Source: a virus. Taken from it: a stretch of 39,562 nt of DNA. The stretch lies in the IMG/VR virus record IMGVR_UViG_3300044643_002859, positions 1 through 39,562 of that record. One strand, written 5' to 3'. Positions within the stretch are counted from its first letter, which is position 1, and the number at the start of each line of letters is the position of its first letter. This document shows positions 1-39,562 of the stretch, piece by piece. The translations under genes and the position numbers were made by a program. The notes beneath the pieces are model-generated. The model was not told the DNA's origin, did not search any database, and saw nothing but the letters and a program-made list of their open reading frames with translations.

Positions 1-1
1 T

Positions 2-277
2 CAAAGTAAAATCAACAAATCTAATTCTTTAAAAAATGAAAACGAACAGTTGAAAAGTGATAGTTTGTCTTTACACGATGAAATCGAAAGATTGAATCTT
101 CAAATAAATGATTTATATGAAAAAATAGAAATTCTTAAAAAAGATAAATTAAATTTACAAGTTGAAATTGAAAATCAATCTATGGATTTGAAATCCGAAA
201 ATATAGATCTTATTTCCGAAGTTGAATCTTTAAGGTCTAAAATTAGTGAAATAAATAGAATCATTATTACGAAATAA
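2..277 (+). CDS. C-terminal part of a coiled-coil protein (5' end outside window)
   Basis: The reading frame is open to the left edge, so this is the last 91 codons of a longer gene. A TTG at position 50 could be read as a start, but the same charged, heptad-like sequence continues upstream without a stop. The product is almost entirely Leu/Ile/Asn/Glu/Lys/Ser with hydrophobic residues spaced as in a coiled coil (for example LNLQINDLYEKIEILKK), and no catalytic motif is visible. It ends two bases before the convergent sulfotransferase gene. It could be a structural, tail-fibre-associated or scaffold-like protein; the fragment does not allow a choice. Confidence 0.7.
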   Translation, partial: QSKINKSNSLKNENEQLKSDSLSLHDEIERLNLQINDLYEKIEILKKDKLNLQVEIENQSMDLKSENIDLISEVESLRSKISEINRIIITK

Positions 278-279
278 TT

Positions 280-1005
280 TTAAATTGTAACCATATCGAC
301 AGTGTATTTGTTTTCTTTCATAAAGAATACAAATTCATCTCTTGTTTTTCCTTTTGGTATATCAAAAATAGTTAACTCTTTTTCACGATTTTTCCAAGAA
401 TTTATTTTATTGTTTTTTATTATTTTTGCATTAGATCTAAGGAAGTTAGCAAGTGAATCATATGGATAATCTTCAATTCTTATTTTTATTTTTTCAATTT
501 TACTTTTTTCGATCATCCTGTTCCAATCTATGATATACCTACAAGTTTTTTCAATTATGGTTTTTTCCATTTCAATATGTGGCATATGCCTGTAAACGAA
601 AGAATTCCAAGGCTTCTGACCTTCAGATTTAGGATCAAAAAATTTAGCATCTAGAAAAAAAGAACTTAAAACTTTTAAAGGATTGCGAACAACATGAATT
701 AATCTAGCATCAGAAAAACATGAATGATTCAGAAAAGGAGCAGCCAAGTAACTTGATTCCGCCATTATGTTATTTGCAGAAAACCAATTTTCTATGGGCT
801 TAGATCTCAGTAGGTCAAATCTAGAACAATGACTCGTCTCAATTGAAGCATTACCATTAATTCTTTTAAGTGCTATGTCTAGGCCATGGTTATCAAAAAT
901 GGCTTCATGACCGCAATTAATCCCAATTTCTGTGAAAAATCTAGCCATATAAACTGTTCCACAACGACCAGTTCCACTTATGATGTATTTTAAATTTATT
1001 TTCAT
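280..1005 (-). CDS. Sulfotransferase-like protein (PAPS-dependent family)
   Basis: 241 aa. The N-terminus holds a P-loop-like 5'-phosphosulfate motif (ISGTGRCGTVYMARFF, about residues 9-24). A later HVVRNPLKVLSSFF segment matches the 3'-phosphate-binding Arg/Ser region of sulfotransferases. Such enzymes move sulfate from PAPS to sugars, lipids or proteins; the acceptor cannot be read from the sequence. It is the last gene of a reverse-strand run that starts at 3093 and follows the TylF-like methyltransferase after 30 bases. A TATAAT box lies only 6 bases before its ATG (1012-1017), so a leaderless transcript is possible. Role in glycan or small-molecule sulfation is inferred from the neighbours. 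Confidence 0.75.
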   Translation of the reverse strand: MKINLKYIISGTGRCGTVYMARFFTEIGINCGHEAIFDNHGLDIALKRINGNASIETSHCSRFDLLRSKPIENWFSANNIMAESSYLAAPFLNHSCFSDARLIHVVRNPLKVLSSFFLDAKFFDPKSEGQKPWNSFVYRHMPHIEMEKTIIEKTCRYIIDWNRMIEKSKIEKIKIRIEDYPYDSLANFLRSNAKIIKNNKINSWKNREKELTIFDIPKGKTRDEFVFFMKENKYTVDMVTI

Positions 1006-1035
1006 GATATTATTATATCAATTTTCATCGATTTG

Positions 1036-1617
1036 TTAAATCAATTTTATATTTTTATTGGTAAGAACGCATTGATATTGAGATTGTTTAAATGAAAAAT
1101 TTTTGTTCTTTAGAAAAAATTCATAAATTGCTTTTTCAATGCCTTTAAAATGATAATCATCAAATAAAATTATACCATTATGAACAATGATTTTAGAAAA
1201 GCAATCTAATGTTGCTTTTGCCCCAGCATAAGTATCAGTATCACTGTGGACAAAAATAAATTTTTCTTTTTCTTCTTTGAAAGTAAAAGGGAAAATTCCT
1301 TTTTTATATATGACATTATCGGTTCCGAGGAAATCTTTCGTTTTTTCTATCGAACAATTAAAATCTCCATTTTTATGAAAATCTATATTAGAGTCTGAAA
1401 GAGCTACACCTTCAAAGGTATCGTAACAATAATGATTTTTATCTTCATGGAATAAATGTATTAATTTTGAAGTTTTTCCCTTGTATACTCCTACTTCTGC
1501 TGTGTTTCCATTTAAATTTTTAGTAGTTTTCAATTCATCGTAAAGATTTTTACTTTTCTCATAGCCCATCAAATTGTCTTCTTTAATGTAATCCCATAAT
1601 TCTTCAAAATTTTTCAT
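1036..1617 (-). CDS. TylF/MycF-like class I O-methyltransferase
   Basis: 193 aa. A SAM-binding motif I is visible at residues 40-50 (AEVGVYKGKTS), an acidic YDTFEG follows at 65-70, and the metal-binding acidic pair typical of macrocin-type sugar O-methyltransferases is present (FVHSDTDTY, 122-130; FDDY, 152-155). This family methylates sugar hydroxyls in antibiotics and surface glycans using SAM and a divalent metal. The length is slightly short for the family (usually near 220-250). The start overlaps the stop of the PaaK-like gene by four bases (ATGA), indicating translational coupling. The substrate is unknown; a surface or virion sugar is the likely target. Confidence 0.75.
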   Translation of the reverse strand: MKNFEELWDYIKEDNLMGYEKSKNLYDELKTTKNLNGNTAEVGVYKGKTSKLIHLFHEDKNHYCYDTFEGVALSDSNIDFHKNGDFNCSIEKTKDFLGTDNVIYKKGIFPFTFKEEKEKFIFVHSDTDTYAGAKATLDCFSKIIVHNGIILFDDYHFKGIEKAIYEFFLKNKNFSFKQSQYQCVLTNKNIKLI

Positions 1618-2648
1618 TTGTCCGCCAAAGAAATAAACTCCTCATGTTTATAGTTTGGAAAAGAATAAACATATTTAATAGTTATATTTATTGGCGATTG
1701 TAACCATTCTAAAATTAAATCCTTTAATTCTTTTTCTTTTTCTTCAAGTGGCTCACATATGATTTGCAATTCCAATTGATCAATCGATGTTTGAATTGCT
1801 TTGTATTTTTTTATACCAAATCTACTATGGTAGTCTCTACTTCCAATTAATGGCCATTTTTTATCTCCATTTGGAAGCACAAACATATTTCTTACCCTTC
1901 CATTTATTTTTGTAATGGTTTGTAATGTTCTTCCACAAGTGCATTCTCCAAGCTCTATATGATCGCCATTTTTATATCTTCTAATGTAAGGGTTTGTCAT
2001 GGTACTTATAATCATGCTACCATCAGTATCGACTTCAACCATTTGATTTTCCATGACATGATAATTGTTTTTGTTATCAGGACATTGTATCGCTATAGTT
2101 CCACACTCTTCGGATGAAAACATAGTTCCGCCTAATTCTCCTGTGCCTTTTACATCAATTAGATTTGTTACTTTTGATAAATCGATTTGTTTTAAAATAG
2201 ATGGATAACAGTGAATGTAATGTGGATTTTTTTCTTCCAACCAAGATTGAATTACACTTATAGGTGCGAAATTCATTTTGTATGTCATGCCTTGTATCGG
2301 TGCTATGAATTTTGGTAATCCCCAAGTTTCTAAATCTTCCACTTTATTGTCGCCTCTAATTATTGCGACATTTTTTGTGAAATCCCACTTACGCCAAAGA
2401 AATTCTCTTACTGTAGTTGCCATATACCAGATGTAATCTTCATATGTTTTTTCTACCGATACTGGTTCTCCTGTAGATCCAGATGTGCTGCATGTAAATA
2501 GATGTTTTTTCATTTCTACTTTTCGAAGACATTCTTTACTCATGATTGGAAATTTAGAAATGATGTTGAAGTTTGGCTTATATGACCATTGACCTATTTC
2601 GAATTTTTCTAAGGTTACTTTAAGATCAGATTCTTCCATTTGATTCAT
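1614..2648 (-). CDS. PaaK/CapK-like adenylate-forming enzyme
   Basis: 344 aa. It carries the AMP-binding P-loop TSGSTGEPVSV (residues 55-65). Downstream are the GTGELGGTMFSSEECG stretch, the MTNPYIRRYKNGD segment and a CTCGR...INGRVRN region typical of phenylacetate-CoA-ligase-like proteins and of CapK from capsule loci. These enzymes activate a carboxylic acid as an acyl adenylate. At 344 aa it is shorter than PaaK itself (about 430), like the CapK-type relatives. It overlaps the upstream methyltransferase-like gene by 23 bases and the downstream TylF-like gene by four, so the three are one transcription unit. Whether it loads an acyl group onto a sugar or carrier is not visible. Confidence 0.72.
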   Translation of the reverse strand: MNQMEESDLKVTLEKFEIGQWSYKPNFNIISKFPIMSKECLRKVEMKKHLFTCSTSGSTGEPVSVEKTYEDYIWYMATTVREFLWRKWDFTKNVAIIRGDNKVEDLETWGLPKFIAPIQGMTYKMNFAPISVIQSWLEEKNPHYIHCYPSILKQIDLSKVTNLIDVKGTGELGGTMFSSEECGTIAIQCPDNKNNYHVMENQMVEVDTDGSMIISTMTNPYIRRYKNGDHIELGECTCGRTLQTITKINGRVRNMFVLPNGDKKWPLIGSRDYHSRFGIKKYKAIQTSIDQLELQIICEPLEEKEKELKDLILEWLQSPINITIKYVYSFPNYKHEEFISLADK

Positions 2649-3093
2649 TTTTAAAATTCCATATAAAAAAGTTGTAATCTTGATGTTTTAAGATTTTACT
2701 TGGTTTCAATGCGAAGTCGTTTTCTGTTGGGAAATAATTTGCGATTTTCATATTTGGCAATTTCTTATTGAAAGATCTAACAATTAAAGCCTCAGTATAT
2801 CTTTGAGACATTTTAATGATTTTTTCTGTCAAATCTTTAGTAAAGTTCAAAACTCCATCGCCAATCATATTGTTGTAGAAATTATCATTATCGACCCAAT
2901 CTTTGACAATTACAGTAGGTGCTTCATACCAAGGATCTATGTCCATCTGAAAGTCGCTCAATGGTAACAATTTATGAGTGCATCCAAGTAAAAGTGTAGT
3001 TCCTTTTTTTCTATTGTCTTTATATGTATTTACATCCTCGTAAGATGGCGAGTATGGATGCAACAATTCAATTGACCAATAATTTTTATTCAT
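2626..3093 (-). CDS. Small SAM-dependent methyltransferase-like protein
   Basis: 155 aa from the chosen ATG at 3093. The frame is open further upstream (to 3228), but that would run across the oppositely directed gene at 3168, so the internal start is preferred; no clear Shine-Dalgarno site decides it. A degenerate motif I (TLLLGCTHKLLPL, 33-45), an acidic DIDPWY (51-56) and the strand MIGDGVLNF (76-84) follow the order of a Rossmann-like methyltransferase that has lost its first helices. It is the first gene of the reverse-strand operon with the adenylating enzyme and TylF-like enzyme. It could also be a catalytically inactive partner. Confidence 0.55.
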   Translation of the reverse strand: MNKNYWSIELLHPYSPSYEDVNTYKDNRKKGTTLLLGCTHKLLPLSDFQMDIDPWYEAPTVIVKDWVDNDNFYNNMIGDGVLNFTKDLTEKIIKMSQRYTEALIVRSFNKKLPNMKIANYFPTENDFALKPSKILKHQDYNFFIWNFKNESNGRI

Positions 3094-3167
3094 ATTCAAT
3101 AATTTAGCGTCAAACGATTTAAATCTTTTGTTAAAAATATTATATATATTTAAACGAGGATAACATA

Positions 3168-3473
3168 ATGAAAACTTTTTATCAGTATCTTGAAGGATTG
3201 TTTGACTTTGCACCACATGTGAACCCAATTAGGGCTATGGATGATGAATTTATCAACAAAACTATAGCACAATTTAAAAATGTGCCAGTAACTATTTTGC
3301 AGGATTATGTCCAAGCTAAATTGAAAAACGATAAAGTCAAAATAGAAAAATTAACAATTCCATTAATGCTTGCTTGCAAATCTTTGCCTTTATATCGACA
3401 AATAAATAGTTATATTGATATTGAATTGAAAAAAAGAAGAGAAGAAAGTCATGCTGCTTGGAATAGCAAATAA
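3168..3473 (+). CDS. Small putative capsid-cargo protein
   Basis: 101 aa with a good Shine-Dalgarno site (GAGG eight bases before ATG) and an AT-rich TATATAT stretch further upstream. The first residues, MKTFYQYLEGLF, match the tag shared by about twenty proteins in this window; YLE would be the protease-type tripeptide. The rest is a mostly helical, charged sequence (TIAQFKNVPVTILQDYVQAK) with no recognised domain. It is the leftmost tagged gene, separated from the main cargo block by the glycan genes. Packaging into the head is an inference from the tag; function unknown. Confidence 0.6.
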   Translation: MKTFYQYLEGLFDFAPHVNPIRAMDDEFINKTIAQFKNVPVTILQDYVQAKLKNDKVKIEKLTIPLMLACKSLPLYRQINSYIDIELKKRREESHAAWNSK

Positions 3474-3479
3474 TTAACA

Positions 3480-3508
3480 TTGACATAATGTTACAATAAA
3501 ATTACAAT
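3480..3508 (+). promoter_or_regulatory. Sigma70-type promoter
   Basis: A consensus -35 TTGACA (3480-3485) is followed after exactly 17 bases by TACAAT (3503-3508), a near-consensus -10. It lies in the short gap before the 85-aa gene at 3552 and points toward it. The match suggests transcription by unmodified host RNA polymerase, as for an early gene. Confidence 0.7.
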
Positions 3509-3551
3509 TATTTTTTGAAAATCAATCAATTTATGAAAAGCATAAGGTTTC

Positions 3552-3809
3552 ATGAGTAACAAGAAAAGTGTATATGTGTTGGCCATCCAAAAGAATAACG
3601 AAGTATCTGTTCTTGGTTGTTTTTATTCCTTGGAAGTTTTAGTAACTCATTTCATAAAATTTTGCAAAAGTAAATTTAACAGGATTCCAGATGCTGCTAT
3701 GTGCAAAAAAGTTGTTCAAATGCAAGCTTCTGAAGAGTGGCATCCTCTTGGTCATGGATATGAAGAAAAAATGAAAATTTTCTATTCTGTTCTTTATATT
3801 TCCGAATGA
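3552..3809 (+). CDS. Small hypothetical protein under an early-type promoter
   Basis: 85 aa, unrecognised. It sits alone behind a strong sigma70-type promoter (3480-3508) with a weak AAGG ribosome site. The sequence has an N-terminal strand-like segment (VYVLAIQKNNEVSVLGCFY), a basic middle with two cysteines (HFIKFCKSKF, AAMCKK) and an HPLGHGYEEK turn, suggesting a small folded globular protein. It lacks the capsid-targeting start of its neighbour. Its own promoter and small size fit an early host-interaction protein, but nothing in the sequence names a target. Confidence 0.55.
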   Translation: MSNKKSVYVLAIQKNNEVSVLGCFYSLEVLVTHFIKFCKSKFNRIPDAAMCKKVVQMQASEEWHPLGHGYEEKMKIFYSVLYISE

Positions 3810-3829
3810 ATGTTCAACGCAAAAAAATC

Positions 3830-4501
3830 TTATCTGTAATTATTTTTTTTTAAGATTACACAATCTTTTCCAACAATACATTCCTTTTCACAATATTGCA
3901 ATAAATAATTTAAACCTTTTTCTGTTGATATATTTTTTCCGTTTTCACTCCAAGATGTATCATCAAAGAATATGTATCCACCTTTTTTAACCTTTGGAAA
4001 ATAACTTACAGAGTCTTGATAGGCAAGTTTTTCGCAGTGATTTCCATCAATGTGTAAAATATCAATAGATTCATCTTTAAATTCATTTATTACATTTTCT
4101 GATTTATCTCTATAGATTTTACAAAATGAATCCACTTTATAAAATTTTAATTGGCTAGTAAAATTTTTATAAATTTCATCTAGATTTATTTTTGACCACC
4201 ATTCTTTATTCTCATCTTTTTCCATGTCTTCTAATGCAGCATCATGTGTCCAAGGATCGATACCAACTACGATTCCATCATTATTATCTTTCATCGCAAG
4301 AGCTTGTGGAATTAAAGACGAACCTCCAAAAACTCCAATTTCTACACATAATTTTGCCTTAGATTCTGTAATGATATCGTAAAATTTTTGTGCCTTATCT
4401 TCATCGCACCAACCAAGAATTTTTTTGTGTTCATTTTTAATAAATTCAGAAAATGTCATTGTTGCTTGATTTACCAAATTTTTATAAATTTGGAAGGACA
4501 T
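3830..4501 (-). CDS. Class I SAM methyltransferase (Methyltransf_24-like)
   Basis: 223 aa. Motif I is VEIGVFGGSSL (53-63). GIDPW (80-84) is the usual acidic loop of the family, and ILHIDGNHCEKLAYQDSVS (148-166) with KKGGYIFFDD (172-181) gives the conserved acidic/His pair and post-motif strand. Members of this family are often found beside glycosyltransferases, where they methylate sugars. It is divergent from the glycosyltransferase at 4602 and has the same family signature as the methyltransferase at 5698. The ribosome site is poor (AAAGG directly abutting ATG). The substrate is not visible. Confidence 0.75.
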   Translation of the reverse strand: MSFQIYKNLVNQATMTFSEFIKNEHKKILGWCDEDKAQKFYDIITESKAKLCVEIGVFGGSSLIPQALAMKDNNDGIVVGIDPWTHDAALEDMEKDENKEWWSKINLDEIYKNFTSQLKFYKVDSFCKIYRDKSENVINEFKDESIDILHIDGNHCEKLAYQDSVSYFPKVKKGGYIFFDDTSWSENGKNISTEKGLNYLLQYCEKECIVGKDCVILKKNNYR

Positions 4502-4601
4502 CCTTTATTGCCCAATTAAGAATTAGTTATCATTATTGTATCATATTTTTTTGTTTTTTAAAAATTATATTTTTTTGATTAGCCTACATAAATAAGTTAT
4601 T

Positions 4602-5708
4602 ATGACAAATCTTACAGTAGGAATGACACCATCTTTCTTCTTTGAAGGAGATTATCTTTTTAAAGCACAATTGAAATGCTTGTCTGAACAAAATTATAAA
4701 GATTTTGATGTTTATGCTATAGACCCTCACTACTCTAAAAGAAAAGATCTTATTCCGCAATATGCAAATCATTATAAATTAAACATCATTCATGTTCCTT
4801 ACAAACCTAATTTGAATATAGCTAAAAGATTAGACTGTGCAATATTTAATGCTCCATATGTGTATTCGGAATCAAATAGAATAGTAAGATTGTCTTGCTG
4901 GAGATTTGTAACACCAGACTTCACAAAAATTTGTGCCGAATCAACCACTAATTGCGATTTTTATTTTCACAATTGCGAACCTAAGAGCGTATTGGATGCT
5001 CACCCACAAACGGGTCATTCTATTTCCATTTGGGATATGAATAGCGATAATGTTAATTGGAATTCTATTCCAAAGATAAATGAATCTGGATGCTCTTGGA
5101 CAGAACATAGCGAAATTAATGAATCAGCGAAATTAATGCCACTTAATTGTTATGGCAATTATATGATTTTTAGAAATGAATGGTTGGAAATTAATGGTTG
5201 TGATGAAGTATTTACAAATAATGAGCATTGGGAAGATCAGGATTTTTGCTTAAGGGCAAGAAAATTTGGGTCTACTTGTGCAAGATTTTCTAAAAAAATG
5301 TTTAGATTGCATCATTATTACGGATCACATTCTGGTAGATCTAATATTGTTCCTGATCATGTATTTAAAAAGCCATGTGAGGCTTGCGATAAAGCACAAT
5401 ATACTTATGAGCCAAATAGATTTGATATAAAAAATAGAATAGAAAAAGGAGAAATAGAAATTTTTGAGGAAGATCAAATCTGGATCTGCAAAAAATGTCA
5501 TTTGTCTTCTTTCATTTGGCACAATGATTTTTCTGAATCATATGATTTTATTCGAAATAAAAGTTCTTATAAATCAACTATTATACCTAAATATAAAATA
5601 GGCAGGAATTTACAAATATTAGCAGAAGATATGAAAGGCAAAACAATTCAAGAAAAAGTAGATATTTATAACGATTCTTGGACAAACGGGAGATATTATG
5701 TTAAGTGA
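4602..5708 (+). CDS. GT2-like glycosyltransferase with C-terminal zinc-ribbon-like cysteines
   Basis: 368 aa. The N-terminal part has the GT-A layout of family 2 enzymes: an early strand, then LKCLSEQNYKDFDVYAIDP, then a segment around NAPYVYSESNRIVRLSCWRF where the nucleotide-sugar acidic motif would lie, though no clean DxD is seen. A later NNEHWEDQDFCLRARKFG matches the ED-type acceptor/catalytic region. C259/C262 and C296/C299 form two CxxC knuckles, so a zinc-binding insert follows the catalytic part. A CATAAATA box stands 7 bases before the ATG. The gene overlaps the following methyltransferase by 11 bases, implying coupled modification of one glycan. Donor and acceptor are unknown. Confidence 0.7.
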   Translation: MTNLTVGMTPSFFFEGDYLFKAQLKCLSEQNYKDFDVYAIDPHYSKRKDLIPQYANHYKLNIIHVPYKPNLNIAKRLDCAIFNAPYVYSESNRIVRLSCWRFVTPDFTKICAESTTNCDFYFHNCEPKSVLDAHPQTGHSISIWDMNSDNVNWNSIPKINESGCSWTEHSEINESAKLMPLNCYGNYMIFRNEWLEINGCDEVFTNNEHWEDQDFCLRARKFGSTCARFSKKMFRLHHYYGSHSGRSNIVPDHVFKKPCEACDKAQYTYEPNRFDIKNRIEKGEIEIFEEDQIWICKKCHLSSFIWHNDFSESYDFIRNKSSYKSTIIPKYKIGRNLQILAEDMKGKTIQEKVDIYNDSWTNGRYYVK

Positions 5709-6297
5709 AAATTTTAAAAATAGAGTAGAACTACTTGAGTATATCGATAAAAAATTTCCAAATGGGATTGGAGTAGAAATTGGCGTTGCAGCAGGTCACT
5801 TTACAAAGCAAATTGTTGATTCTTGGAAAACATGTCAAAAGTTATTTGCAATTGATTTTTGGGAAAATCAAAGTGAAGGATACAATGACCCATGTAATTT
5901 ATCGAACGAAGTTCAAATTACAAGATATCACCAAGTTTTAAAAGATTTTAAGAATCACAAACATGTTTCATTTTTAAAAATGTGGTCAAATGTTGCTGTA
6001 AATCAGTTTTATGACAACCATATTGATTTTATTTATTTAGATGCAAATCACAGTTATCAAGGTTGTCTCAACGATTTAAACATTTGGTATCCTAAGATTA
6101 AGAAGGGTGGAATTTTTGCTGGTCATGACTATGCCTCTGGACCTGATGAAAGCTATAATGTAAAAAGATCCGTAGATGAATTTACTGCATCAAAGGGAAT
6201 AAAATTATTTCATACTTCGGATGATAACTCACCAAAAAGAGCCGTTTATGGTTCTGGATGGGAAGGTTATAGCTTTTACTTTGAAAAACCAGACTAA
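5698..6297 (+). CDS. Class I SAM methyltransferase (Methyltransf_24-like)
   Basis: 199 aa, starting inside the end of the glycosyltransferase gene (11-base overlap). Motif I is VEIGVAAGHFT (26-36), the acidic loop is AIDFW (51-55), and FIYLDANHSYQGCLNDLNIW (111-130) followed by KKGGIFAGHDY (135-145) gives the conserved D-x-N-H and His-Asp pair. It is the same family as the enzyme at 3830 but only distantly similar, so the two probably methylate different positions or sugars. The overlap with the glycosyltransferase suggests that the pair acts on the same product. Confidence 0.78.
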   Translation: MLSENFKNRVELLEYIDKKFPNGIGVEIGVAAGHFTKQIVDSWKTCQKLFAIDFWENQSEGYNDPCNLSNEVQITRYHQVLKDFKNHKHVSFLKMWSNVAVNQFYDNHIDFIYLDANHSYQGCLNDLNIWYPKIKKGGIFAGHDYASGPDESYNVKRSVDEFTASKGIKLFHTSDDNSPKRAVYGSGWEGYSFYFEKPD

Positions 6298-6308
6298 AAA
6301 TTTTTGAT

Positions 6309-7409
6309 TTATTTGTCGTTTACCTTAACCATCATGCTCATGACATCATCTAAGGATGATTCAAGTATTTTTACACAAGAATCATTGTCGCCATAACTTA
6401 TAATGACTTTGTTATCTTTAAGGATCATTCCAATTGGAAATGTACACAGTATAAGACCAGATTTTCTATAATGAGGTTCTGTAGCATCTTCTGCTTTTAA
6501 ATATGTTTTTTCAGACATATGCGTCACTACAAATGGTGGCTTGCCTTCAAAAATATAAAAACCATTATCATAATAATGTAAATTTTTGTTTCTTGCAACT
6601 GTGTGAAATGTTGTCAAATAATTGCCATCTGGCAAGATAACTGCATTTGTATTACCTCTCAATTCAGTCTGCATAAACCATTTATTTTTAAATGATGTTA
6701 CATATTTTTTTTCTGATTTTATGATGCTTCCTGTGTGGACTTCATAAATCTCATGTGGATGTATGTTTGCAATAAAGTATAATTTTTTTTCATGAACAAA
6801 AGGCATCCAATTTTTTTGCCTTCTTACAATTTCTTTTGGGCTTATCCTAATTGTTTCAGCTTCAAAAATTTCAGTATCTGATTTACTTAGATCCATTATA
6901 ATTGTTCCTGCAATACTTTCAGCATTACAATTGTCAAATTTCATTGAATAAGACATTAGAACTTTATTATCAGGAGTTCTAATTATTCTTGGATCGGTAA
7001 CACCATACATTTTAAATTTATAATAAAAATTGTTTATAACTTTATATTCATAATTTAAAAAACAAGCTACGAATTCATATTCATTTGATCTATAAACGCA
7101 TAATATTTTATTGCCTAAATCTAATATTCCCGCATTAAAGCTACCAGCTTCTGGCAAATCAAGCCTTACCATTTTAGATGGTATGGTTGTTAAGAATTGA
7201 ATTTCTTTTTCTCTTTTGAAATTCTGATTTTGTGATTCTAAATTTGTAAAAATAGATTTTTTATTTCTTACATTATTATGAATTTCTATTTTTTTATTTT
7301 TCTGAAATATCTTTGCATTTTCTGGGATTATACGAAGATATGGATTATTAGCTTTTTTCGCTAATGCCTCTTGTATTTTTACTTGATTTTTTAAATTTTT
7401 ATGACGCAT
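6309..7409 (-). CDS. GH130-like five-bladed propeller protein
   Basis: 366 aa. After a basic, low-complexity N-terminus (about residues 1-75) comes a beta-rich body with blade-like repeats. Typical pieces are EAGSFNAGILDLGNKILCVYR, YGVTDPRIIRTPDNKVLMSY, RRQKNWMPFVHEKKLYFI, TNAVILPDGNYLTTFHT and a final VIISYGDNDSCVKILE. This order resembles mannoside phosphorylases and related glycosidases (GH130 and neighbours), where the KNWMPF-type strand and the closing SYG-D segment are conserved. Catalytic Asp assignment is uncertain. It converges with the methyltransferase at 5698 and closes the glycan block, so cutting or rearranging a mannose-type glycan is a reasonable guess. Confidence 0.5.
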   Translation of the reverse strand: MRHKNLKNQVKIQEALAKKANNPYLRIIPENAKIFQKNKKIEIHNNVRNKKSIFTNLESQNQNFKREKEIQFLTTIPSKMVRLDLPEAGSFNAGILDLGNKILCVYRSNEYEFVACFLNYEYKVINNFYYKFKMYGVTDPRIIRTPDNKVLMSYSMKFDNCNAESIAGTIIMDLSKSDTEIFEAETIRISPKEIVRRQKNWMPFVHEKKLYFIANIHPHEIYEVHTGSIIKSEKKYVTSFKNKWFMQTELRGNTNAVILPDGNYLTTFHTVARNKNLHYYDNGFYIFEGKPPFVVTHMSEKTYLKAEDATEPHYRKSGLILCTFPIGMILKDNKVIISYGDNDSCVKILESSLDDVMSMMVKVNDK

Positions 7410-7423
7410 TTAGTTCACTGATT

Positions 7424-7786
7424 TTAATATTGTTTTTTTTGCAAGGATTGATTAATTTTTTGATTTTCTTTTACCCTTTTTAAATGATTTTCACAATCTT
7501 CTATTACAAAAGGGTTATAAAGTGACCAGTTGTGCGAATGGCCAAAAACAAAATGACATGTTGCACACAAAGTACATAGATTATCTTCAATAAGCTCTTT
7601 ACTTTCATCAATATGAACCGGAATCTTATGGTGTACATGAAGTGAACTTTTTTTTCCACAAGCTATACAACTATCATTTTCTGTCAGCCATTTTTTTCTA
7701 CGACCATTCCACCTACCGGATCTAAGATCGAATAGATTTCTGATACTAGACCTAAGTCCGAATAGATTTTTGATAAATGATATCAT
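7424..7786 (-). CDS. HNH endonuclease
   Basis: 120 aa. A CxxC (C40, C43) precedes the HNH core: LHVHHKIPVH (49-58) contributes the first His residues, N69 is the central Asn, and CTLCATCHFVFGH (71-83) gives the second zinc knuckle and last His. Such small free-standing HNH enzymes are common in phage genomes as homing endonucleases or packaging-associated nicking enzymes; no terminase lies nearby, so homing is more likely. The first 25 residues contain an internal duplication (NLFGLRSSI / NLFDLRSGR), visible as two 24-25-bp direct repeats near the gene start. No Shine-Dalgarno site is evident. Confidence 0.8.
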   Translation of the reverse strand: MISFIKNLFGLRSSIRNLFDLRSGRWNGRRKKWLTENDSCIACGKKSSLHVHHKIPVHIDESKELIEDNLCTLCATCHFVFGHSHNWSLYNPFVIEDCENHLKRVKENQKINQSLQKKQY

Positions 7787-7794
7787 CGTTGAGG

Positions 7795-8199
7795 TTATTG
7801 TCCTTTAAATTCTTGACCTTCTTCTGCTGATTCTTCTTCTGGAACTTCTTGAAAAGCTGCTTTAATTTCTTTCATAAGCATAGTTCTTGCACTTGAATCT
7901 TGAATTCCTTCATCATCTACCATTGCTTTGTGTAATGAGTTTATCAAGGTTTTTGCCAAGTTTTTTAAATTTGCTCTAGTTAAATCAGTTTTATCTAATC
8001 CATCTAAAAATATTTTTAACTTTCTGTCTAAACCATGACCTATTTTCATTTCATCTTCTGGTGATTGTGATGGTGATGGTGCTGGTGCGTCCATATCTTC
8101 GTACAAATTAGGATTTTTGCTTACATTTCCAAGTTGATCCATCACACTTGCCCACCATGTCGCTTCACTGATAGGTTTTTGATTAAAATATTGACTCAT
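7795..8199 (-). CDS. Small acidic protein with the 'WW' N-terminal tag
   Basis: 134 aa with a strong ribosome site (AAGGA). The start MSQYFNQKPISEATWW matches the start of the 522-aa protein at 21297 (MSHYTNQRIITEQEWW) at most positions, although the rest of the two proteins is unrelated. The shared part contains an IxE tripeptide (ISE/ITE), so it may be a second version of the capsid-targeting signal. After a Pro/Ser-rich linker (PAPSPSQSPED) there is a helical region and a Glu-rich tail. It follows the tagged gene at 9384 in the same operon. No enzymatic motif seen. Confidence 0.6.
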   Translation of the reverse strand: MSQYFNQKPISEATWWASVMDQLGNVSKNPNLYEDMDAPAPSPSQSPEDEMKIGHGLDRKLKIFLDGLDKTDLTRANLKNLAKTLINSLHKAMVDDEGIQDSSARTMLMKEIKAAFQEVPEEESAEEGQEFKGQ

Positions 8200-8211
8200 G
8201 ACTTTTCCTTT

Positions 8212-9384
8212 TTATAGAATGTTTTGTGATAATATATATTCTTTTAAAATCTTAATTTTTTCCAATACTTTTGCAATATCGAATTTTTCTCCATACTTTT
8301 CTCCAGCTTTGATTGATTGCAAATGGGCCAAACTAATTCCAGAACCTGTACCTTCTGGATCTACTTTTTGCAAAAATCCCTTTTCTTTGTCAATCATGTC
8401 TCTTGTATTGCTTTTTACTTTGTATGGGTTTATTTTAAATTCTTGATCATTAACATTTAATTTTATTTTATTTGAATCGCCAATGTCATTAGATTTTATA
8501 ATTTTGTCATTTACTATTTTGCACCAATCATCCCACATGATTTTAGAAATGCTATCGCCATATAAGTCTTGCAAGGCATCAAGAAAACTAACATATCCTT
8601 TCAAACCAATACCACTTGTTTTTACATTTGTATCAGTGACGGTATTACCTTTTTTGTCGGTTATATTTACAAAATTACCAAGAGCGTCTTTTTTGGTCTT
8701 ACTTTTTTTAGTGGTTAAACTAAAGCCAGATTTTTTTGGGTCTTTTTCTATATCGGCACGAATCATTTTGTCATACGCTCTCATATTAACAGAATCTACA
8801 CATCCATATTTTCCTATGATTAATTGAGTTGCAAAAGCAGCTTTTACAGCAGCAAGTCCTTTTATGTTGTCTACAATATACTCGAAAATTTTAAAATCAG
8901 AAGAATCTGATAAGGAAGTAGATTCACCTTTATTCATGAGCGATGTTATACCATTATAAATAGTATCTTTTTTTTCCCATAATTCTTCGAGATATCTCGC
9001 CTTACTTTCTCCTTTTTTGGAACCAAGTAGATTTGCCTGTTTTGCAAACGATTGGCCAGCATAATCCCAAGCATTTATCTTATTTTTTTTTGTTTTATGT
9101 ATCGCATCTTCAAAAACCCATTTTAAAAAATCTGGAAATGTTTGATGAACTATCTGCCACTCTTTTTGAATTGTGTAAAAAACAAATGCAAAAACTATAA
9201 ACATATTTGTTGAATTTTTTTGAGCAAATGCATTTATTTCTGGATTGTGTAGACAAAAACCACTTACTTTACTGCTTTTTGGCTGACCCAATTTTATTTC
9301 ATCGGAAGACCCATAAGGATAAATTTTCTCTTTATCTAATGTGGCTATCTCCATTTCGTTAAAAAACCATTGTTTAAAATTCAT
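8212..9384 (-). CDS. Capsid-tagged protein with helix-hairpin-helix, glycosylase-like motif
   Basis: 390 aa, good ribosome site (AAGGGA). The N-terminus MNFKQWFFNEMEI carries the shared tag with FNE as the tripeptide. In the middle, IKGLAAVKAAFATQLIIG followed by KYGCVDSVNMRAY looks like the helix-hairpin-helix plus VDTH-type Asp of HhH-GPD DNA glycosylases (EndoIII family), with the usual G-x-G loop altered. Proteins with this motif but no known activity are frequent in T4-like phages. The C-terminal third is Lys-rich with a TDKKGNTVTD-type insert and no motif. It may bind or repair DNA packed in the head; catalytic activity is doubtful without the full active site. Confidence 0.5.
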   Translation of the reverse strand: MNFKQWFFNEMEIATLDKEKIYPYGSSDEIKLGQPKSSKVSGFCLHNPEINAFAQKNSTNMFIVFAFVFYTIQKEWQIVHQTFPDFLKWVFEDAIHKTKKNKINAWDYAGQSFAKQANLLGSKKGESKARYLEELWEKKDTIYNGITSLMNKGESTSLSDSSDFKIFEYIVDNIKGLAAVKAAFATQLIIGKYGCVDSVNMRAYDKMIRADIEKDPKKSGFSLTTKKSKTKKDALGNFVNITDKKGNTVTDTNVKTSGIGLKGYVSFLDALQDLYGDSISKIMWDDWCKIVNDKIIKSNDIGDSNKIKLNVNDQEFKINPYKVKSNTRDMIDKEKGFLQKVDPEGTGSGISLAHLQSIKAGEKYGEKFDIAKVLEKIKILKEYILSQNIL

Positions 9385-9440
9385 AATTTTTCCCTTCTTA
9401 ATATTTGATTTTATATATGATCAAAACAATATATAAAATT

Positions 9441-9941
9441 ATGAAAAGCTTTAAAAATTGGTTTAATGAAAATTTCGATAATGTCTTTATGCATCCTAAT
9501 CGTAAAAGGGCTGTAAGTGTATTGGATAGCTCTAATGGATTAGTTTACAAGACTAAAAATCCACCAATAGAATCATTACCAGAAGGTGCAACAGAAATAA
9601 GCAACCCTCACATAACATTAATAGATCCTAGCGAAATGCAAGAATTTAAAAAGAAAATTAAAGAACTATTAGAAAAAGATTATCCAGAATTGCAAGACTT
9701 GCCAAAGCCAGTCTTTGGAAGACAAGTTGTAATTACTCGCCATAATGGAAATCAATTTGTTATTGCAGATATATCTAATCAAGAAGATTTTCACAATTAT
9801 GTTTCAAAGATATGGAGAAAGTTAGAAGTTCCTAACAAAGAAAGAAAATATTTTTACATGACACTTGCTAATAATAGTAATGGAGATCCATTGGTTCTTA
9901 CAGGAGACATTACTAAAAGAAACTTTGAGGAAAAATCATGA
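9441..9941 (+). CDS. Capsid-tagged 2H-phosphoesterase-like protein, second His lost
   Basis: 166 aa from the ATG at 9441, chosen because it gives the shared tag MKSFKNWFNENFD; the frame is open from 9405 but the extra residues do not look coding. The first 2H motif is intact (NPHITLID, H57-x-T59). At the place of the second, the sequence reads YFYMTLANNS (Y139-x-T141) where family members have His-x-Thr/Ser, so one catalytic His is replaced. 2H phosphoesterases open or make 2',3'-cyclic phosphates or 2'-5' bonds; T4 Acb1, which destroys CBASS signals, belongs here. This copy may be a binding protein rather than an enzyme. It overlaps the next tagged gene by four bases. Confidence 0.5.
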   Translation: MKSFKNWFNENFDNVFMHPNRKRAVSVLDSSNGLVYKTKNPPIESLPEGATEISNPHITLIDPSEMQEFKKKIKELLEKDYPELQDLPKPVFGRQVVITRHNGNQFVIADISNQEDFHNYVSKIWRKLEVPNKERKYFYMTLANNSNGDPLVLTGDITKRNFEEKS

Positions 9942-10372
9942 ATTTTAAAAATTGGATTGAAAGCGAACAACCTTTAAAATCTATAAAAGAAATAGAATCT
10001 TTAAAGCCAATGATAATATCAAAAGCTCAACATATTTATGATAATTGGAAACAAGATGATCAAGGACATGATGAAGAATATGGTGGTGGTGGCATTTGTC
10101 ATAATATCGCAGATGAAATCGCAAGTGTTTTAAATGATAATGGAATTGATGCAGCTACAGTTTCTGCTACAGTTGGAACACAACATGTTTACACAATTGG
10201 AAAATTTCAAGAGGGTGTTTATGAAATTGATATTTATCCAAGCACATATGAGACTGGTGCAGCTTATACTTGGAAAAAAATACCTAATGTTAAATTCGAC
10301 AATGATGACATTGTTGTTAGCAGAATAGATAGTGATCCAGAATCATTTGATACTTACATGGAAGATTTTTAA
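9938..10372 (+). CDS. Capsid-tagged papain/transglutaminase-fold-like protein
   Basis: 144 aa; its ATG overlaps the preceding stop (ATGA). The N-terminus MNFKNWIESEQ is the shared tag, and a later IKE (16-18) fits the protease tripeptide. A Cys at the start of a helix after a glycine run (YGGGGICHNIADEIASVL, C54), a His in a strand (GTQHVYTIG, H83) and an Asp in the next strand (GVYEIDIYP, D98) come in the Cys-His-Asp order and spacing of small papain-like, NlpC/P60-like and transglutaminase-like enzymes. It could be a protease, amidase or deamidase acting after injection. The fold call is from motif order only. Confidence 0.5.
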   Translation: MNFKNWIESEQPLKSIKEIESLKPMIISKAQHIYDNWKQDDQGHDEEYGGGGICHNIADEIASVLNDNGIDAATVSATVGTQHVYTIGKFQEGVYEIDIYPSTYETGAAYTWKKIPNVKFDNDDIVVSRIDSDPESFDTYMEDF

Positions 10373-10377
10373 ATATT

Positions 10378-10402
10378 TTATAAACCATTTCCACCATTGT
10401 TG
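10378..10402 (-). repeat. 25-bp copy of the 3' end of the glycine-rich gene
   Basis: These 25 bases are identical to 11788-11812, the last eight codons (NNGGNGL and stop) of the secreted glycine-rich gene, in the same orientation. No gene of that kind is left here; the copy lies between two forward genes. It is probably the scar of a deleted paralogue or of a recombination event. Confidence 0.7.
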
Positions 10403-10440
10403 GCTAGATAACATATCTAAAAAATAATTGATGAGGCAAT

Positions 10441-11235
10441 ATGATTAATATGAAAAGTTTTAATTTGTACTTGGTTGAGAAACAATTCGTTAAATTAAAC
10501 TCTTTAAAAATGAAAGATATCTATTGTTTGAATGAATCAGATCAAGTAAATGAAATTCTATCGTTAGCTGCAATTGGTGCGTACAAAACGGCAAAGGCTG
10601 GTTTGTCAGCAGCATATAATGTAACGAAATTCGGAATGTCAGTTTTAAAAAAAATAATTGGAATAAAACCCCAAAAAATAGAAGAAGAAATTAAAGACAA
10701 AGATAAAAAAATTGTTATCAAAGAATTTTTGAAAAGTGCAGTAAAAAAATTAGGTATAGTTGTAGTTGTTGGAGCATTGTTATATCTTGGATTGCAACAT
10801 GGAGTTATCACAGATTTACTCAGTTGGACGGGGCAAATGGCTTACAAAGCATTGATGTATATTTTGGGTCTTGGAGGAAACACCATTTGGAAAATATTAA
10901 TGGAAGCTTGGAATGCAATAAAAGATTTTGCTGGTGCTATTGGTGATTATATTGGTGCTATTGTTTCAAAAACTGGAGAGCTTGCGGAAGATCAAATGGA
11001 AAAAGTAGGTCAATATATGAAGGATTTATTTAAGAAAACTGGTGGAACATTTGGGAATCCCGATGGTGGTAATCCTTGGGAAAACCCACAAGAAAAAGAT
11101 TGGCAAGGCAATCAGCGTACTGTTTTAACACCAAAAGAAAGCCCAAAACCAATAGACTGGGATGGATTAAAAGATACTTTTGGCTCAGACAAAAAAAAAT
11201 TAGATCCAAATATTTTAAATTTTAAAAGTAATTAA
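10441..11235 (+). CDS. Capsid-tagged membrane-active-like internal protein
   Basis: 264 aa. Ribosome site GAGG lies four bases before ATG, the same spacing as in the following gene. The start is MINMKSFNLYLVEKQF, with the tag after a three-residue extension and LVE as the tripeptide. A strongly hydrophobic segment at 104-124 (GIVVVVGALLYLGL) and a second at about 133-150 could cross a membrane, and the rest is helical; the C-terminus is polar, Pro/Asn/Gly-rich. Head proteins ejected with DNA may enter the envelope, which would suit such segments. No relation to a named family is recognised. Confidence 0.55.
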   Translation: MINMKSFNLYLVEKQFVKLNSLKMKDIYCLNESDQVNEILSLAAIGAYKTAKAGLSAAYNVTKFGMSVLKKIIGIKPQKIEEEIKDKDKKIVIKEFLKSAVKKLGIVVVVGALLYLGLQHGVITDLLSWTGQMAYKALMYILGLGGNTIWKILMEAWNAIKDFAGAIGDYIGAIVSKTGELAEDQMEKVGQYMKDLFKKTGGTFGNPDGGNPWENPQEKDWQGNQRTVLTPKESPKPIDWDGLKDTFGSDKKKLDPNILNFKSN

Positions 11236-11244
11236 TGAGGCGAT

Positions 11245-11787
11245 ATGATTACATTTCAGTCTTTTTTAAAAAAACAAATTTTAATAGAAAAGATAAATAT
11301 TGATGCCTTTCAATTTCCGCCATTAGCATATGGAAGTTTTGGCAAATACTTTATAGCAGGTGATGGAGAAATACATTATCAAGTTGCAGGAGAAGGCGGA
11401 AATCAAAATGGAATCGCTCATGTAAATAACTTCTTGCCAATATATCAAAAATTCTTTTCTCAACATATAACACCAGAAATGGCAAAACAATTTAAAGAAA
11501 AATATACAAAAAACATGGCAGATGAAAAAGATGAGATATCAAAAAACAATTTGCCATTCCCAGAAATTTTTAATTCGCCATTTGCGAAGTGGATTGTAGA
11601 TAATGATGAAGTAATTTATAAAATAAAAACAGCACAGGGAGAACAACAAGGGATTTCTTCAATCAAGGAATTTGATGCTTACTATAAACAAAATATTGCT
11701 AACTTCGGAAACAATCAATTGGCAAATATAAATCCAGAAGAAAAAGAATCTATCAAACAAAAGTTGAATAAAGAAATCGAAAAATAA
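11245..11787 (+). CDS. Capsid-tagged protein with two internal repeats
   Basis: 180 aa, ribosome site GAGG four bases before ATG, nine bases after the preceding gene. The start MITFQSFLKKQILIEKIN is a variant of the shared tag ending in LIE. Two related halves follow: FGKYFIAGDGEIHYQVAGEG...NGIAHVNNFLPIYQKFF (about residues 32-75) and FAKWIVDNDEVIYKIKTAQG...QGISSIKEFDAYYKQNI (about 113-155). Each looks like a small beta-hairpin plus helix unit. The C-terminus is charged and helical. No catalytic residues stand out; a duplicated ligand-binding or protein-binding domain is the simplest reading. Confidence 0.55.
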   Translation: MITFQSFLKKQILIEKINIDAFQFPPLAYGSFGKYFIAGDGEIHYQVAGEGGNQNGIAHVNNFLPIYQKFFSQHITPEMAKQFKEKYTKNMADEKDEISKNNLPFPEIFNSPFAKWIVDNDEVIYKIKTAQGEQQGISSIKEFDAYYKQNIANFGNNQLANINPEEKESIKQKLNKEIEK

Positions 11788-12618
11788 TTATAAACCATTT
11801 CCACCATTGTTGAAACCACCACCAAATTGACCAAATCCATTACCGCCCATATTTCCACCGCCAAATTGACCAAATCCACCACCCATATTCCCACCACCAA
11901 ATTGACCTTGCATATTTTGTCCGCCCATATTCCCACCGCTACCACTCTGAAATGCTAAACCACCTACACCAGACATAATACCCTGCATTGCCATTTGATA
12001 AAAAGGATTGTTCATACCTACAGCTTGGCCGCCAGTGCCTCCAAATTGACCGAATCCACCACCTTGACCGAATCCACCACCCATAGTTGTATTGACACCA
12101 CCACCGCCAAATTGACCACCGCCAAATTGACCACCGCCAAATTGACCACCGCCAAATTGACCACCGCCAAATTGACCACCGCCAAATTGACCACCGCCAA
12201 ATTGACCACCACCAAATTGACCACCACCAAATTGACCACCACCAAATTGACCACCACCAAATTGACCACCACCAAATTGACCAAAACCGCCACCCATGTT
12301 ACTACCACCTGTAGAAAGTGGAATTTGATAAAGTTGCGAGATTTGCATGCCTAGGGTATTATTTTGTGTGTATTGGGCAGTGCCTTGAATCCCACCTGTA
12401 TTTTGTTGAAAGCCACCACCTCCAAAACCGCCACCAAATCCACTACTACTTCCAGTATTGAAATTAATGTTTTGATTAGAAATCTGTGCTTTAACTGTAT
12501 TGTTTAATGCTGGTGGTGCTGGCGGAGCAGGAGGTAATATAAATCTATATCTTGGTTCTTGAGATATAGCAAAATTTGAAACAAAAGTTAAAAAGCCAAT
12601 TGTCAATAATTTGTTCAT
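11788..12618 (-). CDS. Secreted glycine-rich GGGQF-repeat protein
   Basis: 276 aa. The first 19-20 residues (MNKLLTIGFLTFVSNFAISQ) form a Sec signal peptide with no lysine-rich phage tag. A Pro/Ala segment (LPPAPPAPPAL) follows, and most of the rest is Gly/Phe/Gln low complexity with a core of twelve GGGQF units. Near the C-terminus NNPFYQMAMQGI matches NNPYFQMATQGI in the Tyr/Asn-rich secreted protein at 28958, so the two are probably distant homologues with different filler. Export to the host surface or periplasm is expected. Function unknown; sticky, elastic or phase-separating behaviour is possible. It sits alone on the reverse strand among tagged genes. Confidence 0.6.
   Translation of the reverse strand: MNKLLTIGFLTFVSNFAISQEPRYRFILPPAPPAPPALNNTVKAQISNQNINFNTGSSSGFGGGFGGGGFQQNTGGIQGTAQYTQNNTLGMQISQLYQIPLSTGGSNMGGGFGQFGGGQFGGGQFGGGQFGGGQFGGGQFGGGQFGGGQFGGGQFGGGQFGGGQFGGGQFGGGGVNTTMGGGFGQGGGFGQFGGTGGQAVGMNNPFYQMAMQGIMSGVGGLAFQSGSGGNMGGQNMQGQFGGGNMGGGFGQFGGGNMGGNGFGQFGGGFNNGGNGL
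12101..12280 (+). repeat. Twelve 15-bp tandem repeats inside the glycine-rich gene
   Basis: Exact 15-bp units, seven reading CCACCGCCAAATTGA (12101-12205) followed by five reading CCACCACCAAATTGA (12206-12280), encode GGGQF on the reverse strand. The two uniform blocks differ by one synonymous base, showing recent expansion of each block by slippage or unequal recombination. Confidence 0.9.
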
Positions 12619-12649
12619 GTTTATTTCCTTTTATTTTATATATAAATTT

Positions 12650-13105
12650 ATGAAAGAATATACATTTAAAAAGTTCTTAGAACAAAGAGATCCTAAGTTT
12701 TATGACGAATCACTTATGGATATAGCAACTGCTGGAATAGAATCTGGAATTTCTGGTGTCGGTTCTGGACTTTGGGATTTCGTTAAAAAACTTTCAACCA
12801 ATTCTTTGAAAGCTGCTGATTATGCTTTTGGTTATGAATTCGAAAGAAATTATAATCGTGAAATACCTACAGACACAAGCTTCGACAGAACCATGAATGT
12901 TTTGAAAAAAATAGTAGAACCATTTTATTCTGGTTTGAAAACTGGTATTGGAAAAACTATGTCTAAGTTTGATGAAATAAGAATCAAACAATTAGAAGAA
13001 ATATCAAAAGATCCAAAGGCCAAGAACATGTTAAATCAATTTGTTCAAAAAAACCCAGAAACAAAAAAAGAATTAGATAAATTTGTATATAAATTAGCCA
13101 ATTAA
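12650..13105 (+). CDS. Capsid-tagged small internal protein
   Basis: 151 aa from the ATG at 12650; the frame is open from 12611 but that part overlaps the signal-peptide end of the opposite gene. The start MKEYTFKKFLEQRDPKF is a longer variant of the tag with FLE. An Ala/Gly stretch (IATAGIESGISGVGSGLWDF, 25-44) recalls the hydrophobic parts of the 281- and 522-aa proteins, and the remainder is helical and charged. No ribosome site is seen; TATAAATT directly precedes the start. Function unknown, likely a companion of the next gene, which starts 14 bases later. Confidence 0.55.
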   Translation: MKEYTFKKFLEQRDPKFYDESLMDIATAGIESGISGVGSGLWDFVKKLSTNSLKAADYAFGYEFERNYNREIPTDTSFDRTMNVLKKIVEPFYSGLKTGIGKTMSKFDEIRIKQLEEISKDPKAKNMLNQFVQKNPETKKELDKFVYKLAN

Positions 13106-13119
13106 TTTTTAGGATAAAT

Positions 13120-13965
13120 ATGAAAACATTTTCACAATATATTGAACATCGTAATGTTAACGAAGCTTTTTTTGATAAAATGAAACAAGGATTTCAAGCA
13201 TCTTATCAAAGTGCAAAAGGTGATGAAAAAGAAAACGCAAGCCAAACAGATGAGCAATATAAAAAAGCAAAAGAAATTGCACATAAAGCAATAAATGTTG
13301 GAAAGTCAATGTCCGATAAATTAAATAAGCTTGGTTTGTCTTTGCCTTTTGCTGCCACTTTAATAGCTGCTGGTATGACTGGTGGTGCTGCTGCAATTCC
13401 AATTGCTTTATTATCAAAAGTTGTAAGTGATGAAATAATTCATTACGCTGCAAAAGGATTCGATAAAGTTACTGATATGACAGTTGGAAAAGTTCCAGCA
13501 ATGGCAGAATCATCTTTTATTGATAGAACTGGAAAAATGATTTCTGGTGCTATGGATAAAGCTGGCGAAACAATTGGTGGCGGTGCTGGATTCATTGCTG
13601 GAAAAACAAGTAAATACTATTCAAAATTAAGAACAATGGCAGAAAAATCTATTGGTGATATTATGTTGTTTTTAGGAAATAACAAAAGATATTTGGCAAA
13701 AGCATTATTTTTGTTTGCTGTTGGACATGTGATTGGATCGGGTATTGGAAATGCAACTAATTTTTATGCCAAAGATAGTTTAGATTCTGTCGCATCTTCT
13801 CTTGCTGGTGTTGGAGGTGTTGATCAAAGTGAATTACTTTCAATCATGAAAAATGTTGGTAACGAGGTTTCTAAAGGAGTCGATATTGGTTTGCATGCTG
13901 CTCCTCATTTGCCTAGCAAGTTACCAAATTTGTCAGCACTTAAAAATGTGAGTCAAGAAATTTAA
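13120..13965 (+). CDS. Capsid-tagged hydrophobic internal protein
   Basis: 281 aa. The start MKTFSQYIEHRNVNEAFF is close to the T4 internal-protein tag (MKTYQEFIAEA in IPIII, from memory). Two long hydrophobic regions are visible: 72-100 (SLPFAATLIAAGMTGGAAAI) and 191-212 (YLAKALFLFAVGHVIGSGIG), with a Gly-rich hinge (ETIGGGAGFIAGK) between them. The 522-aa protein at 21297 has the same order: a hydrophobic Ala-rich pair, a Gly-rich GLGYGAGAGV hinge and a second hydrophobic GKVLFGVIIGYYVG segment. They are probably distant paralogues. A membrane-inserting, DNA-ejection or head-core role is inferred, not shown. Confidence 0.55.
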   Translation: MKTFSQYIEHRNVNEAFFDKMKQGFQASYQSAKGDEKENASQTDEQYKKAKEIAHKAINVGKSMSDKLNKLGLSLPFAATLIAAGMTGGAAAIPIALLSKVVSDEIIHYAAKGFDKVTDMTVGKVPAMAESSFIDRTGKMISGAMDKAGETIGGGAGFIAGKTSKYYSKLRTMAEKSIGDIMLFLGNNKRYLAKALFLFAVGHVIGSGIGNATNFYAKDSLDSVASSLAGVGGVDQSELLSIMKNVGNEVSKGVDIGLHAAPHLPSKLPNLSALKNVSQEI

Positions 13966-13966
13966 C

Positions 13967-15214
13967 ATGAAATTTAAACAATGGTTATTTTCTGAAGAAT
14001 TAGAAACTATAGACACTCAAATGTCGATCCCAGAGGAATTAGAAGAAATAGCACACATCATGAATGCACATGGCAAAACATGCTATGTAGTCGGTGGTGC
14101 TGTAAGGGATCATCTCTTTAATCATTTTCACGACATGAAAAAAGACATAAACGACTATGATCTAGCAACAGACGCACTTCCAGAAGAAACAAGAAAAATA
14201 ATTCATAATACAACCATAGCCAATGGAAGATTTAAATTAGAAATATTCGAGAAGGGAATAGACCAAGGAGTCCTTTCCATCATTGTTAAAGACATGGATG
14301 GAAAAAAGAAAGATGAATTTGAAATAGCAACTTTCAGAAAGGAAGTCTATTCTGGCAATTCAAGAACACCAGAAAAAACAGAATTTGGAGCGACACCAGA
14401 AGAAGATACTAAAAGAAGAGACTTGAACTATAACGCTTTGTTCTATGATACAATAAACAAAAAAGTAAAAGATTATAATGACGGAAAAGGCATTAAAGAC
14501 ATAAAGAACAAACACACAAGTGTGGTCGGAGATCCATTCCAAAGATTCTATGAAGACAAACTTAGAGTTCTGCGTGTAGTTAGATTCTTTAACAGATACA
14601 ATCGTGACAATATAATGAGTCATCTTGACGATAAAACCAAAATGGCAATAGCTGAATTCAAAAACTTAGAAAATGTCAGCAAGGAAAGAATCAACAAAGA
14701 ATTTCTTTCTGGTTTAAAGCAAAGTCAATCTCCAGCTAATTTCATCAAGTCTTTAAAAGATTTGGATCTCATTCATAATATCATGCCAGAAAGAATAAAA
14801 ATTCCAAAATTGGAACCTCTTGATCAAATGAACAATAATCTTTCTGCTATGATTGCTTACATCCTTAGTGAAGAAGTTCCTAATAGGAAGCTGTCTGATA
14901 TGCTGATACAATACAAATTCGAACACGATGTTCTTACTCCTGCGATCATAATTTTAAAAGCATATAACATGTTCAAGAATCCAATGAGCCACGAATACAA
15001 AATTCATGATATATCCAGAGAAATGAAGAGAGTTACTTATAAGTCCATAGAATCATTCATGAGTCATTTCGGATTTGAGAATGAATCTAAGAGATTATTT
15101 GAACACAAGCCTAAATACACTGGTGCAGATGTGGCACACCTTGGATTAAAAGGAAAAGATATAAGCGATAAACTTGATCAAATGGAAAAGGACAACTTCT
15201 TCAATGTACAATAA
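13967..15214 (+). CDS. Capsid-tagged CCA-adding enzyme / poly(A) polymerase
   Basis: 415 aa. After the tag MKFKQWLFSEELET comes a class II nucleotidyltransferase head: CYVVGGAVRDHL (39-50) with the GG and RD residues, NDYDLATDA (62-70) with the metal-binding D63-x-D65, an RRDLNYNALFYD motif (150-161) and DPFQRFYEDKLRVLRVVRFF, the usual template/base-selection region. Length is normal for the family. It adds CCA to tRNA 3' ends or A tails to RNA; motif reading cannot separate the two. It starts two bases after the previous tagged gene. The tag suggests that the enzyme is carried in the head, which would let it repair or tail RNA at the moment of infection. Confidence 0.8.
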   Translation: MKFKQWLFSEELETIDTQMSIPEELEEIAHIMNAHGKTCYVVGGAVRDHLFNHFHDMKKDINDYDLATDALPEETRKIIHNTTIANGRFKLEIFEKGIDQGVLSIIVKDMDGKKKDEFEIATFRKEVYSGNSRTPEKTEFGATPEEDTKRRDLNYNALFYDTINKKVKDYNDGKGIKDIKNKHTSVVGDPFQRFYEDKLRVLRVVRFFNRYNRDNIMSHLDDKTKMAIAEFKNLENVSKERINKEFLSGLKQSQSPANFIKSLKDLDLIHNIMPERIKIPKLEPLDQMNNNLSAMIAYILSEEVPNRKLSDMLIQYKFEHDVLTPAIIILKAYNMFKNPMSHEYKIHDISREMKRVTYKSIESFMSHFGFENESKRLFEHKPKYTGADVAHLGLKGKDISDKLDQMEKDNFFNVQ

Positions 15215-15920
15215 AAACTATCCTAATTACAAATTGTACCTAGCTGGTATTATTACAGAGAATCAATATTATGAATCGATTGATGTTTCTGAAATATGGA
15301 ACCAAGAATTACCAGATAATTTAAAGCCATTGATGAGATCTGTCGGTAACTACAATCGATACAGCGATAAAGATACTCTTTTTTACTTATTGCCAAAATA
15401 TGATGATTTGAATGTACAGTTGGATGCACATGGATTAGCTAAAATTAGTCTTGGTTTTCAAATAAAGTCACTAATAGAAATGCTTAAAAGAAACAAGGCA
15501 CCAAATCATACAGCACCACTAACAAATAATATAAATGGAGTAGGATCGGGACTTGGAGCTTCAACAGCTTACAGAGATGGGGCGTTCATTGTAGTGGCTC
15601 CATTTGGTAAAGAACTTAAAGACGGAATAAGATATATAATTGTTGATGGAAAAATTGCAGATATTAAGCCAATCGAAGGAAAGACTGCTACTCAAATATT
15701 GCAACAAGAATTGGGTCAGGGAGGAAAATATGAGTTTATCGATGGCGGGGAAAACAACAATCAATTGGATGCATTCTTTGCAAAATTTCCAAAGCCAAAA
15801 TCAAATAAAAAACAATTAAAAGATAAACAACCAGAAGTTTATTCTAAACCAAAACCAATAACTACATCTAAGACTTCAGCATGGGATGAGCCACCACCAA
15901 TTATAGATTCTTTGTTTTAA
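15204..15920 (+). CDS. Hypothetical protein with a YLAGIITE N-terminal motif
   Basis: 238 aa from the ATG at 15204, which overlaps the end of the nucleotidyltransferase gene by 11 bases; the frame is open 30 bases further upstream but lies inside that gene. The start MYNKNYPNYKLYLAGIITENQYYE is unlike the main tag, though it also holds an ITE tripeptide. A central region (STAYRDGAFIVVAPFGKEL ... GIRYIIVDGKIADIKPI) looks like a compact beta-rich domain, and the C-terminus is Lys/Pro-rich, disordered and ends in acidic/Pro residues. Not recognised. Coupling to the RNA-end enzyme suggests that the two act together or are packaged together. Confidence 0.6.
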   Translation: MYNKNYPNYKLYLAGIITENQYYESIDVSEIWNQELPDNLKPLMRSVGNYNRYSDKDTLFYLLPKYDDLNVQLDAHGLAKISLGFQIKSLIEMLKRNKAPNHTAPLTNNINGVGSGLGASTAYRDGAFIVVAPFGKELKDGIRYIIVDGKIADIKPIEGKTATQILQQELGQGGKYEFIDGGENNNQLDAFFAKFPKPKSNKKQLKDKQPEVYSKPKPITTSKTSAWDEPPPIIDSLF

Positions 15921-15937
15921 AACAAAAGGAAATTAAC

Positions 15938-16042
15938 ATGTACAATAAAAAATACCTAACTATAATACATCTACAAAAACTTAATTTCATGTTTTTAGGT
16001 GATTATGAACAAAAAAATAAAACTTGTGGGTGTTTGGTCTGA
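15938..16042 (+). pseudogene. Short ORF repeating the start of the neighbouring gene
   Basis: 34 codons behind a strong AAGGA ribosome site. The first 14 bases (ATGTACAATAAAAA) equal the start of the gene at 15204, and the next bases are loosely similar, after which the frame drifts and stops inside the glycosyltransferase gene. It reads as the decayed 5' end of a duplicated copy. It may now serve only as a translated leader that brings ribosomes to the start at 16005. Confidence 0.4.
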
Positions 16043-16781
16043 TAATTTTAAAAATATTTATGACATTTACAATAAATCAATAGAAAAATATTTAGATTAT
16101 TTTGAAGTTTGTTTGTGTAAAATTGATTTAAAAGAATTTAATGTATTTGGATTTGGAACTCCTTCTTGGTATGAAGCTGCGGTGCAAAAATTAGACTTTA
16201 TAATAAAAAATTTAAACGAATTAAGAGAGGGAGAATTATTGGTCTTTAATGATTTGGATATTCAATATTTAAACCCAATGAATACTTTTAGAGTTTTAGA
16301 TTTTATGGAATGTAAAAAATTAGATTTCTGTGGAACAAAGGAATTTGACTCCGATAAATACAACGGTGGTTATTACATTTTAAGAAACACTAAAAATATA
16401 ATTAAACTTATATGTTCTATAAAAGAAGAATTAAAATTAAAAAAACCTAAATATGCCGACCAAGATATCTTAAATGAGATTATTCACGATGCAAATGTAA
16501 ATCACGCTTTGATGCCAAGAGAATTTTTTATAAATGGACCTCATGGCGGAATAACACAAGAAGCAATAATGCATCATACAACTTACGCAGATACTGTTCA
16601 TGATAAAATAGTTCAAATGAAAATGATTTATTCTAATTACTTCAAGACTAAGTATGCAGAAAGTGATGATTTTCCATTTGGCGATTCATTTGGCGAATTA
16701 AATAGAACAAATGGAATTAAGCTTACTGATGACATTTATATTAACGATCCTTTTGTTTTATTGAAAAATAAATTGCTATGA
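16005..16781 (+). CDS. GT-A glycosyltransferase (nucleotide-diphospho-sugar transferase-like)
   Basis: 258 aa from ATG 16005, preferred over the in-frame GTG at 15999 because AGG at 15997-15999 is then correctly placed as ribosome site. The DxD metal motif is in ELLVFNDLDIQYLNP (D83-x-D85). Conserved downstream pieces are DKYNGGYYILRNTKN, an ADQDILNEI helix and a His-rich end (FINGPHGG, IMHHTTYAD) that resembles GT77-like and related families transferring to proteins or glycans. It lacks the capsid tag, so it probably acts in the infected cell on a surface or virion glycan. Acceptor unknown. Confidence 0.72.
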   Translation: MNKKIKLVGVWSDNFKNIYDIYNKSIEKYLDYFEVCLCKIDLKEFNVFGFGTPSWYEAAVQKLDFIIKNLNELREGELLVFNDLDIQYLNPMNTFRVLDFMECKKLDFCGTKEFDSDKYNGGYYILRNTKNIIKLICSIKEELKLKKPKYADQDILNEIIHDANVNHALMPREFFINGPHGGITQEAIMHHTTYADTVHDKIVQMKMIYSNYFKTKYAESDDFPFGDSFGELNRTNGIKLTDDIYINDPFVLLKNKLL

Positions 16782-16922
16782 AATTGATAAAAAATATTCT
16801 ATCATAAGTCTTAGATAGGATGATGAGTTATTTTTAACAAATCGCACCAGAAGAAGGTTTTGATTAAGTTATTGAAATGAATAATAGACAAAAGTTAAAA
16901 GAATTATTGTAAAGGAAATAAA

Positions 16923-17267
16923 ATGGCAATTAAAATAACAGAAAAAGCAGTAAAAGAAATAAATCTTGCAATTGAAGAAGAAAGAAACCAAGGAGCTACA
17001 GAAGAAAAGCTTCATGTAAGAGTAAAAGTTGTTGGTGGTGGATGCTCTGGCTTCCAATCGAAACTAACAATAGAAAAAGAGGTAAATCAAAAATTAGACG
17101 AATTATATGAAATCAAAGGCATATCAGTAATAGTCGATAAAAGAAGTGCTATGTATATCGGAGATGCAACTATAGATTTTATTGATGATATGAATTCTCG
17201 TGGATTTAAAATAGACAATCCACAAGCTAAGTCTACTTGTGGATGTGGCAGTTCTTTTTCCATGTAA
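16923..17267 (+). CDS. A-type iron-sulfur carrier (IscA/ErpA/HesB family)
   Basis: 114 aa, the normal length, with AAAGGA before the start. Family hallmarks: ITEKAVKEI at the N-terminus, GGGCSGFQ with C41, and the C-terminal STCGCGSSFS with C106 and C108, the three cysteines that hold the cluster or iron. These proteins pass Fe-S clusters to apo-enzymes. Several T4-like phages of marine bacteria carry a relative, presumably to support cluster-dependent phage or host enzymes during infection. It has no capsid tag. It lies behind a 140-base gap that holds only a weak hairpin (CTATC/GATAG, 16799-16818) and no gene that I can support. Confidence 0.9.
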   Translation: MAIKITEKAVKEINLAIEEERNQGATEEKLHVRVKVVGGGCSGFQSKLTIEKEVNQKLDELYEIKGISVIVDKRSAMYIGDATIDFIDDMNSRGFKIDNPQAKSTCGCGSSFSM

Positions 17268-17303
17268 TTGTAATGGAAATATTAAAGTAGAATCTATTTT
17301 TTG

Positions 17304-17723
17304 TTAGATTTTTTCCTCTGGCATTTCTTTTGGTTTTTCAATGTCTGCAAACTTTTTGTACATTTCTTCTTCTGACAAAAAGTTATATGCAGTTCCATCA
17401 GCAGTTTTTATATTTTGAAAGTGTGTTGGGAATCTATAAAATCCTAAATTGTTTTTGTTAATATAACCTACAACTTGATGTTTTACATTGAATGAAGACT
17501 GGTCTGTAAAATTGAAATTAAATCTACCTACAAGTTTTCCACCATCAATAGAAATTTCTATTGTTTTCATTGTAAAATCACTATTGTCTTTGGCCTTCTT
17601 ATCAACAATTGGGCCTATTTTATTGATCATTCTCGATTTGAAAAATCCCGACATTGAATCCCATCTATTTTTTGATAGCTTATTTACAATTTCATTTGTA
17701 TTTTCTACTTTTTCTATAGTCAA
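17304..17723 (-). CDS. Hypothetical protein, TTG start
   Basis: 139 aa. The only plausible upstream start is a TTG at 17723, 11 bases after the stop of the tagged gene at 18516. Two direct copies of TATAGTCAAATTT (17714-17738) span this junction, so the original start may have been altered by a small duplication. The middle looks like a beta-rich domain (TIEISIDGGKLVGRFNFNF, HQVVGYINKNNLGFYRFP) between a helical N-terminus and a charged, Pro/Glu-rich end. Not recognised. If translation starts later, at the Met in SMSGFF, the domain is still complete. Confidence 0.5.
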   Translation of the reverse strand: MTIEKVENTNEIVNKLSKNRWDSMSGFFKSRMINKIGPIVDKKAKDNSDFTMKTIEISIDGGKLVGRFNFNFTDQSSFNVKHQVVGYINKNNLGFYRFPTHFQNIKTADGTAYNFLSEEEMYKKFADIEKPKEMPEEKI

Positions 17724-17733
17724 ATTTTTATAG

Positions 17734-18516
17734 TCAAATTTGAAAAGCTCTAAAATACATAAATTGACGCATTATCTTTACCATATCATCTTTATTTGAA
17801 ATTTTGTAATTTTTTACTTTTTCAGAATTAATTTGAAATTTATTTAATAGATCGTTTTTATAACTTTCGATAAATTCTTGTTGTTTGCTTTCTAGCACTT
17901 GTTCGACTTGAGTCGATAATTTGCCCATTGCCATTTTTGATGCTAGAGGTCTCATGAACAATTCTTTTTTCTTGCGTTCCTCATCTTCACTTTTTTTCAT
18001 CGCTTTAAAATCTGCTGGAGTCTTTACTTTTTCTTTAAGATCATCTATCTTTTTCTTGGCTTCTATATAATCCATAGAATATGCCAACATACCCTTACAG
18101 GCTTGTTGCACTTCTTCTGGGAATGAATCAATATATTTCTGATTTGATTTTTTAGTTAGCAAACTATATCTCTTAGAACCGCTTGCCCACCTTAAGTCGC
18201 TTATAAAAACATGTTCCAGATTAGATTTTAATATGAAATGTGGAGCATAATTAGTGGGATCTAATTTATTTTTTTCATATTCTCTTTTATCATATTCTTT
18301 GGAAAATTTTGCAAACTCTTCAAGATATGGATCACTAGTTGAATCTTCAAATGTATCTTTCAACTTTCTATACTGATCTTTTGTAAGATGATTTGCACTT
18401 AATGCTTCTTCATATAATTGCTTTAACTTTTCAAATTTACCTTCAATTGCATATTTTTCCATTTTCTTAATGGCATCATTATTTTCGTCATTTTCTAACC
18501 AAATTTTGAATTTCAT
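17734..18516 (-). CDS. Capsid-tagged helical protein
   Basis: 260 aa from ATG 18516; an in-frame GTG at 18528 is rejected because it overlaps the GGGG ribosome site. The tag is MKFKIWLENDENND, without a clean LxE. The remainder is almost fully helical and charged (IDDLKEKVKTPADFKAMKKS, LESKQQEFIESYKNDLLNKF) with a central region of mixed sequence around SDLRWASGSKRYSLLTKKS. No catalytic motif. Possible coiled-coil head core or internal protein. It is divergent from the first family A gene at 18589, and the 72 bases between them must hold both promoters. Confidence 0.55.
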   Translation of the reverse strand: MKFKIWLENDENNDAIKKMEKYAIEGKFEKLKQLYEEALSANHLTKDQYRKLKDTFEDSTSDPYLEEFAKFSKEYDKREYEKNKLDPTNYAPHFILKSNLEHVFISDLRWASGSKRYSLLTKKSNQKYIDSFPEEVQQACKGMLAYSMDYIEAKKKIDDLKEKVKTPADFKAMKKSEDEERKKKELFMRPLASKMAMGKLSTQVEQVLESKQQEFIESYKNDLLNKFQINSEKVKNYKISNKDDMVKIMRQFMYFRAFQI

Positions 18517-18588
18517 AATTATCCCCACTCTTAACTTGTAATGACATTATTTAGTGGATTTTATCTTATTTGTTGTGTAAATAAATCT

Positions 18589-20760
18589 ATGAACTTTAAA
18601 CATTGGCTACTATCTGAAGAAATATTCCCCAATAAGACCGCAACTGTCTATCATAGAACATGTCAAGATTGCAATAAAGATGATAGCGTCAAAGCCGTAT
18701 CAAGTATACTCACAAAAGATTACAAAGTTGGCTCAGGTTGTATGTACGGTTGTGGTCTTTATACTACTTTTGCAATAGAAAGCCAATTTACCAATTATAT
18801 GCAAACATATGGTCAAGCAGTAGTCAAATTTAAAGTGGAAGAACTAGACAAATATCTCATATTTCAATTATCTGTGGCAAAACAAATACATGGCAAGGAT
18901 TATAAAATAAGCGATCAATTAAAGAAATTAGGACTACTAAACAAACCAAATGTAAATGAAATTAAATTAAAATATTACGATGAACAACAAGAAAAAGAAA
19001 AATACTCATCAGCTTTAGCAAAACAATTCTATGAACAAAATGGTTGGATAGTAAATTCGGTAAAAGGAATTATCTATTATGGGGCAAATGATGGTTATTG
19101 TTTAGTGAAATATCCAACAGTTAAAGATGGAACAATAACTATGTTGGGTTATGCAGTCGCAGAACCTAATAATATGAAAAAGATGGAAGAACTAAAAAGT
19201 AATATTGGTTGGATAAAATCGGTTGGAACATTAGGCACAGCTTTTAAAACTACCTACAAGGCTCCAGAAAAAATGAAAGAAAAACTTGCGTTTGGCAGCA
19301 ATACTGAAATTGAAAATGTCAAAAGTATTTTTTTGAATTCTAAAAACTTAGAACGAACAGCAAAAAAATTAGAATCAAATTTAAAAAAACTTTCTGATAA
19401 AGATATTTCTGATTTACTTGATAGAGCAAGTGACAAAGACCAAATGGCAGAAGTAATTATAAAATACATACCAGAACTTTATGGCGAAATTCTTGTTTCA
19501 TTGTTTAGAAATGCAAAAGACAAAGACAAAGTTTCAGAACTAATTATAAACTACAACCCAAAATTTTCTCGTAATAATGTTTATCATTTGATTTCTTATT
19601 CAACTGACAAAGACAAAATAGCACAACTTATTATTGAAAAGCATCAAGAAATTTCTGATAGTGATGTTTATAGTTTGGCTGTAAATACAAAAGACAGAGA
19701 CAAAATAGCACAACTAATTATCCAAAAGAAATCAAACCTTTCTGACAAAAATGTTGGTGATTTGATTTATGCTGCAATCAACAAAGAAAAAATAGCAGAA
19801 TTGATTATTGAAAAGAAACCAGAACTTTCTGATAATAATGTTTTTAATTTGATTCAATTTGCAAATGATAAAGAAAAAATAGCAGAAATAATTCTAAACA
19901 AAAATCCAAAACTTTCTGATGATACTGTTGAAAATTTGCTTCTTAAGGCAAATGACAAAGAAAAAATGGCAGAATTAATTATAAGAAAAAAACCAGAACT
20001 TTCTAATAGCAATGTTTATAGTTTACTTGGTACTGCAACTGATAAAGACAAAATGTCAGATCTAATTATAAGATACAAAAAAACAAATCTTTCTAATAGT
20101 AATGTTTTTCATTTGCTTTTTTATTCAAAAGATAAAGACAAAATAGCAGAACGGTTAGGATCAGATAATATAAGCAAACTTTCTGATAAAAATATTTCTT
20201 CTTTGCTTGATAATGCAATTGATAGAAGAGAACAAATGGCAAAAATAATTATAAAATATAAAGAAAATCTTTCTGGTGATGATGTTTCTTATTTGACTTC
20301 TAATCTAAAAGATAATACTGAAATTTTAGAACTTATTTTAAATAATTTAAGACAAAGTAAATATCCAGTTCATGACAAAGTCATAGGATGGATTTTCGAC
20401 AGATCAAAAGATAAAGATAAAACTATAAATGATATTATCCAAATTCTAAAAGAAAAAAATCAAGAAATTTCTATAGTGGCATTTCAATATTTTGTTCAAT
20501 ACGCAACAGACAAATTAAAAATGGCAATGACCTTGATTAAAATTAAAAAACAACTCAGTCTTGAAGAAGCTTCTATTTTGATCAGAAATGCAAAAGATAT
20601 AAATGAAATGGTAAAATTGATTGATAAGCCATATTCATTTTTGAAATCACTCACTAGTTTGGATGCCTTTAGATATAAGAAATCGCCAGAAGTACAAGAT
20701 ATGATAAACCAAGAACTAAAAAGAAGAAAAAGAATTCGCTTCAGTAGTGACTTCGACTAA
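18589..20760 (+). CDS. Family A cargo protein: tag + ADP-ribosyltransferase-like domain + long helical-repeat tail
   Basis: 723 aa from ATG 18589, which gives the tag MNFKHWLLSEEIFPNK (LSE); the frame is open from 18541 but the extra residues are not shared by its paralogues. Residues 18-200 are the common family A domain: TVYHRT (H22), a TCQDC insert, GSGCMYGCGLYTTFAIESQF, YGQAVVKFKV and KGIIYYGANDGYCLVKY. The order His, then G-x-G-x-Y, then a later strand resembles the H-Y-x site of PARP-like ADP-ribosyltransferases. From about residue 250 to 700 there are roughly fifteen 29-residue units of type DKEKIAEIIL..P.LSDDTVENLL, two short helices each. This is the longest of the four paralogues. 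Targets are unknown. Confidence 0.6.
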   Translation: MNFKHWLLSEEIFPNKTATVYHRTCQDCNKDDSVKAVSSILTKDYKVGSGCMYGCGLYTTFAIESQFTNYMQTYGQAVVKFKVEELDKYLIFQLSVAKQIHGKDYKISDQLKKLGLLNKPNVNEIKLKYYDEQQEKEKYSSALAKQFYEQNGWIVNSVKGIIYYGANDGYCLVKYPTVKDGTITMLGYAVAEPNNMKKMEELKSNIGWIKSVGTLGTAFKTTYKAPEKMKEKLAFGSNTEIENVKSIFLNSKNLERTAKKLESNLKKLSDKDISDLLDRASDKDQMAEVIIKYIPELYGEILVSLFRNAKDKDKVSELIINYNPKFSRNNVYHLISYSTDKDKIAQLIIEKHQEISDSDVYSLAVNTKDRDKIAQLIIQKKSNLSDKNVGDLIYAAINKEKIAELIIEKKPELSDNNVFNLIQFANDKEKIAEIILNKNPKLSDDTVENLLLKANDKEKMAELIIRKKPELSNSNVYSLLGTATDKDKMSDLIIRYKKTNLSNSNVFHLLFYSKDKDKIAERLGSDNISKLSDKNISSLLDNAIDRREQMAKIIIKYKENLSGDDVSYLTSNLKDNTEILELILNNLRQSKYPVHDKVIGWIFDRSKDKDKTINDIIQILKEKNQEISIVAFQYFVQYATDKLKMAMTLIKIKKQLSLEEASILIRNAKDINEMVKLIDKPYSFLKSLTSLDAFRYKKSPEVQDMINQELKRRKRIRFSSDFD

Positions 20761-20827
20761 CTTTACTATCAAAAATTAATTGCTATAGTTACTTAGGTAA
20801 TTTATTTTTAACAGTATTGGGAAAAAC

Positions 20828-21238
20828 ATGCAATTTGTAAAACAAGGTTCTGGATGTATCATTTTGGCCAAAAACACAAAAAAAATACTGCTTCCTCATA
20901 GGTCTAAGCAAGTTGGTCAACCAAATACTTGGGGAACTTGGGGAGGTTTTTCTTCCCCTGATGAAATTCCACAAGAAACAGCAAAAAGAGAACTAAGAGA
21001 AGAATCTGGATATAATGGAAATATCGAACTAATCAAATTATCAACCATGAATTGGTTTGTATTTAAATATCACAATTTCTTGGGAATAATAGATGAAGAA
21101 TTCACTCCATGTTTAAATTGGGAAACTCAAGATTATAAATGGGTCGAATTTGGAAATTGGCCATCACCCATTCATTTTGGACTACAATGGCTATTAGAAA
21201 AAGATAGCAAAATTATAGAAAAATTAGTGCATATGTAA
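20828..21238 (+). CDS. Nudix hydrolase
   Basis: 136 aa. A complete Nudix box spans residues 40-62 (G-x5-E-x7-RELREESGY). The N-terminus SGCIILAKNTKKILLPHRSK and the WGTWGGF lead-in are typical of NTP- or sugar-nucleotide-type members. Nudix enzymes cleave X linked to nucleoside diphosphates, including ADP-ribose, NAD(H), damaged nucleotides and capped RNA. There is no capsid tag, unlike the Nudix at 26550, so this copy should be made in the infected cell. Its position between two cargo genes beside probable ADP-ribosyltransferases makes ADP-ribose or NAD-capped RNA plausible substrates, as inference. Confidence 0.88.
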   Translation: MQFVKQGSGCIILAKNTKKILLPHRSKQVGQPNTWGTWGGFSSPDEIPQETAKRELREESGYNGNIELIKLSTMNWFVFKYHNFLGIIDEEFTPCLNWETQDYKWVEFGNWPSPIHFGLQWLLEKDSKIIEKLVHM

Positions 21239-21296
21239 CATTAATTTCCTTCATCGAACCACATAGATACCATATTATCAACAAATATGAGGATCT

Positions 21297-22865
21297 ATGT
21301 CACACTACACAAATCAAAGAATTATTACAGAACAAGAATGGTGGAATAGCTTAAGAAGTCAAATAGGACAAACTACTTATTCAGAATCTTATTGCGTTGA
21401 TCTAAATGAAATGGATTTTCTCGATCCATCTAAATCACCAATTCTTCAAGGTGCTAAGAACTTTGCAGGTGGACTTTCTACAGGTCTAAAGCAAGGATAT
21501 GACAAAGGTGCCAAAGATGTTGAGGAACTTGGAAAGTTTCTTACCCCAGGGATTTTAAAAACTATTGAAATAGTCGCAAATGTGTCACAAAAATTTGCAG
21601 ACAAAGTTGGGATATCACCAGTTACAGCAGCTATGATTGTTGGTATTGCAGCAACTGCACCCGCTGCTCTTCCTGCATATATTCTCGCTTTATCACTAAG
21701 AAGAGTTGCGACAAATTTAGCCAACAAAATGTATGATACAGCATGGGAAAAACTAACTGGCAAAACAGTCGAAGAATTAGATAAAATGTGGGTAGATTGG
21801 AAAAGTAAAAACCCAACAGCCGCAACTCCTAAAGTAGTTGCAGATTCATTTGACTCATTCAATTCATTCTTAAGAAATAAAGATATAAACTTATACCAAA
21901 AAATTTATTTGGAAAATGAGTACCAAGAAGATGCAAGAGGAGTTGGAGAATTTTTAGGTAAAGGTCTTGGTTATGGTGCTGGTGCTGGAGTTAGCATTAT
22001 ATCAAATTCAATTTCTAGTATCGCCAAATTATTTTCTAGTGTTATGAAAATGATAGCAAACAATCCGGTAGCTACTGGCAAAGTCTTGTTCGGTGTAATC
22101 ATAGGTTATTATGTCGGTAAACTTGGAGCTAAAGCAACAGAAAAAGTCACAGATATGATTCAAGGAAAATTGTCAGCAGCCGAAAGTGATGATATTAGAA
22201 AAGTTGCTGAAAAAGTTGGGGTTCCACAAAAAGAAACTGATGATATATTGGGAGACAAACTTCAGAATGCTGCAAATTCTCTTGATCCATCAAAGATATC
22301 AAATTTGATTAGAAATCCAGATTTGATAGATGCAATGAAGAAAACAGATTTTTATGATAATACGCTTCATGCACAAATATTAAAACAAGCAATAACTGAA
22401 AAATCTGACAAGGCGAAAGATGTTTTGTGGCATTTATTGTTTAAAATGGGAAATGATCAAGACCGAATAGCAGATTTAAAAGATGTTATATCAACCTACA
22501 ATAGTTCTGAATTAATGAATCGTTTTAATGAATATCAATTGAAGCACAATTCTTTTGTAAATGGTATTTTCGTGAAATTAAAAGCTTTATCTTCTGCTGC
22601 TGGAGATTCTGGACTAAATCCAAAAGATGCTGAAGATGCAAGAAGGGAGGCTGTTAGTGCTGGTTATACCCTTCGATCATTTATATTTAGTTCTGATGAA
22701 ATTAAAAATTCTGGTGGTAGTGTTGCAAAAAGTGCATTAGATGTAGTGGCACCAGCAGTTAAGGCGGCAGCGAAGGTAGTCACAGATGATCCACGAGATA
22801 TCTTTAATTATAAAGGCCAAGAAGTTTCAGACTTTATTGATAGTTTGCCGACCCCTAAAAAATAA
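21297..22865 (+). CDS. Large 'WW'-tagged hydrophobic internal protein
   Basis: 522 aa with GAGG four bases before ATG. The start MSHYTNQRIITEQEWWNSLR matches that of the 134-aa protein at 8199 and contains ITE. Hydrophobic regions lie at 105-134 (TAAMIVGIAATAPAALPAYI) and 258-277 (GKVLFGVIIGYYVG), separated by a Gly-rich GKGLGYGAGAGV. The same arrangement is seen in the tagged 281-aa protein at 13120. The C-terminal half is helical with Ala-rich AVKAAAKVV near the end. Size, hydrophobic segments and probable packaging suggest an ejected or membrane-contacting virion protein. Not recognised by family. Confidence 0.55.
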   Translation: MSHYTNQRIITEQEWWNSLRSQIGQTTYSESYCVDLNEMDFLDPSKSPILQGAKNFAGGLSTGLKQGYDKGAKDVEELGKFLTPGILKTIEIVANVSQKFADKVGISPVTAAMIVGIAATAPAALPAYILALSLRRVATNLANKMYDTAWEKLTGKTVEELDKMWVDWKSKNPTAATPKVVADSFDSFNSFLRNKDINLYQKIYLENEYQEDARGVGEFLGKGLGYGAGAGVSIISNSISSIAKLFSSVMKMIANNPVATGKVLFGVIIGYYVGKLGAKATEKVTDMIQGKLSAAESDDIRKVAEKVGVPQKETDDILGDKLQNAANSLDPSKISNLIRNPDLIDAMKKTDFYDNTLHAQILKQAITEKSDKAKDVLWHLLFKMGNDQDRIADLKDVISTYNSSELMNRFNEYQLKHNSFVNGIFVKLKALSSAAGDSGLNPKDAEDARREAVSAGYTLRSFIFSSDEIKNSGGSVAKSALDVVAPAVKAAAKVVTDDPRDIFNYKGQEVSDFIDSLPTPKK

Positions 22866-22881
22866 ATAGGAAAAATTATAT

Positions 22882-23454
22882 ATGATTACATTTATTGAAT
22901 GGTTATTAGAAAATACAGAACCACAAAGTTTTACATTAAGTGATAAGAACATTGTGCCAGAATGGGTTTACAATATTTTTGTTGAGTCTTATCTTAAATC
23001 AACAGGAAAAGCATGGGATATGAACACATTCCTTGGAAGATCAAGATCATGGACTTTTTTTGGAATACCACCAGAATCTGAACATGATCCAGCAGCAGGA
23101 TTTGTTTGTGTTAGATTTCAAAATTCAGGTTTAGTAAAATTAACAGGAGTTGCAGGAAGTACTAGAGCTATTCTAAAAGGATTAAGTCTTGTTGATAATC
23201 TCAACAAACCTGTTTGGGGTGCTGTAAGTGATAGTATAGCAAGCATGGCAGAAAAAAGAGGATTTATAGTGCCACCACCAGAAACTATGAAAATGATGGC
23301 AATGTTTATACCAAACCTAAGTGTAAATGATTCTGGTGATGTACAAGCTCATGTTATTGGAGTTGGAGATGTAAATAAAAAAGTTATTGTTAATCAAAAA
23401 TATATGGATTGGTTTAAAAAACAATACCCACAAATTCCAATGGCTGCAAAATAA
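22882..23454 (+). CDS. Capsid-tagged protein, possibly GNAT-like
   Basis: 190 aa with an AGGAA ribosome site. Tag MITFIEWLLENTE (LLE). The middle, GFVCVRFQNSGLVKLTGVAG followed by STRAILKGLSLVDNLNKPVW and IASMAEKRGFIVPPP, runs strand-helix-strand-helix and vaguely recalls the acetyl-CoA-binding half of GNAT acetyltransferases, but no R/Q-x-x-G-x-G/A signature is present. The last residues, PMAAK, match the AIAAK ends of family A proteins, and the DNA of this end plus the next gene's start is a shared junction. The enzyme call is weak; the tag and gene are well supported. Confidence 0.5.
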   Translation: MITFIEWLLENTEPQSFTLSDKNIVPEWVYNIFVESYLKSTGKAWDMNTFLGRSRSWTFFGIPPESEHDPAAGFVCVRFQNSGLVKLTGVAGSTRAILKGLSLVDNLNKPVWGAVSDSIASMAEKRGFIVPPPETMKMMAMFIPNLSVNDSGDVQAHVIGVGDVNKKVIVNQKYMDWFKKQYPQIPMAAK

Positions 23455-23457
23455 ACT

Positions 23458-24963
23458 ATGAACTTTAAACATTGGTTAATATCTGAAGAAATATTCCCCA
23501 ATAAGACCGCAACAGTCTATCATAGAACAAGAAGTCTCAAAGATGTATCAGGCATACTCACATCTGATTTTAAAGCAGGTGCAGGTGCAGGTTGCTCTTA
23601 TGGTTGTGGTCTTTATACTACTTATAAAATAGAAAGCCAATTTGTCGATTATATGGAAATGTATGGCGAAGCATTAGTCAAATTTAAAGTAACAGACCTC
23701 GATAAATACCTCATATTTCAATTGTCTGAGGCAAAACAAATACATGGCAATGATTATAAAATTAGCAGTCAATTTAAAAAATTAGGACTACTAAACAAAC
23801 CAAATGTAAATGAAAGTAAATTAGAATATTACGATAAACGACAAGAAAAAGAAAAATTTTCATCAGTTTTGGCATATGAATTCTATGAACAAAATAATTG
23901 GATAGAAAAGTCGGTAAAAGGAATTATCTATTATGGATCAAGAGATGGTTATTGTTTAGTTAAATATCCAACAGTTCAAGATAAAACAATAACCATGTTG
24001 GGCTATGCAGTCGCAAAATATGATGATATGAAAAAGATGGAAGAACTGAAAAGTAATATTGGTTGGATTAAATCAGTTGGTATATTAGGTACACCCATTA
24101 AAAATGTTTATAAATCTCCAATCGAAAATAAAGAAAAGTTTGCATTTGGAGATTATAGCGAAATCGAAAATGTCAAAAATATTTTTTTAACATCTAAAAA
24201 CTTAGAAAAAACAGCAAAAAAATTAGGATTATATCTAGACAAATTTTCTGATGAGAATATTTCTGGTTTGCTTCATCATGCAGAAGATAAAGACAAAATG
24301 GCAGAAGTGATTGCAAAATATAAAACAGAACTTACCGATTGGAATGTTTTTCATTTGCTTCATTATGCAACCGACAAAGACAAAATAGCAGAACTAATTA
24401 TAAAATATAAAACAGAACTTACTGATGAGAATGTTGAAAATTTGCTTCGTACTGCAACCAACAAAGACAAAATAGCAGAATTAATTGTTAAAAATAAACC
24501 AGAACTTTCTAATATGAATATTTATAGCTTGATTCAGTTTGCAACCGACAAACAAGATAAAATAGCAGAACTAATTATTGAAAAGAAATCAAAACTTTCT
24601 GGTAAACATGTTGAATTGTTGCTTCGTAAAGCAACAGATAAAGACAAAATAGCAGAACTAATTATTGGAAATAAACCAGAACTTTCTTATTTCGATGTTC
24701 AATATTTGCTTAATTTTGCAAACGATAAAGAAAAAATAGCAGAACGATTACAAGAAAAAGAAGACAACATAAGCAAGCTTGATGATCAAAGTGTTATTGA
24801 TTTATTTCATGATGATGCAAACGATAAAGACAAAATAGCACAAATAATAAACAAATACCACACAAAGAAAACTCCAAAAATTCAAGAATTCATTGATAAA
24901 TACAGCAGCGGATATAAATTAAATTTAGGTAAAAAAGTTCTATCAACTGGATCATTTACATAA
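23458..24963 (+). CDS. Family A cargo protein: tag + ADP-ribosyltransferase-like domain + helical repeats
   Basis: 501 aa, starting three bases after the previous stop. Tag MNFKHWLISEEIFPNK with ISE. Its ADP-ribosyltransferase-like residues are H22 in VYHRT, Y53 in GCGLYTT and the strand SRDGYCLVKY (161-170); compared with the 723-aa paralogue it lacks the TCxxC insert. About eight 29-residue repeats follow from residue 235. The C-terminus GKKVLSTGSFT differs from the AIAAK end of its relatives, so its 3' end has been replaced or has drifted. No separate ribosome site is visible, suggesting coupling to the gene before it. Confidence 0.58.
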   Translation: MNFKHWLISEEIFPNKTATVYHRTRSLKDVSGILTSDFKAGAGAGCSYGCGLYTTYKIESQFVDYMEMYGEALVKFKVTDLDKYLIFQLSEAKQIHGNDYKISSQFKKLGLLNKPNVNESKLEYYDKRQEKEKFSSVLAYEFYEQNNWIEKSVKGIIYYGSRDGYCLVKYPTVQDKTITMLGYAVAKYDDMKKMEELKSNIGWIKSVGILGTPIKNVYKSPIENKEKFAFGDYSEIENVKNIFLTSKNLEKTAKKLGLYLDKFSDENISGLLHHAEDKDKMAEVIAKYKTELTDWNVFHLLHYATDKDKIAELIIKYKTELTDENVENLLRTATNKDKIAELIVKNKPELSNMNIYSLIQFATDKQDKIAELIIEKKSKLSGKHVELLLRKATDKDKIAELIIGNKPELSYFDVQYLLNFANDKEKIAERLQEKEDNISKLDDQSVIDLFHDDANDKDKIAQIINKYHTKKTPKIQEFIDKYSSGYKLNLGKKVLSTGSFT

Positions 24964-24980
24964 TTACTAGGTTGTAAACT

Positions 24981-26546
24981 ATGAACTTTAAAGAATGGCT
25001 AATATCTGAAGAAATCTTCCCCAATAAGACTGCAACTGTCTATCATAGAACTTGTCCTGGTTGCGATGAAGAAAAAAGCGTTCAAGCTGTATCAAGCATA
25101 CTCACAAAAGATTTTAAAGTTGGTTCAGGTTGTATGTATGGTTGTGGTTTTTACACTACTTTTGCAATAGAAAGCCAATTTACTAATTACATGGAAACTT
25201 ATGGTAAAGCAGTAGTCAAATTTAAAGTAACAGATCTCGATAAATATCTTATATTTCAATTATCTGTGGCAAAACAAATACATGGCAAGGATTACAAAAT
25301 AAGCGATCAATTAAAGAAATTAGGAGTATTAAACAAAGTAGATGAAAGTAAGTTGAAAGAATACGATGAACAACAAGAAAAAGAAAGCTTTTCATCGGTT
25401 TTGGCGGTAAAATTCTACGAAAAAAACAAATGGATAGAAAATTCGGTAAAAGGAATTATTTATTATGGAGCAAATGATGGTTATTGTTTAGTTAAATATG
25501 AACCAGTCCAAGATGGAACAATAACCATGTTGGCCTATGCAGTTGCAAAATATGATGATATGAAAAAGATGGAAGAACTTAAAAATCCAAAATCAAAAAA
25601 TTGGATTATTTCCACCGATAAGGCAAGTATTAAAAGTATTTATAAATCACCAATATCTAATAGAGAAAAATTTTCATTTGGCGAAGATGACAATGTCCAT
25701 ATTATGAATCAATTGTTAAAATCTAAAAATGTAGAATACACAGCAAAAAAATTAGGATCAAATCTAAACCAACTTTCTCAAGATAATGTTGGCGTTTTAC
25801 TTTATAAGGCAACCGATAAAGAAAAAATGATAGAAGTAATTATAAAGTATAAAACAAAACTTTCTGACAAAGATGTCAGCACTTCAATTATGAATGCAAA
25901 GGAAAAAGATATAATAGCAAAATTAATTATTGAAAAGAAACCAGAACTTTCTGATCATAATGTTTTTCATTTGCTTTCTTATGCAGATAACATAGACAAA
26001 ATAGCAGAACTAATTATTGAAAAGAAACCAGAACTTTCTGATGATAATATTTATTATTTGCTTCTTAAGGCAAACAATAAAGAAAAAATAGCAGAAATAT
26101 TGCAAAAAGAAAAAGACAATATAAGCAAACTTTCTAATCTTCTTATTCGTGATTTGATTGCAAGAGTAAATGACAAAGACGAGATGTTAAAAATAATCAT
26201 AAAATACAAACCAGAGCTTTCTGAGGATAATGTTTATTATTTTATTTTTAAAGCAAACGACAAAGACAAAATAATAGAATTAATCATAAACAAACTATCA
26301 AAAATAGATATTGAAAATGGTGTTCGTGATTTGATTCGATATGCAAAAGACCAAGAAAAAATAGCAGAATATATTATGAAAAAGGAACCAGAACTTTCTG
26401 ATGATGGTGTTTATCGTTTGCTTGTTGCTGTAACCGACAAACCAAAAATCGCACAAATCATAAACAAATATCACACAAATAAAACATCAGAAATTCAAGA
26501 GCTAATCGATAAATACCTTGAACCTCAAGCAATAGCTGCAAAGTAA
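24981..26546 (+). CDS. Family A cargo protein: tag + ADP-ribosyltransferase-like domain + helical repeats
   Basis: 521 aa. Tag MNFKEWLISEEIFPNK (ISE). It shares the TCPGCDEE insert and GSGCMYGCGFYTTFAIESQ with the 723-aa protein, so these two are the closest pair in the domain. ANDGYCLVKYEP provides the later strand. Eight to nine helical repeats follow and the protein ends in AIAAK. Three bases later starts the tagged Nudix gene, then family B; the order A-Nudix-B here and A-B at 30328 suggests duplication of a module. The conserved extra cysteines (TCxxC, GCxYGC) might bind a metal in this subgroup. Confidence 0.58.
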   Translation: MNFKEWLISEEIFPNKTATVYHRTCPGCDEEKSVQAVSSILTKDFKVGSGCMYGCGFYTTFAIESQFTNYMETYGKAVVKFKVTDLDKYLIFQLSVAKQIHGKDYKISDQLKKLGVLNKVDESKLKEYDEQQEKESFSSVLAVKFYEKNKWIENSVKGIIYYGANDGYCLVKYEPVQDGTITMLAYAVAKYDDMKKMEELKNPKSKNWIISTDKASIKSIYKSPISNREKFSFGEDDNVHIMNQLLKSKNVEYTAKKLGSNLNQLSQDNVGVLLYKATDKEKMIEVIIKYKTKLSDKDVSTSIMNAKEKDIIAKLIIEKKPELSDHNVFHLLSYADNIDKIAELIIEKKPELSDDNIYYLLLKANNKEKIAEILQKEKDNISKLSNLLIRDLIARVNDKDEMLKIIIKYKPELSEDNVYYFIFKANDKDKIIELIINKLSKIDIENGVRDLIRYAKDQEKIAEYIMKKEPELSDDGVYRLLVAVTDKPKIAQIINKYHTNKTSEIQELIDKYLEPQAIAAK

Positions 26547-26549
26547 ACC

Positions 26550-26999
26550 ATGAACTTTAAAGAATGGCTAATACTGAAAGAAGAGACATCAACTGATACA
26601 GATCATTCTAAATTTAAAACATCTGTAATAGGACTTTTAAATGATAATAAAGTCTTAATACTAAAAAGAGGATCTACTGCTCCTTGGATGCCAAACAAAT
26701 GGAGCTTAGTAGGTGGCGGAATTGAAGAAGGAGAAAACCCAAAAGAAGCCATAATAAGAGAGTGCCTTGAAGAAATAGGATTAAAACCAAATAATGTTTC
26801 TTTTGATCATAAAATAATGACTGTTGATGCTGGAGAGATTTATTATTTTTATGGAGAATTAGAAAGTCAAAATATAAAATTAGATTATGAAAATTCAAAT
26901 TATAAATTTATTACAAAAGATGAAATAAATAATTATGATTTTGTTCCATACATAAAAGAATTTATATTAAGTGTTTTTTCAAAAAAGATAACCCAATGA
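26550..26999 (+). CDS. Capsid-tagged Nudix hydrolase
   Basis: 149 aa. The start MNFKEWLILKEETSTD is the shared tag (LKE) and is followed by a complete Nudix domain: TSVIGLLNDNKVLILKRG, then the box at residues 56-78 (G-x5-E-x7-RECLEEIGL). A normal Nudix would begin near residue 22, so the first twenty residues are an added signal. Carrying a Nudix enzyme inside the head next to probable ADP-ribosyltransferases points to ADP-ribose, NAD or nucleotide signals as substrates, as inference. It overlaps the family B start by four bases (ATGA). Confidence 0.82.
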   Translation: MNFKEWLILKEETSTDTDHSKFKTSVIGLLNDNKVLILKRGSTAPWMPNKWSLVGGGIEEGENPKEAIIRECLEEIGLKPNNVSFDHKIMTVDAGEIYYFYGELESQNIKLDYENSNYKFITKDEINNYDFVPYIKEFILSVFSKKITQ

Positions 27000-28447
27000 A
27001 CTTTAAAGAATGGCTACTACTGACAGAAAAGATAATGATAAAGGATCAAGAATTCCGTGAGCCTCTTATTGCACTACAATATATTCGAAAAAATCACCCT
27101 TTCCCCAACACACTAGCCGTAACTTTTACCAAAATCGATAAAGTTGGTCTTAATCCAGAAAGCAAATATGAAACACCACTTGGCATTTATCTCTATCCTA
27201 TAGATTATGTAATTGAAAAGAAAATGAATGTTCCATTCGCTGCAAATCAACCTTATATTAATGTCTGCGAATTCACAAGACCACAAAAAATATTACATAT
27301 GAATCCCGATGTGTCTAAACAAGATGGAATGGAACTACTCAATGTTTTTCCAAAAGAACAAGTAGATCAAGCTATTAAAGAAATTAATCCATCAGTAGAC
27401 ATGTTCAATAAAGCTCAAAAATTATCAGATCACAAAAAAACCAAACTGAATAATCTTCAATATGATCAAGAAAAAGAAGATGATCTTTATAAAAAGTATA
27501 TTGATGCCAAAACTTATTATGATTATGTAAAAGATGAATTGCAAGGAGCAGCATACCAACTTCGTAGCAATTACTCCAAATTGTGGATCGTAACAAGAAT
27601 ACTTGCAAATAGAAAAATCACACAATGGAACGCCAATCTTAGAAAATGTGGAATAGATGGATTTGTAGATCATGGAACTGGAACAATTCATCCAAGCGAA
27701 CCAACCCAATGCGTTGTTTTTGCTACCAGTGCCTTGAAACTACTTCACTCAATTGACAACTCAACATACTTCAAAAAAACAGATAAATATAATAGCAATA
27801 AGATGTCAGATGAACAAATTATAGGCTTATTGCAATCTCGTAGATCTTTAGATCTTACAAACTTGTTTAAAAATACAACAGAAAAAGAAAAAATGGCAGA
27901 TCTAATCATAAAATATAAAACATATATTTCTCATGTCGATGTTGAAGATTTGATTTATCATGCAAAAGATAAAGACAAAATGGCAAAAATGATTATTCAA
28001 AAAACCCCAGAATTTACAGATAGTAATGTTTCATATATGATCTCACTCGTAAACGATAAAGATAAAATCATAGAATTGATTATTGATTATAAAACAAAAC
28101 TTACTGATAATAATGTCGAAAATTTTCTTCAATATGCAACTGATAAAGACAAGATGGCAAATCTTCTTATAGAAAGATTACCAGAAATGACTTATAAAAA
28201 TATGATCAATATTCTAACTTATGCAATTGATAAAGACAAAATAGCAAAAAAATTAGGAGAAGATAATATAAGTAGACTTAATTGGTTTTCTATCACACTT
28301 TTACATGAAAAAGTTCCAGAAAAAGATAAACCAAAAATAATACAAATTATAGAAAAATATCATAAAAATAAAAATGAAAAAATTAAAGAGTTTTTAAAGC
28401 ATGAACAGGATTCTTTGCCCATATATCCCACTGACCATTTTCAGTAG
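26996..28447 (+). CDS. Family B cargo protein: tag + possible ADP-ribosyltransferase-like domain + helical repeats
   Basis: 483 aa. Tag MNFKEWLLLTEKIM (LTE). The domain at 20-255 has VTFTKIDKVGLNP, YETPLGIYLYPIDYV (Y65 in the GIY triplet), NQPYINVCEF and GIDGFVDHGTGTIHPSEPTQ with VVF after it (E235-x-x-Q238). The GIY strand followed later by E-x-x-Q before a VVF strand resembles phage polyvalent ADP-ribosyltransferase domains; the usual first His appears changed to Thr. About six 29-residue repeats close the protein. Its end (EHEQ-like tail to TDHFQ) differs from its paralogue and overlaps the convergent gene by 65 bases, marking a rearrangement. Confidence 0.5.
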   Translation: MNFKEWLLLTEKIMIKDQEFREPLIALQYIRKNHPFPNTLAVTFTKIDKVGLNPESKYETPLGIYLYPIDYVIEKKMNVPFAANQPYINVCEFTRPQKILHMNPDVSKQDGMELLNVFPKEQVDQAIKEINPSVDMFNKAQKLSDHKKTKLNNLQYDQEKEDDLYKKYIDAKTYYDYVKDELQGAAYQLRSNYSKLWIVTRILANRKITQWNANLRKCGIDGFVDHGTGTIHPSEPTQCVVFATSALKLLHSIDNSTYFKKTDKYNSNKMSDEQIIGLLQSRRSLDLTNLFKNTTEKEKMADLIIKYKTYISHVDVEDLIYHAKDKDKMAKMIIQKTPEFTDSNVSYMISLVNDKDKIIELIIDYKTKLTDNNVENFLQYATDKDKMANLLIERLPEMTYKNMINILTYAIDKDKIAKKLGEDNISRLNWFSITLLHEKVPEKDKPKIIQIIEKYHKNKNEKIKEFLKHEQDSLPIYPTDHFQ

Positions 28448-28916
28448 CATTGAAATAAACTTCAGAAGCAGACACAATTTCTTTATTTTCTGAATCATCA
28501 ATGGCATGAAACCATGGTGCATCTTCATTGAATGGATTATAAGTAATCTTTACCATACCGCTTGTATCATTATTAGTAGGAACAACTTTTCCAGAAACAC
28601 CAGCAATTAAAGTTCTTTTATCTTTTTCCATAATTTGTTTGGCACCAGATTCCGATGTTTGAAAAAAAATAGGTTCCGACAATCTTACTTCATTTGTATA
28701 TTTGCCAGCCAATCCTTTTTTTCTACCGCTTGGTGTAGTTTGATAAATACCAATCATGCCATTTAAACCCTGAATTTTATGAGTTCTATTAGTGTGAAAC
28801 CAGAGTCTTTGTCCTACTAAATCATTAGCATCAACATAACCTTCAACGGGTTTTCTAGAATCATAGTAATCTTCATTAATATCACGCACTTTTACATATT
28901 CATAAAAAGATTTCAT
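28383..28916 (-). CDS. Capsid-tagged protein of unknown function
   Basis: 177 aa with AAGG before the start. Tag MKSFYEYVKVRDINEDYY, with INE. The body is a mixed alpha/beta domain with RLWFHTNRTHKIQGLNGMIG, RKKGLAGKYTNEVRLSEPIF, KRTLIAGVSGKVVPTNND and NPFNEDAPWFHA as distinct pieces; I recall similar uncharacterised phage proteins but cannot name a function. It is convergent with family B and their ends overlap by 65 bases, which is unusual in this window. It is the first of three reverse-strand genes that split the forward cargo array. Confidence 0.55.
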   Translation of the reverse strand: MKSFYEYVKVRDINEDYYDSRKPVEGYVDANDLVGQRLWFHTNRTHKIQGLNGMIGIYQTTPSGRKKGLAGKYTNEVRLSEPIFFQTSESGAKQIMEKDKRTLIAGVSGKVVPTNNDTSGMVKITYNPFNEDAPWFHAIDDSENKEIVSASEVYFNATENGQWDIWAKNPVHALKTL

Positions 28917-28957
28917 TTTGTACCTTAATTTTTTGAAAAATATATTTTAAACAATAA

Positions 28958-29248
28958 CTACCAACCTCTACCAATTCCCTGTGTAGCCATCTGAAAATAT
29001 GGATTGTTAAATGGCATGTATCCACTTGGTGTCACATACCTATTCCAGTTATTGTTGTAACCATAATTGTAGTTGTTGTAGTTGTTGTAACCATAGTTTC
29101 TATAACCATAGTTATTGTAATTGTAGTTGTTGTAATTGTAACCATAATTGTTGTAATATCTAACTTGTGGATAAACAACAATGAACTGTGCTTCAGCAAC
29201 ACTACTAATACCCAAAAACATAACCAAAAACAAAATTAAAGACTTCAT
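28958..29248 (-). CDS. Secreted Tyr/Asn-rich low-complexity protein
   Basis: 96 aa. A clear Sec signal peptide (MKSLILFLVMFLGISSVAEA, cleavage after AEA) is followed by a VVYPQVRYY strand and a run of Tyr/Asn/Gly units such as NYGYNNYNNYN, built from short DNA repeats. The C-terminus MPFNNPYFQMATQGIG matches MNNPFYQMAMQGI in the glycine-rich secreted protein at 11788. Both therefore look like one family with exchangeable filler: signal peptide, sticky aromatic/Gly repeats, NNP-QMA-QGI motif. A surface-attached or periplasmic role in the host is expected; the function is unknown. Confidence 0.6.
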   Translation of the reverse strand: MKSLILFLVMFLGISSVAEAQFIVVYPQVRYYNNYGYNYNNYNYNNYGYRNYGYNNYNNYNYGYNNNWNRYVTPSGYMPFNNPYFQMATQGIGRGW

Positions 29249-29290
29249 TTTAAATCTCCATTGAAAGTTATTATATCTATTAAATGAATC

Positions 29291-29503
29291 CTATTTTTTT
29301 AATACTTCAATTACACTTTCACACACACCATCGTAATCACTCTTTAAATCAGTTACCTTACCAATCCATGTGTCATCTTGAAATTCACGCATCCAATGAG
29401 GAGTTGGTAATTTAACCTCACTTCCTATCCTTACTGGTTTATCACATATGTAAGTATATTTGTTATTTACTTGTATTTTTTTAACCACAAGTTTCTTTGC
29501 CAT
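29291..29503 (-). CDS. Possible internal gene inside the recombinase frame
   Basis: An AAGGAAATTAAA sequence followed by ATG (29503) is one of the best ribosome sites in the window, yet it lies inside the recombinase reading frame, where it is read as NKEIKM. Translation here would give a 70-aa protein beginning MAKKLVVKKIQVNNKY with a small beta-rich domain (KPVRIGSEVKLPTPHW, DTWIGKVTDL). Either the recombinase lost its stop codon and fused to a downstream gene, or both long and short products are made. Confidence 0.4.
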   Translation of the reverse strand: MAKKLVVKKIQVNNKYTYICDKPVRIGSEVKLPTPHWMREFQDDTWIGKVTDLKSDYDGVCESVIEVLKK

Positions 29504-30223
29504 TTTAATTTCCTTGTTTTGTGTAGATGGCGACAATATTCCAGATTCTCTTTTAACTTTAGAGCCAGCACCATGAACGAAGTGGTAAACCATTCCAGTA
29601 GTCCACATTTTCCCACTAGCTGTTATCATTCCTTCTGCATTTAATTGATTAGCAACCCATTGCAAACTGGGCTTAGTGCCATTTTTCTTTCGCATAAGTT
29701 TTCTGATTCGCATAAGAACACTTTGATTGTTAAAGGCTTTTCGTCCTTCGCATTTGCCCGTTTCTTTTCGTTTTCTTTCCCTCGAAACTCGCAATCTTGC
29801 AACAGTGTTCCTTCTGTCAAATTCCGCTATTGCCCCTGTAAGCTGTCGCATTAGAATTGCAGTTGGTGATTCTGAATTTGCTAAGTCTTCACCAGTTTCA
29901 GCAGAAATGACTTTCCAACCTGCTCTACTAAAATGCCGAATGATTAATTCGCCTTCAATGAGATCCCTTGCAAGACGATCAGCTTTTTCCACAACGAAAA
30001 TTCCAGCAGGATAAATGTTTGCAAGTAATTTCGATAATTCTGGTCGATCAGCAAACGCTAAAGTTCCACTTACACCAAGATCTTCAATCCATTCGCTAAT
30101 TCGTTGTTTGTTCTTTTTTGCCCAAGACTCTATGACTCGATGTTGTCGGGGTACGCCATCTTGATCATTTCCATGTTGCCCATCGCCACTTACCCTGCAA
30201 TAACCGATAATTCTTGGTTCCAT
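29291..30223 (-). CDS. Serine recombinase (resolvase/invertase family)
   Basis: 310 aa from ATG 30223; the ATG six bases upstream overlaps the AGGAA ribosome site. The catalytic Ser is in GYCRVSG (S12), with DLGVSGTLAFADRPELSKLL, VVEKADRLARDL and LTGAIAEFDRRNTVARLR forming the rest of the resolvase domain. A short HTH-type region follows (PSLQWVANQLNAEGMITASG). The last 70 residues are a separate small domain that may be its own gene (29503). The base composition is richer in G+C than the flanks, pointing to recent acquisition. It has its own promoter and could move or invert DNA here; no inverted repeats or attachment sites were found. Confidence 0.88.
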   Translation of the reverse strand: MEPRIIGYCRVSGDGQHGNDQDGVPRQHRVIESWAKKNKQRISEWIEDLGVSGTLAFADRPELSKLLANIYPAGIFVVEKADRLARDLIEGELIIRHFSRAGWKVISAETGEDLANSESPTAILMRQLTGAIAEFDRRNTVARLRVSRERKRKETGKCEGRKAFNNQSVLMRIRKLMRKKNGTKPSLQWVANQLNAEGMITASGKMWTTGMVYHFVHGAGSKVKRESGILSPSTQNKEIKMAKKLVVKKIQVNNKYTYICDKPVRIGSEVKLPTPHWMREFQDDTWIGKVTDLKSDYDGVCESVIEVLKK

Positions 30224-30264
30224 GTTCATTTCCTGTTAGGAATAACACAATTAATTTAATTTAA

Positions 30265-30292
30265 AATATAACAAAATTTTTATTACACACAA
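30265..30292 (-). promoter_or_regulatory. Putative promoter of the serine recombinase
   Basis: On the reverse strand TTGTGT (30287-30292) is followed after 16 bases by TATATT (30265-30270), about 40 bases before the recombinase start. The fit to sigma70 consensus is moderate. The same 98-base divergent gap must also drive the family A gene at 30328, where a CATAAATA box stands four bases before the start. Confidence 0.4.
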
Positions 30293-30327
30293 GACTTATT
30301 TCCCGATTAAACTCACATAAATACCTT

Positions 30328-31803
30328 ATGAACTTTAAAGAATGGCTAATATCTGAAGAAATTTATGCTCAAAATAAGACTGCAACTGTCTATCATAGGA
30401 CAAATGTTGACTCTGTATCAAATATACTCACATCTGATTTCAAATCAGGAGCAGGTAAAGGTTGTTGGTATGGTTGTGGTCTTTATACTACTTATAAAAT
30501 AGAAAGTCAATTTACCGATTATATGAAAATGTATGGCGAAACATTAGTCAAATTTAAAGTAACAGACCTTGACAAGTACCTCATATTTGAATTATCTGAA
30601 GCAAAAAAAATCCATGGCAATGATTACAAAATAAGCAGTCAATTAAAGAAATTTGGACTACTAAACAAAGTAACTAAAGGGGAATTTGGTGGTCAAAAAG
30701 GCGACAACTTAAAACACTACGATGAACTACAAGAAAAAGAAACCTATTCGGCAATTTTAGCAAAAAAATTCTACGACCAAAATGATTGGATAGAAAAATC
30801 AATTAAAGGAATTATCTATTATGGAGCAAATGATGGCTACTGCTTAGTTAAATATCAACCAGTTAAAGATGAAACAATAACAATGTTGGGTTATGCGGTT
30901 GCAGAAGCAGATGCAAACGATGAACAAAAAATGAAAGATCTAAAGAGTAATATTGGCTGGATTACCTCCACCGATAAGGCAAGTATGAAAAGTATTTATA
31001 AATCACCAAACAGAGAAAAATTTTCATTTGGTTACAATTACGAAATCGGTAAAAGCATTTTTAATAAATTGTTAAATTCTAAAAATTTAGAAGCAGTAGC
31101 AAAATATTTAGGATCAAATCTAAACGAACTTTCTGATTTTGATGTCAGTCTTTTGATTAAAAAGTCAACAGATAAAGACAAAATGGCAGAAGTAATCATA
31201 AAGTACAAAACAAAACTTTCTGATACTAATGTTAAAGTTTTTCTTAAAAATTCAACTAAACAAAACGAAATAGCAGAACTAATTGTAAAATACAAAACAA
31301 AACTTTCTGATACAAATGTTGTTGATTTGTTACAAACTACAACAGACAAAGATAAAATAGCAAAACTAATTATAAACAAAAAAACAAACTTTTCTAGCAC
31401 TATAATCCAACTTTTACTTTATAGTGCATCCGATAAAGATAAAATAGCAGAAGCAATTATAAATAAAAAATTAGAACTTTCTTATCAAAGTGTTTATGAT
31501 CTGCTTATAAATTCAATAAACAAAGATAAAATAGCAGAACTAATTATAAAACACAAAACAGAAATTTCTGATGCCGATGTTATTACTTTACTTCGACATA
31601 CAATAGATAAAGAACAAATAGCAAAACTATTAGGAACAGATAATATAAACAAACTTTCTGATCAGAACATTATAAATTTACTTGATTATGAAAAAGACCA
31701 ACCAAAAATGGCACAAATACTAAATAAATACCACACAAATAAAACACCAAAAATTCAACAAGTAATCAATCAATACCTAACTCAAACAATAGCTGCAAAG
31801 TAA
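30328..31803 (+). CDS. Family A cargo protein: tag + ADP-ribosyltransferase-like domain + helical repeats
   Basis: 491 aa. Tag MNFKEWLISEEIYAQNK (ISE). The domain has VYHRTNVDSVSNIL, GAGKGCWYGCGLYTTYKIES and YGANDGYCLVKYQP, and carries a small insert (TKGEFGGQKGDN) near residue 120 that its paralogues lack. About eight 29-residue helical units follow, for example TDKDKIAKLIINKKTNFSS, and the end is QTIAAK. It restarts the array after the reverse-strand recombinase segment and is followed three bases later by a family B gene. The domain call shares the uncertainty of its paralogues. Confidence 0.58.
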   Translation: MNFKEWLISEEIYAQNKTATVYHRTNVDSVSNILTSDFKSGAGKGCWYGCGLYTTYKIESQFTDYMKMYGETLVKFKVTDLDKYLIFELSEAKKIHGNDYKISSQLKKFGLLNKVTKGEFGGQKGDNLKHYDELQEKETYSAILAKKFYDQNDWIEKSIKGIIYYGANDGYCLVKYQPVKDETITMLGYAVAEADANDEQKMKDLKSNIGWITSTDKASMKSIYKSPNREKFSFGYNYEIGKSIFNKLLNSKNLEAVAKYLGSNLNELSDFDVSLLIKKSTDKDKMAEVIIKYKTKLSDTNVKVFLKNSTKQNEIAELIVKYKTKLSDTNVVDLLQTTTDKDKIAKLIINKKTNFSSTIIQLLLYSASDKDKIAEAIINKKLELSYQSVYDLLINSINKDKIAELIIKHKTEISDADVITLLRHTIDKEQIAKLLGTDNINKLSDQNIINLLDYEKDQPKMAQILNKYHTNKTPKIQQVINQYLTQTIAAK

Positions 31804-31806
31804 ACT

Positions 31807-33204
31807 ATGAAATTTAAACAATGGCTAATACTAACTGAAAAGATAATGATAAAGGATCAAGAATTTCGTGATCCCCTTCTCGCACTACAACATATTCAAA
31901 AAACTCATCCCAATCCAGAAAACCTTGTCGTAACTTATACCGCAATCGATAAAGTTGGGATCAATCCAAAAAGCGAATATAAAACACCAATCGGAATTTA
32001 TTTTTATCCATTAAATTATGTCATTGAAAATGAAATGGATGTTCCATTCGCAGGAGATCAACCTTATCTCAATGTCTGCGAATTCACAAGACCACAAAAA
32101 ATATTACATATGAATCCTAGTGATGAAGAACAAAAAGGTATGGATATACTTTATAGTGGTAATGTTTTCTCGCTCAAAAAAGTTTACGAGGCTGAAGATA
32201 AAATAAAAAAAGATGAATATAATCTTCGTAGCAATTATTCTATGCTATGGCTTGTAACAAAAGCAATCGCAAATGACAAACCATCAGAATGGAACTCTAA
32301 TCTTAGAAAATGTGGTGTCGATGGATTCGTAGATCATGGAACTGGCACAATCCACCCTCAAGAATCAACTCAAGGTGTGGTATTCGCAAAAGATGCCTTA
32401 AAAGTCTTATACTCTATCGACAATAATATCATCGATAAAAATAAAAAAGGACAAATTGTCAAAAGAGAAAAATACAACCCAAATAAAATTTCTGACCAAC
32501 AACTGGATGCAATTCTTCAATCTCATAGAAATATTGAAGGAGTTCTAAAAAATACAACAGATAAAGACAAAATGGCAGAACTAATCATCAATAAAAAAAC
32601 AAATCTTTCTGATAATGATATTAAAAATTTGGCCTTTTATACAACAAACGAAGGTAAAGTTAAAATTGCAGAACTAATCCTAAAGAAAAAAACAAACCTT
32701 TCTGATGATAATGTATTGAAACTTCTTGGATATGCAGGTAGTCATAATGATCATATAGCACAATTAATTGTAAATTATAAACCAGAACTTTCTGATAATG
32801 ATGTCAGACATTTGACTTTATATTCAACCTATCCAGAACCAATTAAAAAACTTATAATAAATAAAAAACCCAAAATATCTTATAAAAATATTAAAGATCT
32901 TATTCATGATATTAAACCAATTTATGCAAAAAAAACAATAGAATTAATTATTGCTAAAGAATCAAAATTCTACGAAAGCAACATTATCGACTTAATTCGT
33001 TATGTGTTTGAAAGATATGACAAAGCAATGATAGAATGGATTGTATCTAAATTAAAAATATCTCCTCTCATTGCTTATTATCTATTTCACTATACAACCG
33101 ATAAAAAAGAAATGGCAAACCTAATAACAACATACCACGGAAATACACCAGAAATACAAGAGCTAATCAATAAATACTTACCTCAAACACAAGCTGCAAA
33201 GTAA
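31807..33204 (+). CDS. Family B cargo protein: tag + possible ADP-ribosyltransferase-like domain + helical repeats
   Basis: 465 aa. Tag MKFKQWLILTEKIM (LTE). It is paralogous to the 483-aa protein at 26996 over the whole N-terminal domain: VTYTAIDKVGINP, YKTPIGIYFYPLNYV, CGVDGFVDHGTGTIHPQEST and the VVF strand. It lacks about 25 residues of the helical insert present near residue 130-170 of the other copy. Its repeats are less regular, with longer units such as STYPEPIKKLIINKKPKISY. The end QTQAAK and the DNA after it form the shared gene junction. Absence of the first catalytic His in both copies leaves activity open. Confidence 0.5.
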   Translation: MKFKQWLILTEKIMIKDQEFRDPLLALQHIQKTHPNPENLVVTYTAIDKVGINPKSEYKTPIGIYFYPLNYVIENEMDVPFAGDQPYLNVCEFTRPQKILHMNPSDEEQKGMDILYSGNVFSLKKVYEAEDKIKKDEYNLRSNYSMLWLVTKAIANDKPSEWNSNLRKCGVDGFVDHGTGTIHPQESTQGVVFAKDALKVLYSIDNNIIDKNKKGQIVKREKYNPNKISDQQLDAILQSHRNIEGVLKNTTDKDKMAELIINKKTNLSDNDIKNLAFYTTNEGKVKIAELILKKKTNLSDDNVLKLLGYAGSHNDHIAQLIVNYKPELSDNDVRHLTLYSTYPEPIKKLIINKKPKISYKNIKDLIHDIKPIYAKKTIELIIAKESKFYESNIIDLIRYVFERYDKAMIEWIVSKLKISPLIAYYLFHYTTDKKEMANLITTYHGNTPEIQELINKYLPQTQAAK

Positions 33205-33207
33205 ATC

Positions 33208-33240
33208 ATGAACTTTAAACAAATTATAAAAATTTTATAG
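33208..33240 (+). pseudogene. Remnant start of a lost tagged gene
   Basis: ATGAACTTTAAACAA, the usual start of the cargo genes, follows the usual GCAAAGTAA junction but reads only MNFKQIIKIL before a stop. With the remnant at 33845 it marks the two ends of a cargo gene whose body has been replaced by the sulfotransferase-like gene between them. Confidence 0.75.
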
Positions 33241-33247
33241 GAATATT

Positions 33248-33844
33248 ATGAATAATTTAACACATATTTTTTGTGGAAATTACGGTGGAGGAACTTCATT
33301 TACCGCTAATTATTTGACATATTGCGGCTTTCCTTGTTGCCATGAAATGCTACATTATAATCCAGTTACTTCAATTTGGAATTACGGACCAAATGGAATG
33401 ATTGAATATGATGGAATTCCATTATACAAAATAGCAAAAGGAGAAAGTAATTACACTGCTATGGAATATTGTAACTATGAACCTATTTCAAAATTGCCCA
33501 TAGTTCTAATTTATAGGAATCCAATTTCTGTTTTAAATAGTCATTTGTGCATTCAAATTAATCATGGAGAAGTTTTTGATGTTAATTCTGCTATGGAAAA
33601 TTTGATTCAAAGATATCAGAAAATTCAAAACCATACAAGAGTTGAACTTAAAATAAGAATAGAAGATCAACTCGAAATTTTATGTGATTATCTTGGCATT
33701 CAATATAAAAAACCAGTTGATATCAATAGCAAAAAACATGTTCGTGGAAGAACAAAATTTGAACATAAAGATTTCATAAAATACAAAAATTATTCAAAAT
33801 TTAATGATTTTTGTCTATCGATAGGGTACTCAGTTACTGTTTAA
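33248..33844 (+). CDS. Sulfotransferase-like protein inserted into the cargo array
   Basis: 198 aa. The start THIFCGNYGGGTSFTANYLT holds a G-rich loop in the position of the PAPS 5'-phosphosulfate site (compare SGTGRCGT in the protein at 1005), and VLIYRNPISVLNSHL matches the 3'-phosphate region (RNP...S). It is short for the family (usually 240-300) and the loop is atypical, so activity is uncertain. It has no capsid tag and belongs in type with the glycan genes at the left end. It is flanked by the two ends of a destroyed cargo gene, and its stop is in the same frame as the right remnant. Confidence 0.6.
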   Translation: MNNLTHIFCGNYGGGTSFTANYLTYCGFPCCHEMLHYNPVTSIWNYGPNGMIEYDGIPLYKIAKGESNYTAMEYCNYEPISKLPIVLIYRNPISVLNSHLCIQINHGEVFDVNSAMENLIQRYQKIQNHTRVELKIRIEDQLEILCDYLGIQYKKPVDINSKKHVRGRTKFEHKDFIKYKNYSKFNDFCLSIGYSVTV

Positions 33845-33937
33845 ATATTTAAACTGGTAAAATATTACACAAAGAAAACACCAGAAATACAAGAACTAAT
33901 CGATAAATACTTAACTCAAACAATAGCTGCAAAGTAA
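33845..33937 (+). pseudogene. Remnant 3' end of a lost helical-repeat cargo gene
   Basis: The frame reads YYTKKTPEIQELIDKYLTQT and then IAAK and stop, matching the ends of family A and B proteins (KTPKIQQVINQYLTQTIAAK at 31803). It has no start of its own and lies in frame directly after the sulfotransferase-like stop codon, so stop readthrough would join this tail to that protein. It is the right-hand scar of a gene replacement. Confidence 0.8.
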
Positions 33938-33941
33938 CCCA

Positions 33942-34352
33942 ATGAACTTCAAAAACTGGATTGAAAACAGAGAAGATAAAAAAGTATCCTACTCTGCCAT
34001 TGTCTTAAACCAACAAAGCCATGAAAAATTATTGGATGAACTTAAAGAATATATACCAGAAAATTGGAAGACTTTTGCTCACCATATGACTATCAATTTG
34101 GGAAAACTTAACCCACCAGAAGATTCTCTTATCAACCAAGAAGTTAATCTAATAGCATCGGAAATAGGAATAAGTAATATGGCTATTGCCGTTAAAGTAA
34201 ATGGATTCAAAAGCAATAACAAAATACCTCATGTAACTATAGCAGTTAATACACTCGCTGGAGGTAAACCAGCTATGAGCAATGATATTACTGATTGGCA
34301 TCCAATCCAAAATATCAAACTAACAGGAACAGTATCGGAAATCACCAAATAA
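33942..34352 (+). CDS. Capsid-tagged 2H phosphoesterase
   Basis: 136 aa. Tag MNFKNWIENREDKK, then a compact 2H domain with both catalytic motifs intact: FAHHMTINLG (H48-x-T50) and KIPHVTIAVN (H97-x-T99), spaced as usual. Enzymes of this fold open 2',3'-cyclic phosphates, ADP-ribose cyclic phosphates or 2'-5' linkages. T4 Acb1 of this superfamily removes cyclic-nucleotide signals of the CBASS defence. A head-delivered copy would act at once after injection; which substrate is cut is not visible. It is the last tagged gene in the window and follows the gene-replacement scar by four bases. Confidence 0.75.
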   Translation: MNFKNWIENREDKKVSYSAIVLNQQSHEKLLDELKEYIPENWKTFAHHMTINLGKLNPPEDSLINQEVNLIASEIGISNMAIAVKVNGFKSNNKIPHVTIAVNTLAGGKPAMSNDITDWHPIQNIKLTGTVSEITK

Positions 34353-34432
34353 TAACTACCAACAATTGTGAAGATACTTTGAATAATACTCAACAACATA
34401 ACATATTCTAATTTAACTAATGTAAATATTGT

Positions 34433-35110
34433 ATGACAGATGCAATCATTATATCTGATATTCACCTAGGTAGCGATAATTGCCAAGCTAAAGATCTAAA
34501 CCACTTTCTTGATAATCTACCAACTACCAAAAAACTTATACTCAATGGTGATGTATTCGACTCTTGGGATTTCAGAAGACTCAAAAGTAGCCACTTCAAA
34601 ATACTAGCAAAACTAAGACACCTATCCACTCTAATTGATGTAATCTGGATTCATGGTAATCATGATGGCCCTAGCGAAATAGTATCTCACCTACTAGGAT
34701 CTAATGTACATGAAGAATATATTTTTGTATCAGGTGACAAAAAAATCATATGTACCCATGGCGATAAATTTGATGACTTTATAACCGACTACCCAATAAC
34801 AGTAGCAATAGCAGATTACCTATACCACTTCCTCCAAAAACTTGATAACGATTTCTATTGGGCCAAATTAGCTAAAATGAGTAGCAAAACTTTTTTGAAA
34901 TGTATCGAAAAAGTTAAAGCCAAAGCAATTAAATATAAAGATAAAATGAAATGTGACTTGATCTGCGTTGGACATACACATTGCCCAGAAGCAAATAACG
35001 GAACTTACTTCAACTCAGGATGCTGGACTGAAAAAACACCAACATTCTTGTTAGTCAATAATGGCACTATTACATTGGAAAAATATGAAGAAAATTATAC
35101 TAGTATCTGA
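34433..35110 (+). CDS. Calcineurin-type metallophosphoesterase (LpxH-like)
   Basis: 225 aa. All metal-binding motifs are present in order: SDIHLG (D9, H11), NGDVFDSWD (D40), HGNHDG (N76, H77), CTHGD (H109) and VGHTH near residue 183. The overall pattern and length fit the LpxH-like branch, which splits UDP-2,3-diacylglucosamine, but related proteins of phages act on other phosphoesters. No capsid tag. Its end overlaps the following GT4 glycosyltransferase by 26 bases, so the two are probably translated together and share a pathway, possibly lipid or lipopolysaccharide modification. Confidence 0.82.
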   Translation: MTDAIIISDIHLGSDNCQAKDLNHFLDNLPTTKKLILNGDVFDSWDFRRLKSSHFKILAKLRHLSTLIDVIWIHGNHDGPSEIVSHLLGSNVHEEYIFVSGDKKIICTHGDKFDDFITDYPITVAIADYLYHFLQKLDNDFYWAKLAKMSSKTFLKCIEKVKAKAIKYKDKMKCDLICVGHTHCPEANNGTYFNSGCWTEKTPTFLLVNNGTITLEKYEENYTSI

Positions 35111-36053
35111 TACCTCCTACCCAGATGTCAATGGAGTTGCTACCACCATAAGCAACTATCAAGCTAACATCAAAGAATCATGCCTCTTGTCAAGCCATGA
35201 ATTCAAATCATTTAACTGCCCTTTCTCCAATGATGTTAAACTCGCTTATAATGTTAAATTTGATAAAGACCTATTCACTGGTAACTTCGCTGTACATATC
35301 TTTACAGAAGGCACTCTAGGACTAGCTACAAGAAATTTCTGCTTGAAAAATGATATCAAATTCACCACATCTTACCTTACTATGTTCCCAGAATATATAA
35401 AGTCCTACACCAGTATACCACTATTCATCACAAGAACTTATTTTAAATGGTTTCATAGCAAATCATCCAAAGTACTTTGCTGCACTAATAACTTGATAAA
35501 TAAAACATCTTGGCTAAATCATAACAATATGAAAGTATCTCCAAAAGGAGTAAACCTTGATTTCTTTAAATGTAAAAGCAATCCAACCAATAACAATACT
35601 GCACTATATGTCGGCAGAGTATCAAAAGAAAAAAACCTAGATGCATTCTGTCAATCTACTCTTCCTATACAAAAAATCGTGGTAGGTGATGGGCCTCTTC
35701 TTCCTTATTACAAACAAAAATATAAAGATGTTTATTTCTTAGGCAAAAAAATTGGAGATGAACTAATCCAAGCATATCATAATGCAGATGTATTTGTGTT
35801 CCCCTCTAAAACAGATACCTATGGTCTTGTTATGCTTGAAGCCCTATCTTGCGGACTACCTGTAGCTGCTTACCCAATTAATGGGGCTTTAGACCTACAA
35901 GATGAAAAAACAGTATTCTGTGATGAAATATTAGATACAGCTATCTTGAATGCATTTTCTAATTTAAATGTTCAAGAATGCAGAAAACATGCTGAACAAT
36001 ATAGTTGGGATATCGCTACTGATAAATTTTTGAATAATTTGATTTTTAATTAA
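35085..36053 (+). CDS. GT4-family glycosyltransferase
   Basis: 322 aa from ATG 35085 (MKKIILVSDTSYPDVNGVAT). The frame continues 24 bases upstream within the phosphoesterase gene but the Met gives the normal GT4 N-terminus. The GT-B fold is indicated by the NGVATTISNY loop, the C-terminal nucleotide-binding ALYVGRVSKEKNLDAF and VVGDGPLLPYYK, and the E-x7-E region PSKTDTYGLVMLEALSCGLP. It is close in pattern to diacylglycerol or sulfoquinovosyl transferases, but donor and acceptor cannot be read. Coupled to the LpxH-like gene; a membrane lipid acceptor is a reasonable guess. Confidence 0.82.
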   Translation: MKKIILVSDTSYPDVNGVATTISNYQANIKESCLLSSHEFKSFNCPFSNDVKLAYNVKFDKDLFTGNFAVHIFTEGTLGLATRNFCLKNDIKFTTSYLTMFPEYIKSYTSIPLFITRTYFKWFHSKSSKVLCCTNNLINKTSWLNHNNMKVSPKGVNLDFFKCKSNPTNNNTALYVGRVSKEKNLDAFCQSTLPIQKIVVGDGPLLPYYKQKYKDVYFLGKKIGDELIQAYHNADVFVFPSKTDTYGLVMLEALSCGLPVAAYPINGALDLQDEKTVFCDEILDTAILNAFSNLNVQECRKHAEQYSWDIATDKFLNNLIFN

Positions 36054-36101
36054 ACTTGCCCGAAGATCTTATCCAAACTTATAATAATCGTAAACCTAAC
36101 C

Positions 36102-38498
36102 ATGTGGATTACGATGAACAAAATATCTAATCATGAATTGAAAAGTAATAACTTGGCAAAGAAACTTGCTTTTTTTTATAGAAAAAACAATAACTACCCA
36201 TCCTGTAACGACAATTTAAATTTATATAATTTTTTACATAAGAAAAGAAACTCCATTACTAAAATATATCCTTCAGATATAGAAGTCGCTAAAGCTCATG
36301 GTCTACCAGACGATTGGCTGTCCATTACCAATGAACAGGAATTGAAAAGTAATAACTTGGTAAAGAAACTTGCTTTATTTTATAGAAAAAATAATGATTA
36401 CCCATGCTACAAAAAAAATTCAAATTTATATTATTTTTTACATAATAAAAGAAGAGTCTTTAAAAGTAAATCCATTAAAAGTAAATCTAAAATATATCCT
36501 TCAGATATAGAAGTCGCTAAAGCTTATGGACTACCAGACGATTGGCTGTCCATTACCAATGAGTTTCAAAGTAACCAAAAAATAATTAAAATAGCACAAT
36601 ATTTTAAAAAACATGGAACTTATCCTTCTAGAAAAACATTATTAGGCACACACTTATCTAGCAAACGATCCAGTCAAGGTAAAATATATCCTTCAGATAT
36701 AGAAGTCGCTAAAGCTCATGGTCTACCAGACGATTGGATGTTACTAATTGATCGTGAATTTGAAAGTAACGAAAGAATAAAAGAACTTGCACAAGAATTT
36801 GTAAGACTTGGAGATTATCCTAATCGCAATACTAAACTCGGACAACTATTAGCATTTAAAAGACACATATATAAAAAATATACAAATGGTATAAAAAATA
36901 TTATTTGGTATCCTTCAGATATAGAAGTTGCTAAAGCTTATGGTTTACCAGATGATTGGATGCTGCTTATTGATTTTGAAAAGGAAAGTAATCAAAAAGT
37001 AATTGAAATAGCACAATACTTTAAAACACATGGAACTTATCCTGATTACACTTGTAAAATTGGAGTTTCATTATCAAATAAAAAAAGAATGTATAAAAAA
37101 CACACTAATGGTATGAAGCATGATTTAAAATGGTATCCTTCAGATATAGAAGTCGCTAAAGCTCATGGTCTACCAGATGATTGGATTATCAATAATAATT
37201 TTGAATTAGAAAGTAACCAAAAAGTAATTGAAATAGCACAATACTTTAAAACACATGGAATTTACCCCAATAGTAGCACCATGCTTGGAATATTTCTAAA
37301 TAATAAAAGACAATCATTTAAACAACGCAATAACGATACTTTTACTAATTTAAAATGGTATCCATCAGATATAGAAGTCGCTAAAGCTTATGGACTTCCT
37401 GATGATTGGGTTATAAGTAAATGTTTCGAATTAGAAAGCAATCAATCAATAAAGGAAATAGCACAATACTTTAAAACACATGGAATTTATCCCAATGGTA
37501 ACACCATACTTGGAAGATTTTTAAACAATAAAAGACACTCATTTAAATACCGCAATAATGGCACGAAAAGTAAAAACAAATGGTATCCCTCAGATATGGA
37601 AGTTGCCAAAGCTCATGGTCTGCCAGATGATTGGATTATCAATAATAATTTTGAATTAGAAAGTAACCAAAAAGTAACTAAAATAGCACAATACTTTAAA
37701 ACACATGGAATTTATCCCAATGGTAAAATTGGGATTGGGAGATTTTTAAATAATAAAAGACAATCATTTAAGCACTATACCAATGGAACTAAATCAAAAT
37801 TAAAATATACATGGTATCCATCAGATATAGAAGTCGCTAAAGCTCATGGTTTACCAGATGATTGGATGCTGCTTATTGATTTTGAAAAGGAAAGTAATCA
37901 AAAAGTAATTGCACTCGCACAAGAATTTAAAAAAATCGGAAACTACCCAGACAATTATTTTTCAAATGGAAGACTGTTAAGCACTAAAAGACAAGCATTC
38001 AAACACTATACCAATGGAACTAAATCTAAGTTCAAATGGTATCCATCAGATATAGAAGTCGCTAAAGCTCATGGACTACCAGATGATTGGATGCTAATTA
38101 AAAAACAAAAATCATCATTAGGAGAAAGAAAAACAAATTTTGTACTCCAAAAATTTAACATTAAACCAATACAACAGTACAGACATAAACTTTGTGTCAA
38201 TAAATTGTGCCTACCTTTTGATTTCTATTTCAATAAAGATAACTTACACTATTTCATAGAATACAACGGAGAACAACATTATCAACCAATCTACGGAAAA
38301 ACACAAATTATAAAAGAAGAACATTTAAAATATGTTCAAACAAACGACCTCATAAAATTAAACTTCTGCAAAAAATATAACTACCCACTTTTAGTCATAC
38401 CTTATTGGATCAAAGATTTCGAAAACCTTATATCTGAATTCCTAAAAACTACACAATTCGATCCTACATTCGCTCAACCAACAATAATAAACCAATAA
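36102..38498 (+). CDS. Nine-module repeat protein with C-terminal nuclease domain
   Basis: 798 aa (an ATG at 36114 is an alternative start). Nine modules of about 65-78 residues are each built as SNQKVIEIAQYFKTHGIYPN, an LG..LNNKR segment, a basic loop (TNGTKSK) and the near-invariant YPSDIEVAKAHGLPDDW. The helical part recalls helicase-associated and homing-endonuclease DNA-binding modules. From about residue 670 a different domain follows: GERKTNFVLQKF, LPFDFYF (D707) and FIEYNGEQHYQP (E720, E724, Q725, H726), a Vsr/PD-(D/E)XK-like endonuclease core. The layout suggests a DNA-binding array guiding a nuclease, perhaps a homing enzyme. Module identity at DNA level shows recent expansion. Confidence 0.65.
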   Translation: MWITMNKISNHELKSNNLAKKLAFFYRKNNNYPSCNDNLNLYNFLHKKRNSITKIYPSDIEVAKAHGLPDDWLSITNEQELKSNNLVKKLALFYRKNNDYPCYKKNSNLYYFLHNKRRVFKSKSIKSKSKIYPSDIEVAKAYGLPDDWLSITNEFQSNQKIIKIAQYFKKHGTYPSRKTLLGTHLSSKRSSQGKIYPSDIEVAKAHGLPDDWMLLIDREFESNERIKELAQEFVRLGDYPNRNTKLGQLLAFKRHIYKKYTNGIKNIIWYPSDIEVAKAYGLPDDWMLLIDFEKESNQKVIEIAQYFKTHGTYPDYTCKIGVSLSNKKRMYKKHTNGMKHDLKWYPSDIEVAKAHGLPDDWIINNNFELESNQKVIEIAQYFKTHGIYPNSSTMLGIFLNNKRQSFKQRNNDTFTNLKWYPSDIEVAKAYGLPDDWVISKCFELESNQSIKEIAQYFKTHGIYPNGNTILGRFLNNKRHSFKYRNNGTKSKNKWYPSDMEVAKAHGLPDDWIINNNFELESNQKVTKIAQYFKTHGIYPNGKIGIGRFLNNKRQSFKHYTNGTKSKLKYTWYPSDIEVAKAHGLPDDWMLLIDFEKESNQKVIALAQEFKKIGNYPDNYFSNGRLLSTKRQAFKHYTNGTKSKFKWYPSDIEVAKAHGLPDDWMLIKKQKSSLGERKTNFVLQKFNIKPIQQYRHKLCVNKLCLPFDFYFNKDNLHYFIEYNGEQHYQPIYGKTQIIKEEHLKYVQTNDLIKLNFCKKYNYPLLVIPYWIKDFENLISEFLKTTQFDPTFAQPTIINQ
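36132..38105 (+). repeat. Nine tandem coding repeats of about 195-235 bp
   Basis: The segment TATCCTTCAGATATAGAAGT and the following GCTAAAGCTCATGG recur nine times with few changes, while the bases between copies vary more. Modules 4 and 8, and 5 and 7, share extra identity at their ends (LLIDFEKESNQ; IINNNFELESNQ), pointing to duplication of multi-module blocks. Confidence 0.9.
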
Positions 38499-38513
38499 AA
38501 CCTAAAAACAATC

Positions 38514-38543
38514 TTGACAACTATAAACAATTATTGTTATACT
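38514..38543 (+). promoter_or_regulatory. Sigma70-type promoter
   Basis: TTGACA (38514-38519) and TATACT (38538-38543) are separated by 18 bases, the second near-consensus promoter in the window. It lies just after the repeat-nuclease gene and drives the 51-aa ORF at 38592, about 40 bases downstream of the expected start of transcription. Confidence 0.7.
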
Positions 38544-38591
38544 TATATTGTTATTTTATAAAATACCATTAACATAATGAGCTAACCCACA

Positions 38592-38747
38592 ATGAATGAA
38601 TCAAATATTACAGAACAACAAAATAAAGAAAAAGTCATCCAAATTGCTCTAAACCTTAAAACACATGGAAACTATAACCCAATTAATACCAATATCGCAA
38701 AACTCTTAAAAGCTAAAAGAAAAGCATATAAAGAATTCAAAGTGTAA
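38592..38747 (+). CDS. Small single-module relative of the repeat nuclease
   Basis: 51 aa. After MNESNITEQQ the sequence KEKVIQIALNLKTHGNYNPI followed by AKLLKAKRKAYKEF aligns with the first half of a module of the 798-aa protein (QKVIEIAQYFKTHG...LSNKKRMYKKH). The YPSDIEVAKA half is absent. It has a strong promoter of its own (38514-38543) but no clear ribosome site. It could be a DNA-binding regulator of the nuclease gene, an immunity-like protein or the remains of a larger gene. It stops seven bases before the convergent gene at 38755. Confidence 0.55.
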   Translation: MNESNITEQQNKEKVIQIALNLKTHGNYNPINTNIAKLLKAKRKAYKEFKV

Positions 38748-38754
38748 TCTTTTC

Positions 38755-39378
38755 CTAGAATGGATTATAATACCTGTAGACATGCCTTACTGGAATCCTT
38801 ACAAAATCTTCAACTCCTCTTCTGTTTACAGTATTACATAATTTTCTCACACGATGGCATTCATGATCTGGCATCACAAAACCACTTGATGTCATAATAA
38901 TACCCATACCCAAAAATTCTTTACCACAATCATTGGATGCCATCAGAAGATATTTCATCGGTATAAGCAAAACTTCAGACTCATCATTTTTTACCATAAA
39001 GAAAAATCCGTCTTTTGTATGCTTCTCTGCATACTTAAGTTTTCTAATAGGTATATCAATCCCACTTTCTATAAATGACCAATTCTTCTCAGACTTCACT
39101 TCAGCTTCTACATAGATCGTTTTATTTTGTAATGGAAAGAAAACACGAATGTCTGGCTTGGTGTAGTCATGCTCATTATTTTCGTCTACATCGTTAATGT
39201 AAGACTCACCACCAAGCATTTTAAAAAATTTCATCGCTAACTGCTTGCCCTTGTTATCAAAAGCATCAGATCGTGAAGAATTGAACTTTGCCATCAACTT
39301 TCCATCTTTTTCATATGTACTCATGCCTTTTATTATAAAATGAAATAATCTTAAATTGCTATACCAATTCTTACTCAT
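38755..39378 (-). CDS. PD-(D/E)XK nuclease-like protein
   Basis: 207 aa; Met 19 (39324), preceded by TATAAT and AAGG, is a credible alternative start giving 189 aa. KPDIRVFF (D76) followed by TIYVEAEVKSEKNW (E93-x-K95) fits the D...(D/E)-x-K core of restriction-like nucleases. SRSDAFDNKGKQLAMKFFKM before it would be the first helix with its acidic residue. The C-terminal half is beta-rich (GIIMTSSGFVMP) with a Cys/His/Arg-rich HECHRVRKLCNTVNRRG. A restriction-type, recombination or homing nuclease are all possible. Downstream of it, in the + direction, the iterated array fills its promoter region. Confidence 0.5.
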   Translation of the reverse strand: MSKNWYSNLRLFHFIIKGMSTYEKDGKLMAKFNSSRSDAFDNKGKQLAMKFFKMLGGESYINDVDENNEHDYTKPDIRVFFPLQNKTIYVEAEVKSEKNWSFIESGIDIPIRKLKYAEKHTKDGFFFMVKNDESEVLLIPMKYLLMASNDCGKEFLGMGIIMTSSGFVMPDHECHRVRKLCNTVNRRGVEDFVRIPVRHVYRYYNPF

Positions 39379-39387
39379 TTGTAAATC

Positions 39388-39562
39388 TTCAGTAATACCT
39401 TCAGCTTGAGTAAACCTATAATTTTGAGTAATACCTTCAACTTGAGTAAGGTATTAATTTTGAGTAAACCTTCAATTTGAGTAACCCTATTATTTTGAGT
39501 AAACCTTCAATTTGAGTAACCCTATTATTTTGAGTAAACCTTCAATTTGAGTAACCCTATTA
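39388..39562 (+). repeat. 17/18-bp iterated array with TTGAGTAA core, cut by the window edge
   Basis: Nine TTGAGTAA cores start at 39406, 39424, 39442, 39460, 39477, 39495, 39512, 39530 and 39547, and a degenerate one (TTCAGTAA) at 39388. Spacing is 18 bases at first, then alternates 18 and 17, making a 35-bp higher unit with tails ACCTTCAA and CCCTATTA. The array occupies the whole upstream region of the reverse gene at 39378 and continues past the edge. No start codon or long frame explains it. It resembles protein-binding iterons. Confidence 0.85.

Follow-up and report, generated by a model that had tools for sequence, protein, structure and literature searches.

A T4-like N-terminal tag shared by a cluster of probable head-cargo genes on a fragment of a huge phage

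In a 39,562-nucleotide stretch of viral DNA (IMG/VR virus record IMGVR_UViG_3300044643_002859; hereafter the window), twenty genes located between positions 3,168 and 34,352 encode proteins that share a short N-terminal tag. We consider it very probable that this tag is a capsid-targeting sequence (CTS) of the T4 type, and that the phage is a huge one, with a head like that of T4, whose head-cargo genes form a shuffled array in the window. Judged from sequence comparisons, this uncultured and very large virus of bacteria probably takes along a wide set of finished enzymes and injects them.

We defined the tag strictly as M.{1,2}[FY]..[WYF][LIVF], scored at the first ATG of ATG-initiated open reading frames (ORFs) of at least 60 amino acids. 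The layout of a T4-type CTS, in which two aromatic residues three apart are followed by an aliphatic one within the first 10 residues, is present by this definition in 16 of the 45 window ORFs, against 0.22 expected from the occurrence of the same pattern at 54 of 10,947 internal positions (binomial P 7e-26, computed over ORFs that include paralogues and so are not independent). Examples are MNFKEWLISEE and MKTFSQYIEHRNVNEA. All 20 reading frames listed in the original prediction are present, and in four of them the tag begins at a later ATG (9441; 10441, with the tag ATG at 10450; 12650; and 18589); ORF 12650 (MKEYTFKKFLEQ) matches the pattern only with a longer lead. The claim that about twenty proteins share a tag therefore stands, as 16 at the first ATG and four from a later start, while their description as unrelated was overstated: BLASTP with the first 25 residues removed sorts the 20 proteins into 15 body families. 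As six of these proteins (18589, 23458, 24981, 26996, 30328 and 31807) have repeats in common, the 16 strict matches amount to 12 families.

Strict matches are far denser in the window (36%) than elsewhere in the same virus (10 of 181 ORFs) or in cultured phages. Among the latter, the pattern was found in 3/241 ORFs of T4, 5/359 of KVP40 (1.4 expected), 3/296 of P-SSM2 (1.0 expected) and 2/208 of phiW-14 (0.5 expected), and in none of the ORFs of S-PM2 (0/220), phiM12 (0/317) and HTVC008M (0/179). Some of the KVP40, P-SSM2 and phiW-14 matches may be real tags.

Most tags are followed by a candidate processing site, as originally predicted. A [LIVMF]xE tripeptide with its glutamate at residues 9-17 occurs in 16 of the 20 tagged proteins, as against 32 of the 188 ORFs of this virus that were scored as untagged, a set that may still contain the four later-start window ORFs; the support for this site is statistical. 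The narrower [LI]xE gives 11/20 versus 19/188, and in a control stretch at residues 30-42 the [LIVMF]xE counts are 4/20 and 43/188. The four tagged proteins lacking the tripeptide at 9-17 are 3168, 9938 (glutamate at residue 18), 17734 and 33942. The same excess was observed in three other genomes, namely LR756511 (15/36 tagged versus 147/862, P 6e-4), G007 (8/14 versus 50/276, P 2e-3) and G011 (4/5 versus 15/102, P 3e-3), and in these three it is absent at residues 30-38 and 50-58.

The tagged genes are given here on the plus strand unless stated, with a slash after the candidate xE site. Upstream of position 13,967 these comprise 3168..3473 (101 aa, MKTFYQYLEG); 8212..9384 (minus strand, 390 aa, MNFKQWFFNE/M), which lacks a family match; 9441..9941 (166 aa, MKSFKNWFNE/N), which has a first ATG upstream at 9417 and a weak 2H-SAK match below cut-off; and 9938..10372 (144 aa, MNFKNWIESE), earlier described as a Cys-His-Asp protein and having no notable family match. 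They are followed by 10450..11235 (261 aa, MKSFNLYLVE/K), which has hydrophobic segments; 11245..11787 (180 aa, MITFQSFLKKQILIE/K); the tag-like 12650..13105 (151 aa, MKEYTFKKFLE/Q), which starts within a longer ORF and fits a relaxed pattern only; and 13120..13965 (281 aa, MKTFSQYIEHRNVNE/A), which is hydrophobic and weakly similar to 21297.

Two of the enzymes named in the original prediction, a nucleotidyltransferase and a Nudix protein, were confirmed behind the tag by Pfam matches over cut-off. The product of 13967..15214 (415 aa, MKFKQWLFSE/E) matches PolyA_pol (PF01743) at 86.9 bits against a cut-off of 23, a tRNA nucleotidyltransferase PHROG at 1.3e-40, and the NCBIfam CCA enzyme PRK13299 at 1.1e-35, which is below the equivalog cut-off. 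By these profile matches it is a member of the CCA-adding/poly(A) polymerase family, and either activity is compatible with its sequence. The Nudix hydrolase, 26550..26999 (149 aa, MNFKEWLILKE/E), matches PF00293 at 62.4 bits (cut-off 21.1). For the third, a 2H domain, the assignment is partial: the 2H-phosphoesterase-like product of 33942..34352 (136 aa, MNFKNWIENRE) scores 20.8 bits with tRNA_lig_CPD (PF08302), below the cut-off of 23, and its tagged homologue in LR756511 scores 35.8 bits, over it. Searching a phage collection with the 33942 protein gave matches at chance level only. The minus-strand gene 28383..28916 (177 aa, MKSFYEYVKVRDINE/D) belongs to the Phage_L5_gp82 family (PF25735, 35.7 bits, cut-off 27). 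Together with a tagged C39 peptidase (Peptidase_C39) elsewhere in the same virus and tRNA_lig_CPD in the LR756511 homologue, the matches over cut-off to PolyA_pol, NUDIX and Phage_L5_gp82 in the window bear out the predicted range of enzymes, wider than that of T4.

The largest tagged protein family is exemplified by 18589..20760 (723 aa, MNFKHWLLSE/E), in which an N-domain bearing the motif YHRT...GCGLYTT, which we take to be a putative ADP-ribosyltransferase, is combined with repeats of about 33 residues. Its tagged paralogues are 23458..24963 (501 aa), 24981..26546 (521 aa, MNFKEWLISE/E) and 30328..31803 (491 aa). No ADP-ribosyltransferase profile was matched in Pfam by these four proteins, in PHROGs by 18589 and 24981, or in NCBIfam by the 24981 N-domain, and 18589 has no Pfam match over cut-off. 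The two largest tagged N-domains were modelled with AlphaFold at mean pLDDT values of 40 and 42; the 24981 protein had no relative of solved structure, and tblastn with it against the phage collection gave no match. Gene 26996..28447 (483 aa, MNFKEWLLLTE/K) and its tagged paralogue 31807..33204 (465 aa) represent a variant, as the N-domain of 26996 is unlike that of 18589 and its C-terminal repeats are similar. The remaining tagged genes are 17734..18516 (minus strand, 260 aa, MKFKIWLEND) and 22882..23454 (190 aa, MITFIEWLLE/N). Among relatives, Pfam gave one match, below cut-off, for 10 tagged or tag-like G007/G011 proteins, and matches at 0.01 for three of 10 tagged LR756511 proteins, two of which are over cut-off.

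The window is one piece of a huge phage for which approximately 184 kb of sequence was available. The gp21-like prohead protease proposed as a test in the original prediction is not recognisable in this sequence, and neither are gp20 and gp23, as would be expected of a fragment that lacks the head module; a search for contigs reaching beyond its two known ends returned only those already known. By BLASTP, only one of 238 proteins of this virus matches T4. Its DNA polymerase III alpha was the link by which we reached huge-phage relatives, the nearest large genome found being LR756511 (595 kb), with LR745206 (635 kb) and LR756502 (642 kb) also among the nearest; all three are records without annotation. 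LR756511 has 60 of the 238 proteins in common with the window virus, and gene order is similar over 43 pairs outside the window (Spearman 0.74). This genome does possess the protease: it contains a T4-type head module in which gp20, the S77 prohead protease gp21, a gene in the gp22 position and gp23 lie within approximately 10 kb, and 36 of its 1,005 ORFs are tagged versus 5.4 expected.

The S77 protease was also detected in all seven cultured T4-superfamily controls, in four of four related contigs and in the genome labelled G001; it is present in G007 and G011. A position matrix trained on the window tags, with its threshold at the 99.9% null level, was exceeded by 11/294 ORFs in G007 (0.29 expected) and 8/109 in G011 (0.11 expected). 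Across 80 gp21 loci, which were not dereplicated, 71 of 1,115 ORFs are tagged (45 distinct N-termini; 3.5 expected); these include small ORFs adjoining gp20 and gp21. The protease is no guarantee of the tag, as LR756508 (484 kb) has S77 and gp23 over cut-off yet 2/71 tagged ORFs (60 kb), and few tags were found in LR745206 (1/99 in 60 kb) and LR756502 (3/135 in 80 kb), where S77 is below cut-off.

The tags appear to move between genes. Tag DNA is near-identical among 24981, 26550, 26996, 30328 and 31807, across unrelated bodies, and remnants of a lost cassette bracket the unrelated gene 33248-33844: a tag remnant (33208..33240; MNFKQIIKIL, then a stop) directly follows 31807, and the segment 33860..33941, which shares 86-90% identity with the ends of 24981, 30328 and 31807, is what is left of the 3' terminus of a cassette from the repeat family. 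These two features together point to shuffling. The tag is present on some homologues and absent from others. Among homologues of the 13967 CCA enzyme on gp21-bearing contigs, whose bodies are 27-38% identical, eight of 12 are tagged and four are untagged. Two of three 2H homologues on such contigs are untagged and begin where the tag of the window protein ends, with no in-frame tag upstream, and the LR756511 Nudix homologue is likewise untagged. Over 56 body-matched pairs from the window virus and LR756511, tag sharing was not significant under the strict pattern (one pair with both tagged, four discordant, P 0.15) and moderate under the relaxed one (three both, four discordant, P 0.003). By eye, no motif upstream of the tagged genes or of the relatives' gp20/gp23 was tag-specific or shared with gp20/gp23; genes in general show an upstream excess of TATATAT-like words, and there is no clear support for late promoters.

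The near-identical tag DNA of those five genes and the remnants around 33248 could also be expected if the common N-terminus were a by-product of recombination, through duplication or cassette exchange at conserved 5' ends, with no role in targeting. We regard this as very unlikely, since the tags of 9938, 13967, 8212, 13120 and 28383 use other codons and residues while the spacing is kept, divergent CCA-enzyme homologues in other contigs each have their own tag variant, and LR756511, G007 and G011 show the same pattern together with an xE excess of their own. A pure duplication artefact was rejected on the grounds of this conserved spacing and recurrence. Least credible of all is an origin by chance or annotation error among the aromatic-rich N-termini of an AT-rich genome; the modest excesses in KVP40, P-SSM2 and phiW-14 would suit it, but it is refuted by the 16 of 45 ORFs in the window and the 36 of 1,005 in LR756511.

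A third reading, in which the tag is an address for some other structure of the phage (the scaffold core only, a nucleus-like shell, an inner membrane or the tail), so that its bearers are helpers or residents rather than cargo, is unlikely, though less so than the other two. It would account for the structural look and hydrophobic segments of 10450 and 13120 and for the small tagged ORFs inside the head module of relatives. Against it, head cargo would fit both the layout of the T4 CTS and the xE enrichment that three other genomes show at residues 9-17, the tag is found on ordinary enzymes (CCA-adding, Nudix and C39 peptidase), and the head module that we recognised is of the T4 type.

We therefore favour capsid targeting, and the predicted large head-cargo arsenal is supported by a tag spacing equal to that of the T4 CTS and by LR756511, which has both the protease and tagged ORFs; from these sequences we infer the arsenal function and the packaging, cleavage and injection of the tagged proteins. 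In the proposed sequence of events, the aromatic-x-x-aromatic-aliphatic N-terminus would dock the protein on a gp22-type scaffold core during prohead assembly, and the S77 (gp21-type) protease would then cut after [L/I/V/M/F]-x-E, mostly 9-17 residues in, freeing the mature enzyme within the head. The enzymes would be ejected with the DNA and act ahead of any phage gene expression. The presence of a CCA-adding enzyme, a tRNA-ligase-CPD-like 2H protein, a Nudix hydrolase, a cysteine peptidase and putative ADP-ribosyltransferases suggests cargo devoted to RNA repair and counter-defence, a weaker reading than that of targeting. That this clade uses one interchangeable capsid address to preload tens of enzymes as recombining cassettes, delivering an RNA-repair and counter-defence kit at DNA entry and ahead of new expression, seems to us slightly better than an even proposition.

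If true, the injected protein cargo of these phages would be far larger and more varied than that of T4, and for hundreds of unknown proteins of huge phages the tag would predict which ones accompany the DNA into the cell. Counter-defence early in huge-phage infection would become testable, and there would be a sequence handle for loading large phage heads. In the accessible text of a 2026 jumbo-phage review, Tad1, injected by phiKZ, is the sole anti-defence protein described so far from jumbo phages (PMC13282480).

Among the titles and opening abstract lines of the open-access literature, we found CTSs in T4, P1 and SPN3US and no shared huge-phage tag, and by term search neither "prohead" nor "protease" occurs in the main text of a paper on huge phages (PMC7162821). 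The heads of SPN3US and phiKZ contain many different packaged proteins, several of which are cut by the prohead protease, but several of their propeptides exceed 100 residues and the accessible text describes no single interchangeable tag (PMC5694885). In P1, the N-terminal 30 residues of DarB suffice to deliver a reporter to the head, although the accessible text describes no common-tag enzyme family for the Dar proteins and compares the P1 capsid with those of HK97 and T5 (PMC9024508).

The closest parallel is T4, in whose CTS residues 4 and 7 are reported to act in targeting and residues 8 and 10 in processing (PMC9026906). Like the window tags, the T4 internal proteins IPI, IPII and IPIII have two N-terminal aromatics three apart in front of unrelated bodies (MKTYQEFIAE in the records of IpII and IpIII, MKTFKEFTSTTTPVSTITE in that of IpI), the published T4 CTS has an xE site 10-19 residues in, and T4 and the relatives of the window virus alike possess an S77 prohead protease. 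The layout is equal and the residues differ: the second aromatic is often W in the window rather than F, and the residue after it in T4 is I in IPII and IPIII and T in IPI. Weighing against the CTS reading, the window-trained matrix ranked IpI fifth in T4, below threshold, with IpII and IpIII outside the top five, and gave 0-2 matches in each of seven cultured phages (six in total), none a T4 internal protein. T4 also packages a large enzyme in its head, the ADP-ribosyltransferase Alt; its N-terminus does not match the tag pattern, which likewise weighs against that reading, and the likeness lies in the putative ADP-ribosyltransferases, proposed from a sequence motif, that form the largest tagged family in the window. 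Whereas T4 has three small internal proteins, the window has 20 tagged genes in 40 kb, from 15 body families and including several enzymes, and its tag cassettes appear to have been shuffled.

All 20 genes listed in the original prediction are present as reading frames in the window. With scoring kept blind to the tag, by taking the first ATG of non-overlapping ORFs of at least 60 aa, the strict pattern M.{1,2}[FY]..[WYF][LIVF] stands at the N-terminus of 16 of 45 window ORFs, where 0.22 would be expected from the rate at internal positions (54/10,947; P 7e-26). A later ATG gives the tag or a near variant in four further ORFs (9441, 10450, 12650 and 18589). The tag described for the 20 proteins is therefore upheld, but their mutual unrelatedness was overstated: with the first 25 residues removed they form 15 families, and six of them are joined through common repeats. 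These ~33-residue repeats (DKDKIAELIIKYKxELSDxNVxxLL...; 18589-33204) occur with two different N-domains, and no solved relative was found for the family member at 24981. Behind the tag, a hydrophobic-x-E site (xE) whose E falls at residue 9-17 occurs in 16/20 tagged versus 32/188 untagged ORFs, an excess that is absent at control positions; the strict L/I-x-E form is less frequent (11/20 versus 19/188).

This arrangement recalls the capsid-targeting sequence (CTS) of T4, where IpII and IpIII begin with MKTYQEFIAEA and IpI with MKTFKEFTSTTTPVSTITEA. For IPIII, residues 4 and 7 are reported to direct targeting and residues 8 and 10 processing, with propeptides of 10-19 residues and cleavage by the S77 prohead protease gp21 after L/I-x-E (PMC9026906). 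In the window, the tag is laid out alike, namely F3 or F4, W/Y/F three residues on, then L/I/F/V, then xE. The commonest residues are F-K-E/N/Q-W-L in the window virus, F-K/R-E/Q-W/F-L in LR756511, an uncultured phage of 595 kb, and Y-Q-E-F-I in T4. A matrix trained on the window tags and run on T4 left IpII and IpIII outside the top five and placed IpI fifth, below threshold. The likeness to the T4 signal is one of layout. The same matrix scored three cyanophage ORFs above null, in S-PM2 (L174:3952-4479 (+), MIETFYEWFEG) and P-SSM2 (L204:269-529 (+), MKSFKQFLEEA; L206:18143-19417 (+), MKSFSQFLTET), whose starts are possibly tags as well.

Comparison of homologues indicates that the tag is an add-on to protein bodies. 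The window CCA-adding enzyme was matched in 10 of 15 gp21-bearing contigs searched, and among 12 distinct homologues read, eight start with a variant of the tag (such as MKSFNEWLVES, MKNFSEYLMFRE, MRKTFLEYVGLKE and MRTKFEEYLLFKE; one, MPQHRATNFREYILLRE, was judged tagged by eye only) and four do not. The LR756511 enzyme begins MRTTFLEFMGLKEA, and those of 635 kb and 642 kb phages begin MILKKYKMFLES and MIITKYAKFLES, tag-like by eye. A tagged 720-aa version on a 459 kb contig (G029, locus L344) carries ~280 extra N-terminal residues ahead of its nucleotidyltransferase part. Two homologues of the 2H protein at 33942 are untagged: the alignment runs from residue 17 of the window protein and from residue 2 or 3 of theirs, and no in-frame tag was found upstream of either; a third homologue (MKFSQWFAEMD) and that of LR756511 (MMNFAQWVENE) are tagged. 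The C39 peptidase of the window virus (G004 21882-22394) and its LR756511 homologue are both tagged. As counter-evidence, the LR756511 Nudix homologue has no tag, and when 56 pairs of window-virus and LR756511 proteins were matched by their bodies, agreement in tagging fell short of significance under the strict pattern (P 0.15) and was moderate under a relaxed one (P 0.003). A putative metallopeptidase pair with an HExxH motif (G004 72666-73136 (+) and LR756511 303354; ~40% identity) is tagged on both sides.

Within the array, the tag DNA of the repeat-family gene 24981, the Nudix gene 26550 and gene 26996, which has another N-domain, differs by at most two mismatches over 25-33 bases from the ATG and diverges beyond. 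At 26550 and 31807 the 26 bases 5' of the ATG also agree (at most two mismatches), and the same gene end (...IAAK stop) precedes both. In the interval from 31807 to 33942, an unrelated gene lies between a tag cut short at 33208 (reading MNFKQIIKIL, then stop) and, at 33860-33941, the 3' end of a cassette with 86-90% identity to three neighbours. As other window tags use different codons, the array seems to be a mixture of recent copies and old tags. Also inside it is a protein of Gly/Phe/Gln-rich tandem repeats whose N-terminus is signal-like (11788-12618 (-)). A second common N-terminus, MSxYxNQxxIxExxWWxS..., is confined, in the sequence covered by the pattern scan, to a 134-aa and a 522-aa protein (7795-8199 (-) and 21297-22865 (+); 34% identity over the first 70 residues). 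In a 798-aa protein (36102-38498), a unit that ends in YPSDIEVAKAHGLPDDW occurs nine times, and the C-terminus is unrelated to it.

Near-identical contigs G004 (165 kb), G002 (93 kb) and G003 (85 kb) extend the 39.5 kb record leftward to ~184 kb. Its right end (39400-39562) is a tandem repeat (TTGAGTAAACCTTCAATTTGAGTAACCCTATTATT, by eye), and three assemblies of the virus, this record included, stop there within ~90 bases of each other. The gp21-like protease anticipated elsewhere in the genome was not found by profile searches of this ~184 kb, nor were gp20 or gp23, but it is present in the relatives LR756511 and G001; as a control, the S77 profile recovered the protease in seven of seven cultured T4-superfamily phages. 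The split DnaE-type polymerase of the window virus is 50% identical to that of LR756511, 60 of the 238 window-virus proteins are common to both, and gene order is alike (for 43 pairs located outside the window, Spearman 0.74). The window is therefore most likely part of a huge phage whose head module lies outside the ~184 kb. The two distant polymerase III alpha genes (G004 91871-94612 (-) and 103923-105272 (-); L014, L015) match a single 1179-aa LR756511 protein, and at L015:6018-10124 (-) an intein with LAGLIDADG domains interrupts a SpoVR-like protein.

Inside ~10 kb, LR756511 carries gp20, gp21 (an S77 match with E 6.7e-28), gp23 and a gp22-position protein, 50-80% identical to their counterparts in G001, a contig found via the tag itself; the name gp22 reflects position and similarity only. 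Strict tags occur on 36/1005 LR756511 ORFs (5.4 expected), on 14/294 and 5/109 ORFs of two more gp21-bearing contigs, G007 and G011 (1.1 and 0.4 expected), and on 71/1115 ORFs, with 45 distinct N-termini, in a pool of 80 gp21 loci that had not been dereplicated (3.5 expected), where small tagged ORFs adjoin gp20 and gp21. At residues 9-17, xE is enriched in tagged versus untagged ORFs of LR756511 (15/36 versus 147/862), G007 (8/14 versus 50/276) and G011 (4/5 versus 15/102), with no enrichment at residues 30-38 or 50-58; pooling the six cultured phages other than T4 gave no significant excess (4/10 versus 277/1428). LR756508 (484 kb) has S77 and gp23 matches over the cut-off, yet only 2/71 ORFs of the 60 kb examined are tagged; for LR745206 and LR756502, whose S77 matches are sub-threshold, the parts read gave 1/99 and 3/135. 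These counts speak against a simple protease-tag rule. At L037:4051-5606 (-) a tagged P-loop protein (AAA_33) lies beside a tagged AAT-family protein, ~2.6 kb from gp21, and a Tyr/Asn-rich window protein (28958-29248 (-)) has homologues at the gp21-bearing loci L100 and L107.

A CTS-type mechanism is the best supported for the tagged proteins. By analogy with T4, they would dock on the scaffold core, the S77 protease would cut the tag, and the cargo would be ejected together with the DNA. Named cargo comprises the CCA-adding enzyme, Nudix, Phage_L5_gp82 family, 2H and C39 peptidase proteins. The largest tagged family may be an ADP-ribosyltransferase, a label from a motif for which no profile or fold support was found. 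A comparative study has argued that jumbo-phage CCA-adding enzymes and 2H phosphoesterases repair RNA cut by host defences (PMC7824862); the tags would then mean that, in this clade, RNA-repair enzymes of this sort come pre-made.

CTS-addressed cargo in T4 and N-terminal head signals in P1 and SPN3US have already been described, and among titles and abstract starts of the open-access literature we found none that told of a CTS common to many enzymes or of a shared one in huge phages. We therefore regard the system as a variation on a known kind. What would be new relative to T4, P1 and SPN3US is a single tag on many unrelated bodies, its cassette array, and its occurrence in a huge-phage clade.
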